A stretch of 46,765 nucleotides of DNA from NCBI GenBank assembly GCA_030614715.1, contig JAUWTM010000011.1, positions 1 through 46,765 on the forward strand, written 5' to 3'. Source of the DNA: Planctomycetota bacterium. Its GTDB lineage: Bacteria; JAJVIF01; JAPKYR01. The position numbers and the translations under genes were made by a program. Below the pieces are notes generated by a model that was given only the letters and a program-made list of their open reading frames with translations, searched no databases and was not told the origin of the DNA. Of this stretch, positions 1 through 46,765 are shown one piece after another; positions within the stretch are counted from its first letter, which is position 1, and the number at the start of each line of letters is the position of its first letter.

Positions 1-2
1 CA

Positions 3-935
3 ACACTCTTTGGTACCCCGGTTGACGTACGAGACACGATGGAACTCGATGAGGTAATCTGCGACACGCAGGCTACCTACAGGATCAAGATAGAAGATAT
101 GCTGCCCGACGATCTCGACGGACAGATGATGCTTATCACCGTTGAGAGCGCCAATCCTGATTCATTCGAGCCACAGATCGAGGGTGACACATCACCGTTC
201 GCATACCCGGATTCCCCCCTCGCAGCGTACTGCAACGCAGAGGTGCCGATTACCAACCTTACACCGCAGGGCAATTACGCGTACTGTTACTTCCTTCCAG
301 ACTGGTGTGCCACCATGCGTTACCAGTGTGCCAACGACGCTGATAACCAGCAGTTGCTTGCGAACATCATGTCCCAGAACATCGAGGGTTACTACAACGA
401 TTTCACCCGCGTTCAGATCTGGGAAGGCAAGACAAACACACAGAGCCAGAATGCCGATGCACTCGCGGCAACTTGCGCGAGCCTCGGGTACTCATTCCAG
501 AGAACTTATAACGATTACTTCGACGCAGGCGACAGCCGCGTGGTTATCGCAGTTGCACTGAACACAAGCGACCTGCCACCGGATCCACCTTTCACGCAGG
601 AAGAAGCTCACGACATGCAGGAGTTCATCGCGAACGGCGGAATGCTCTTCTTCATGTGCGAGGCGAGCGGTTACTTCGCTGATGAGGGCTACGATGAATT
701 ATTCGGCTGGATCGGGATGCTTATGGATTACGGCGGAGGAGCCGATCCTGAGTACTCCGACGGCTACACGACCAACATCACATGGCACTGGCTTACCGAA
801 GACATTGACATGTACCACTACTACACCTGCGGAACGTGGGTAACCATGGACCCGCACGTGCTTACACTGGTAGCGACAGAGCCTCAGAACGGCGATGCCA
901 GCCTGATTCTCATGTACCCGCTGCCGTTAGAATAG
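3..935 (+). CDS. C-terminal part of a large secreted-type protein (5' end outside window)
   Basis: The reading frame is open from the window edge (codon at 3) through the first ATG at 39 to a TAG at 933-935. That ATG has no ribosome binding site and no signal peptide, so I read this as the 3' end of a longer gene. The visible 310 residues are acidic and rich in Tyr, Cys and Asn, typical of an exported protein. The second half (RVQIWEG, then SLGYSFQRTY, then EFIANGGMLFFM) resembles the Rossmann-like core of glutamine-amidotransferase/DUF4350-type domains found in secreted proteins, where a short strand is followed by a glycine-rich turn. I see no convincing catalytic triad. Function unknown; the fold suggestion is inference. 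A hairpin terminator follows about 80 bp downstream. Confidence 0.6.
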   Translation, partial: TLFGTPVDVRDTMELDEVICDTQATYRIKIEDMLPDDLDGQMMLITVESANPDSFEPQIEGDTSPFAYPDSPLAAYCNAEVPITNLTPQGNYAYCYFLPDWCATMRYQCANDADNQQLLANIMSQNIEGYYNDFTRVQIWEGKTNTQSQNADALAATCASLGYSFQRTYNDYFDAGDSRVVIAVALNTSDLPPDPPFTQEEAHDMQEFIANGGMLFFMCEASGYFADEGYDELFGWIGMLMDYGGGADPEYSDGYTTNITWHWLTEDIDMYHYYTCGTWVTMDPHVLTLVATEPQNGDASLILMYPLPLE

Positions 936-1015
936 AACTAAATCGTAACAATTAACAACTCCGACATATTCACCGTCTCCAGAATGGACGGCGAAATAGA
1001 GGACTTCCAGAAGAT

Positions 1016-1046
1016 GACCCGGGATCGATCACCCCGGGTCTTTCTT
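1016..1046 (+). terminator. rho-independent terminator after the partial first gene
   Basis: Perfect 8-bp stem GACCCGGG (1016-1023) with CCCGGGTC (1033-1040), a 9-base loop, then TTTCTT. It lies 80 bp past the stop at 935 and points rightward. Confidence 0.75.
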
Positions 1047-1183
1047 ATTAGAGAGGGCAAAGAACGGTTGGGGAATGGTTGGGTCGGGGGACGGAAGGGG
1101 GTGTAGCGGGGTGTTTCCAGGATGGGGAGTTTTGGTGTTTCCGGTGTTTCCGTTTCCGGGGAGATTTTATGCAGCGATGCAGC

Positions 1184-1269
1184 GGGGACAGGCACCAAAA
1201 TTTACCGACATGGGCTTTATGGGAGGTTTGGGTAGGTTGTCGTGTCGGTAAATTTTACCGCCAGTCCCC
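1184..1269. repeat. REP-like imperfect inverted repeat (GGGGAC..GTCCCC ends)
   Basis: The left arm starts GGGGACAGGCACC (1184) and runs into AAAATTTACCGACA. The right arm (about 1242-1269) is TGTCGGTAAATTTT followed by ACCGCCAGTCCCC. The arms match over about 27 nt with a few mismatches around a 26-base centre. Ends of the form GGGGACWGGC/GCCWGTCCCC are typical of REP elements mobilised by RAYT (REP-associated tyrosine transposase) enzymes. No RAYT gene is in the window. Confidence 0.6.
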
Positions 1270-1276
1270 TGTAGAT

Positions 1277-1351
1277 CGTAGCCCGGGAATGCATTTCCCG
1301 GGATTCGATAATTTCTTCATACAATCCCGGCGAAGGGATCGCCGGGCTACG
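1277..1351. repeat. two-hairpin cruciform repeat with 10-bp outer stem
   Basis: Outer arms CGTAGCCCGG (1277-1286) and CCGGGCTACG (1342-1351) are perfect complements. Inside are two hairpins: CCCGGGAA/TTCCCGGG (about 1282-1302) and CCCGGCGA/TCGCCGGG (1326-1333 with 1339-1346). The inner and outer stems share bases, so they compete. It looks like a dispersed intergenic palindrome rather than a terminator, as no T-run follows. Confidence 0.65.
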
Positions 1352-1463
1352 GTGCATATAATTCGGTGCACCGATCCGCCGCGGCGGGTTGGTGGTTGAT
1401 TATTTGATGATGTGGTAATGGAGTGGCACGCTCCCTGACGGTCGCGTTTCTGATGGGGAAGTA

Positions 1464-1490
1464 GCCACCAACCTTACGGTTGGTGCACAG
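1464..1490. repeat. dispersed repeat copy (CCAACCTTACGGTTGGTGCACAG type)
   Basis: 27 bp that recur at 28594-28620 with a single difference (ACGGTTGG versus ACGGTCGG). A self-complementary CCAACC/GGTTGG hairpin forms its core. Confidence 0.7.
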
Positions 1491-1530
1491 TAATGCTCGG
1501 GGAAGGGTATTAGTTGGAATTCGGACACTA

Positions 1531-1556
1531 CCCCCTCCCTGACGGTCGGGGCACAG
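1531..1556. repeat. dispersed repeat copy (CCCTCCCTGACGGTCGGGGCA type)
   Basis: 23 bp identical, on the opposite strand, to 10963-10985. The 3' part, ACGGTCGGGGCACAG, resembles the 1464-1490 repeat, and a related shorter copy (CTCCCTGACGGTCG) sits at about 1431-1444. Confidence 0.7.
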
Positions 1557-1613
1557 TTATAAATGGAATGTTTATGATTTGGACTTGAGCGACAATGATC
1601 ACAGTGATAACCT

Positions 1614-2291
1614 ATGTGTATGGGTGGTTTTCTTGATGGTTCCTGGATCGACGATCCCGGTGGACGGTTTTCCAACCGGTACCACGCGGGACGTGCAATC
1701 GTTGAAAAGTTCGGTGACGTGTTCCGCAATCTCGAGGGGAAAGGGGTTGTGGTCGGGCTTCCAAGAGGCGGTGTCGAGATCGCTGCCGCCGTCGCGACAG
1801 AGCTCAACCTGCCAATCGATTTTCGATCGGTGAAAAAGGTCGGTCATCCGTTCCAGCCCGAATTCGCAATCGGCGCGGTCGATATCTCCGGCACATCGGT
1901 TCGGAACCCGTCTGTGAATCCCGACGAGGACCCACCAGATAAAAAATACAAACAATATGTCCAGAAAGCCCTGGAAGAAGCGAGAAAAATCGAGACCGAC
2001 CTGCGCGGGAGCGGAACTTCATACATCAGGACCGCCGACTGGTGCCTGGTGGTCGACGACGGTGCCGCGACCGGCCTGACTTTGCTGGCTGCAGTCAAGG
2101 GCCTGAAGAGCGAAGGGAAAAAAGTGTATGTCGCGGTACCTGTTGCCAGTACGCAGGCTAAGGACCTCATCGAAGAGGTCGCTGACGGCTTCTACACGGT
2201 TCAGCTCCCGAAATTATTCATGGCGGTCGGGCAGTTTTACGACGATTTCTCCCCTGTTCCGATCGAAGCCGTTCGAAAATACCTTCATTAA
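1614..2291 (+). CDS. phosphoribosyltransferase-family protein
   Basis: 225 residues of type I phosphoribosyltransferase fold. The PRPP-binding signature is VVDDGAATG (about residues 145-153), preceded by the hydrophobic strand CL and followed by LTLLAAV. An N-terminal VVGLPRGGVEIA block (residues 46-57) is the usual second glycine loop of the stand-alone phosphoribosyltransferases seen in many bacteria and archaea. The substrate is not evident; no nucleobase-specific motif stands out. Translation probably starts at ATG 1614, with ATG 1620 as an alternative; neither has a strong Shine-Dalgarno, so the first few residues are uncertain. The gene stands alone and ends at a terminator shared with the convergent porin gene. 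Confidence 0.8.
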   Translation: MCMGGFLDGSWIDDPGGRFSNRYHAGRAIVEKFGDVFRNLEGKGVVVGLPRGGVEIAAAVATELNLPIDFRSVKKVGHPFQPEFAIGAVDISGTSVRNPSVNPDEDPPDKKYKQYVQKALEEARKIETDLRGSGTSYIRTADWCLVVDDGAATGLTLLAAVKGLKSEGKKVYVAVPVASTQAKDLIEEVADGFYTVQLPKLFMAVGQFYDDFSPVPIEAVRKYLH

Positions 2292-2308
2292 CCCTGTCAA
2301 TATAAAAA

Positions 2309-2326
2309 AGGAGCCGTACGGCTCCT
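2309..2326. terminator. bidirectional terminator between phosphoribosyltransferase and porin
   Basis: Perfect palindrome AGGAGCCGTACGGCTCCT flanked by an A-run on the left, giving TTTTTTATA on the minus strand, and by a weaker AATCTTT tract on the right. It best serves the leftward porin gene. Confidence 0.7.
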
Positions 2327-2375
2327 GTAAAATCTTTATGTTGGACCTTGCTCAGTCGAACAGACTGCAGCTGAA

Positions 2376-3812
2376 TCACATGAAGTAAGTACTGATCTGA
2401 GCCACCACCCTCTGCTGTTCATCCAGCGGCAGCGACAAGCTCTCCATCGACAGGTAATAGATGAGAAAATCCGTGTTAGCCATCAGACGGTACTTGTAGC
2501 CGACCAGCCAGAATTCCCCGTCGGAGTAACCGCGAGTAGAATCGGCAAGCCACGGCAGCACCGAGTTAGGCTGCCTGCGCCCGAACTCGACCCAGCCCAG
2601 CCAGTCTCCGCGTTCCCTGAGCACCAGGTCGTTGAACGTGAGCGATGCCCATGCAGCACGCTGCCAGCCGGCTTCGTCCTCGAGTCCCGGAGCGGTGTCC
2701 TCAAGGTTGTGAAGGTAATTCAGCCGAAGTTTAAACGGCACGTCCGCCAATTGATATGTCCAATCCCAGTAAACCTCGATCGCACGGTAGTCGTCCGGAG
2801 TTTCCAGGCGGCTGAAGTCCCATCGGTTAGTGAGTGCCCCCGACATCATATCGGCACTTAGATGTGTCCAGGCCTCGTTGTTGATGTAATGGTACGTCAA
2901 AGCCAGGTGCGTATCGTCGAGAAGCAGGTCGTCCACACCGACCTGTGCGACGATGTAGAAGCCTTCCCGGGCGGGTACAAGCTCACCAAGGTAGAAGCGG
3001 AAATTGTTCCAGTCGAATCGCTGTGCCAGACCTTCGACCTGGACATCACTATCCATGACCATCGGGGTGGTTCTCCAGGGTGGGGCGAACTTACCGGCCC
3101 ACATGGTGAATCCGGGGTATGCTTCCGGCATCCATGTCATGTAGGCACGGTCGAACGTGACACTGTCGAATCCGAACGCGTCATCCATAGTGTCGAAGCC
3201 GGACTGACGGCTGCCCTCCTGGCCTGTCCGCATTCTCAACCCGAATGTCAACTCGTCGGTGACCTGCGACACGAAACCCCAGTGGGCCTGGAACTGGGCC
3301 CTCTGTGACTGTAACCCGGTTTCAGGATACTGACCATAAAATTTAAGCTGGAGGTCGCCGTAGGGATGGAACCTTCGGTCCATCTCGTCGAGATGGAGCA
3401 TTATCTCATCAACACTGCCACCGAGCCCATCCACAGTGCCCTCAAGTGCCTCGATACGTTCGGTGTTGCCCATTATCAACTCTCTCAGTTCGTCGATCTC
3501 GGGCTGGAACTCCTCCATCAACGCTTCAAGGATAACCTCGATATCGATCCCGGGATCCTCATCGACCATATCAAGGAACTGATCGTATAAACGCACGATC
3601 ACCATCGCAAATTCGTACCTTGTAAGGGTGTCGGGTCCACGGAAAGTTCCATCCGGGAATCCGGTCACAAGGCCTTCCTCTTCAAGGTAAACGACGGCAT
3701 CGTAGGCCCAGTGATCGGATGGCAGGTCTGAAAAAGTCGCGTGAGCTGCGGCCGGAAAGATCACCGTTAACGCAAGACACGCCACGATCACAAGATGGAT
3801 TCTACTGAGCAT
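2376..3812 (-). CDS. SLH-domain outer-membrane porin
   Basis: 478 residues. A signal peptide (residues 1-25, ending AHA) is followed by one S-layer homology domain (about 27-80: FSDLPSDHWAYDAV, then GFPDGTFRGPDTLTRYEFA). Next comes an acidic heptad-rich segment (about 85-145) likely to form a trimeric coiled coil, then about 330 residues of alternating aromatic strands of an outer-membrane beta-barrel. SLH plus coiled coil plus barrel is the layout of OmpM/Slp-type porins of cyanobacteria, Deinococcus, Negativicutes and related diderms, where the SLH domain tethers the outer membrane to secondary cell-wall polymer. The last residues (ISTYFM) end in an aromatic-Met pair rather than a plain terminal Phe. 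A GGGAGAG tract precedes the ATG. Confidence 0.9.
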   Translation of the reverse strand: MLSRIHLVIVACLALTVIFPAAAHATFSDLPSDHWAYDAVVYLEEEGLVTGFPDGTFRGPDTLTRYEFAMVIVRLYDQFLDMVDEDPGIDIEVILEALMEEFQPEIDELRELIMGNTERIEALEGTVDGLGGSVDEIMLHLDEMDRRFHPYGDLQLKFYGQYPETGLQSQRAQFQAHWGFVSQVTDELTFGLRMRTGQEGSRQSGFDTMDDAFGFDSVTFDRAYMTWMPEAYPGFTMWAGKFAPPWRTTPMVMDSDVQVEGLAQRFDWNNFRFYLGELVPAREGFYIVAQVGVDDLLLDDTHLALTYHYINNEAWTHLSADMMSGALTNRWDFSRLETPDDYRAIEVYWDWTYQLADVPFKLRLNYLHNLEDTAPGLEDEAGWQRAAWASLTFNDLVLRERGDWLGWVEFGRRQPNSVLPWLADSTRGYSDGEFWLVGYKYRLMANTDFLIYYLSMESLSLPLDEQQRVVAQISTYFM

Positions 3813-4126
3813 TTGTATCTCTCTCCCTCAAACGTGCTTTTACTGATATTTCAATCGCACAGAAATCTAATATTTATTCAATAACCAGCACCAGAATTAA
3901 CCGGCATCTGGTACGTCGCTGGTCCCTGGTCATCGTTAGTTCTTAACTGCGGATAGATTCCTTCTTAATGAAGTGGATGCTATCAGGATTCGCGTGGATA
4001 GTCAAAAATATGGAACGGAATTGTGTCAACACGCAACGGATTTTCATCAGCGACATTTCATAAGGTTTCGTATTAAAAAACCCCGGCTCAGACCGGGGTG
4101 TTTAGACGAAGTTTGTAAATCGCTGT
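3813..4126. other. intergenic region upstream of porin
   Basis: 314 bp between the leftward ArsR gene and the leftward porin gene. It contains the ArsR terminator (4081-4098) and an AT-rich stretch (about 3840-4075) that presumably holds the porin promoter. I see no gene and no clear operator. Confidence 0.5.
4075..4098 (-). terminator. terminator of the ArsR-type gene
   Basis: Stem CCCCGG (4081-4086)/CCGGGG (4093-4098) with loop CTCAGA. On the minus strand it is followed by TTTTTTAATA. It lies 29 bp past the ArsR stop. Confidence 0.85.
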
Positions 4127-4495
4127 TTACCTTCGTACCTTAGGCCTTGGCAGAAGCTTGTCCATCTGCGACTGCATCTCCTGCCTGAAGATCTTCCGAC
4201 AACTGTCCAGATGAGTCAGGCAATGAAGCAGGTTCTTGACGATGTCAGGCTGCTTCTTAACGAGGTAGTAGTAATTCCACTTGCCCCGTCGATGGTTGTC
4301 CACGAGTCCCATCCTCTTCAGGAGTCCCAGGTGGCGACTGACTGTGGGCTGGGGAACGCGAAGGACCTGCTGGATATCGCGTACGCATGCCTCTCCAAGA
4401 TCGTTCAGGAGAAACATGATCTTAAGGCGGCTCTCGTCGGCGAGTCCCTTATAAAGCCTTTCAATGTCTTTTACTGATGAGTAGATAATTTCCAT
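4127..4495 (-). CDS. ArsR-family winged-helix transcriptional regulator
   Basis: 122 residues from the ATG at 4495. A longer frame starts six codons upstream, but GGAGG sits 5 nt before 4495, which decides the start. The winged helix is classic ArsR: GLADESRLKIMFLLNDLGE, then CVRDIQQVLRVPQPTVSRHLGLLKRMGLVD as recognition helix, then the HRRGKWNYYYL wing. The arsenic-sensor motif ELCVCDL is here EACVRDI, so only one of its cysteines remains. Two further Cys lie near the C-terminus (LLHCLTHLDSC). Inducer unknown; metal or thiol sensing is possible but not shown. No ars or efflux genes are adjacent. It is divergent from the HDOD gene across an AT-rich gap. Confidence 0.88.
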   Translation of the reverse strand: MEIIYSSVKDIERLYKGLADESRLKIMFLLNDLGEACVRDIQQVLRVPQPTVSRHLGLLKRMGLVDNHRRGKWNYYYLVKKQPDIVKNLLHCLTHLDSCRKIFRQEMQSQMDKLLPRPKVRR

Positions 4496-4906
4496 TGTGC
4501 CTCCAGTTGGCATAGATTAATTTATTCGCAACAGTAATATAACGAATGAGACAACCGACGTCAAGGTGTATGAGAAAAATTTCACAATATTTTCTGTCCG
4601 GTAAATCACTAACTGAACCATCGTTCAATTACGATGGACAAATATCACCTTTACCCTTAATAGGTCAATATCTTAACCTCTAACGCAAAAACAATTGTAC
4701 TAAATCATTGATGAATACTGGCCTTAGATAGTCGAAACAACTCAATAGTATAGCTATAAACAAGTAAGTAACTCCTTACAATCAGTTGAGGTGTGAACAT
4801 TTAACGATGGTCAAGTCATTGGACTTTTTGAATGTATAAAAATATTGGTAATATTTGAATTTAATACCCCCGATACTATTATCGAGGGTACTATTAGGGG
4901 AATCAT
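4496..4906. other. AT-rich divergent intergenic region
   Basis: 411 bp, strongly AT-rich, between the divergent ArsR and HDOD genes. It contains the candidate operator at 4524-4547 and an imperfect dyad CCCCGATA..TATCGAGGG at about 4867-4888, just before the HDOD ribosome binding site. No gene is visible. Confidence 0.5.
4524..4547. promoter_or_regulatory. candidate ArsR-type operator
   Basis: Short dyad ATTCG (4524-4528) and CGAAT (4543-4547), 14 bases apart, lying 28-52 bp upstream of the ArsR start. Position and spacing suit an autoregulatory site, but the arms are short. Confidence 0.3.
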
Positions 4907-6127
4907 ATGCAGGTAGCCTGGATTATTGGAGCTTCACTTGCGACTATTATTGTCGTTGGTCTGATCCTGTACTTTTTCTTCAGAAGTGTAAAATTACCTG
5001 AAACTGATCTCGAAACGGGAGAGGACATACCGGATATCGATCTTCCGGAATCCGTAGCTCCCGATGTGCCCGACAAAGAAACTTCGTGTGAGCTCACAGA
5101 GACCGAAACAGTCGACGATAAACCTTGCGAACCAGAGACCCCTGCACCGTGCGAAGAGTCGGCGTCAGAAACTCCTGTCGAACCAATTGTCATCACTTTC
5201 CCCCAGTATCCGACCCTCGAAGACGTTGACATTGAGGTCGTGTTGCTGCTGGAAACCCTTACCGAGTCACTTCCCAAACTTCCGACAGTAACCTTCGACC
5301 TGCTTCCGGTCCTTGCACAGCCCGGTTCAGGCGCGAGGGAAGTAGCTACGGTGATCGAGCGTGACCAGTCGACTGCTGCAAAGATGCTCAGGTGGGTCAA
5401 CTCAAGCTTCTACGGCCTGGAGGGAAAGGTCACCAGCCTTCAAAGAGCTGTCACGATTCTCGGCCTGGACACCGTACGCTCTGTAGTGCTCGAGGAGTCG
5501 TTCTCCAGGAGCATGAAGATTGACGGGGTCCCGGGACTCGATATTGAGACGGTCTGGCGCCATGCCGCTGCTGCAAGTGTCGCGGCCAAGTTCCTCGCGC
5601 GCAAGGTGCGCGGGGTCGAACCCGATGTAGCCGCTACAGCCGGCCTTCTTCACGATATTGGCATGCTGCTGATGCTCATGACCGAGCACCGCAACCTGGC
5701 AAACGCGATTGAAGATGTAAAGGAAACCGGACGGCCGTTAATTGAAGCGGAATTCGACTACCTCGGCTTCAACCACCAGATATGGGGCGAGGCATTTGTG
5801 ATCGCGTGGCGTCTGCCTGAAGAGATCGCAGAGGCGATCGGGAAGCATCACAGCCCGCTGAAAGAGCCGTTCAATCCACTCGCAGTGGTTCTCTGGCTTT
5901 CAGATTACCTCGTATCGCATGTCGGATTTCCCTGCCCGAACGACAACGTACCGGTTTATACCGATGAGGAACTCGGAGCAATTATGGGCAGGGTCGGCCT
6001 GAAGCCGCCACTCGAGCAATACGTCTCCGAATCGCTCGTCCGCGAGATGCTCAGCGTCACCAAGTACTGGTCGAAGGATGAGGAACCGGAAATCGATCAG
6101 AGCAAGTCCACGGTTACCTTGTACTAA
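4907..6127 (+). CDS. membrane-anchored HDOD-domain protein
   Basis: 406 residues. One N-terminal transmembrane helix (about 4-25) is followed by an acidic, Pro- and Cys-containing linker (about 30-100) and an HDOD domain (about 115-330: LPKLPTVTFDLLPVL, then VIERDQSTAAKMLRWVNSS, then LQRAVTILGLDTVRSVVL). HDOD domains are relatives of HD phosphohydrolases that often act as signalling scaffolds without activity. Here LLHDIG (249-250), H290 and HH at 314-315 are kept, so metal binding is not excluded. The start is supported by AGGGGA a few bases before ATG. The domain should face the cytoplasm. It reads toward the large lipoprotein gene 148 bp downstream, with no visible terminator between. Confidence 0.85.
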   Translation: MQVAWIIGASLATIIVVGLILYFFFRSVKLPETDLETGEDIPDIDLPESVAPDVPDKETSCELTETETVDDKPCEPETPAPCEESASETPVEPIVITFPQYPTLEDVDIEVVLLLETLTESLPKLPTVTFDLLPVLAQPGSGAREVATVIERDQSTAAKMLRWVNSSFYGLEGKVTSLQRAVTILGLDTVRSVVLEESFSRSMKIDGVPGLDIETVWRHAAAASVAAKFLARKVRGVEPDVAATAGLLHDIGMLLMLMTEHRNLANAIEDVKETGRPLIEAEFDYLGFNHQIWGEAFVIAWRLPEEIAEAIGKHHSPLKEPFNPLAVVLWLSDYLVSHVGFPCPNDNVPVYTDEELGAIMGRVGLKPPLEQYVSESLVREMLSVTKYWSKDEEPEIDQSKSTVTLY

Positions 6128-6275
6128 CAGGACTTCGATGGAATCAGTACGATTGTATCTGGTATCCTAAATTAACGGATCACTGGTACCTTTCGTGATT
6201 GATCGATCCATGGTAACTTCTGATTAGGAAACCGCATTTTCTTACCCCCCACACCACATTTTTTCAGGAGTCAGC

Positions 6276-9200
6276 ATGAGGGTTTCAACTTATCTGTTAA
6301 CTGCACTAGTTCTATTGTTAGTCATCGGTTGCGCAGGTCACGATTCCGTTCCTGTATTACCGCAGGACCAGGCCACTACCGATGCCATGTCAGGTGGGCA
6401 GTCACACGAGTCCATTCCGGAGAATCGATATATTCTCGGGCTCTGGGTCGGCACAGTAAACGAGGATCGGACCCAGGTCGTTATCACACCGCTGCGAGGA
6501 GCGGAATTCCACCTCAACGCAACGAACATTCTCGAAGGCGGCATGTGCGCTGATTGTCTGGAGATCAGCAATCTGCATGCACCATTCCCCGGAGAACTCT
6601 GGCTCGATCTAACAATCCGTCATCCATACGATGATGGCCTGAACCTGACTATTTTCGATCCCCGAGCTATCTTCATATCGGGCGGTGACTACGATTTCAT
6701 CGAGTTGGGACGCACAACCGCATGGGGTGAGGACGTTCCGGTGTTGTTGAATCCGGATGGGTTCACACAGCTTTTCAATCCGACCGAGTACCCCGAGGAT
6801 TCATCACTTCCCCCGACATTGAAATACTGGACGGGACAGTTTGCGACCGGTGGCGATCTCTCCGCGACACTCAACCCGTACATCGCATATGCCAGTGACG
6901 AGCCTCGACGGATGTTCCTGCCGGGTTCTGAAGAAACATTAACTGTCAAGCTGGCGTTACCGTCCGGACCGCTGCAGTTCGGGTACGCGGTAGATGTCTG
7001 CTGGACCGATCCCGGCGGACCTGTCACCGATCCCGAAATCGATTTCCCACCCGATGCCAATTCCCTTGAGCCATACATGGTTGAGGTCAACCTTTGCGAG
7101 CCGCTGACATCGGAGCAGGGCGATGAATCGTGCGTACATGTGCTCGTATCGGATCACCAGGGTCAGCTTACACTCGGACCTGTGATGCTCGAAGCGCCGG
7201 ACCTCTTTTCCGGTACAGTCATATGCTCCTACTTCACACAGATCGATGAGGACACCTTCGATTACGCAGGCCAGATAACAAATGAATTCGGTGCGGAACC
7301 GGGCACGTATCCGATGCTGGTCAAATCGTACAGCATCGTGGATGATCCCAACCTAGGGGAGGTAAATGCATGGTTCGTAACGAAAGTAGACATTGTACCG
7401 GCAGGATCGCTCCATCCTGTAGCCGTGGCTGACCTTTATCCGGCAGCTCAATTTATGGATCAACCCGTCCATTTTTTCGATGACGGCTCTTACGATCCCG
7501 ACGGTGGCGAGATCGTCCTCTACGAGTGGGACTGGGACAGTGACGGCACATTCGATGAAGAGGGTCAGGACGTCTATCATTCATGGCCCTTAACCGGTAA
7601 TTACGAGGTTAATTTCAGGGTGACCGATGATGAAGGCATGACGGACGAACTCGATGAGCCGTTGAGTGTATATGTGTATGATGGAGAGATCGACTTTTCC
7701 TCACTGACTCCACCCTGGCTGAACTACACACCGAGATTGAACATCACCGAAGGTGACTGTTATGCTGTAACATCTGGCTTTTTCCTTCATTTCTACGATA
7801 TCTCCGATCCGTTGAATCCCGTATGGATCACCAGGATAGATGATTTGAAGATGTACCACGTTAACCATCTGGCATCAAAGGATGGATACATCTATATCGC
7901 CCAGGAGGATATCGATAACCCCCGGCTGAGTATTGTGGATGTAGATCCGGTGCAGGAGACCCACCTTGTTGGCTCTGTCGACATCTCCTGTGGATACCCA
8001 CTGTCGGTAACAATCAAGGATAACTATGCATGGGTTGGTTGTACCGGGTCTGGATCGGCGGGTCATGCCATATCTTTTGTCGATATTACAGATCCTGAAA
8101 GTGCCTTTGAGGCCGGATACGTCAACCTCATGGTCCTGCCTCATAATATTGCTTTCGAGAACGGTTACACGTATGTCGGCGATAATGGCGAGGGAACGGG
8201 GATATCAGTCTATGACATCACTATTCCCGATCAGATCGAGTACCTGCATACTTTCCACGTCGGGAGTGCCCACGACCTGATTGTCGATAACGGTTACACT
8301 TTTTTCTTCAACGTGTATGCCCAAATTATTGATATCACCCCTCCTGATTCTTACGTAGAAATAAATGAGATGGCATCCTTCTATGGCTGGGACTTCGAAG
8401 TAAGGGACGGATACCTGTATGGGACAGCTTCCATCGATGACGTTGGCGGCTGGGTTGTATATGACATCGATCCCCCAGAAGATGCCTTTGTTGTCGCGCA
8501 GATTCCGGACCTTATCGGATTCAACACGACCCTGACCGATGGATATGCGTTCGTTACCGACCAGGGAATCGCAACTCACATCAATGATATTACACCTCCT
8601 GAGACCTCAGAAACCGCAGCTTTCATCTACAGTCTTGATGGAAAGCTAACCGACCTTGCGATCGACGGCGACACCGTCCTGGTGTCGAGGGACGAATCGA
8701 GTTTCTGGCCAATCACGATACATAAGCCTGGAAATATTATCTCAGTAAGTAACAACGATCCTCAGACTGCCCAGATCCTCGACGTCCTTAACGTTGAATC
8801 CGGACCGGATGTGATCACCATTCACAATGGGTATCTGCTGGCTGCCGGCAATGAAAAATTCTACGTGGTAGACATCTCCAACGCTGAAATGCTCTCGATT
8901 GCCTCCGAAATACCAATAGAGGGCGATCCCTCTGATATCGCAATCGATGGATCATACGCTTACATCACTACATCCAGCGGGCTGGTCTCCATCGATATTT
9001 CCTCTCCGGTATCCCCGGTACTTACCGGTCTTCTTCCTCTGACCCACACTCCCCTGCACCTGGAAGTTCAGGACGGCTTCGCGTACATGCTGACTCACAT
9101 CGACACCCATCAAACCGGTCTCGATATAGCCGATATTTCCGATCCTGCCTTAATGACCTACGTGGACACGGTAATTCTCAACGGTCATATCGGAATGTTC

Positions 9201-9560
9201 TCTCCTTATTATTATGAAACCGGAGGATGCCTGGCGACAATTGATCAATACATGTACGCGATAACTCGCGCGCAAAGCGGCGAGTACAATTTCTTGAACA
9301 TTATGAGAATTTCCGATCCCGGATCGGTCGAGGTCGTCGATACACTAACGTTAAATTCGGGAAACCTTCATGACATAATTATCGAGGGTCCGATTGCATA
9401 CATTATCGGACTCGATCAGCTCCTGAAACTTGACTTAACCAATGCCGAATCACCAGTAATCACAAATATCTCTGAAGACATCCGCGGTACTCGTGTCCGA
9501 AAGGAAAATTCCCGGCTATACGTTCTCGGCAGTGGGCTGGAGACCTTTGATCTCCTGTAA
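6276..9560 (+). CDS. giant lipoprotein: shared N-terminal module, PKD domain, LVIVD-type propeller repeats
   Basis: 1094 residues with a lipoprotein signal (LLVIGC, Cys19) and AGGAG before the ATG. Residues about 45-340 form the module shared with four other lipoproteins here: ILGLWVG, GGMCADC, HPY, then NPDGF, FGYAVDVCW, VTDP..DFPPDAN..EPY. A PKD domain follows (about 375-465: DGSYDPDGGEIVLYEWDWDSDG). The rest is a run of about 40-50-residue repeats of the LVIVD type (YDISDPLNPVW, VDITDP, YDITIPDQ, ADISDPA), expected to fold as one or more beta-propellers. The protein is probably anchored to the outer membrane or cell surface. LVIVD proteins are generally of unknown function. It ends at a strong terminator shared with the slipin gene. 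Confidence 0.85.
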   Translation: MRVSTYLLTALVLLLVIGCAGHDSVPVLPQDQATTDAMSGGQSHESIPENRYILGLWVGTVNEDRTQVVITPLRGAEFHLNATNILEGGMCADCLEISNLHAPFPGELWLDLTIRHPYDDGLNLTIFDPRAIFISGGDYDFIELGRTTAWGEDVPVLLNPDGFTQLFNPTEYPEDSSLPPTLKYWTGQFATGGDLSATLNPYIAYASDEPRRMFLPGSEETLTVKLALPSGPLQFGYAVDVCWTDPGGPVTDPEIDFPPDANSLEPYMVEVNLCEPLTSEQGDESCVHVLVSDHQGQLTLGPVMLEAPDLFSGTVICSYFTQIDEDTFDYAGQITNEFGAEPGTYPMLVKSYSIVDDPNLGEVNAWFVTKVDIVPAGSLHPVAVADLYPAAQFMDQPVHFFDDGSYDPDGGEIVLYEWDWDSDGTFDEEGQDVYHSWPLTGNYEVNFRVTDDEGMTDELDEPLSVYVYDGEIDFSSLTPPWLNYTPRLNITEGDCYAVTSGFFLHFYDISDPLNPVWITRIDDLKMYHVNHLASKDGYIYIAQEDIDNPRLSIVDVDPVQETHLVGSVDISCGYPLSVTIKDNYAWVGCTGSGSAGHAISFVDITDPESAFEAGYVNLMVLPHNIAFENGYTYVGDNGEGTGISVYDITIPDQIEYLHTFHVGSAHDLIVDNGYTFFFNVYAQIIDITPPDSYVEINEMASFYGWDFEVRDGYLYGTASIDDVGGWVVYDIDPPEDAFVVAQIPDLIGFNTTLTDGYAFVTDQGIATHINDITPPETSETAAFIYSLDGKLTDLAIDGDTVLVSRDESSFWPITIHKPGNIISVSNNDPQTAQILDVLNVESGPDVITIHNGYLLAAGNEKFYVVDISNAEMLSIASEIPIEGDPSDIAIDGSYAYITTSSGLVSIDISSPVSPVLTGLLPLTHTPLHLEVQDGFAYMLTHIDTHQTGLDIADISDPALMTYVDTVILNGHIGMFSPYYYETGGCLATIDQYMYAITRAQSGEYNFLNIMRISDPGSVEVVDTLTLNSGNLHDIIIEGPIAYIIGLDQLLKLDLTNAESPVITNISEDIRGTRVRKENSRLYVLGSGLETFDLL

Positions 9561-9591
9561 CTCAAAGCCCGACATTCGGCAAATTAAAAAA

Positions 9592-9616
9592 CCCGCATGT
9601 TTCCATGCGGGGTTAT
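9592..9616. terminator. bidirectional terminator, lipoprotein/slipin
   Basis: Stem CCCGCATG (9592-9599)/CATGCGGG (9604-9611) with loop TTTC. A-runs on the left and GTTATTGTTT on the right let it serve both convergent genes. Confidence 0.85.
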
Positions 9617-9635
9617 TGTTTACTATCGACAATTC

Positions 9636-10427
9636 TTACTTCGGTTGCATTCCATCCGGGAGAGATTTATTCATCTCAGCCATATTGAGGAACGGCTTGA
9701 TGAGATCCATCGGGAGCGGGAAGATCGTAGTTGAATTCTTCTCCGCTGAGACCTCGACCAGTGTCTGAAGGTACCTGAGCTGGAGGGTAATCTCGTTCTG
9801 GCTCATGATACGAGCGGCTTCGAGGAGTTTCTGCGACGCCTGGAACTCACCCTCGGCGGCGATGATCTTAGCGCGCCGCTCACGCTCGGCCTCGGCCTGT
9901 TTCGCCATCGCACGCTTCATCGTCTCGGGAAGCTCAACATCCTTGATCTCGACCATGCTGACCTTGATGCCCCACGGGTCGGTCTGTGAGTCGATGATCG
10001 ACTGCAGCGTCTGGTTGATCTTCTCACGGTTTGCCAGAAGGTCATCCAGCTCGTGCTCACCCAGGACGCTTCGGAGCGTGGTCTGTGATATCTGGCTGGT
10101 CGCGAGGTTGTAATTCCTGACGTTATTAACCGCCTTGTTCGCGTCCATGACCTTGTAGTAAATAACCGCGTTGACCCTGATCGTGACGTTGTCGTTGGTA
10201 ATTACCTCCTGCGACGGCACGTCCAGGGTGATAACACGGATGTCGACCTTCCGGATTGTCTGGAATACCGGAACGACGAATACTATACCCGGACCTCTCA
10301 GCCCCTGGTATTTACCAAGCGTGTACAGGACGATCCTCTCGAACTCGTAAGCGATTTTCACGAACCAGCTGATAACAAAAAGTATAATGATAATTGAAAT
10401 GATTACGCCAAGCATTCCATCAGGCAT
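9636..10427 (-). CDS. slipin (stomatin/prohibitin SPFH-family membrane protein)
   Basis: 263 residues: an N-terminal hydrophobic hairpin (about 7-24), then the SPFH domain (YEFERIVLYTLGKYQGLRGPG through IKDVELPETM) and an Ala/Glu/Arg-rich coiled coil (KRAMAKQAEAERERRAKIIAAEGE). The GLRGPG block and the RVITLDVPSQEVITNDNV strand are diagnostic of prokaryotic slipins. Slipins oligomerise in the membrane and are thought to organise lipid microdomains together with NfeD partners. AGGAG lies 9 nt before the ATG. It follows the NfeD-like gene by 60 bp on the same strand, the usual NfeD-slipin operon. Confidence 0.93.
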   Translation of the reverse strand: MPDGMLGVIISIIIILFVISWFVKIAYEFERIVLYTLGKYQGLRGPGIVFVVPVFQTIRKVDIRVITLDVPSQEVITNDNVTIRVNAVIYYKVMDANKAVNNVRNYNLATSQISQTTLRSVLGEHELDDLLANREKINQTLQSIIDSQTDPWGIKVSMVEIKDVELPETMKRAMAKQAEAERERRAKIIAAEGEFQASQKLLEAARIMSQNEITLQLRYLQTLVEVSAEKNSTTIFPLPMDLIKPFLNMAEMNKSLPDGMQPK

Positions 10428-10487
10428 GATATGTTCTCCTCTATGTTTTCTATTTCATCGGTCTATGTAAACTAATTGTAATCAGTG

Positions 10488-10823
10488 TCAAACCTGCTTT
10501 GACCCACTGCCGACAAGGTCAACTTTCTGTACAACAAGGAACTTATCTTTCACAGCGACAACTCTTGTATCATCACTCACTGCTAAATGCCCGAATTCGC
10601 TGACGGCCTCCCAGTAGGCACCGTCCACGTAGACTTTCCCCCGCTGGTGAGGCGTGCATTCCTTCTTTACCGTGCCGATCTCACCGATAAGGTTTTCATC
10701 GGGATTGAAATGACCGCGCAATCCGAAATACTCTGCTGCCATCCAAACCGTTACACCCACCACGAGTATCACAAGCAGGATTGCGCCCCCTAAGATCCAT
10801 GACATCCAGCCAAAAAAAAGCAT
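10488..10823 (-). CDS. short NfeD-like membrane protein
   Basis: 111 residues. A transmembrane segment (about 10-31) is followed by an OB-fold NfeD C-terminal domain (LIGEIGTVKKECTPHQRGKVYVDGAYWEAVS, then VVAVKDKFLVVQKV). This is the short NfeD class lacking the ClpP-like protease half, which pairs with slipins. GGAGG five bases before the ATG fixes the start, and the gene precedes the slipin gene on the same strand. Role: probable partner of the slipin in membrane quality control or microdomain assembly (family knowledge; not shown here). Confidence 0.88.
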   Translation of the reverse strand: MLFFGWMSWILGGAILLVILVVGVTVWMAAEYFGLRGHFNPDENLIGEIGTVKKECTPHQRGKVYVDGAYWEAVSEFGHLAVSDDTRVVAVKDKFLVVQKVDLVGSGSKQV

Positions 10824-10962
10824 GTTCGCCTCCGGTTCGGATTAAGATACACTAAATCAGATTTATCCCCGATTCGCAACATTTACGTAGTTAAAAGACA
10901 CTCTTCAGACGTTTAAGTTGCATTATAAATTGAAATGGACCACCGGTGCCCCTACATAACAG

Positions 10963-10985
10963 TGCCCCGACCGTCAGGGAGGGGG
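10963..10985. repeat. dispersed repeat copy (inverse orientation to 1531-1556)
   Basis: 23 bp TGCCCCGACCGTCAGGGAGG plus GGG, the exact reverse complement of the core at 1531-1553. It sits in the 286-bp gap between the NfeD and sdhB genes, which otherwise shows nothing recognisable. Confidence 0.7.
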
Positions 10986-11109
10986 TAACAATACAAAATA
11001 AAAAATCCCTTGTTACCCGGGGATCGATAATTACCTCTTCCTGACGGCTTACACACTCCATGTCGCCCGGTGTGAATGCCGACAGGTAGTCAACTACCTG
11101 ATCGGATCC

Positions 11110-11847
11110 TTATTTCTTCCCCAGCAATATCCTTCCGAGTATACGTCTTCTCAGAATTCCGAAATGATACGGAAGCGGGATTTCCTTCGGGCAGAAGTTG
11201 CGGCAGCCCAGCATCGCTTCACAACCGAACACACCCGATTCAGTAAACAGCTGCTCCGCAAATTCATCGAGGGCGCGGACATCTCGTGTGTCGATAATAA
11301 ACCTGTACGCGCGATTCATTCCCGCCGACCCAAGGTATTCGGGATCGTGATGGGCGGCTCCGCATGCCTCGATGCAGATACCGCATTCGATACACCTTTC
11401 AGCCTCGTAGACCGGTATCCGGTCGTCCTCTTTCTGTATATTTTCAATTTTCTCGTTGAACGGTTTGTCGGTGTGCATCCAGCCTTTCAGGCGATGGGAC
11501 ATCTCCATGAACCATCGACCCTTGTCGACCGCTACGTCCTTGATGTGATCGAAATACCGGAGCGGCTCCACAATGACCTCATCGGGCAGATCCTTCATCT
11601 GTGTCTTGCACGCAAGCTTCGGCTGACCGTTCACATTAACAGCGCATGACCCACAGACATTCGACCGGCAGCAGATGTCGTAGTAAAGGCTCTGGTCCTG
11701 TTTCTGCTGGATCTCCTCCATCGCGAGGTATACCGACAGGTACGGGCGATCCTGCACCTCGAACGTGTCGTAGTGCGGCTCGCTTGACGGGTCCTGCGGA
11801 TCGTGACGGTAGATTTTAAATTTCAGTGTCCTTTTATTGTCAGCCAT
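11110..11847 (-). CDS. sdhB: succinate dehydrogenase/fumarate reductase iron-sulfur subunit
   Basis: 245 residues. The N-terminal ferredoxin domain carries the [2Fe-2S] ligands Cys60, Cys65, Cys68 and Cys80 (CCRSNVCGSCAVNVNG). The C-terminal domain has CIECGICIEAC (152, 155, 158, 162) and CEAMLGCRNFCP (209, 215, 219), giving the [4Fe-4S] and [3Fe-4S] sets. It passes electrons between the flavoprotein and the quinone site in the membrane subunit. Last gene of the sdhCAB operon, 24 bp after sdhA. The KEIPLPYHFG C-terminal stretch is usual. Direction of catalysis (succinate oxidation or fumarate reduction) cannot be read from sequence. Confidence 0.95.
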   Translation of the reverse strand: MADNKRTLKFKIYRHDPQDPSSEPHYDTFEVQDRPYLSVYLAMEEIQQKQDQSLYYDICCRSNVCGSCAVNVNGQPKLACKTQMKDLPDEVIVEPLRYFDHIKDVAVDKGRWFMEMSHRLKGWMHTDKPFNEKIENIQKEDDRIPVYEAERCIECGICIEACGAAHHDPEYLGSAGMNRAYRFIIDTRDVRALDEFAEQLFTESGVFGCEAMLGCRNFCPKEIPLPYHFGILRRRILGRILLGKK

Positions 11848-11871
11848 TTCCGGTATCTTGCCTTCTTACCT

Positions 11872-13635
11872 TTATTTATCCTTCGCAGGTGGCGGGGCCT
11901 TCTCGCCGTAGCCCCGATCACCCGGCGGCAGGTGGGTCAGAACGACTTCCTCGTATTCAAGCCGTGGAAGCGGATCGCCCTCCTGCTTGTATGCAAGGGT
12001 CCTGTTCAGCCATTCGTCATCGTTTCGCGCTGGATAATCCTCACGATAGTGTCCACCGCGACTCTCGGTCCGTTTCAGTGCGCCCTGCGCGATTGTCAGC
12101 GCAAGTTCGACCATGTACGGGATTCGCAGCGCCATTTCGAGCTCGAGGGACCGTCCTCTCACCTTGTGAGTCAGTCCTATGCGGTCCGCACGGGCACGAA
12201 TGTCCAGAAGCTGCTCTACGGCTGCCTCGAGAAGCTCACCGGTCCTGAAAATACCGACATTTTCAGTCATCAGGACGGCCATTTCCTCGTGTAATGCGAA
12301 CGAGTTCTGTTCCGGATCGTGCCTGTGAAGCTCTTCGATTATCTCGTCCTGCTTTTTAACCTCATCGTGGATCGCGGCAAGATCACCGGCTCCGGATGTT
12401 CGTCCCGACGCGTCCTTCGCGGCAGTGGTGCCCGAGAAATAACCGGAAGCTATAGTTTCAAGCATTGAGTTTCCACCGAGACGGTTGAAGCCGTGCATGT
12501 CCCAGCACGCGCATTCGCCACCCGCGTAGAGACCCTCGACACCCCTCGCGCGGCAATCGATGTCGATCCTGACACCGCCCATCATAAAGTGCTGCACCGG
12601 CTTCACCGGAGCCATCTCCGTGACCACATCGATCCCGGCGAAGTCACGCGCGATGTCGTGGACGTCACGCAGCCTTGAGATAATCTTATCGCGTCCAAGA
12701 TGTGTTAGATCGAGCCATATGTGCGGACCGAAATCCCCTTCGATACCCCGTCCCGCGCGAATTTCACTGATCATCCCGCGACTGACCACGTCGCGGCTCG
12801 CAAGGTTCCCCTTCGCTGACGCGTAATCCCACATGAACTCGTGATGGTCCTTGTTTCGAAGCACCCCACCATCACCGCGACACCCCTCGGTCAGGAGAAT
12901 CCAGACCGGGTACATGCCGGTCGGGTGAAACTGAACGGCTTCCATGTTCCCTAGCGGTACTTTTCCAGTGTTGTATGCCAGGAACTGCCCGTCACCTCGA
13001 CAGATAATCGCGTTGGTGCTTTCCGAGTAGAGTTTCCCGCTGCCACCGGTCGCCAGAATTGTGCTGCCTGCATGGAATGCGATCAGTTCCCCGGTCCTGA
13101 GGTCCATTGCGACGCAACCGATCACGCGGTCGCCGTTCAGGATCAATGAGATAACCTGCACCCGCCAGAAAATTTCTATCCCCTTGCGCATGACCTCCTG
13201 GTCGATCGCATAGAGGAGCGCGTGCCCGGTGAAATCGGCCGCAAACGCGGCACGCCATACAGACGTACCACCGAAATTACGCTGTTCTATTTTTCCATCG
13301 GACGTGCGGTTGAACGGGCATCCGAAGTACTCCATTTCCCTGATAAGTCTCGGTGCCGCACGGGTAACCTGCTCGACTACGTCCTGGTCGGCTCCCCAGT
13401 CGCTGCCACGAACGGTGTCGTCAAAGTGAAGCTTCCAGTCGTCACCAGCCGATTGCTCTCCCATGTTGTCCAGCGAACACTGGATTCCTCCCTGCGCGGC
13501 GTTCGAGTGCGACTGCCTCGGCTGTACGAGGGAGATTATTGCTACCGACGAGCCATCTTCATGTGCTGCGACCGCGGCCCTTTCCCCAGTGAGCCCGGCA
13601 CCTATAATAATTACGTCATAATCGAAAATCTTCAT
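11872..13635 (-). CDS. sdhA: succinate dehydrogenase/fumarate reductase flavoprotein subunit
   Basis: 587 residues. The FAD-binding Rossmann motif is DVIIIGAGLTGERAA; the covalent FAD histidine is His43 in QSHSNAAQGG. Substrate-site blocks follow: NMEAVQFHPTG, LLTEGCRGDGG, ASRDVVSRGM (catalytic Arg region) and HFMMGGVR. GLYAGGECACWDMHGFNRLGGNS is kept. The wording of these blocks, notably DMHGFNRLGGNS and NFGGTSVWR, is closer to Wolinella-type FrdA than to proteobacterial SdhA, which fits the single large cytochrome b subunit. It is somewhat shorter than Wolinella FrdA, with a compact segment before the NFGGT motif. Middle gene of sdhCAB, 12 bp after sdhC. Confidence 0.95.
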   Translation of the reverse strand: MKIFDYDVIIIGAGLTGERAAVAAHEDGSSVAIISLVQPRQSHSNAAQGGIQCSLDNMGEQSAGDDWKLHFDDTVRGSDWGADQDVVEQVTRAAPRLIREMEYFGCPFNRTSDGKIEQRNFGGTSVWRAAFAADFTGHALLYAIDQEVMRKGIEIFWRVQVISLILNGDRVIGCVAMDLRTGELIAFHAGSTILATGGSGKLYSESTNAIICRGDGQFLAYNTGKVPLGNMEAVQFHPTGMYPVWILLTEGCRGDGGVLRNKDHHEFMWDYASAKGNLASRDVVSRGMISEIRAGRGIEGDFGPHIWLDLTHLGRDKIISRLRDVHDIARDFAGIDVVTEMAPVKPVQHFMMGGVRIDIDCRARGVEGLYAGGECACWDMHGFNRLGGNSMLETIASGYFSGTTAAKDASGRTSGAGDLAAIHDEVKKQDEIIEELHRHDPEQNSFALHEEMAVLMTENVGIFRTGELLEAAVEQLLDIRARADRIGLTHKVRGRSLELEMALRIPYMVELALTIAQGALKRTESRGGHYREDYPARNDDEWLNRTLAYKQEGDPLPRLEYEEVVLTHLPPGDRGYGEKAPPPAKDK

Positions 13636-13647
13636 AACAATTCCCTT

Positions 13648-14538
13648 TTATTCCCCACCCCTGCCTGTAACTTCAGAGGATTCATCGTCATCGACTTCGG
13701 TATCACTCCCACCTGTAAAGATCGGCAAATCGCCAGCCGGACGGGCCACATTTGATTCACCTAAGTCACCATGCCCGATCGCCGGCTCGTTATGTCCGTC
13801 GGCACCTTCATTTGCACCACCACTGGGATACGTCACCGGTGCCGCGATCGGATCAGGAAGGAATTTCGCAATGCTCAATGCTCCCGCCGAGAAGAAAATT
13901 ATAAACAGCAACGCCATAAAACCGATAAGAACCCCCTCTCTGCCCTTGTCCGTGGCAAGTCCAAGCTTCAGTAACACGCTTCTGCATCCATTGAACGCGT
14001 GATACATGAGTGCTGCAAGGAAAACCAGGTACATGGTAAATATGACAGGTGAAACGCGCTCAGCAGATTGAACTGCCGTGGTCGTGGCCTCGGTTCCGTG
14101 CTGCACGAGAAGGTGCCAGACCCCGAACATCGCGATCGCGCTTCCGGTCAGGACCTGCGTGTACCAGAACGCAGTGCCCGTGTGCTTCAGCTTCAGATTA
14201 TGGCGCCAGGAAAGATCGATCTCCTTGTACGGCTTGCTCGCTATGCGTATTCCGTTGAATGTATGGACAAGGAAAATCGCGACAAGCCCGAGTACCATTA
14301 AAATGTAGATCCAGCCGGGAATAGTCTCGTGCCAGAACGCCAGCATGTGCTCGTACAGTTCCTGGCTGATCAGGATAGTGGCGTTATCGATGGTATGTAT
14401 GATCACATAGATAACAAGCAGTAGTCCCGTTATTACCTGTATAACCCACAGCCAAGCAGGCAGCTTGTATTTAAATGGTAAGGAGGATTTCATATCGATC
14501 CCAGTGACTCCTGGTACTCCCGGCACATCGGAATACAT
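13648..14538 (-). CDS. sdhC: succinate dehydrogenase/fumarate reductase cytochrome b (B-type, five helices)
   Basis: Up to 296 residues with five predicted transmembrane helices and candidate haem-ligand histidines in YVIIHTID, FLVHTFNG, WHLLVQHG and MYHAFNGCRS. A single such subunit with no separate SdhD is the B-type arrangement (two haems b, menaquinone). The start is uncertain. ATG 14538 lacks a Shine-Dalgarno but would sit just after a promoter and give an extra MYSDVPGVPGVTGID; ATG 14493 begins MKSSLPFKYK, with AGGAG about 14 nt upstream. After the last helix comes an unusual hydrophilic tail of about 70 residues rich in Gly, Asp and Glu, absent from typical family members. First gene of the operon. 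Confidence 0.9.
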   Translation of the reverse strand: MYSDVPGVPGVTGIDMKSSLPFKYKLPAWLWVIQVITGLLLVIYVIIHTIDNATILISQELYEHMLAFWHETIPGWIYILMVLGLVAIFLVHTFNGIRIASKPYKEIDLSWRHNLKLKHTGTAFWYTQVLTGSAIAMFGVWHLLVQHGTEATTTAVQSAERVSPVIFTMYLVFLAALMYHAFNGCRSVLLKLGLATDKGREGVLIGFMALLFIIFFSAGALSIAKFLPDPIAAPVTYPSGGANEGADGHNEPAIGHGDLGESNVARPAGDLPIFTGGSDTEVDDDESSEVTGRGGE

Positions 14539-14550
14539 AATAAAACAAGA

Positions 14551-14568
14551 TTGTGAATTTTATCACAA
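14551..14568. promoter_or_regulatory. perfect CRP-type palindrome at the sdhCAB promoter
   Basis: TTGTGAATTTTATCACAA is a perfect 6-6-6 dyad matching the CRP-family consensus TGTGA-N6-TCACA. It overlaps the candidate -10 box and sits 13 bp upstream of ATG 14538, so bound protein would most simply block initiation. Confidence 0.6.
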
Positions 14569-14586
14569 GCTGGCAGGTAAAGCCAA
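14557..14586 (-). promoter_or_regulatory. candidate sdhCAB promoter
   Basis: On the minus strand, TTGGCT (14586-14581), an 18-base spacer and TAAAAT (14562-14557). It would start transcription around 14550. Confidence 0.4.
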
Positions 14587-14684
14587 AAACAGAATATTTT
14601 TACTTCAACCAGGTGAGCTTTGCAAGTTTTACTTAAACTTAATTTGATCTGGTACTGACAAATCGGATTAACGGGGCTGATCCC

Positions 14685-15197
14685 TTACTGATTTGAACCC
14701 TGTTCTCCGGTGAACTGCAGGCTGAGGATCCGCCAACGGTTGCGCATCTTCATGAGCGTAAAAATATCGACACCCAGGCCTAAGTTGTTCTCGTCCTCAT
14801 ACCTGTAATCGCACACCACATAGGCAATGTTCCTGAAAACCTGGACCTCACGGTTTGTCAATTGATCTGAAATATAATCGTTGGTATCAAAGGTATATTC
14901 CTGCGTGCTTTCAAGCCAGTTTTCAAGGTTATACACTCTCTGGTTATCACCTCCTGCCACATCGAAGGCGATAACCGCCTCAGCGAAAAAAAGCTGGCGA
15001 AGGTCGTTCAGTTGCTCGTTTGAGTACGCATCCTCGAAGGCATCCAGTACCGCGTTAACTTCCTCGATATCATCCGCCTGTGCTTTGTCGCTATCCGTTG
15101 CAGGACTGGCGAATCCCACGTAGGCCAGAACCAGCAGGAGCGGGATTACCAGCCAGATTTTTTCCCTTATTACTGTAAGTCGGTATTTCAGTGTCAT
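14685..15197 (-). CDS. exported NTF2/SnoaL-like protein
   Basis: 170 residues. An N-terminal hydrophobic signal or anchor (about 14-31) is followed by an Asp/Ala-rich linker and a cone-shaped NTF2-like fold: EEVNAVLDAFEDAYSNEQLNDLRQLFFAEAVIAFD, then VQVFRNIAYVVCDYRYE and KMRNRWRILSLQF. The final WRILSLQF strand is typical of SnoaL/DUF4440-like domains. No catalytic residue can be assigned, so enzyme versus ligand-binding role is open. Its ATG overlaps the TGA of the upstream coiled-coil gene (ATGA), implying translational coupling and a shared process. Confidence 0.7.
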   Translation of the reverse strand: MTLKYRLTVIREKIWLVIPLLLVLAYVGFASPATDSDKAQADDIEEVNAVLDAFEDAYSNEQLNDLRQLFFAEAVIAFDVAGGDNQRVYNLENWLESTQEYTFDTNDYISDQLTNREVQVFRNIAYVVCDYRYEDENNLGLGVDIFTLMKMRNRWRILSLQFTGEQGSNQ

Positions 15198-16057
15198 TCG
15201 TCTATTCCTCGTTCCTTCAGAAGGTCAAGAAGCTTGTCCCTTTTACGTTCAAGCTTCAGGGTCTCAGCCTGAAGGTCTCCAGTAAGTTTTTTCTCATCAT
15301 CAAGTGCGGATTGCAGCTCCGCAATTCTCCATGTCTCCCTGCCTATGCTTTCCAGCTTCTCCCTGGCTTCCTCCCTCTCCCTTTCAAGCTGCTCACCTCT
15401 ATCATTCAAGACTGTAAGTTCCCTGTCTTTATCCACAAGTTGTGACTCAATTTCCGCCAGACGGGTTCTGTTTGCGTCAAGGGCACTGTTATCTTTTTCG
15501 AGCTCTTCTATCCGTCCGAGAAGGTTCTGTATCCTTTGATTTCGATCCCTGAGCTGCGATTCAATTGTCAGAAGTCTGCCCTCATCCCCCTGGGCTTTCT
15601 TCAGGTCCTCGCAATGCTTCTCGATATCCTTTTTCTGGTCACGATTGGCACTTTCGAGATCAGCGATCCTGCGAAGCTCCTCCTGCAGCTGTTCTTTAAG
15701 GCCGGGAATTCTCTCGACCTCATTGCTCATCATCTCAAGCTGTTGATTCTGGCTCTCGATCGTCCGCAGGAGAGCGTCGGTTTCAGTTTCAAGCCTGGCG
15801 ATGCCCTCATTCTTCAGTTTCAGGCTTGTCTCGAGGACAGCCATTCTCTCGCATTCGGTCTCAAGCTCACTGATTTTTCCCCTGAGTGAATTCTGTTCGT
15901 CCAGCAGTTGACGAGCATCCTCGGTGGCTCTCTCGACCGTGCCGATAAGGTTATCTATTACGTCCATCAGGTCGACAAGCGTTAACCGTGCCTTATCTAA
16001 CACCGGCCTGGTTGTCGATTCCCGGGGTATACCCGTTGTCCTCTCTGATGTCGCCAT
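15194..16057 (-). CDS. cytoplasmic coiled-coil protein
   Basis: 287 residues, almost wholly alpha-helical coiled coil from about residue 25 (LDKARLTLVDLMDVIDNLIGTVERA) to the end (KRDKLLDLLKERG). It is rich in Leu, Glu, Arg and Gln in heptad order, with no transmembrane segment or signal peptide. The repeated IADLESA/IARLETE/IAELQSA pattern suggests growth by internal duplication. No enzymatic motif; function unknown, probably a scaffold. It overlaps the next gene by four bases (ATGA). Matches in searches would be dominated by generic SMC/Rad50-like coiled coils and should not be over-read. Confidence 0.75.
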   Translation of the reverse strand: MATSERTTGIPRESTTRPVLDKARLTLVDLMDVIDNLIGTVERATEDARQLLDEQNSLRGKISELETECERMAVLETSLKLKNEGIARLETETDALLRTIESQNQQLEMMSNEVERIPGLKEQLQEELRRIADLESANRDQKKDIEKHCEDLKKAQGDEGRLLTIESQLRDRNQRIQNLLGRIEELEKDNSALDANRTRLAEIESQLVDKDRELTVLNDRGEQLEREREEAREKLESIGRETWRIAELQSALDDEKKLTGDLQAETLKLERKRDKLLDLLKERGIDE

Positions 16058-16191
16058 GTTTGTCGTCCACGTTACCTTACGGAATTGTTTATTAAAGCGA
16101 CAACTTCAACAGCACTACCCGAGCCTGTTTACCCGACCAAATTTCTCTCTAAATCAGCAAGTCAACCTGGTTTGATCTATTCTGCCGGTTG

Positions 16192-17052
16192 TTAAACCGG
16201 ATTTTCTTCAGTTTCCTCAGGTTCAGCCAGCCACGGGAGGACTTCATTGAGCTCTTCTGCAACGATCTCAATGTCAGCCAGGTTGTTCCAACGCTCAAGG
16301 TTATTTCTAATCTCCTGCCCATTTTCGGGATCGAGTCCATGAAACAGCAGCAGGTGTCTCACTTCCGCAAAGGGATTATCCGGATCGGATTCATCCCTGC
16401 TCCCGATCTCAACCAGGTGCCAACCGAAAATTGTCGGGAACGGACCATATACTTCACCGATTGGTGCCGTGAACACAACTGCTTCGAATGGAGCGACCAT
16501 CATGCCGCGTGTTATTCGACCGAGGTCACCACCACCTTCCTGTGCTCCGGGTTCCTGGCTGTTTTCAACCACGAGGTTAACGAACGGGACTCCGGACTCC
16601 GCCTGCGCCTTGATCTCAGCCATTCTCTCAAGCGCCGGTTGTATTGAATCCGGCCACTGGCTCATCGATGAATAGGATTGCAGGATTTCACGACAGGCTT
16701 CCTGTTTGAGAACAATAAAGTCATCATCCCTGAATGACGCGTAATACTCGTAGAGCTCAATTACTGGCTCCGCGGGAATGTCTACTCCGTTCATCCTCAT
16801 GACAGGTCCATCGACATCGACCAGAAACGGCTCTATTTCCCTTGGCTCATCCCCGTTCTCCGTGTCGTCCTCCTCAACCGGGGGATTGTAGATTTCATCG
16901 ATCTCCGCAAGCTCCTCCTCGTTCATGAAACTCCTGACCTTGTGCTTTGACTGGACGCCACATCCTGCAAGCAGCATTGATACCAGGAACATAGCTGTAA
17001 TTGTTAACGTTGCGGATAATGTCACTCGTAATTTAAGCAGGTTACACGGCAT
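16192..17052 (-). CDS. parvulin-type peptidyl-prolyl isomerase lipoprotein
   Basis: 286 residues with a lipobox (SMLLAGC, Cys31) and an acidic linker. A PpiC/parvulin domain lies at about 155-240, shown by GGGDLGRITRGMMVAPFEAVVF, then GEVYGPFPTIFGWHLVEI. GDLG and GWHLVEI are the hallmark parvulin strands. The insertion segment is short, so the domain is compact. The protein probably assists folding of secreted or outer-membrane proteins, in the manner of PrsA or SurA (family knowledge). That fits an organism making so many large lipoproteins; the link is inference. It lies upstream of the coiled-coil gene by 134 bp on the same strand. Confidence 0.85.
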   Translation of the reverse strand: MPCNLLKLRVTLSATLTITAMFLVSMLLAGCGVQSKHKVRSFMNEEELAEIDEIYNPPVEEDDTENGDEPREIEPFLVDVDGPVMRMNGVDIPAEPVIELYEYYASFRDDDFIVLKQEACREILQSYSSMSQWPDSIQPALERMAEIKAQAESGVPFVNLVVENSQEPGAQEGGGDLGRITRGMMVAPFEAVVFTAPIGEVYGPFPTIFGWHLVEIGSRDESDPDNPFAEVRHLLLFHGLDPENGQEIRNNLERWNNLADIEIVAEELNEVLPWLAEPEETEENPV

Positions 17053-17161
17053 AAGCGTAAAGCCTCCCGACGGTTCAACTTGTAGATACCGATATTAGCC
17101 CGTAATAACGCCGTACGCAAGAAAAATCATGAACCGGTGCCGGTACCCCCACCGGGACGTG

Positions 17162-18358
17162 CTATTTTCCGAAATCCGGATGTCGCGACACCGTCAATGC
17201 TACATTCAAACGTATCGCAAGCAGTTCGAACATCACCGCGATCTTCTTGAAAAAGGGCGTACGGTAACGGATTTTAGTGGAAAAGGCGCTCAGGATCTTC
17301 CGCGCCATAAATTTATCTTTCGTCAGCCGAACAAATACTTCCCGATTAACTGTCGACTTATACGTGATGCGCTCGATTTTGCTGAAGTAGTTGAAAATTG
17401 GCGAGATTTCGCGGTTCACCATGTCTGTGTACTTGCTGACAAGAATGTCCGAACGCTTCTCGCCGAAAGCCACGATCGCTTCAGCCGCAATTTCACCCGA
17501 TCTCATCGCGAAGTAGATTCCCTCACCGGAGGCAGAAAGGACAAACCCGGCAGCGTCGCCAACAAGAAGCACTCTCCTCAGCCCGTGCTCTTTATATTGA
17601 CCACTTGGAATCAACGCGCCGTTACGCTTGATCGATTTACCACCCTCCAGGAGATCGGAGTGCATCTCCTTCATTCGATTCAGGAGAGTCTGCAGCTTAG
17701 TACGGTTCTCAAGACGGGTGCCGATTCCAACGGAAACCTGTTCCCCCTTTGGAAATATCCAGCCGTAGAAGTCCGGACTCACAGCGGGTGAATAGTTAAA
17801 CAGGCAGTTATTCCCCAGCACCTGCATCCGGTCAGGAACCGGCTCGATAACCTCCTGGATTCCAATAACCATTGGAAGGAGCTCTCCCATGGTTTGCCTT
17901 GCAACACGGCTGTGAGCACCGTCAGCGCCAATCAGGTAATCGGCCTCGGTTGTCCTGACATTTCCGTCGGGTCCCCTGTACCTGACCAGGAGCTTGTTAC
18001 CCTTCTCATCGTAGCCCAGCACCCTGCCGTCAACCTGGATCGCCCCTGCGTCCTCAGCAGCCCACCTGAGATGCGAATCGAACTCGTGACGGTTAACTGT
18101 AGCTATATATTGGCCTTCAGGAAATTCCGCATGGATGCGAAGTCCCGACGGTGCCTGGAAAATGACGCCTGATGTCCGCTGTTTTACCAGAAGGTCGGGA
18201 ATCGCGTAATGCTCGAAGAGCATGGACGGCAGACCGCCGGCGCAGGGTTTATCGCTGCTCCTCGACGCTTCGATCAGAATAGCCCGGTGACCCGCTTTAG
18301 CGAGAGTTCGGGCGCATACGGCTCCCCCAGGTCCTCCTCCTGCGATGACTATTTGCAT
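17162..18358 (-). CDS. geranylgeranyl reductase family FAD-dependent oxidoreductase
   Basis: 398 residues of the GGR/ChlP fold. The N-terminal FAD motif is IVIAGGGPGGAVCARTLAKAG, with the family signature KPCAGGLPSML close behind. It also has the GADGAHSRVAR block, YGWIFPKGEQVSVGIG, and the second FAD motif VLLVGDAAGFVLSASGEGIYFAMRSG. Members saturate isoprenoid double bonds (chlorophyll side chains, archaeal lipids, menaquinone or polyprenol tails). With no chlorophyll or archaeal-lipid genes around, quinone or polyprenyl-lipid tail reduction is the likelier role here, but that is inference. Start ATG 18358. Confidence 0.88.
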   Translation of the reverse strand: MQIVIAGGGPGGAVCARTLAKAGHRAILIEASRSSDKPCAGGLPSMLFEHYAIPDLLVKQRTSGVIFQAPSGLRIHAEFPEGQYIATVNRHEFDSHLRWAAEDAGAIQVDGRVLGYDEKGNKLLVRYRGPDGNVRTTEADYLIGADGAHSRVARQTMGELLPMVIGIQEVIEPVPDRMQVLGNNCLFNYSPAVSPDFYGWIFPKGEQVSVGIGTRLENRTKLQTLLNRMKEMHSDLLEGGKSIKRNGALIPSGQYKEHGLRRVLLVGDAAGFVLSASGEGIYFAMRSGEIAAEAIVAFGEKRSDILVSKYTDMVNREISPIFNYFSKIERITYKSTVNREVFVRLTKDKFMARKILSAFSTKIRYRTPFFKKIAVMFELLAIRLNVALTVSRHPDFGK

Positions 18359-18527
18359 AATGGTTGTATCCCTGCTCCCGGTCCGGGATCATTTCCGTCA
18401 CAGCCAAGCCTGTTAACGGACCTCCATGTCAGCGGGCGATAGTATAACACTTAGCCGGGCAGGAATTTGGGACCAATCAGGCTTTATCAGGATAAAAGTA
18501 TGCGACTTAACATTTGAGGTTCGGGAA

Positions 18528-19289
18528 CTAAAACAATCCTCTCTCTTCCGGTTTCAGAGGGTAATCAATTTCGTTTCTAACCTTACGTGCGATACCGGGA
18601 TACAGCCCGAGCATCTCTCCCACGGTTATAAACCTGTAACCTTCGGCCATGAGAGTGTCCAGAATAATGGGAAGTGCTGTAAGCGTGTTCGGATGCCCCT
18701 CGTGGAGGAGGACAATCGAACCAGACGTTGCCCGTGAGATCACATAATCGGCGATATATTCAGGACCCGGGTCTTTCCAGTCCTTAGGATCAATATCCCA
18801 CATGATCGTGGCCATACCCATACGGCCAGCGGCACCAATGACATACTGGTTGTAAGCACCGTAGGGAGGTCGGAACAACTGCGGGTATTGCCCCGAACAA
18901 TCCTCGATCAGATCATTCGTCGGCTGCAGCTGCTCGATGATATCGTACTCACACAGCCAGCTCAGGTTCGGATGCGACCAGGAATGGTTGCCAATTTCAT
19001 GTCCCGAATCGCAAAGGAGGTCGAATTCAGCCTGCCAGTCGTCCACGAACGAGCCGCAGATAAAAAATGTCGCACGGACACCATACGTATCCAGGATCGC
19101 CAGAAGCTCCGGAGTTAACGGCTTTGGACCGTCGTCGAACGTGAGTGCGATGTACATATCGGTCGAGGGACCGTGATTTACCGCGACATGTGTCTCGATT
19201 GCCTCATTGAAATCGAGTGCACCGGCCGGCGGACCCGAGTAAAGTAGCAGGATCGCACATAGCAGGTATGCCGTGTAACCTCTCTTCAT
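18528..19289 (-). CDS. secreted polysaccharide deacetylase (CE4/NodB)
   Basis: 253 residues with a signal peptide (about 1-24, ending PPAGA). The NodB domain has all five motifs: ALTFDDGPKPLTP (catalytic and metal Asp), HEIGNHSWSHPNLS (metal His pair), RPPYGAYN, MWDIDPKDWKDPG and GSIVLLHEG (catalytic His). It should remove N-acetyl groups from peptidoglycan or exopolysaccharide GlcNAc in the periplasm or at the surface. The order of motifs and the complete metal triad (Asp, His, His) indicate an active enzyme. The neighbours are an FAD enzyme and an ExbB-like protein on the same strand, with no clear shared pathway. Confidence 0.92.
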   Translation of the reverse strand: MKRGYTAYLLCAILLLYSGPPAGALDFNEAIETHVAVNHGPSTDMYIALTFDDGPKPLTPELLAILDTYGVRATFFICGSFVDDWQAEFDLLCDSGHEIGNHSWSHPNLSWLCEYDIIEQLQPTNDLIEDCSGQYPQLFRPPYGAYNQYVIGAAGRMGMATIMWDIDPKDWKDPGPEYIADYVISRATSGSIVLLHEGHPNTLTALPIILDTLMAEGYRFITVGEMLGLYPGIARKVRNEIDYPLKPEERGLF

Positions 19290-19396
19290 AACAGTAAATT
19301 TACCTTCCTACCGGTAAACAGGGCTGGAATAGTAACATTAGCGCATGACTAATCCACTAAGGTTATCGGCATAAATTGTTCCAAAAGTACCGGTTA

Positions 19397-20005
19397 TTAC
19401 TGGGGAAGGGGGAAGGCCTGACCGCGAAGTGTGCGAAGCGGGCTTTCCGGACTCAGGAGATAATTGAGGAGGTCCCGTCCGAGGTCGCTGGCGAAGTCGA
19501 GGTTTTCACGCTGCTGACGGTCGGCTAGTCTCAGGAATATGTACGAAACAAGGCTGATGATCAGAGCGAGAATCAGAAGGTAAAGGACCGGAATCCAGGA
19601 ATTCTGACCTCCGGTCATCAGCGAGATTACCGGATTCAGAACTCCAAGTAGCCCCACAAGAACTGACAGCATCGATACGATCCTGAGTGGATTAGTACGT
19701 ATGAGGTCCCGCCGCTTAAGGCTCTCGACCGTCACCTTGTAAGAGACCTTCAATTTCGGGGTGAACTTGGTTGATTCGGTCAGGATGCTGGAAAGGATAG
19801 TGGCAAGCGGTCCGGCTTCGCCTTCGAGTATCAGAATCGCACGGGGGAGATCACCGGTCCGGACGGAGCCGATCACCTGCTGGTACAGGTTCTGCATTTC
19901 CTCCACCCTCTGCCTGCGTGCCCTGAGCACAATGATGGCGGTAGCCGTCATCCACATCGACAGCAGCGCGAGAATCCAGAATTCGATCGCAAAGCCTGTG
20001 TTCAC
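19397..20005 (-). CDS. MotA/TolQ/ExbB-like membrane protein (short)
   Basis: About 203 residues if translation starts at GTG 20005, which places the first transmembrane helix (FAIEFWILALLSMWMTATAIIVL) right at the N-terminus as in ExbB/TolQ/MotA proteins. The frame stays open to 20179 but that part overlaps recN and looks non-coding. After a cytoplasmic stretch (RTGDLPRAILILEGEAGPLATILSSILTES, like the ExbB G-A-G-P turn) come two further helices (IVSMLSVLVGLLGVLNPVISLM and WIPVLYLLILALIISLVSYIFL). The GVLNPVISLM segment resembles the family's GLLGTVxGM. No ExbD/TolR partner is adjacent. It lies downstream of recN by 64 bp on the same strand. The start codon is inferred, not proven. Confidence 0.6.
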   Translation of the reverse strand: MNTGFAIEFWILALLSMWMTATAIIVLRARRQRVEEMQNLYQQVIGSVRTGDLPRAILILEGEAGPLATILSSILTESTKFTPKLKVSYKVTVESLKRRDLIRTNPLRIVSMLSVLVGLLGVLNPVISLMTGGQNSWIPVLYLLILALIISLVSYIFLRLADRQQRENLDFASDLGRDLLNYLLSPESPLRTLRGQAFPLPQ

Positions 20006-20069
20006 AACTATGGATTCTACATTATTTTCATACAGATGAAAATTGATATTTAATAAAGTAATCGGGAAA

Positions 20070-21782
20070 CTAGGGAGATACCGTTGATTTACGTGGTAAT
20101 TCCTCGAGGAAGCTCCGTGCCAGACGTTCAAGCGCAGCCCGGTCACCGCGCGCACCGAGCATCCTTCCAATCTCCTCAACCCTCGCGTCGCCGGTCACTT
20201 CCCTCGCGCTGGCCCTCGTGTCCTTCTTATCCATCGACTTCTCGATCACCCAGTGGCCCCTGCCCTGGCTCGCTATCTGGGGAAGGTGGCTCACGAGTAT
20301 CAACTGGTGGCTGCCACTCAGTTCTACAAGCTTCTCCCCGACCCTGAACGCAGTCTCACCGCCGATCCCGGCTTCCGCCTCGTCGAAAACGAGCACCGGG
20401 ACCCGGTCACGGTTCGCAAGGACCGTTTTAAGCGCGATCAGCAATCGCGAGAGTTCACCCCCCGACGCCACCTTCTTCAGCGGCGCGGGTTCCTGCGCGG
20501 GATTTGTCGCAATAAGCAGTACGGCACGATCGATTCCGTCGGCGCGGAAATTTTTCGGGTTCTCAAGCTCCGAATCAAGTTTCGCAGTAAATGTCGCGTT
20601 GGGAAGATCGAGGTCGGCGAGATGATTTTTAACTTCCTTCGAAATTTTCTTCGCCAGCTTCGAACGGGCTTTGGACAGGGCGACAGCGTCCTTCAGGTAC
20701 TTCTCACGGGCAAAGTCTCTCTTCTTCGCCAGGCCCTTCAGACGGTCGGATGCACCGGTTACCTTCTCGAGTTCCTCTGTGAGTTTACTCCGAAGGGAAA
20801 TCAAACCGTCCTCATCGGTTTTATATTTCCTCTTCAACTGGTGAATGACGCCCAGTCTTGCCTCGACGTAAGAACGACGTTCGGGATCATCCACGATGTT
20901 CTCAGCGTATCGCCTGAGCGTGTCCGCAAGCTCCTCCGACAGGTAAACCATCTCGCGAAGCCTCAGGTACTCGCCTTTCAGCGCAAGATCCGACGCCATT
21001 AGGTTATTCAGAAGATCGAGTGCTTCCTGGAGATGATCCCTTGCCCCCGTTGTCTCATCATCGTTGCCCGAAAGCAGCGACGCTGCCTTCAGTGAGTCCT
21101 CAAGCCTGTCCTTCGCAGTTTCCAGTAATTCGTTTTCCCGTGTAAGCTTTACTTCCTCTCCCGCTTTTATATCCGCTTTCTCAAGCTCAGCATGCTGGAA
21201 CTCCACGAGCTCCCGACGCTCTTTGACCTTCTCGATCTCTGCTTTTTCGGTTTCGTACGTCCTGCCGGCAGCCTTCCAGTCGGTATGTAGTTGCTTTACC
21301 TTTGCCAGTCTCGACGCATGCGAATCATCGCCAAGTGTGTCAAGGATCTCCAGTGCGGGACGGTTGAGAATGTCAGCACGCGCATTCTGTCCGAGGAGAT
21401 CGACCAGCGATCCCGCAACCGTCTGAAGAGTGCCGATCGGGACGCGCCTGCCGTTCAGCCGTCCCTGCGACCGTCCGCAGCGAACGATCGTGCGCTCCAG
21501 TATCAGCTCAGTTTCATCGTCCTCAAGAAATCCGGCCTTAACAAGCGATTTTGCGACGTCGGGACGGTGCCCGATATCGAATATCGCGGTCAGCACAGCC
21601 TTCTGTGCCTTTTTTGAAATGCTGTCGTCACCCGACCTCGCTCCCATCGCCGCGACAAGCGCCTCGAGGCACTGTGTCTTACCGGCGCCGGTCTCACCTG
21701 TCAGCACGGTCATGCCGTCGGAAAACGTCAGCGTGACATCCCTGAGCAGCTTGAAGTCGCGTATGCTGAGTTCTTTCAACAT
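20070..21782 (-). CDS. recN: DNA repair protein RecN
   Basis: 570 residues of the SMC-like RecN family. Walker A is GETGAGKT (29-36). An N-terminal GRSQGRLNGRRVPIGTL block, typical of RecN, lies before a long coiled coil (about 160-380). The ABC signature SGGELSRLLIALKTVLA precedes Walker B VLVFDEAEAGIGGETAF, and the VSHLPQIASQGRGHWVIEK switch follows. RecN holds broken DNA ends together in recombinational repair. It starts 6 bp after the nadK stop; the nadK-recN pairing is widespread in bacteria. Confidence 0.95.
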   Translation of the reverse strand: MLKELSIRDFKLLRDVTLTFSDGMTVLTGETGAGKTQCLEALVAAMGARSGDDSISKKAQKAVLTAIFDIGHRPDVAKSLVKAGFLEDDETELILERTIVRCGRSQGRLNGRRVPIGTLQTVAGSLVDLLGQNARADILNRPALEILDTLGDDSHASRLAKVKQLHTDWKAAGRTYETEKAEIEKVKERRELVEFQHAELEKADIKAGEEVKLTRENELLETAKDRLEDSLKAASLLSGNDDETTGARDHLQEALDLLNNLMASDLALKGEYLRLREMVYLSEELADTLRRYAENIVDDPERRSYVEARLGVIHQLKRKYKTDEDGLISLRSKLTEELEKVTGASDRLKGLAKKRDFAREKYLKDAVALSKARSKLAKKISKEVKNHLADLDLPNATFTAKLDSELENPKNFRADGIDRAVLLIATNPAQEPAPLKKVASGGELSRLLIALKTVLANRDRVPVLVFDEAEAGIGGETAFRVGEKLVELSGSHQLILVSHLPQIASQGRGHWVIEKSMDKKDTRASAREVTGDARVEEIGRMLGARGDRAALERLARSFLEELPRKSTVSP

Positions 21783-21788
21783 TCGAGC

Positions 21789-22724
21789 TTACCGATTGGT
21801 CTCTTGAATTCGCTTCTTTTCCGGGGCCGCTTCCGCCCATCCCAGCTTGTCGCGAAGCACGTCCGAGAAGAAAACCTCGTCGAACCTTATTAACCCGGCG
21901 TTGCGCTCGCTTCGTTTTATCGTGACCATGCAATAGTCTTTATAATTTTCCGGATCGCAATGACCCCTGACAGCGCAGTTGACGAGTTCGGCAATTTCCT
22001 GGCCATCCGCCAGCGCAAAAGCAATTTCCCCTACCATCTTCAGCCGTGGTCGCACGACCAGCACACTCCCGTCATCTATGACAAGACTCCTCGCGCTGAA
22101 GGAATGAGCGCAGATGGGGGTGATGATCAGCGCCTTCAGGGTGGGGGATAAAATCGAGCCGCCGGCAGACATATTGTATCCGGTCGATCCTGTAGGGGTG
22201 GAAATTATCAAACCGTCAGCCTCGTACGTTGCAAGGAACCTGCCGTCAAGCTCCGCATCCAGTGCCATCAGGCCTCCGGCCGGCACATTTCTGTGAATGA
22301 CTATATCGTTGAGTGCTAAAAGCCGGGTTTCGGATTCAGCTTCCCCATGGATAACCGCCTCGATCATCGATCGCGCTTCGACCCAGTATTCACCCTTCGC
22401 GAGACGTTTAGTGGATCGTTCGATCTCTTCGACACCCAGCGTGGTCAGGTAACCAAGATCACCTACATTAATTCCCATCACGGGAATATCGAACGGGTAA
22501 CCGCTTCGTACCGCAGCCAGCAGTGTCCCATCCCCGCCAATAGACGCAATCGCCTGGCAGGGCGACTCATCAGTATTCCGGGACAATTCAGAGCTCTCTA
22601 TTATCTCAATACCCGACGCGTCCGCAGCTTTGCGGAACCTGACCACGGCATCCTCCGCAACATCATACTGCGGATGCACGACCAGTCCGAGTCTCGTAAT
22701 GGGCATGGATGAATTGTCGCTCAT
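21789..22724 (-). CDS. nadK: NAD kinase
   Basis: 311 residues. It has the family motifs SIGGDGTLLAAVR (GGDG at 63-66, catalytic Asp65), MGINVGDLGYLT, NDIVIHRN and ISTPTGSTGYNMSAGGSILSP. It phosphorylates NAD to NADP using ATP or polyphosphate in the cytoplasm. Start ATG 22724; an internal ATG six codons later (MPITRLGLVVHP) is also plausible since neither has a strong Shine-Dalgarno. First gene of a leftward nadK-recN unit, divergent from the HD-GYP gene. Confidence 0.95.
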   Translation of the reverse strand: MSDNSSMPITRLGLVVHPQYDVAEDAVVRFRKAADASGIEIIESSELSRNTDESPCQAIASIGGDGTLLAAVRSGYPFDIPVMGINVGDLGYLTTLGVEEIERSTKRLAKGEYWVEARSMIEAVIHGEAESETRLLALNDIVIHRNVPAGGLMALDAELDGRFLATYEADGLIISTPTGSTGYNMSAGGSILSPTLKALIITPICAHSFSARSLVIDDGSVLVVRPRLKMVGEIAFALADGQEIAELVNCAVRGHCDPENYKDYCMVTIKRSERNAGLIRFDEVFFSDVLRDKLGWAEAAPEKKRIQETNR

Positions 22725-22831
22725 CGGTTCACATAGAATTTAGCATTTTTGCCGATTGCGAGCCAGTATAAAAAATTGGATTATCGGAATATATTTATAC
22801 ATCTCCACCATATTGATTGTATTATAGGGCA

Positions 22832-24097
22832 ATGACTGGAAATCCCGATCAGACGGATTCAAACGAAAGACGTCATCTCGACATCGGCGATGAGGCTCGT
22901 GAAGCACTGGAAATTCTAGCAGATGAAGCGTGCGCCGAGGGGCACAAGAGTCTTCTGGAACGCATGCGTCACGCTGTCGAGCATCTTATCGAGCATTCAG
23001 ACCGTGCGCACATTGTCGCAAAGTGCGCTGTAGACCTTGTCGAGGCTGACAGCCCGATCGATGTTCTCGAGGCCACGCTCAGCGAAGCAATCAGGCTGAC
23101 CCACGCTGAAAGAGGGTATATCCTCATGTGGAACGAGATTAAACAGACCCTCGAACCCGCGACCCTGAACGGTGCCGATGAAAACATTCCAACAGGCGTC
23201 GAACTCGAGATCTGTAACACCATCGCCAGAAAAGCGTTCGATGAGCGCAATGTTTTAGTCAATCCCGACGTGCAGGACGACCCGGAATTCTGCAACGCTG
23301 AAAGCGTACAGGCATTCCAGATCAGGTCCGTGCTTGTCGCACCGCTGATCGCTGAGACGAACAAGGGAACCGAAGCACTGGGAGTGGTCTACCTCGACAG
23401 CCGCGCCGCCAAGCACCTTTTTGTCGAGGACGACGCGGAACTGATGCAGTCCTTCGCGGCTCTCGCTGCAATAAGCATCGCGCACGTACGTGCGACAACA
23501 CAGCTCCGGCTTGCGTACCATGAAACGGTCAACGCATTGATCACCGCTCTTGAAGCGAAGGACAAGTACACTCGCGGTCATTCGGACAGGGTCGCGGAGT
23601 ACGCTGTAAGGTGCGGGAAGGAAATGGGATTGTCAGAATCCCGTATCATGATGCTGAAATCCGCGGCACTGCTTCACGATGTCGGGAAAATAGGCATACG
23701 GGAAGCCGTACTGCACAAGCCCGGACGGCTCACGGACGAGGAATACGAACATATCAAGCTTCACGCCGAGCTATCAGAGGATATCATCCGTGGCTTGAGT
23801 TACCTCGAGGAGGAGCTTGCCATCCTCGCGGGATCGCAGGAGCATTATGACGGTTCCGGGTACCCTCGCGGCACCAGGGAAGACGAGATCCCTATAGAAA
23901 GCTACATCGTGCAGGTTGCGGACGCCTGGGATGCGATGACATCAACGAGGGTTTACCGTGTAGCACTAACAGTAGAGCAGGCATCGGCGGAGCTGAAAAA
24001 ATTTGCCGGTTCCCAGTTCAATCCGAAGGTAGTCGATGCATTTCTTTCGATGATAGATAAAGAAGGCGTCATTTCTACAGAGTGGGAAGGAAGATAA
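22832..24097 (+). CDS. GAF/HD-GYP protein with altered metal-binding motif
   Basis: 421 residues from ATG 22832 (a TTG five codons earlier is possible). A GAF domain (about 60-230: RLTHAERGYILMWNE, then RSVLVAPLIAE and LGVVYLDSR) senses an unknown ligand. The HD-GYP domain (about 245-415) has HSDRVAEYAV, ALLHDVGKIGIREAVLHKPGRLTDEEYEHIKLH, DGSGYPRG and VADAWDAMTS. HD-GYP domains hydrolyse cyclic di-GMP. The normally invariant tandem His of HHExxDGxGYP is replaced by Ser-Gln (GSQEHYDGSGYP), which should remove metal ligands. The enzyme may be inactive or altered. Cytoplasmic; no transmembrane helix. Followed by a cupin gene after 63 bp. Confidence 0.88.
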   Translation: MTGNPDQTDSNERRHLDIGDEAREALEILADEACAEGHKSLLERMRHAVEHLIEHSDRAHIVAKCAVDLVEADSPIDVLEATLSEAIRLTHAERGYILMWNEIKQTLEPATLNGADENIPTGVELEICNTIARKAFDERNVLVNPDVQDDPEFCNAESVQAFQIRSVLVAPLIAETNKGTEALGVVYLDSRAAKHLFVEDDAELMQSFAALAAISIAHVRATTQLRLAYHETVNALITALEAKDKYTRGHSDRVAEYAVRCGKEMGLSESRIMMLKSAALLHDVGKIGIREAVLHKPGRLTDEEYEHIKLHAELSEDIIRGLSYLEEELAILAGSQEHYDGSGYPRGTREDEIPIESYIVQVADAWDAMTSTRVYRVALTVEQASAELKKFAGSQFNPKVVDAFLSMIDKEGVISTEWEGR

Positions 24098-24160
24098 CTG
24101 GCAGCATGCCATTTAAAGTGGCCGGTAACGATACTGTTTTACATCCAACTGAGGAACAAC

Positions 24161-24436
24161 ATGAAAAAAATTCGAATCGAAGCAAAACCCACCGAGGATC
24201 GGCTCGCAGAACTTGGCGTGTTCGAATGGGACCTCTGGACAAAAGAGGTGTCAGAGTTCCCGTGGACCTACACCGATAAAGAGACGTGTTATTTTCTCGA
24301 GGGTGAAGTTACCATCACTCCCGACGAGGGTGAACCTGTAACGGTCGGCACAGGAGACCTGGTCATCTTTCCAAAGGGTATGAGCTGCACCTGGAACATC
24401 ACGAAGGACGTCAGGAAGAGATTCATATTCGACTGA
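24161..24436 (+). CDS. small cupin-domain protein (Cupin_3/DUF861 type)
   Basis: 91 residues forming one cupin barrel: FEWDLWTKEVSEFPWTY, ETCYFLEGEVTITPDEG, VTVGTGDLVIFPKGMSCTWNIT. The E-x-x-Y-F-L-E-G-E-V-T block and GDLVIFPKGM are characteristic of the EutQ-like/DUF861 branch, whose members are often encoded beside signalling or metabolic enzymes and have no fixed function. GAGGAA before the ATG supports the start. No His cluster typical of dioxygenase cupins is visible, so ligand binding is as likely as catalysis. Confidence 0.85.
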   Translation: MKKIRIEAKPTEDRLAELGVFEWDLWTKEVSEFPWTYTDKETCYFLEGEVTITPDEGEPVTVGTGDLVIFPKGMSCTWNITKDVRKRFIFD

Positions 24437-24529
24437 CCTGTATTTTCAGTGTACGCTCCATCTGTCCAAGTATTTTCATAACCTTCATGCTACAATATCA
24501 AATGATATCAATATGAAGAAGGTGCTACG

Positions 24530-27061
24530 GTGAGGTATTTCCAATCTTCTTTACTGTTGGTTCTGATAGTGAGCGTACTTCTGGTTTCATGCGGACGGTC
24601 CGACAGCCCCATATCCCCATCGCCGGATCTTCCCGCTATACAGCACTCCGAATCAAGTGATTCGGGACACCATCTCTTAAGTTATTACATCATTTCAGTC
24701 GACTTCGCTCAGGATAAGATTGAGCTGATCCCACTCAGGCAGGTCGCGGACCACTGGAACATCCTGGGATTCCTCGAAAATGGACCGTGCACGACATGCG
24801 TCAATATTACAAACTTCCAGACCGACGCGGACGGCTCCAAACTCGTTGATATCCAGTTGATTCATCCCTTCCCCGGCACGAATTTCACCGGCTTCGACGT
24901 GAGGGGTATCGTCATGTTCGACGGCACCAGATTTTTTACCGAATCCGGGCTTACGGTCAGCGATTCATCGCTCGGTGACGGCGAATGCCTGAACGCTGAC
25001 GGTTACACGACCCTTTACAATCCTTTCACATGGGGTTCGGGTCCCGGGGGCCTCCAGGGATACATCCCGGGTAAATTCTCAACACCGACACTCCCCTCTG
25101 CGACCCTTAACGGTTACCTTCGGCATTCAACTGAGGATTTTACGAACACCCGGAATGCATTTTACGCCGCGGACTCAGTCACGAGAACATATCGACTCCG
25201 ATTTCCAACAGGGTCGATTTTCACACTTGGCTACGCGGTCGATGCATCGTGGGCTCCACCGACCAATTTTCCGGTTACCGACCCTATGACTGACTTCCCT
25301 CCCGAGGCAAACTGCCCCGAGCCGTGGAAGATTGAAGTCACCGGACCACTGCCGGAATCTCACACGACCATTAACGGCGGTTTCGCGAACTTCCAGCTGG
25401 ACGTCTACGATTACCAGGGTTCTGAAAGCCACGGAATTCCAATCGCCGAGTGTGAGGATTTGTTCGACGGCATTGTGGAGGCAGAGCTTATGGGTCAGTT
25501 CGATGGATATTCATCGTGGCTGATCACGTTACCGGACACGAAGCTCGCGGATGAGGGAATTTATCGTTGCCTTATCTCAGTTGAGGATAATGAGAATGCC
25601 GGGTCTCCTGAGTACCTGAACCTGACATCGTATGCGATGGTTAATGTCACCATCGGACCGGGTTCATGGGCACGTACATGGGGTGGTACCGATTTCGATA
25701 TGGCGCAATCGGTCGCGGTTGACAGCGAGGGAAATGTCTATATCACAGGTTTCTTCCGCGGGACTGTCGATTTCGATCCGGGAGAAGGCGTGGAGGAGCA
25801 CACGGTCACCGGCTGGAGCGGTTACGAGGACGCATTCCTGAGCAAGTTCGATACCGATGGGGATTTTCTCTGGGTCCGGACGTGGGGTGGTGAATGGCAC
25901 GAAGGCGGGGAAGATGTCGCGGTCGATAGTGAGGGAAACATTTACATTGCAGGTTACTTCAATGAGGAGGTTGACTTCGATCCCGGTCCCGGTACTGACA
26001 TTCACAACGGAAACGGTGACTGGGACAGCTTCCTGTCCAAATTTTCACCCGATGGCACATTCCAGTGGGCGGGCACATGGGGTGCGCCGTACGCTGACAA
26101 GGCTCTTGGTGTGGCGTGCACAGATACCGATTATATTTTCGTGTGCGGCTACATGAACGGCGCGTGCGACTTCGATCCCGGCCCGGGAGTAGATTATGTC
26201 GATGCAATTCCGACATCCGGTTACCTGAGTAAATTCGAGCCGAACGGAAATTACATTTTCTCGAAGATCTGGCACGGTTACGGTGAGGGAACATGCATAG
26301 CACGGGCTGTCGATGTGGATAACATGGGAAATGTCTACGTTACTGGTGAATTCTGGGACAACGTTGACCTTGATCCCGACAGCGGCACGCAGAACTTCAC
26401 CGCTCCCGGATATTACTCCAACGCATACCTGAGCTCATTCGACTCGACGCTGAATTTCCAGTGGGGTTACGGATGGGGCGGCGATTCCAGTGATTCCAGC
26501 TTCGATGTCGCGGCCGATGATCTCGGGAGCGTGTACGCGGTCGGATGCTTCGGTGATACGGTCGACTTCATGCCGGGTCCGGGTCAGGAGCTCTGGACGG
26601 CACAGACCGAGCTCGATTCCTTCGCGGTTCGGTACTCGAACACCGGTGAGTTCGTCTGGTCAAAAGCGTGGGGAGGTCCGAACGGTGTTGGAGACGATGC
26701 CGACAAGGCTTACGCAGTCGATTGCGATTACGAGGGCAACGTCTACATAGCGGGTTACTTCAACAACACGATGGATTTCGATCCCGGTCCGGGTGATTAC
26801 AACCTGACTGCTGCCGGACAGACCGACTGCTACCTGACGTCGCTGGACACTAACGGTGACCATCGCTGGACAACTGTAGTCGGGGGAGCGAACCGTGACA
26901 GCCCGTGGGGGATCGCGGTCGATGCTGACAGGAACTCGTACATGGTCGGGATGTTCCAGGAGGAGGTCGATTTCAACCCATCGGCACTCACCGACAATCA
27001 TACAGCTGTGCAGGGCTTGGATTGTTTCCTCGTGAAGTACTTCTGGTGGGGCGGCTGGTAA
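24530..27061 (+). CDS. lipoprotein with shared N-terminal module and seven SBBP beta-propeller repeats
   Basis: 843 residues from GTG 24530, with an AAGGTG ribosome site. The lipobox is LLVSC (Cys21). The shared module (about 45-310) reads GPCTTC, then IHPFPG, TGFDVRGIVMFDG, NADGYTTLYNPFTW, LGYAVDASWAPP and DFPPEAN..EPW. From about residue 380 there are seven SBBP repeats of about 60 residues, each with WGG, a VDSEGNVYI strand, VDFDPGPG and an F-L-x-K-F/Y strand; seven repeats suit a seven-bladed propeller. Some FDPG loops vary (VDLDPDSG, VDFMPGPG). Probably surface-exposed; ligand unknown. Same architecture as the gene at 43407-45935. Confidence 0.85.
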   Translation: MRYFQSSLLLVLIVSVLLVSCGRSDSPISPSPDLPAIQHSESSDSGHHLLSYYIISVDFAQDKIELIPLRQVADHWNILGFLENGPCTTCVNITNFQTDADGSKLVDIQLIHPFPGTNFTGFDVRGIVMFDGTRFFTESGLTVSDSSLGDGECLNADGYTTLYNPFTWGSGPGGLQGYIPGKFSTPTLPSATLNGYLRHSTEDFTNTRNAFYAADSVTRTYRLRFPTGSIFTLGYAVDASWAPPTNFPVTDPMTDFPPEANCPEPWKIEVTGPLPESHTTINGGFANFQLDVYDYQGSESHGIPIAECEDLFDGIVEAELMGQFDGYSSWLITLPDTKLADEGIYRCLISVEDNENAGSPEYLNLTSYAMVNVTIGPGSWARTWGGTDFDMAQSVAVDSEGNVYITGFFRGTVDFDPGEGVEEHTVTGWSGYEDAFLSKFDTDGDFLWVRTWGGEWHEGGEDVAVDSEGNIYIAGYFNEEVDFDPGPGTDIHNGNGDWDSFLSKFSPDGTFQWAGTWGAPYADKALGVACTDTDYIFVCGYMNGACDFDPGPGVDYVDAIPTSGYLSKFEPNGNYIFSKIWHGYGEGTCIARAVDVDNMGNVYVTGEFWDNVDLDPDSGTQNFTAPGYYSNAYLSSFDSTLNFQWGYGWGGDSSDSSFDVAADDLGSVYAVGCFGDTVDFMPGPGQELWTAQTELDSFAVRYSNTGEFVWSKAWGGPNGVGDDADKAYAVDCDYEGNVYIAGYFNNTMDFDPGPGDYNLTAAGQTDCYLTSLDTNGDHRWTTVVGGANRDSPWGIAVDADRNSYMVGMFQEEVDFNPSALTDNHTAVQGLDCFLVKYFWWGGW

Positions 27062-27100
27062 TGGTGGGCCGACTGGTAATTGGGGGGGCGACATCCTTGT

Positions 27101-27132
27101 CGGCCGGAGCGGAATCATCCTGATTGCGCATT
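27101..27132. repeat. left inverted repeat of the 27.1-28.5 kb cassette
   Basis: 32 bp that match the reverse complement of 28468-28499 with one mismatch (first 25 perfect: CGGCCGGAGCGGAATCATCC then TGATT). Weaker similarity continues outward on both sides (G-rich tract, then GACATCC/GTCATCC). Confidence 0.85.
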
Positions 27133-27157
27133 GCTGAAGGTCAAGGAGGAATGGTAA

Positions 27158-28327
27158 GTGCGATTCTCGATTGGGTTTATGAGCTTATCCGAAATAATTA
27201 CAAGAAGATTCATACTCCTGATTCTATTATCATTTCTGCTAATAGTACCTGCTTCATGTCAGGACGCGTATAACTACCCAGACTACCAACCTGAATATCA
27301 GGGAAGAGTATACTTCTCTCCCTCAACAGTAAATATCAACTTCTTTGAACAATATGAAATGCGTGTGCTGCAGTTGCCTGATGCATACGATGTGTTATGT
27401 GCAACGAATCCACCGACAAGCTGGGAACGCGGGAAGGACAGCCTTATTTTTCATTACAATGGATCACAATATAATTTCCCTAAGGCTGACACATACGGAC
27501 ATTACCCGATTGTCAATGATCAGTATGTCGTTTACGTGCGCGATGATAATAAAACAGTAGCGATATTTGATTACACAGGTAATACATTTAATGAGATAAC
27601 CGTTCCAGACGAAATACACCGCATGTTCGGTCATGAACATATTTTTGTGATCACGTGGTTAGCAGATGGATCGGGATATGGCATCTACTTACTCACCCAG
27701 GATCAGGAATTACAGTATCTGGGTAAGATTCAAACGACGCGTATGTTGGTCAGCTATCATTTTCTTGTGCGAAATGATGTTATGTACGTTGGCGCGAGAT
27801 GTACAATCTACAAATGTTCTACTGAAGGAGTTGAAATTTACTACAACTTACAGCCAAACGATGGTTGTGATGAAGATTCAAATTCTTCAGGATTTATTAG
27901 AGATTCGTTAGAACGGTCTGACATACTAATCTGGGGAGTTGTAGGAAGGTTATTCGTGTTCAGAGAGGACAATGCAGGATATGTAACAGTAAATTCAATG
28001 GAAGCCTGGTTTGTGACGCCGCATTGTTTTAAAGATGAAAAGATAATTTTTCAGGACACATCCAATGTGATACAAGAAATAGATCTCGTTACTGGGGAGA
28101 TTCAGGAATTATTTGGTCCAGTGGACCCGCCAATAATGTTGATAAGTGTAGACAACGATATTTTGGTGCTAGCCAGGAATTATTTGACACTTTTTTCGCG
28201 AAAGGGAGATATCCTACTCGAAATAATTAAGTCTGGTGATACAGAAGGGCACTTAGGTAAGTTATACGGCAATACGGAAGGTTTATATGTGCTTACAACT
28301 GAAGGGGAGGTAGTCGTTATCAATTAA
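27158..28327 (+). CDS. AT-rich putative lipoprotein of unknown function within inverted repeats
   Basis: 389 residues from GTG 27158, preceded by AAGGAGG. A hydrophobic signal (about 16-31) ends in a lipobox-like VPASC (Cys34). The mature part is beta-rich with repeated short strands of the kind seen in WD/YVTN-like propellers (YVVYVRDDNKTVAIFDYTG, IFVITWLADGSGYGIYLL, VMYVGARCTIYKC, LYVLTTEGEVVVIN), so a propeller fold is plausible; no named family is recognised. It lacks the CxxC/GFDV module of the other lipoproteins. It is clearly AT-richer than its neighbours (ATA, TTA, AAT codons), and it sits between 32-bp inverted repeats at 27101 and 28468. This suggests acquisition as a unit. Confidence 0.7.
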   Translation: MRFSIGFMSLSEIITRRFILLILLSFLLIVPASCQDAYNYPDYQPEYQGRVYFSPSTVNINFFEQYEMRVLQLPDAYDVLCATNPPTSWERGKDSLIFHYNGSQYNFPKADTYGHYPIVNDQYVVYVRDDNKTVAIFDYTGNTFNEITVPDEIHRMFGHEHIFVITWLADGSGYGIYLLTQDQELQYLGKIQTTRMLVSYHFLVRNDVMYVGARCTIYKCSTEGVEIYYNLQPNDGCDEDSNSSGFIRDSLERSDILIWGVVGRLFVFREDNAGYVTVNSMEAWFVTPHCFKDEKIIFQDTSNVIQEIDLVTGEIQELFGPVDPPIMLISVDNDILVLARNYLTLFSRKGDILLEIIKSGDTEGHLGKLYGNTEGLYVLTTEGEVVVIN

Positions 28328-28476
28328 TTCGGCATGCCGCATAAGCCGCAATGATCATCCGGGTTATCGCTCAGGCGACGGCCTGCCTCTATCAATGCCT
28401 TACAACGGTAGTACACTTCCGCTGCGCAGTCGGGGCAGAGCCAGTGATCTCTCTTAAAAATGGGATAAATGCGAAA
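28324..28476 (-). pseudogene. truncated zinc-ribbon reading frame without start codon
   Basis: On the minus strand a frame of 50 codons ends at TAA 28326-28324, overlapping the convergent lipoprotein stop. It encodes HWLCPDCAAEVYYRCKALIEAG and ends HCGLCGMPN: two CxxC pairs of a zinc ribbon. There is no ATG, GTG or TTG before the first Cys pair; upstream the frame runs into the 28468-28499 inverted repeat and a TGA at 28479-28477. It looks like the 3' end of a small zinc-ribbon gene whose 5' part was lost at the repeat. Confidence 0.5.
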
Positions 28477-28499
28477 TCAGGATGATTCCGCTCCGGCCG
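28468..28499. repeat. right inverted repeat of the 27.1-28.5 kb cassette
   Basis: Reverse complement of 27101-27132 with one mismatch. The inner part abuts the zinc-ribbon remnant; the outer side is followed by GTCAGGATGACACCCC. Confidence 0.85.
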
Positions 28500-28539
28500 T
28501 CAGGATGACACCCCTCCCAGTGGCCACCCTCCCAATTAG

Positions 28540-28590
28540 GGATGACGTCCCTTCAATTGAGAATGACGTCCTTTCAATTGAGGATGACGG
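28540..28590. repeat. short imperfect 21-bp tandem repeat
   Basis: Unit one is GGATGACGTCCCTTCAATTG plus A (28540-28560). Unit two is GAATGACGTCCTTTCAATTG plus A (28561-28581). A partial third (GGATGACGG) ends at 28590. A degenerate GGATGAC also occurs at 28503. Confidence 0.7.
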
Positions 28591-28593
28591 TAT

Positions 28594-28620
28594 GCCACCA
28601 ACCTTACGGTCGGTGCACAG
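28594..28620. repeat. dispersed repeat copy (partner of 1464-1490)
   Basis: 27 bp, GCCACCAACCTTACGGTCGG then TGCACAG; one difference from 1464-1490, about 27 kb away. Confidence 0.7.
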
Positions 28621-28672
28621 AATTTTTACCTGATAATGGGGTACACAAAGACAAATAGTGTGCGCGGTTTAT

Positions 28673-30592
28673 TTACTTTTCCTGTAATGGGATGCCATCG
28701 ATGTCCTTGGGGATATCGACATCGAGATGGTGGAGGATCGTTGGTGCGAGATCGAGGATCTCGGCACCTTTTTCCTTGTTAAACGCGGGGTACTTTTCAG
28801 ACGACATGAACACGCCGCTCGCGAACTCGCTGTTCACCGAGCAATGATCAGCCGACCATTTTTTCCTGTTATCAGCGACGATTTCAGCCGGAATGCCTCC
28901 GAGCGATGTCTGCCAGCTCACGCGGTAGCCCATGTGGAACCCGATCACGAGGTCACCAGCGTCCGGCACTCTCGGACCCGTGAAAATACGGTCCGCCTTG
29001 TGTATCACGCTTATTATGGGTTCTCCGGTTGCAGGATCGATGAACTTCGAGAACTTATCGATGATCTCATCGCGAAGTTCCTCGTACTCACGTCCCGGAT
29101 TGACGGTTCCCTTCGATTCCCTGCCCCTGAGGTTGATGTATATCTTCCCGAGCCCGAGTGAATAGGCCCTCGATTTGCTCCAGTCGACTCCCGGCCAGAA
29201 GGTTCCTCCCTGCTGAAGGTCCTTCAGGCTGTAATCGGCACGGCATGAGTCCGGGTCGGCATAAAGAAAACCCTCTTCACGGAGCCACGTGTTAACGTTA
29301 ACTTCCCTGCGGAAAGAATTGAACCCGTGATCGCTCATGAGCATGAAAACGGTGTCCCTGTCGAGACGTTTCGCCACCTCGCCGACAGTGCGGTCGAATT
29401 TCTCGTAGGTCCTCTCTATTACATCTCCCCAGCGCTTCGCTTCGGCTGCGTCGTACGCCGGATGCCCGTCGTCGATGCATCGCCAGAACATGTGCTGGTT
29501 ACGGTCGGTCGCCTCGAAAACGGCAATCAGGAAATCGTCCTCTTTTTCCTCGATCATCCCGTGGACCATTCTCTCGAGCTGGTCGTGGAATTCATCGGCC
29601 TCTTCGATGAACGATGCCTCGTCGAGACGGCCCTCGTTCAGTCCCCACGTGTCCTCCATCCAGCCAAGCGTGCAGAAGTTCCCGTGCTGTTTCGCGAGTT
29701 CCTTCGACCATCCGGCGGGATGGGTGACAGGATAAAACGCATCAGACGGGTCGAGTGATATCTGGGAAAGATACAGCTTGAGTGGATTGGTGCGATGCAG
29801 GATGAACCTCATGATTCCGCGGGGTTTCACGGTGATCGGGCCGAATGAAACCTCGAAAAATACTGGTTCCCATCCGCTCCACTTTCCTGGAGACAGTCTG
29901 AGCTTCTGGTCCTGCCATTCGAGGTTCGCGCCGCCGTCCTGCACGGTGATTTTCAACGGCACCGGGCCGTTCGCACGCTTTGGTCCGACAATCCCGGTTT
30001 CAAAGGAGCCATCCGCTCCGCGAGTCATCGCAACAACCACTCCGCCCATCTCTGTGTCAGCATCCGAGCCACCCTCCTCGTAGAGAACACTGGTTCCCCA
30101 TGTCCCGCGAAGGTCGGGAACTCCAAGGCCGGAGAGAAGCCGCCCGTTGAACTTTTCAGGTGGGAATGTAACCGGTACGCGTACTACGGTGGATCTGAGA
30201 CCGGCGTCGCTGAGGATTTTCCACAAGCTTGTGCCGCCGCGATTGCAGATCGGCTCCGGTTTACCAATTTTCTTCTGGCGTACGCTGACCGGGGCGATTT
30301 TCGGGATGTATGTCTGGGGGTCCCTGTGGAGGAAGTCGAAAATCCCGTGCTTGCCGGGGTTCATTCCGGTCGCGAAACTCGACCATGCGACCGGGCTTTC
30401 AGCGGGAGTCGTTGTACCGAGACGCGTGTAACCACCGCGCTCGACAACCGCCTGCATGTTCGGCATACGACCCTCTTTCATGAGCTTCTCGAACATTCGA
30501 GGGTCCATGCCGTCCGAGCCAAGGACTACGACTCTTCGGCGCGCTCTCTTCTTTCCCACTAAAACCGACTTAAGGCGATCCAGAAAACCCAT
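28673..30592 (-). CDS. alkaline phosphatase superfamily phosphodiesterase/nucleotide pyrophosphatase-like hydrolase
   Basis: 639 residues. The N-terminal metal motif VVVLGSDGMDP (Asp27) is followed by TPAESPVAWSSFATGMNPGKHGIFDFL, where Ser66 is the probable nucleophile in the place usually held by Thr. Later come AVFEATDRNQHMFW (metal Asp/His), FMLMSDHGFNSF and the SADHCS block near the end, completing a two-metal site. Members hydrolyse phosphodiester or phosphonate bonds of nucleotides, lipids or sugars. There is no signal peptide; a basic N-terminus (KKRARRR) suggests a cytoplasmic or membrane-face location. Substrate not assignable from sequence. Confidence 0.88.
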   Translation of the reverse strand: MGFLDRLKSVLVGKKRARRRVVVLGSDGMDPRMFEKLMKEGRMPNMQAVVERGGYTRLGTTTPAESPVAWSSFATGMNPGKHGIFDFLHRDPQTYIPKIAPVSVRQKKIGKPEPICNRGGTSLWKILSDAGLRSTVVRVPVTFPPEKFNGRLLSGLGVPDLRGTWGTSVLYEEGGSDADTEMGGVVVAMTRGADGSFETGIVGPKRANGPVPLKITVQDGGANLEWQDQKLRLSPGKWSGWEPVFFEVSFGPITVKPRGIMRFILHRTNPLKLYLSQISLDPSDAFYPVTHPAGWSKELAKQHGNFCTLGWMEDTWGLNEGRLDEASFIEEADEFHDQLERMVHGMIEEKEDDFLIAVFEATDRNQHMFWRCIDDGHPAYDAAEAKRWGDVIERTYEKFDRTVGEVAKRLDRDTVFMLMSDHGFNSFRREVNVNTWLREEGFLYADPDSCRADYSLKDLQQGGTFWPGVDWSKSRAYSLGLGKIYINLRGRESKGTVNPGREYEELRDEIIDKFSKFIDPATGEPIISVIHKADRIFTGPRVPDAGDLVIGFHMGYRVSWQTSLGGIPAEIVADNRKKWSADHCSVNSEFASGVFMSSEKYPAFNKEKGAEILDLAPTILHHLDVDIPKDIDGIPLQEK

Positions 30593-30854
30593 TGTTATAA
30601 CTCGTATGACCCGTGTATCATCCTAACCTTTTGATTATCTTAAATCAGATGGATTACGATTGAAAAATAACCTTCGATCAGGCATAAAAAAAACAGGCCA
30701 CCTACCCCTCAACTGGTCGACACCAAATCGCCCTTCAGAGCCAGTGACCCGAAATACACTATTTACCTGTGCATATATATATACCATTTTTTATACGTTT
30801 TCTCAACCGTGAACGGACGTTTAACACGCTGCATTCTGCAGTGTTTAAGCAGCC

Positions 30855-32078
30855 TCAATACCTGAAAAGCGAATCCTCCCAGACCTTCAGTTCGCGGCCG
30901 CCCTCCCACCCGTCACCGGGCTCCCGGATCACGAATGCAAGGGGTATTTGTCTGGACGCACCTATACTGCCGATCCCGCTCGAACCCCCGACCCACATAG
31001 CCGATGAACCACCGGAATCGCACATGATCGCTTCTCTAGCGTTGCATTCAATCATCACATCGGCTGCCGCACTGACGGACAGAGCCGGACCACGGGTAAT
31101 CGCAAGGAATATTTCGTCGTTCCATGTAAGTCCTATAATGCTCCTGTGGGCGCTCCCGAGAATGTTCCCACTGTACGTGGTCTCAGCGGAATAATCCCTG
31201 GCATGGCCATCGTGGACGAACCATGGACCCAGTGTTGCGATCCAGTTCATAAGCTCCCAGTCTTCGGGAAGCTCGTACGCGTATATAGCAGTCCTGTTAC
31301 CGACCTGGTAGCGCTCCGCATCGGAGGTCGTGCTCCCCCGGAAAACAAGGGCATAGCCGCCGTCCGGAATAGTAAGGGAGCCTGATGAGACCTCGATAAC
31401 CTCACCGTCCCATCTCTCTTCATCGTCATGATACGGGCCGTAGATGACAATTTCATCGCTGCGGGTTACATCTGGCGATATCGCGACCACTGTTCCTCCC
31501 TGGGCGTTAACAGAGGACCCCCAGTTGTGATCGTAAAGCGTCACAGCGTTGTTTGCAGCCGGATTGTTAACACCGTAGAGCCAGATCGGCTCGAAATACT
31601 CGTCGCTGGTGACGAAAGCCTTCGGGTGGGCGACCTCTACCTGAAATTCCCCGTCGGGATCGATTCCAACTAAAGGCCGCATCAGGTTCCCGAGCTGTGC
31701 AATCCGGCTATTTATTGCTGTGAACCCTAATGGATAAACACGGTTCCCAGATGATGCAAAATACGGACCGTTCATCGATGCAAGGGCACCTGTACGGGAG
31801 CCGATCGACTGGGCGGACGCGGTCTGGCCCATTAAATCACCACCCAGGGCAACATCCAATGTGAGCCTGCCGTCCCGGATAGCATCGAGATCGATAGTAA
31901 CCATATGAACCGTCACAGTGCCCGAGGAGCCTGAGACAGTGATCCGGGAGTAATCGACATCCGGATCGAGTGACACCGTCTGCAGAATTTCGCTGCCGGA
32001 TGCGGGATGCCCGGTGAGCCCGATAAACAGTGCGATAAGAATTGGCAACATGCTGAGATTTAATGGTGGCCTGACCAT
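30855..32078 (-). CDS. secreted phosphodiester glycosidase (NAGPA/DUF2233-type)
   Basis: 407 residues with a signal peptide (about 1-28, ending ASG). An N-terminal strand region (HMVTIDLDAIRDGRLTLDVALGGD) leads to the NAGPA core: ALASMNGPYFASSGNRVYPLG, then FLAITRGPALSVSAAADVMIECNAREAIMCDSGGSSAMWVGG, then PLAFVIREPGD. The MNGPYF and DSGGSSAM motifs are hallmarks of the family that uncovers GlcNAc-1-phosphodiesters and of bacterial exopolysaccharide-associated homologues. Exported; probably acts on surface or environmental glycans. Same strand as the hydrolase at 28673 but separated by 262 bp with no recognisable feature. Confidence 0.87.
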   Translation of the reverse strand: MVRPPLNLSMLPILIALFIGLTGHPASGSEILQTVSLDPDVDYSRITVSGSSGTVTVHMVTIDLDAIRDGRLTLDVALGGDLMGQTASAQSIGSRTGALASMNGPYFASSGNRVYPLGFTAINSRIAQLGNLMRPLVGIDPDGEFQVEVAHPKAFVTSDEYFEPIWLYGVNNPAANNAVTLYDHNWGSSVNAQGGTVVAISPDVTRSDEIVIYGPYHDDEERWDGEVIEVSSGSLTIPDGGYALVFRGSTTSDAERYQVGNRTAIYAYELPEDWELMNWIATLGPWFVHDGHARDYSAETTYSGNILGSAHRSIIGLTWNDEIFLAITRGPALSVSAAADVMIECNAREAIMCDSGGSSAMWVGGSSGIGSIGASRQIPLAFVIREPGDGWEGGRELKVWEDSLFRY

Positions 32079-32116
32079 AATGGAAGTTTATCAGAATTAA
32101 TGGCCGAATGAGACGG

Positions 32117-32144
32117 TTCAGGTAAAAATCCAGATTTACCTGAA
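32117..32144. promoter_or_regulatory. perfect 10-bp dyad in divergent intergenic region
   Basis: TTCAGGTAAA (32117-32126) and TTTACCTGAA (32135-32144), 8 bases apart. It lies between the divergent glycosidase and lipoprotein genes and upstream of a TATAAT at 32173-32178, so an operator is the simplest reading. Confidence 0.4.
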
Positions 32145-32172
32145 TTTACTTTCATTTACTGTGATTTTTTTC

Positions 32173-32178
32173 TATAAT
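32173..32178 (+). promoter_or_regulatory. candidate -10 box of the lipoprotein/small-peptide unit
   Basis: Perfect TATAAT; only a weak -35 (TTTCAT at 32150-32155, 17-bp spacing). It would give a 5' leader of about 145 nt. Confidence 0.35.
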
Positions 32179-32331
32179 TCACCATATTCTCTTATCGTGG
32201 GGCACAAAGCATCTTTCGGTATAACTTGTATCCATTAACCTGGTTCCGGAATCAGTAAAGGAATCTCCTTTATCTGTTCCTCTGATAAAATTAATCTAAA
32301 TTTGCATACTTGCGAGAACAAGGAGGCAATT

Positions 32332-35178
32332 ATGGCTAGGAAACCGGGCTTCCATATTGGAATAGTCCTGATGCTTGTTTTCCTTCTCACGGCTTGTTCC
32401 GGTGGAGGCAATCCAGTGACAGGGTCTCTCACCGGGGACGAGGGGCTCTCTTCACATCGTGACGTGAACGTCTCCAACCATCGAATGCTATGGGGTTACT
32501 ATAACTGTGTTATTGACACCGCTACGAATACTGTTCAAGTGGTGCCAACCCGTGGCGCGATGATGCACGTCAACGCTGTTGAATGGATGCAGCCGCCGGC
32601 AGGTTCACTTGCTAACCTGCAGGTCGTAATAACCGATGACAGTCTGTGGACGACCGAGGGCAGATTCGACGTTGATGTCTCTCTGACCCATCCACTTGCG
32701 GGTCTCACTCAGTACACGGGATTCGACGTCATGGGTGTGTTCATCACCGATGGACACGAACAAATGCTGTCCCAGGTAGGTGTCCGGTATACCGATGAAG
32801 GTAACCAGGATGCCTGGCTGAGAAACGCCGATGGATATACCCGATGGTGGAACCAGGACGAGTTCCCGTTCGACGGTATTACCATCTTCTCCTACATCCC
32901 CGGCGCTGTGGGATACGATGCTGATGGTCTGGACGCCACGATCAACCCCTACAAGTACTTCACGATCGGAATTAGTCCCTCTGATGATGCGAATGAATGG
33001 GTTGGATCGAATATCCCCGACCGCGGCATGTTCCCTTCAGGTGAAACAATCACCCGAAGTTACGAACTTCAGTGGCCGATGGTAGCAGGTGTCCCGCAAC
33101 TGGCTTTCGACTACGCGGTCGTTGCCAGCTGGGAACCCGCAATTAACGTCCCTCCGGTCACCATTCCCGATGATTTCCCGATCATCGCCAACGCACTCGA
33201 GCCGGTCGCCATCAGCGTAACCGACACCTCGAACCTGTACTACGACGATGTAAACGACATCTACGGCGGAATGCTGGTCTTTGACATTGAAGTTTACGAC
33301 TGGCAGGGTCTCGATCCAGCTACCCCCATCGATGCACTGATGGACAGGGTTGTCATCGAGCTTGCCGATTCCCCGGTCTTCCCGGGTGGTACTTACTTCG
33401 CGGAAACCGATGCAAGCTGGTCCGTGGCTGCCGGTGCAGCTCATTCATCCACATGGCACGTTGAAATCCCGGGTCTCGCACCCGTTGATATTGGCGATAC
33501 ACCGATGTGGATCATTCTCGAAACCGATCTTGACTACGACAACGGTTTCGGCACTACCTACCCGATTGGCGCACCGCTGGCGTCCTATTTCAAGACTACA
33601 GCACACATCTTCGGTGCTGAGGGTCAACCGGCCTGCGATAACCTTACTTCCGAGTTTATCGATCGTAACTACATCGAGATCGAGGACTACTCGGTCGAGG
33701 TTACCGTACCGGGTGGCAGCGGTTACTCCTGCGACTGGTCGATAGTTCCTTACGGCGATTCGAAGGTCTGGCAGACCTTCCCACCGCAGGATCAGCCCGT
33801 CGACGATATCACGGTCAACTGGTACGCCGTTACCGGGCAGGGTGCAACCCTCGGCTCCTACGAGGTATGCGTAAGTGTATACAACGCCGAGGGTTTCGAC
33901 ATGTGCTGCCTGAGTGTGATGGTCGACGATCTTCCGGCACTTGGGCCTGTTACCGGTCAGAACGGCATTACGCTGCCGCAGCAACCCGACCAGGGCGCAC
34001 AGCCGTGCGATATCACCGTTTACAACACGGGTAGCGGCAGTAACGGCCAGATCATGTACCAGGATGCCTTTATGGTGCCCCCGTCCGTCAGGCTCTATCG
34101 TTTCAATGACAACTATTCAAGCATTGTCGGCACACCGACGCTTGCAGCCGCCGGTCCGCCTCCACTCGACGAGGCGTCAGTATGGAACGACTATCACAAG
34201 TTCGATGTCGCTCCGACCGGGTTTACAATCTTCACATCGTCAGCGAGCGCCGTATGGCCGTCAATCGCGGACCCGAACGAATACTTCATCAACGATCCTT
34301 ACCACAGCTGGATCCTGTCGTACTGGAACCTTACAGGCGTTCAGATCATGCTCGGCCTGTACGGTGATGTCGGCTACAGCCCGACGCCACCGTCGCCACC
34401 CGATCCGGATGGTGTTCCATGGAAGCACGTGGTCGACTGGACCGCCGGTGCCGCGCATTTCACCAACAGGCTCTATTCGATGATGACAATCAGTGAGCTG
34501 TGGATACCCGAGCATCCCGGTTACACACATCCGGGCGACATCTACGCCGTTTACGCCGCTTCACCATACAACTCCCTTATCAATGACTACGATGCTATCG
34601 GGCTCGACCTGAGCACCCAGCATCCAAGCGGCGGCGTAGTGGACGACACCGTACCGAACCTGATGGCCCTGGCTGTCGATGACGAGATGCCGGTCTCCGC
34701 TGACTGGTCTTCCGGTCCCGGTGACCTCTCCAGTGATATCGTCGTCTGGTACTTCCTCTCGAGTGAAGCAACCGGCGCCAACAGGAAGGTCCACCTGGTC
34801 CTCCTGCCGGAGGATATCACCATCGCTTTCGATATCTACTATTACGACGATTACATCGGAAACGGCTCCCTCTGGGGTATCGACTTCGGTGGAGCGACTC
34901 CGATCGATATCGAGACCATCTACGCAAATTCCGCAGGCTCACCGCTGTCTCATACGTACAACTGGCTGGCTGTGCTGGTCGATACCGGTACCGGCTGGCG
35001 GGTGGACGTGTTCCGCTACGATCCTGTGTTCGGCACAATCGTTGCCGTCGACTCGTACGATGCCGGCGTAACATCCGGCGTACCTACCGGGCTTGACGTT
35101 GACAACGAACAGCACGAGCTTCATGTGCTATTTGATAACGCCGGGACCTACCAGGTCACGGTACTTGAATTCACCTAG
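32332..35178 (+). CDS. lipoprotein with shared N-terminal module, long unique C-terminal half
   Basis: 948 residues from ATG 32332, chosen because AAGGAGG lies 6 nt upstream; the longer frame from 32302 has no such site. Lipobox FLLTAC (Cys22). The shared module (about 40-340) keeps HRMLWGYY, VVPTRGAMMHVNAV, THPLAG, TGFDVMGVFITDG, NADGYTRWWN, DYAVVASWEP and IIANALEP, but its CxxC pair is missing. Then comes an Ig-like Cys-rich part (GYSCDWSIVPYG to MCCLSVMVDD) and about 400 residues of aromatic, Asp/Pro-rich beta sequence that I cannot match. It probably sits on the cell surface. A small secreted peptide gene follows 17 bp downstream. Confidence 0.85.
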   Translation: MARKPGFHIGIVLMLVFLLTACSGGGNPVTGSLTGDEGLSSHRDVNVSNHRMLWGYYNCVIDTATNTVQVVPTRGAMMHVNAVEWMQPPAGSLANLQVVITDDSLWTTEGRFDVDVSLTHPLAGLTQYTGFDVMGVFITDGHEQMLSQVGVRYTDEGNQDAWLRNADGYTRWWNQDEFPFDGITIFSYIPGAVGYDADGLDATINPYKYFTIGISPSDDANEWVGSNIPDRGMFPSGETITRSYELQWPMVAGVPQLAFDYAVVASWEPAINVPPVTIPDDFPIIANALEPVAISVTDTSNLYYDDVNDIYGGMLVFDIEVYDWQGLDPATPIDALMDRVVIELADSPVFPGGTYFAETDASWSVAAGAAHSSTWHVEIPGLAPVDIGDTPMWIILETDLDYDNGFGTTYPIGAPLASYFKTTAHIFGAEGQPACDNLTSEFIDRNYIEIEDYSVEVTVPGGSGYSCDWSIVPYGDSKVWQTFPPQDQPVDDITVNWYAVTGQGATLGSYEVCVSVYNAEGFDMCCLSVMVDDLPALGPVTGQNGITLPQQPDQGAQPCDITVYNTGSGSNGQIMYQDAFMVPPSVRLYRFNDNYSSIVGTPTLAAAGPPPLDEASVWNDYHKFDVAPTGFTIFTSSASAVWPSIADPNEYFINDPYHSWILSYWNLTGVQIMLGLYGDVGYSPTPPSPPDPDGVPWKHVVDWTAGAAHFTNRLYSMMTISELWIPEHPGYTHPGDIYAVYAASPYNSLINDYDAIGLDLSTQHPSGGVVDDTVPNLMALAVDDEMPVSADWSSGPGDLSSDIVVWYFLSSEATGANRKVHLVLLPEDITIAFDIYYYDDYIGNGSLWGIDFGGATPIDIETIYANSAGSPLSHTYNWLAVLVDTGTGWRVDVFRYDPVFGTIVAVDSYDAGVTSGVPTGLDVDNEQHELHVLFDNAGTYQVTVLEFT

Positions 35179-35195
35179 GAAGGAGGCTTATAAAG

Positions 35196-35387
35196 ATGAG
35201 AACTTTCTTGATAACCATACTTGTCTGGGCCATTCTCTTCGGTCTCCTTGGAACCGGGGTGAAAGTAATGGCTACATCCCCCGAGATGCTGCCGGTTCAG
35301 ACTGACACCGTTGAGGCGGGTGACAACCCCGACAGGGTCGATTTACAGCGCGACGGCAGGAACAATGCCATCATGCCGACACACTGA
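35196..35387 (+). CDS. small secreted or membrane peptide, coupled to the lipoprotein gene
   Basis: 63 residues. GGAAGGAGG lies just before the ATG and only 17 bp separate it from the preceding stop, so it is very likely translated. Residues 4-24 (FLITILVWAILFGLLGTGVKV) form a signal or membrane helix, with a plausible cleavage after VMA (26). The remaining about 37 residues (TSPEMLPVQTDTVEAGDNPD, then VDLQRDGRNNAIMPTH) are hydrophilic, Asp/Asn/Pro-rich and without Cys. No family recognised. Two hairpins follow. It may be an exported partner or signal related to the large lipoprotein; that is inference. Confidence 0.7.
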   Translation: MRTFLITILVWAILFGLLGTGVKVMATSPEMLPVQTDTVEAGDNPDRVDLQRDGRNNAIMPTH

Positions 35388-35440
35388 GGCTTTAAGTCTC
35401 AGGATCGACTTTAAGTCGGATAGAATCGAAGTTGAGTGGT

Positions 35441-35465
35441 GGGGATCCCAACCTCCGGGATCCCC
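35441..35465 (+). terminator. first hairpin after the small peptide gene
   Basis: GGGGATCCC (35441-35449)/GGGATCCCC (35457-35465) with a 7-base loop and ATCTTT after it. It could be a weak terminator or an RNA-stabilising hairpin. Confidence 0.45.
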
Positions 35466-35501
35466 ATCTTTAAAATGGGAGGAGGAAATCGGGAGGGGGA
35501 T

Positions 35502-35533
35502 AAGCCGACGGTCGAAAGCCCGTCGGCTTTTTT
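35502..35533 (+). terminator. strong terminator after lipoprotein/small-peptide unit
   Basis: 10-bp stem AAGCCGACGG (35502-35511)/CCGTCGGCTT (35520-35529) followed by a run of T. Confidence 0.88.
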
Positions 35534-35560
35534 AAATTTCAGTCATTATTTTCCGCCCTC

Positions 35561-35611
35561 CACGTAGCGCGGGCGTCCCGCCGGCTGTCTTGCGGACGTC
35601 CCGTCCGCATT
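35561..35611. repeat. 51-bp direct repeat, copy 1 (double hairpin)
   Basis: Identical over 51 bp to 37009-37059 and over 55 bp with one mismatch counting four more bases upstream. It contains two hairpins, GCGGG-CGT-CCCGC and GCGGACG/CGTCCGC. Starts CACGTAGCGCGGGCGTCCCG. Confidence 0.9.
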
Positions 35612-35696
35612 GTGAAGCTGATAACGATTTGATATATTTTGACTTGTAGGTATCAAAAAAAGGGGGTAGAATAATATAATCAAGGAGGCGAGTGAC

Positions 35697-36911
35697 ATGA
35701 AAAGAAGTGCGATCCTGTTAATTTTTCTTCTGCTGGCAGGATGCGCGTCGGGTAATTCAATCGTGCCCGGAATTGAACAGCCTGCGGATATTCAATTAAT
35801 GTCGCATAATGGGGAAGTGCATGACCCGCATATGTTATGGGGCGAATGGACGTTTTATTTCAATGAAACTCATGACAGTGTCGATGTTGTCCCCAAACGC
35901 GCCGGGCGTTTACATCTGAACGTGGTCAAGTTTCTCGAGGAGTACTGCGAGGACTGCCTGGAGATCACCAATATTCATAACAACGGCGACGGCACCATTA
36001 ATATAAATGTGCAGATAAAACATCCATTCCCCGACAGTCCGGAATACACGGGATTCGACGTAAAAGGCATCATTATGTTCAATGGGTCGTGGGAGACGAA
36101 TTGGTCATCACATACATCTTTTCCATTTGATGGGACTGCTATAGTCAGCTATAGGGAGTTCGGCGATCCCGAGCTGTTGAATCCCGACGGTTACACGCCC
36201 CGGTGGTGCCCAACGTGGGAATCTGGTTCCGGGATGCCGATATTCAATTACTGGCCGGGAAAATATACGAATGGGGAGCCGACCGCGAACATCAACGGAT
36301 TCATTAATTTTTACACGGATGAAGAAAGGCATATGTTCCGTGTGGGGCAGGCTGTAACGCGGACCTATCATATCGCGCTTCCGCCGGGACCGGTTGTTGC
36401 CGGCTACGCTGTCGATGCATGCTGGGAGCCGCCGACAGTTACCCCCGTCACCGATCCGCTGAATGATTTCCCATTTTCCGCAAATCAACCTGAGCCGTAT
36501 TATTTCAGGCTGGTTCTGAATAATGATGAGGTGATTGAAGATCTGGAGTGCTGTGGCTATGAAAACGAAGCATTTCAAACTCACGATTGTGCGGATATAT
36601 GGATCGAATGGAAATCATGGTACGTCCCGATAGAAGCTTTACAGGAGTATCCGTGGCGTTTCGGTTTGCGTTGGGAAAAGGATGACCCGAATTTTGGAAC
36701 CGGAATAATATTCTACGATACTGTGCCGTTTTGCAAAGACGGAACAGGACCTGGCGATATGGCGTTATATCCCGGAACGGTCATCCCTGGTTATCAGGGA
36801 GAAGGTAAGTGGCGGTATGCGGTTAGAATTAGCTATGACATGGAAGTGCCATTGGGAGTTCAACGGATTGGCGCTTATGACATCGTCGATGTTGAGGTAG
36901 ATTTTCCATAA
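35697..36911 (+). CDS. lipoprotein consisting essentially of the shared N-terminal module
   Basis: 404 residues with an excellent AAGGAGG site and lipobox LLAGC (Cys16). It shows the shared module in nearly stand-alone form: HMLWGEWTFYF, VVPKRAGRLHLNVVKFLEE, YCEDCLEITNIHNNGDG, IKHPFPD, TGFDVKGIIMFNGS, NPDGYTPRWCPTW, YWPGKYTNG, TYHIALPPG, AGYAVDACWEPP, DFPFSANQPEPY. About 100 further residues of beta sequence (VDVEVDFP at the end) follow. No propeller repeats are present, so this member best defines the module's limits. The gene is bracketed by the 51-bp direct repeats at 35561 and 37009. Confidence 0.85.
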   Translation: MKRSAILLIFLLLAGCASGNSIVPGIEQPADIQLMSHNGEVHDPHMLWGEWTFYFNETHDSVDVVPKRAGRLHLNVVKFLEEYCEDCLEITNIHNNGDGTININVQIKHPFPDSPEYTGFDVKGIIMFNGSWETNWSSHTSFPFDGTAIVSYREFGDPELLNPDGYTPRWCPTWESGSGMPIFNYWPGKYTNGEPTANINGFINFYTDEERHMFRVGQAVTRTYHIALPPGPVVAGYAVDACWEPPTVTPVTDPLNDFPFSANQPEPYYFRLVLNNDEVIEDLECCGYENEAFQTHDCADIWIEWKSWYVPIEALQEYPWRFGLRWEKDDPNFGTGIIFYDTVPFCKDGTGPGDMALYPGTVIPGYQGEGKWRYAVRISYDMEVPLGVQRIGAYDIVDVEVDFP

Positions 36912-37008
36912 CACCGAAATGTGGTGTCCCGTAATGGTTACGATTCAAACCAATCCCGTACCACAGCACGGCAGTGCGTCCACCTTGCCAATCCTCACGA
37001 ACACCCTT

Positions 37009-37059
37009 CACGTAGCGCGGGCGTCCCGCCGGCTGTCTTGCGGACGTCCCGTCCGCATT
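37009..37059. repeat. 51-bp direct repeat, copy 2
   Basis: Identical 51 bp to 35561-35611, same orientation, about 1.45 kb away. On the minus strand it lies inside an open frame, translating as ADGTSARQPAGRPRYV. Confidence 0.9.
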
Positions 37060-37269
37060 CACTTCCATCACGGCGTACTCGAATCCGACCGAACGGTACT
37101 TGTCGCCGTTGTGCTTCGCGATCGTGTAGGGGTAGTACTCCTTGAACCTGCGCCCGGCCTTGTCGGACGTGTCGATCCACTCCATCGTCTGCGGATTCGA
37201 AAGCGAGTCGACGTAGGTGTACTCGTGCGACTTCAAAATCCCGCACCAGCAGTATTCGTAATCGTATTT
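37060..37269 (-). pseudogene. coding-like gene fragment disrupted by the repeat
   Basis: On the minus strand the frame after TAG 37272-37270 reads KYDYEYCWCGILKSHEYTYV, then PQTMEWIDTSDKAGRRFKEY, YPYTIAKHNGDKYRSVGFEY and AVMEVN, then enters the 51-bp repeat and a non-protein-like tail ending in the lipoprotein gene at 36829. It has no proper start (a TTG at 37236 at best). The composition looks like real protein. I do not recognise the family; a decayed gene is the best reading. Confidence 0.4.
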
Positions 37270-37308
37270 CTATGTACTGCTGTTGACCTGCATTATTACT
37301 TCCAGTCG

Positions 37309-38640
37309 TTACTGTAAAATTAACATAATTTCGTCAATCTCCTCGGCATATTCCCCACATTGCCCAAGTAAGATTTCAATGTTTTGCATGAATAAACCAT
37401 CAAAGCCGTAACTAACTATATACCTATCGTGATTCGTAATAAATTCTCGTAATTCCTCAATTGAAAATAAAGTTATGTTAAAAGTATCATTATGATCCGT
37501 CTCACTATCACAAGGAATTTCTAATATGCTTTCAGCTACATATTCTATCGTAGCTTGCCTGAATTGCTCGTTACTAGTTAATTGCATATAATAATTACAG
37601 TATTTAATTTCGTGCCCAGAACCCTTAATTATGGGGAAATTTAAACTGTTAATATTCATTGTGAGATCATTAAATTCATCATATGGTAAGTCGTCAAAAC
37701 TGTGTGATTCAAATCTCCGTAAACTTTGTAAGCATCTTTCGATCATACGTAATGCAATTAATCTGAGTTCATCATTGCGATTAATATCCTTTATTAAAGC
37801 ATAAACATCCATCGCTTCGTTGAATTCACAATCACGTGCAATATAACCGATTAAAATTAACCGCAGAGTAGGATCAATATTCTCATCTGAATTAATAAAT
37901 GCATTAAATGCAGCTTCTTTATATTGTATGAAGCTCTGATGCAATTCGCTAGGATCGTTCTCTTCTATTTCAGAGCCTATTAGCCATGCAAATCGGAAAA
38001 GATGCGAGATGCTGTAAAATGTCATGTCTCGATTAATCGAGCAGTTACTAATATTGCTTACTAGATTTGTTAAATATTTAAAACATAATTCCGGGTTTAA
38101 TCTAAATGCAATTTCGATAGTGTCATTAATAAATTCTTTCTTCTTAATGTCAAATTGCGTCTGGTTTTCAAAATCAGGCACCGTCAAAATATAATCGCTC
38201 AGCACCTGACTAAATATCAAATAGTCAGTTGAAGCTATTAATATGCCAAAAGCATAGTAACTATCATTTTCTATGATTGGATTCTCAATTCCTGTATCAG
38301 CATCACACAAAATTAAATCGCGCCAAATCTCCAGGATGTACAACGGTTGAAGCTCATAATACTGAAACATGTAATCAATAATCTCAAATGGTTGATCAAA
38401 TAAACATTCATTGTCAATTAGGAATTTATAGAATTCATAATCATAATCTGATACGTAATTAACCAAATCACAGTCAAGCATTAACAAATTATCATTACAA
38501 ATTTCACAATAATTATCCTGAAAATATAAAAGAAAATGTTCAATGGGATCACTTGGGGTCACAGACACTGTGTTATTTGCCTGTGCGCAAGAAGTCGTAA
38601 TTAACAATAGCATTAAGAATGAATACCTAAACATAGTCAT
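37309..38640 (-). CDS. very AT-rich putative lipoprotein, helical, unknown function
   Basis: 443 residues if started at ATG 38640 or 38634; both place a lipobox (LLLITTSC, Cys18) after a hydrophobic stretch. The frame extends to 38739 but those residues look unrelated. The mature part is rich in Ile, Asn, Asp, Glu, Tyr and Phe and predominantly helical, with repeats of the type FQYYELQPLYILEIWRDLI and LRLILIGYIARDCEFNEAMD that suggest HEAT/TPR-like helical pairs. An N-terminal CEICNDNLLMLDC stretch could be a disulphide pair. No family recognised. AT content is extreme for the window: bases 38461-38520 hold 16 G+C of 60 against 37 of 60 at 39781-39840 in dnaA. This points to recent transfer. 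Confidence 0.7.
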   Translation of the reverse strand: MTMFRYSFLMLLLITTSCAQANNTVSVTPSDPIEHFLLYFQDNYCEICNDNLLMLDCDLVNYVSDYDYEFYKFLIDNECLFDQPFEIIDYMFQYYELQPLYILEIWRDLILCDADTGIENPIIENDSYYAFGILIASTDYLIFSQVLSDYILTVPDFENQTQFDIKKKEFINDTIEIAFRLNPELCFKYLTNLVSNISNCSINRDMTFYSISHLFRFAWLIGSEIEENDPSELHQSFIQYKEAAFNAFINSDENIDPTLRLILIGYIARDCEFNEAMDVYALIKDINRNDELRLIALRMIERCLQSLRRFESHSFDDLPYDEFNDLTMNINSLNFPIIKGSGHEIKYCNYYMQLTSNEQFRQATIEYVAESILEIPCDSETDHNDTFNITLFSIEELREFITNHDRYIVSYGFDGLFMQNIEILLGQCGEYAEEIDEIMLILQ

Positions 38641-38971
38641 GGCGTAAGCTGTTGTAGTTTGTATTTGATGAGATCCTTTAATGCCATAGCCGTTCCTGAT
38701 CGAAAGCTCTGCCCATAATAAGGAAATCGTACTCGGCATGTATTTCCTGCAGCACTGCCATGTGCTTGTATAGAATCAACCTCTTGCTGACGCGCGTGGC
38801 TCGGCCAAGAGTACACGCCGACCTGCATCATCATATGCGTATTCTACCACACTCGTTAATTATACTCGTACTGGACAAAAAAACCGCCGGGGGTTGGCCC
38901 GACGGTTGTTGCGAGGTCCGTGTGTTACCACTGGACCGTCGCTCGATTGTACGGTGTATATATTCGTGCCC
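38641..38971. other. intergenic region between AT-rich gene and dnaA
   Basis: 331 bp. It contains the dnaA terminator (38877-38905) and, on the minus strand at about 38678-38820, a coding-like frame without a start (RLILYKHMAVLQEIHAEYDF, then LIMGRAFDQERLWH and a stop) that may be a gene remnant. A 65-codon minus-strand frame (38834-38637) in another phase ends ATGA-coupled to ATG 38640 but has no convincing ribosome site. Confidence 0.4.
38877..38905 (-). terminator. dnaA terminator
   Basis: On the minus strand, CCGTCGGG pairs with CCCGGCGG (one G-U pair) across a 6-base loop, followed by seven T. About 65 bp after the dnaA stop. Confidence 0.8.
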
Positions 38972-40396
38972 TTACCCCGGTGGAGTGAACCGGTCGCGCA
39001 GCTTTGCCCGTAGAATCATCACGTCCTGCGCGAACACCTCGTCCACCTGCAGCCTCTCCTCAACCCTGTTCAGGGCGTAAATCACGGTCGTATGGTCCTT
39101 CCCTCCGAACGCACCGCCGATGTCCTTCAGGGACAGGTGGGTGAGCTCGCGGCAGAAATACATCCCGAGCTGCCTGGGCACCGTGATCTTCGCGGTGCGC
39201 CTGTCCCCGCAGAGATCGTCGACCGCGATCTTGAAGTACGACGCTACCTCCTCGAGGATCTGCTGGGGCCGCGGGATCGATCCCGACGCAAGCGTCCTGC
39301 GCATGTGCGTGAGGACCTCGTCGACCTGCTCCGTGGTCATCGGTATATGATTCAGGCGCTGGTAAGCGCTCACCTTTGTCAGTGCTCCCTCCAGCTCGCG
39401 GACGTTTGAATCGACCCGGCTGGCGATCTGCGCGAGAATGTCCGGAAGAATCCCGAATCCCCGCGACTCGTTCTTCTTGTGAAGGATGGCCAGGCGTGTC
39501 TCGTAGTCCGGGGACGACATATCGACCGTCAGTCCCCACTCGAACCTCGAGATCAGGCGATCCTCGAGGGTTTCAAGCTCGACCGGCGGACGGTCGGAAG
39601 TTATGACCACCTGGCGTCCAAGCTCGTGAAGCGTGTTGAACGTGTGGAAGAATGATTCCTGCGTCTGGGTCTTCCCGATAAGGAAATGTATGTCATCGAT
39701 GAGCAGGAGATCGACATTGCGGTACTTGCGGTTGAACCTGCTCATCCGCTCCCTGTGCTGGATGCCCTCGATGAGCTCGTTCGTGAATTCTTCGCTGGTA
39801 GTGTAATGGACGCGCGCCTCCGGGCGCTTGCCGAGGACCTCGTGTCCGATGGATTGCAGCAGGTGAGTTTTACCGAGGCCAGTGCAGGCGTAGATAAACA
39901 GCGGATTGTAGACCTCGCCCGGCTCCGCGGCTACAGCCTGCGCCGCGGCGTGTGCAAGCTGGTTATGGTTGCCGACGACGAAGTGATCGAAGGTGTATCG
40001 CGGATTCAACCTTACGGTTTCCGTCCGCCTGATGTCGACCGGACCCACCCCGGAGTCTTCACGTCCGGGTTCAAGGGTCTCACGGGCATCGCTGATCCGG
40101 CCCATGATGGTTTCCGTGTCGATACCATCGGCACCGGTCGTGACGGGATCAGTGATCAGGCTGAGCTGGCATGGTTCGCCAAGCTTGCGCGTGAGGGCTT
40201 CCTCGAGGCACTGTGAGCCGTCGTTTGTGATCATTCGCAACATGAATGGTTCGGGGAATCGCAGCACCACCTGTCCAGCTTCCCTGACTTCAAGTTTCGC
40301 ATTTTTCAGTGCAGTCTTAATGACGGGTTCGGAAATATTCCCTTGAATCTCGTCCAGAACCTCACGCCAAAGCGCACCCGTACCGTCCTCTACCAT
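38972..40396 (-). CDS. dnaA: chromosomal replication initiator DnaA
   Basis: 474 residues from ATG 40396, which has GAGG six bases upstream; a longer frame to 40447 is less likely. Domain I (LWREVLDEIQGNISEP) and a linker are followed by the AAA+ core: FDHFVVGNHNQLAHAAA, NPLFIYACTGLGKTHLL (Walker A), VDLLLIDDIHFL (Walker B), VVITSDRPP (sensor 1) and EDRLISRFEWGL. Domain IV carries the origin-binding signature FGGKDHTTVIYAL. The Walker A is unusual: the normal GG(V/T)GLGKT is ACTGLGKT. Neither dnaN nor other origin genes are adjacent, and I find no TTATCCACA boxes nearby, so this may not be the origin locus. Confidence 0.95.
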   Translation of the reverse strand: MVEDGTGALWREVLDEIQGNISEPVIKTALKNAKLEVREAGQVVLRFPEPFMLRMITNDGSQCLEEALTRKLGEPCQLSLITDPVTTGADGIDTETIMGRISDARETLEPGREDSGVGPVDIRRTETVRLNPRYTFDHFVVGNHNQLAHAAAQAVAAEPGEVYNPLFIYACTGLGKTHLLQSIGHEVLGKRPEARVHYTTSEEFTNELIEGIQHRERMSRFNRKYRNVDLLLIDDIHFLIGKTQTQESFFHTFNTLHELGRQVVITSDRPPVELETLEDRLISRFEWGLTVDMSSPDYETRLAILHKKNESRGFGILPDILAQIASRVDSNVRELEGALTKVSAYQRLNHIPMTTEQVDEVLTHMRRTLASGSIPRPQQILEEVASYFKIAVDDLCGDRRTAKITVPRQLGMYFCRELTHLSLKDIGGAFGGKDHTTVIYALNRVEERLQVDEVFAQDVMILRAKLRDRFTPPG

Positions 40397-40598
40397 TATC
40401 AGCCTCGTTAAGGCATGTGCCGTTTCAAAGGCACCCGGGTATAACACTCCCGTAGCCTTAGCCTTCCGTTGAAGCTGGAAGACTCATAGTAAATTATATA
40501 AAACTATAGCTCCCTTTTCTCTTCCTTCAGTCGAGGGGGTGAGTAGTGTATCACCCATCTCCATTTAAATCAAGAGCCTGAATCGGGCCATTTTACAA

Positions 40599-40616
40599 GA
40601 GATTCGAGCGAATCTC
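40599..40616. promoter_or_regulatory. candidate operator of the AbiEi-like regulator
   Basis: GAGATTCGAGCGAATCTC: two perfect 8-bp arms around AG, just upstream of -10-like sequences and 94 bp before the gene. Known AbiEi antitoxins repress their own promoters by binding inverted repeats. Confidence 0.5.
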
Positions 40617-40673
40617 ACAAAGGTTATGATAGAATGATACGCTCTGCACATTGATGCAAGAGGAGGAAGGTTT

Positions 40674-40700
40674 TTAAGAAAAAATTTTCTGTTTTCTTAA
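40674..40700 (+). promoter_or_regulatory. hairpin between ribosome binding site and start codon
   Basis: TTAAGAAAA (40674-40682)/TTTTCTTAA (40692-40700), loop of 9. It separates AGGAGGAAGG (40661-40670) from ATG 40710; folding would bring them to about 12 nt apart. Confidence 0.45.
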
Positions 40701-40709
40701 GGCTTATTA

Positions 40710-41495
40710 ATGGTTCCGCGTATTTATAAGGAATTTTACTCGCAGCGGGTAGTGACGCTCGATGAAATCAAGCCCTTGTTCCCGGACGCTCAGCAGGCGA
40801 GGAATGCAGTCGCGTACCTGATCAAACACGGCTACGCGCAGCGTGTAAAAAGCGGTCTTTACTACCTGATACCCTTCGAGCATCGCGGAACGGAATGGCA
40901 GCCGGATGTTCTGGTTGTCGGCAGCAAGATTTCGAAGGGATATTTTTATTCGCACGCGACCGCACTGACATTATTCGGTATTCTCCCGGTTCCCCCGCCA
41001 CGAATTGCGATCACCGTACCCGAGCGATTTCGAAAATTCAGCTTCGGCACATTTACATACTACCCGATCGAGACAAAGCACTTTTTCGGGTTCCGCGACC
41101 TCGATTACAAGGGTATTACCATCTCGGTATCCAACCGCGAGCGTACGTTTATCGACTGCCTGTCAAGGCTGGACCTGTCCGGAGGAGTGGTCGGTGCGTT
41201 CAGGAACCTTCGCTCGTTCGGGATTTCAAACTACGCGCTGTTGATGGACTACCTGGACAGGATCGGGAAGAAAAGTGCGATGGTTCGCTGCGGATTCGCG
41301 CTGGAATATTTCCGCGAGAACTGGGAAGCCGACGATGAGGTTATCAAGGAATTGAAAAAACGAGCCCGAAGCGGACCCGTGTACTATCTCGATCGTGGTA
41401 TCCCGAAAGGTATGGGTAAACTGGTGAAAGGCTGGAACCTGATTATCCCTGCCGCTTTCGAGGATCTGGTCGGTGGCGGCGGCGGTCCGGCGTAA
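40710..41495 (+). CDS. AbiEi-type antitoxin/transcriptional regulator, without toxin partner
   Basis: 261 residues. The N-terminal winged-helix domain (residues 1-55: YSQRVVTLDEIKPLFPDAQQARNAVAYLIKHGYAQRVKSGLYYLIP) is followed by the AbiEi core (YFYSHATALTLFGILPVPP, then ITVPERFRKFSFGTFTYYP, then ISVSNRERTFIDCLSRLDLSGG). YSHATAL and ERTFIDCL are hallmarks of this family. In type IV toxin-antitoxin systems AbiEi counters the nucleotidyltransferase toxin AbiEii, normally encoded right after it. Here the next gene is on the opposite strand and unrelated, so this is an orphan regulator. The C-terminus ends in GGGGG and overlaps the convergent gene by 53 bp. Confidence 0.82.
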   Translation: MVPRIYKEFYSQRVVTLDEIKPLFPDAQQARNAVAYLIKHGYAQRVKSGLYYLIPFEHRGTEWQPDVLVVGSKISKGYFYSHATALTLFGILPVPPPRIAITVPERFRKFSFGTFTYYPIETKHFFGFRDLDYKGITISVSNRERTFIDCLSRLDLSGGVVGAFRNLRSFGISNYALLMDYLDRIGKKSAMVRCGFALEYFRENWEADDEVIKELKKRARSGPVYYLDRGIPKGMGKLVKGWNLIIPAAFEDLVGGGGGPA

Positions 41496-42630
41496 CTCCA
41501 CCCTTAGTTGTCAACCTTGCAGCTTTCTGACTCTCGATCTTCGTCCTGAGCGATCCACCCTTCTTCTTGGTATCTCTCTGTTCACGCTCCTCAGCTGGAG
41601 CTTTCGATACCACAGGCGTATCATCAACGATTCCCATCTGCCGTTTCGCGAAGTCAGCAACGGTGACCAGTCTCGGAATTCTCCCGAATTTTTCAATCGA
41701 ACCGAGGATCAGTTTCAGGTTCCTGCTGAGATTCCTGGTACCCCCCGCGACAAGACCGCCGTCCGGAACCTCCAGTCCGGCAGCCTGCATCGGGTGCACA
41801 ACCAGCATCAGGTATTCTGCGTGCTTGTAGATCGAACCAAGCCCTGCTTTCAGGACCTCATGGTCGAAGGACAGGTCGATATACCGTCGGATTCCAGGTT
41901 CAGTTGTATCATCGGGATCGTACGGAGCCCTGATGCCTGCCATGGTGAATGGTATCTGGAGAATCGACAGCGATTCCTCCGCTTCGACCCTGTCACCCGA
42001 CCCGTACGCGCGCGTAGGCCTGCGGTAATCGCCTCGCGACGGGTGATACGGGGAATCGGGTGTGGTCTCCCAGTCGAACCACCGAAGGCCATCGTCCCTT
42101 TTCCGTCCGGGCAGTGCGGACGAATCGGCGAGTATGCCGATATTATCGAGACTTTGCATCAGCTCATTTGAGGCGACCGACTCTCCCATGCGGGATGTCA
42201 CGGGCTTGAATTCCCCTCCTGATATTTCATGCCAGATCCTGTCGATTGCGGATTTCAGCTTTTTATGGTCACGGATCGGGATCCAATTCTGTCCGTGACG
42301 TTTGTAAACATGCGGGTGCCAGCCTATTTCGCCACCGAAGAGCGTGCAGTCCTCCCAGAATTCCCTCCAGCCATGAAAAAGACCGAGTGCATTGCCCGTA
42401 ATATCCTTCACCTGCATGTCGGCCCTTACGAACCATGTAACGGGAAGGAGGTTCCCCCAGTTTCTGCTGATGACATCACCAAGGATGTCACGTATCTCCG
42501 GCAGGACATCCATAAGGGCGGTGAATCTCGATTTACGGTCTCCCTGGTCGAAGGAACCGTCGCACACGTCAACCGTCAGGAGAACAGGCAGTTCTTTCCG
42601 CGTGTAATTATTACCGATTCTCTCAGCCAT
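41443..42630 (-). CDS. polysaccharide-deacetylase-like protein
   Basis: 395 residues. The beta/alpha-barrel motifs of the deacetylase superfamily can be traced: LLTVDVCDGSFDQGD (Asp pair in the place of TFDD), VTWFVRAD, GGEIGWHPHVYKRHG (His pair), VTSRMGESVASNELMQSLDNIGILADSSALPG, then LMLVVHPMQA. This resembles the WalW-like and DUF-type deacetylase relatives linked to surface glycans rather than classical NodB. No signal peptide, so cytoplasmic. A Lys/Arg-rich tail (about 340-395) extends past the domain and overlaps the AbiEi-like gene. AGGAG seven bases before the ATG supports the start. Confidence 0.72.
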   Translation of the reverse strand: MAERIGNNYTRKELPVLLTVDVCDGSFDQGDRKSRFTALMDVLPEIRDILGDVISRNWGNLLPVTWFVRADMQVKDITGNALGLFHGWREFWEDCTLFGGEIGWHPHVYKRHGQNWIPIRDHKKLKSAIDRIWHEISGGEFKPVTSRMGESVASNELMQSLDNIGILADSSALPGRKRDDGLRWFDWETTPDSPYHPSRGDYRRPTRAYGSGDRVEAEESLSILQIPFTMAGIRAPYDPDDTTEPGIRRYIDLSFDHEVLKAGLGSIYKHAEYLMLVVHPMQAAGLEVPDGGLVAGGTRNLSRNLKLILGSIEKFGRIPRLVTVADFAKRQMGIVDDTPVVSKAPAEEREQRDTKKKGGSLRTKIESQKAARLTTKGGVTPDRRRHRPDPRKRQG

Positions 42631-42743
42631 GGGTCCACTCCTCTCGTTCCAGCCAATGGATAAATTATATCAAATATCCGTGGACAGAGGGGTTGAAAGC
42701 GTCGAACAAAAACTCATCCTGGTTTTGTGTATTGTCAGTGCTA

Positions 42744-43385
42744 CTATTTCTCTGAGTTCTCCGTACGCCAGCCGGTGAAGTCCGGGTAAAGATAAACGCA
42801 GAATTCGAACAGCGGGTAATCGTGACGCAGCGAAACCCTCTTTGTAAGCGTCTTGCAGAACGAGAACACTTCCGCTGGATCAAAATAGTAAAGATGGTCC
42901 TCCGTGAAGTCGACATGGGAGCTCATCATGTCGAATGCAACGCCCTTCTTCGCGATCCTGAAACACTTCGCGATGACCTTTTTGATGACCTTGAGGTTAT
43001 CTGACTCACCAAACCTGTTGTTGAAGGCCTGGCTGGAGACCACGTAATCATATTCAAGGTCGTCCGGTGCATCGAGTATATCCAGCTCGAGGAATTCCTC
43101 CCCGGGATGACGTTTCTTCGCTTCCTTGAGGAACGCCGGAACAATATCGATGCCGGTGTAGGTAACAGGCTGACCGTAGTGACGGCAGTAGTCGACAAAA
43201 CCCCCGAATCCGCAGCCCACATCGAGGACTCTCTGCCCTCCGAGGTCCGCTATTTCCGACAGCACCTTGTAACGGATGGCCTGGTGCTCATCCGATCCGC
43301 TTCCCAGCGCCTCGACAACGCTACCGAGTCTGTCGAAACGGTCGGAGTAGCGTTTGATAATTTCCTGTTTTTCATTGAGTTCCAT
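42744..43385 (-). CDS. class I SAM-dependent methyltransferase
   Basis: 213 residues. SAM-binding motif I is RVLDVGCGFGGFVDYC, motif post-I is VTYTGIDIVPAFLKEAKKRHP, motif II is FLELDILDAPDDLEYDYVVSSQAFN and motif III VAFDMMSSHVDF. The long C-terminal strand (RVSLRHDYPLFEFCVYLYPDF) is typical of small O- or C-methyltransferases acting on sugars, lipids or quinones; the substrate is not evident. It starts 21 bp after the SBBP lipoprotein stop on the same strand, so the two may be co-transcribed. Confidence 0.88.
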   Translation of the reverse strand: MELNEKQEIIKRYSDRFDRLGSVVEALGSGSDEHQAIRYKVLSEIADLGGQRVLDVGCGFGGFVDYCRHYGQPVTYTGIDIVPAFLKEAKKRHPGEEFLELDILDAPDDLEYDYVVSSQAFNNRFGESDNLKVIKKVIAKCFRIAKKGVAFDMMSSHVDFTEDHLYYFDPAEVFSFCKTLTKRVSLRHDYPLFEFCVYLYPDFTGWRTENSEK

Positions 43386-43406
43386 AATTGATGTTACCGA
43401 GTGTTA

Positions 43407-45935
43407 TTACTCCCATTCCCCGTTGTTCAGGTACTTAAGGAGGAAGGCATCATACTGCCCTGCGGACGCGTGAGTATCGGGTGCGCTTGACGACGGAGCG
43501 AAATCCGCTGAATTGGAGAAGTCGCCGCAGATGTACGGGAACAATGATTGTCCAAGGTCAATTCCTCTTGACTGGTCCCAGCCAGGCGACGTGATCACCC
43601 TGGACCACTGGTAACCGCTGGTAGCGGCGTACCGTGCAATAAAAATATCCCCGCCATCCGAAGTATGCACGTCAGATCCTGGACCGGGATCAAAGTCCAC
43701 TGTGCCCTCGTAGTATCCAGCAACAAATACATCACCTGTCGGATCGGCGACACAATCTTTCATTGAGTCACCGGCAGACCCGCCAAGTGATTGTGCCCAC
43801 TGGAATTCACCAGTGGAATCGTATTTCGTTAAAAATCCATCCCATTGACCAGCACTACCCAGCCAGTATTCACCCGGGCCGGGATCGAAATCAATAACAC
43901 CTTCATAGTCTCCAGTGGCATAAATTTCATTCAGGTGAGTGGTTGTAACACCCTGGGAATAATCTACAGTGAGTCCACCCCAGTGGACACCCCAGTAATA
44001 GACACCATCGTTTGTGAACCTGCTTAAAAAGACGTCCTGCAGACCCGCAGATTGATGAATATCGATACCGGGCCCGGGATTAAAATCGATGCCGGTATCG
44101 TCATCATTGTTCCGAAAGTGACCGAGCACCGCAATATAGCCAAGGGTATCCAATTCAACATCATTTCCCACATCGGCTTTCTCCCCACCCCACGTTTGTA
44201 CCCATGAAACCATATAATCCGTGTAATAAAACTTCGCAAGGAATGCGTCGGTTGATCCATTCGAAGCGTGCGGAGTGTCACCGAACCAGAACGTGGTGTC
44301 ACCGCCTAACACACCGGTAATGTAGGCATTCCCTTGAACATCAGAAGCCACACCACGTACTTTGTCCGTGTTTGGCCCCTGGACCAGCCTGGTATAATGC
44401 CAGTCACCGTTGTACATAAATCGGCTCATGAAGCCATCTGTAGAACCTTCGCAATCCCTGATGTACTCGTCGTCGGGATCGGTATCGAAATCCACGGTAG
44501 ACGTCCATTCACCTGCCACGTAAACGAAATCCGTTCCGGACGTCGCGACGCTGTATGCAATGTCATCGCCGGGTCCACCCCATGTTCTCGTCCACTGGTA
44601 CACCCCTTCAGAATCGTACTTGGTAAGGAAACAGTCCAGCAGGCCAATGGAGATATATTCATCGACACCCTCTGTTGGATCGAAATCGCTGCTGCCACGA
44701 AACGCACCTGCAACATAGACATCACCCAGATCACCCGCGACGACGTCGTAGGCAAACTCGTAATTCGTGCCGCCCCATGTCCTGGCCCAGCCCTCAGGTT
44801 CGTCCGGCATGACGCTCAGAGGGAATACCTGATACGCGGTCAGGTCGATGTAATCCGGGAAGGAACCTGCGTCCTGATCAAATATGCTGATGAGGCAGTC
44901 ATAGCTTCCAACCGGCGGCAATAATTCATTTTCTATCAGCACTTCCCAGGTGTGTATGTCCCCGTCCCAGCCCCAGGAGCCAGCTTCAAGTGTCCCGGTA
45001 AAAATTTCAGGGCATTCCAGCTCAGGAGCGAAGTCCGTTCCCGGTATGTAGTTATGGGAGTAGATCGTGACACGTACCCCGCCCCCGGATTCGGTCAGGC
45101 CCGGGCCGATCGGGTCCTGCACGACTTCGATCATGTACGGTTCGTAACTGTTGGCACTGTAATCGAAATCGGTCATCGGATCGACGACAGGATTAACAAT
45201 TGGGGGCGCCCAGCAGGCTGAAACGGCGTAACCGAATACGAAATCACCCTCAGGCAGGTGTATCAGGTTCGGTACCGTGATCGAGTCGCCAGGATAAAAC
45301 GCGTTTCTCATGTTAGCGGGATCATCGGTTATGTAGCGCATGAATGGATTCAGTGTTGCGGTTGGTGGAAACGGGGAAGCGTAATTCCCCTCGATGTAAC
45401 CCTGGATCGGCGGAGCTCCAGCGCCAATGGTCCACGGAGCCATAAGGGTCGTCCAGCCATCTTCTGATATCATCCCGCCTTGACCGGCTGTGTTATGGTC
45501 CGGGATGGTTAAGCCTGATATCGGGAAAGTATGGCCCGGCTCAAACATCACTATTCCGCGGACGTCGAATCCGGTTAAATTTAAATTACTGAAGGGATGC
45601 GTGATTTCAACGTGAAAATAATACCATCCAAACAGGAAGGGCACGATGTCGACAACCGCGACACAGTCAGTGCACGGTCCGCCTTCCAGCCACCGGAGCA
45701 CATTCCAGTAATCCGCCGCTTGACGGACAGGCACAACGTCGCAGGTGTTGGTCTCCGCGTCGTAATGGAACTCGTAATAGCCCCAGATGTAGCGGTTGTC
45801 CGATATATTTTCATCCTGCTGTGCGGAAAGGTCGGTGTTCTCATCGATGTCCGTCAGGACAGGTGAGTCTGAGTTATTACAGCCAACCAGGAATATGACA
45901 AGCAGGATGGAACCAAGAGCCCAGTGTAAACGCAT
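43407..45935 (-). CDS. second SBBP-repeat lipoprotein with the shared N-terminal module
   Basis: 842 residues from ATG 45935, fixed by GGGAGG eight bases upstream; the frame to 46001 is non-coding leader. Lipobox FLVGC (Cys19). Shared module (about 40-310): NRYIWGYYEFHYD, VVPVRQAADYWNVLRWLEGGPCTDC, THPFSNLNLTGFDVRGIVMFEPG, FGYAVSACWAPP, DFDYSANSYEPY. Seven repeats follow (about 385-842) of the SBBP form WGG, a strand, VYVAG, FDPGPG loop. Blade 3 departs from the pattern (DTTFWFGDTPHAS) and blade 2 reads VDFDTDPDDEY. Same architecture as the gene at 24530-27061, so they are paralogues. Followed closely by the methyltransferase gene. Confidence 0.85.
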   Translation of the reverse strand: MRLHWALGSILLVIFLVGCNNSDSPVLTDIDENTDLSAQQDENISDNRYIWGYYEFHYDAETNTCDVVPVRQAADYWNVLRWLEGGPCTDCVAVVDIVPFLFGWYYFHVEITHPFSNLNLTGFDVRGIVMFEPGHTFPISGLTIPDHNTAGQGGMISEDGWTTLMAPWTIGAGAPPIQGYIEGNYASPFPPTATLNPFMRYITDDPANMRNAFYPGDSITVPNLIHLPEGDFVFGYAVSACWAPPIVNPVVDPMTDFDYSANSYEPYMIEVVQDPIGPGLTESGGGVRVTIYSHNYIPGTDFAPELECPEIFTGTLEAGSWGWDGDIHTWEVLIENELLPPVGSYDCLISIFDQDAGSFPDYIDLTAYQVFPLSVMPDEPEGWARTWGGTNYEFAYDVVAGDLGDVYVAGAFRGSSDFDPTEGVDEYISIGLLDCFLTKYDSEGVYQWTRTWGGPGDDIAYSVATSGTDFVYVAGEWTSTVDFDTDPDDEYIRDCEGSTDGFMSRFMYNGDWHYTRLVQGPNTDKVRGVASDVQGNAYITGVLGGDTTFWFGDTPHASNGSTDAFLAKFYYTDYMVSWVQTWGGEKADVGNDVELDTLGYIAVLGHFRNNDDDTGIDFNPGPGIDIHQSAGLQDVFLSRFTNDGVYYWGVHWGGLTVDYSQGVTTTHLNEIYATGDYEGVIDFDPGPGEYWLGSAGQWDGFLTKYDSTGEFQWAQSLGGSAGDSMKDCVADPTGDVFVAGYYEGTVDFDPGPGSDVHTSDGGDIFIARYAATSGYQWSRVITSPGWDQSRGIDLGQSLFPYICGDFSNSADFAPSSSAPDTHASAGQYDAFLLKYLNNGEWE

Positions 45936-46079
45936 GTTTGTGACCTCCCGGGAATTCGCCTTGTATACGTTCCAGTATAAGTAAAAGCGTGTATCCGTCA
46001 AGTAAACATGAACGAGCCGGTATATTTCAAATTAAATACGCTGGCCGTACGCTATAATTCCACGTGTGGAGGTGTTGAT

Positions 46080-46760
46080 ATGAAACAAGCACTTTTCCTG
46101 ATCACACTTGCTCTGTTGTCAGCCTTGTTAACAGGAGGTCCATCGATATGTCAATCCGGTGATATAACTGTCCAGCTTCCCGACCCCGATATCGAGGGCT
46201 CACTCACGCTTGAGGAATGCCTCACGGCACGGCGGTCATGCCGTGAATTCGGCGATCGCGCGATGACATTACAGGAAGTATCGCAGATCCTGTGGGCAGC
46301 ACAGGGTATAACAGCTGACTGGGGAGCCCGTACTGCGCCATCTGCGGGGGGCTTATTCCCGATCAGGCTTTTCCTCGCTGTGGAAAATGTCGACGGGCTG
46401 GATAATGGAGCGTGGGAATACTTGCCCGATTCACACTCGCTCAGGCAGTCAGTGGAGGGCGATCTGCTTCAGGACCTCGCCACTGCCGCGGTTTCGCAGG
46501 ACTGGATGGCGACGGGATCAGCTATGCTCGTTATCAGCGCAATTCCGGAAATTACGGAAGCGCGTTATCGCGACAGGAGCATGAGATACATCGATGCTGA
46601 AGTCGGCGCGATCTGCCAGAACGTCTATCTCATGTGCGAAACACTGGGGCTGGGAACTACCGCAGTCGGGGCAATGAACGATGAAGATGCAGCCGATATT
46701 GTCGGGACATCCAACACCGTGCGACTGCTGATGCCGCTGGGTCCGATCGTGGAAGAGTAG
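46080..46760 (+). CDS. exported SagB-type nitroreductase-family protein
   Basis: 226 residues from ATG 46080, with GGAGG seven bases upstream and a TATAAT at 46053-46058; the frame from 46008 lacks such signals. A hydrophobic signal (about 4-22: ALFLITLALLSALLTGGPS) leads the protein out of the cytoplasm, unusual for an FMN enzyme. The catalytic domain has RRSCREFGDRAMTLQEVSQILWAAQGIT, RTAPSAGGLFPIRLFLAV and GAICQNVYLMCETLGLGTTAVGA, the pattern of SagB/ThcOx dehydrogenases that oxidise azolines or act as oxidoreductases with FMN. No thiazole-forming cyclodehydratase or precursor peptide is visible in the window. Confidence 0.85.
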   Translation: MKQALFLITLALLSALLTGGPSICQSGDITVQLPDPDIEGSLTLEECLTARRSCREFGDRAMTLQEVSQILWAAQGITADWGARTAPSAGGLFPIRLFLAVENVDGLDNGAWEYLPDSHSLRQSVEGDLLQDLATAAVSQDWMATGSAMLVISAIPEITEARYRDRSMRYIDAEVGAICQNVYLMCETLGLGTTAVGAMNDEDAADIVGTSNTVRLLMPLGPIVEE

Positions 46761-46765
46761 ATGAC

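Follow-up and report, generated by a model that had tools for sequence, protein, structure and literature searches.

A large family of predicted lipoproteins with a shared two-domain N-terminal region and variable C-terminal parts in a Planctomycetota bacterium and its relatives

Five genes on one contig of a Planctomycetota bacterium (GTDB lineage Bacteria; JAJVIF01; JAPKYR01) belong to a very large family of predicted lipoproteins. We propose, with a probability of about 0.6, that its members are envelope proteins with a lipid anchor, in which a constant two-domain stalk carries varied binding heads, and that the family is specific to its phylum and has been massively duplicated there. The features visible in the sequences are a signal peptide, a lipobox, a proline-containing linker, the constant two-domain stalk, and C-terminal parts that vary from one member to the next.

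The stretch of DNA analysed (46,765 nucleotides, here called the window) is the whole of contig C118 of a 254-contig draft genome of 4.29 Mb, which is 87% complete and 0.6% contaminated. A preliminary description had reported five paralogous lipoproteins in the window, beginning at 6276, 24530, 32332, 35697 and, leftward, 45935. All five open reading frames are present at these positions, and by eye each opens with a signal peptide and a lipobox. A further member is truncated by the start of the contig. The family genes of the window are:

6276..9560 (+): member 1, P0001, 1094 aa; lipobox first, then the module (6291-7118), an Ig-like 'DWQG' domain (about 7119-7397), and a tail with a PKD domain (about 7461-7649) followed by LVIVD-type β-propeller repeats
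24530..27061 (+): member 2, P0002, 843 aa; GTG start, lipobox, module (24551-25351), Ig-like domain (about 25352-25657), then an SBBP 'DFDPGPG' β-propeller
32332..35178 (+): member 3, P0003, within a longer frame opening at 32302; lipobox, module without CxxC (32356-33240), Ig-like domain (about 33241-33609), long tail
35697..36911 (+): member 4, P0004, 404 aa; lipobox, module with YCEDC (35706-36533), divergent second domain (about 36534-36902), then no tail
43407..45935 (-): member 5, P0005, within a longer frame reaching 46001; lipobox, module (45087-45911), Ig-like domain (about 44805-45086), SBBP-type propeller tail
3..935 (+): sixth member, truncated, with its N-terminus beyond the contig start

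All that is left of the sixth member is the last part of its second domain (about 57-254; two-domain profile, E 1e-5) and a tail.

The motifs quoted for the five proteins are found as described. The CxxC pair reads GGMCADC, GPCTTC, YCEDC or GPCTDC, and is missing from the 32332 protein. GFDV occurs in four of the five, the 6276 protein having IFDP instead; N(A/P)DG(Y/F)T also occurs in four, with SEDGWT in the 45935 protein. The five N-termini are clearly related. In an all-against-all phmmer comparison of the first ~400 residues, the non-self pairs have E values from 6e-16 to 2e-87 (which apply to this set of five sequences) and identities of 25–40%, and a chance resemblance is ruled out by these values. 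The proposal of a single shared module of ~300 residues is therefore correct as to homology but not as to extent: the region in common extends as far as residue 380 or so, and consists of a module of ~230 residues and a putative Ig-like domain of ~100 residues with a 'DWQG' signature. The second domain follows directly after the module, with the consensus GG...L.V.DWQG...E.P.L..G...AY...V, and is recognisable in a divergent form in 'bare' proteins of ~400 residues. The 35697 protein, previously taken for nearly the bare module, indeed has no tail, but its module is followed by such a divergent second domain. It has no Pfam match (E up to 1), and has six close paralogues, in open frames of 398–413 aa, with 51–63% identity over the matched part.

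Two alignments were used: one of the module, with 33 rows, which begins at the signal peptide and stops near residue 272 of P0004, and one of both domains, with 146 rows from five genomes of the phylum. In the latter, the lipobox cysteine is kept in 99% of rows. The module has near-invariant HP, FD, N-x-DG, R, W and E positions across the five genomes, and its conserved polar residues, in the numbering of the structural model described below, are H107, D118, N150, D152, N189, R203, Y230, N256 and E259. These residues could mean that the module has a binding or metal site of its own and is not only a stalk. Calcium binding by the conserved N-x-DG loop would be a guess from the sequence pattern.

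The module has no credible match to known families, as the preliminary description had anticipated. When the five window proteins were searched against Pfam at E values up to 1, no family had its best stretch beginning before residue 389. What did match, with PKD and propeller repeats, were the tails of the 6276, 24530 and (below the cut-off) 45935 proteins. With the module rows, the sole Pfam candidate was CTD6, at E 0.12 in one of the 33 rows, and the best NCBIfam candidates, sought with the module rows, had E 0.026 to 0.2 in one or two of 33 rows each; both were rejected as being at noise level. The module profile matched PDB sequences with a best E of 0.36. A description of the family was not found in a weak literature search, covering open-licence PMC papers.

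The structure of the 24530 N-terminus was predicted by AlphaFold using the 146-row alignment, giving a mean pLDDT of 89.6 and a pTM of 0.81; for the module alone, with 33 rows, the model is weaker (pLDDT 75, pTM 0.73). The confident prediction bears out the suggestion that the module is a compact fold. The two-domain model is composed mainly of strands with short helices, and we read it as two predicted β-sandwiches. The stretch that follows the lipidated cysteine (residues 23-45) has pLDDT below 50. No match stands out, and none is significant, on structural comparison of the model with the PDB, and a BFVD fold search returned nothing with E < 0.001.

The two cysteines of the CxxC motif, described as a pair, are present or absent together: 78 of the 146 rows have both, 67 have neither, and one has a single cysteine, which implies that they function as a pair. 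In the model they are residues 82 and 85, in a turn just before core strand 86-93, and they most likely form a disulfide that staples this turn. A metal site is possible. A haem c site was considered and rejected, since on inspection there is no His after the motif in the window proteins. Presence of the motif changes four times on the module tree described below, against a mean of 64 when shuffled. It also tracks tail type, being found in 21/26 and 21/23 members of the two largest tail communities, in 2/14 of another, and in 0/47 in the other three. Cysteine-free loops would have replaced the CxxC turn in much of the family. All 11 full-length modules from genomes G003 and G004 have CxxC, but these were obtained with a profile in which CxxC predominates, and weaker members that lack it also occur there.

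The family is not confined to the 40-kb stretch in which it was noticed, this idea being ruled out by matches elsewhere in the window's genome. A search of that genome with P0004 alone gave 169 matches, some of which are two pieces of one gene. From 93 regions around matches, together with the window, 186 distinct family ORFs were obtained, 150 with a complete module; the earlier count of five genes in 40 kb was an understatement, the genome holding at least 186 such ORFs. A strict lipobox rule is passed by 158 of the 186, and the other 28 mostly have a lipobox by eye or are contig-edge pieces. The 186 ORFs span 461 kb, or 10.7% of the assembly, counted from stop to stop and with fragments included. 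Twenty further contigs (240 kb), chosen by number and skipping those with known matches, yielded seven more family members among 203 ORFs, two of the seven being adjacent pieces and perhaps one gene. Copies are scattered or stand in runs of up to seven; adjacent copies lie on the same strand in 54 cases and on opposite strands in 11, including repeats from overlapping loci.

Clear matches appear, as far as searched, to be confined to the phylum. The family was found in all five phylum genomes searched, with at least 150 matches in one and 135, 117, 139 and 67 in the others, some of which may be two pieces of one gene. In a first search of 41 genomes, matches were obtained in these five and in none of the 36 outside the phylum. 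The two-domain profile was then applied to 386 genomes, with at most five candidates scored per genome. Every match listed from the five phylum genomes had E 4e-58 or better; the window proteins are themselves rows of this profile, and score highly by construction. Among the 381 other genomes, 11 gave one marginal partial match each, with E 1.2e-4 to 7e-3. Nine of these begin at the end of the signal peptide, and we read all 11 as noise. The module is thus lineage-specific in the genomes searched, as had been suggested. A pattern scan of the GTDB-220 species collection gave 30 confirmed loci, all in two metagenome-assembled genomes, 'bacterium' LacPavin_0920_SED3_MAG_49_9 and 'Planctomycetota bacterium' CSMAG_1386; the two peptide patterns used would miss more distant families of the phylum. 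These 30 loci came from the alignment-based scan of genome contigs, a scan with the single protein P0004 having found no relative. On viral contigs, 31 stretches fitted the pattern and none is a relative.

Many of the tails match known domains, as the preliminary description had recognised for PKD, LVIVD and SBBP. In the window, the 6276 tail exceeds the Pfam curated cut-offs for PKD_4 (E 3.8e-9) and LVIVD (E 2.4e-10), and the 24530 tail does so for SBBP (E 3.5e-14). The 45935 tail scores 16.8 bits for SBBP, below the cut-off of 20.5, and shares a similarity community with the 24530 tail. The long tail of the 32332 protein had been called unique. It has no Pfam match (E up to 1), but one related paralogue is present among the tails compared (E 4e-23). 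In a total of 178 tails (64 + 114) searched at E 0.01, Pfam identified PKD_4 in 29, LVIVD in 26, SBBP in 26, DUF5122 in 8, PQQ_2 in 6 and peptidase C11 in at least two, the counts being taken from the best 25 of 42 and best 25 of 45 families. They are lower bounds, because tails were cut at the last module-profile match, which sometimes falls inside the tail (that of 6276 included). The tails are therefore mainly β-propellers and PKD domains, and rarely peptidase C11. The clostripain-type peptidase (C11) tail is found at loci L144 and L103, on contigs C111 and C205, and implies that the anchor also serves an enzyme.

The sharing of one N-terminal region by different tails had been interpreted as domain shuffling, and this is true in part. 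Tail communities, built with a corrected tail start, were mapped onto a FastTree tree of 198 modules, in which 110 of the 198 rows could be labelled with one of six tail types. Six types need at least five changes on any tree. The tail type changes 25 times, as compared to a mean of 67 (minimum 61) in 60 label shuffles, which indicates that tails mostly descend with their module clade; the labels are similarity communities and not curated domains, so that a part of the 25 changes may reflect noise in the labelling. Sister pairs on the tree share their tail type in 25 of 29 cases. Among 13 between-genus pairs of reciprocal-best modules, the tails were mutual best matches in only five, this being a partial sample of genomes G001 and G002 in which some tails end at a locus edge. 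Some exchange of tails between members occurs. Gene duplication would be the main source of the family's growth, tail types being passed on with the module in most cases and exchanged in some.

BamA-type Omp85 homologues are present in all five phylum genomes, with best E values per genome of 1e-63 to 3e-18, and argue for an outer membrane, all of the matches being below the curated cut-off; the search for envelope machinery covered BamA and BamD, and for the latter it gave only weak matches. On the basis of these observations, we hypothesise that the lipid would anchor the protein in the outer membrane, and that the stalk would lift the head away from it. The heads would then form a repertoire of binding or adhesion surfaces for polymers, particles or neighbouring cells. 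They are probably displayed at the outer surface. A lipobox is equally compatible with a protein that faces the periplasm, and the folds of the heads are generic ones that point to no ligand. No conserved partner gene is evident next to the family members, the largest recurrent neighbour group containing 8 of 520 ORFs. The second group, with 6 of 520, is TlpA/redoxin-like by eye from one of its ORFs (e.g. L135:2668-3316 (-)).

An alternative is that the constant N-terminal region serves above all for targeting or export, as a module recognised by a lineage-specific machinery that brings lipoproteins to the surface, with the tail as cargo. In this case the linker after the lipidated cysteine would hold a short sorting signal, roughly C-x(2-8)-(N/D/S)P-[VITL]-x-P. 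In many members the residues after the cysteine do follow a consensus, roughly C-(S/A)-G-x-(N/D/S)P-[VITL]-x-P, and its two prolines are conserved, in 96% and 88% of the 146 rows respectively, in the same stretch that is predicted with pLDDT below 50. In the window's genome, a loose form of the motif is found in 124 of 139 family lipoproteins and in 21 of 47 nearby lipoprotein-like ORFs outside the family, and in the 20 further contigs a stricter form is found in 3/3 and 1/15, respectively; these comparisons use small samples and patterns drawn up once the family had been seen, and the non-family set may include spurious ORFs. By eye, some secreted-looking lipoproteins outside the family also carry the motif. 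In genome G003, however, it does not separate the two groups, being found in 3 of 5 family lipoproteins and 4 of 8 others. The folded module is also much larger than the short lipoprotein export signal (LES) of Bacteroidetes (PMC5080379). We therefore regard targeting as unlikely to be the main role, and the linker data as weakly supporting an export signal like the LES. At locus L109 (contig C87) there is a lipoprotein, serpin-like by eye, with a family-like proline motif after its cysteine.

It is also conceivable, but improbable, that the module itself is the functional unit, acting on a ligand, a metal or a redox partner, with accessory tails and possibly working in the periplasm. The all-or-none occurrence of CxxC would fit this, as would the near-invariance of HP, FD, N-x-DG, R, W and E across five genomes and the six TlpA/redoxin-like ORFs seen by eye among the recurrent neighbours. 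However, CxxC is missing from almost half of the rows while the module is kept, which argues against an essential catalytic role and means that CxxC cannot be the site on which every member depends. Redoxin-like ORFs make up just 6 of the 520 neighbours. The weak structural matches to the model do include enzymes (sulfite oxidases and GH2), but none is significant, and they presumably concern accessory Ig-like or sandwich domains. A fourth reading, to which we give similarly low odds, is that the shared region is a known domain diverged past recognition: BACON, a GH2-type sandwich/Ig pair, a tandem FnIII-like pair or a carbohydrate-binding module. The BACON profile matched none of the five phylum genomes at E 0.001, the Bacteroides control being positive, and BACON had no match in the 33 module rows at E values up to 1. 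We thus favour a lipid-anchored stalk with varied binding heads. The stronger form of this proposal is that the family is a phylum-defining display system, with a stalk unseen elsewhere, ~200-fold duplication, exchangeable heads, a sorting signal of its own and about a tenth of the genome devoted to it. We hold this form tentatively, at somewhat less than even odds.

A lipid-anchored spacer with varied binding heads is a kind of system that has precedents. BACON (PF13004) is an N-terminal Ig-like spacer of Bacteroidetes surface lipoproteins. Like the module, it follows the lipobox, precedes varied binding or catalytic domains and occurs in many paralogues. It differs in that the module has ~230 residues, against 61 profile positions for BACON, carries CxxC in many members, and has a second domain behind it. 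The PE/PPE proteins of mycobacteria are helical, not lipid-anchored, and exported by ESX systems. They resemble the family in having a constant N-terminal domain and a variable C-terminal part, and in taking up a large share of coding capacity; this is a likeness of layout, and no relation in sequence or fold is claimed. The SusD and SusE/F-type lipoproteins with their LES resemble the family in that a single phylum has a large repertoire of them, and in the short motif that comes just behind the lipidated cysteine. The LES motif is K-(D/E)2 or Q-A-(D/E)2 (PMC5080379), whereas that of the family is proline-based. Inspection by eye of the 12 largest neighbour groups listed revealed no TonB-type partner. 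Finally, there is a likeness to the LVIVD, SBBP and PKD repeat proteins in that many family tails match these Pfam families, but in the window proteins such matches leave the two-domain stalk uncovered. What is new, within the reach of the searches made here, is the two domains themselves, the size of the family and its lineage.

Since the family makes up about a tenth of the genome, and is found in every genome of the phylum that was searched, it is likely to be important to these uncultured bacteria. Neither Pfam nor NCBIfam has a name for the module, nor does Pfam for the second domain as it occurs in the five window proteins. With both domains defined, a couple of hundred genes of the window's genome could be annotated at once, the phylum would gain a marker in metagenomes, and lipoprotein sorting and variation would become testable outside Bacteroidetes. 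If the proposed display system is real, it would be for an uncultured phylum what the Sus lipoproteins are for Bacteroidetes or the PE/PPE proteins for mycobacteria.

It is worth adding that one family member, G000:C213:4746-5648 (loci L021 and L184), has an in-frame TAG within its six-frame match, which may stem from the choice of start site or a mistake in the assembly, or may mark a pseudogene. In the window itself, 30855-32078 (-), which lies between family genes, encodes by eye a secreted phosphodiester-glycosidase (NAGPA)-like protein.
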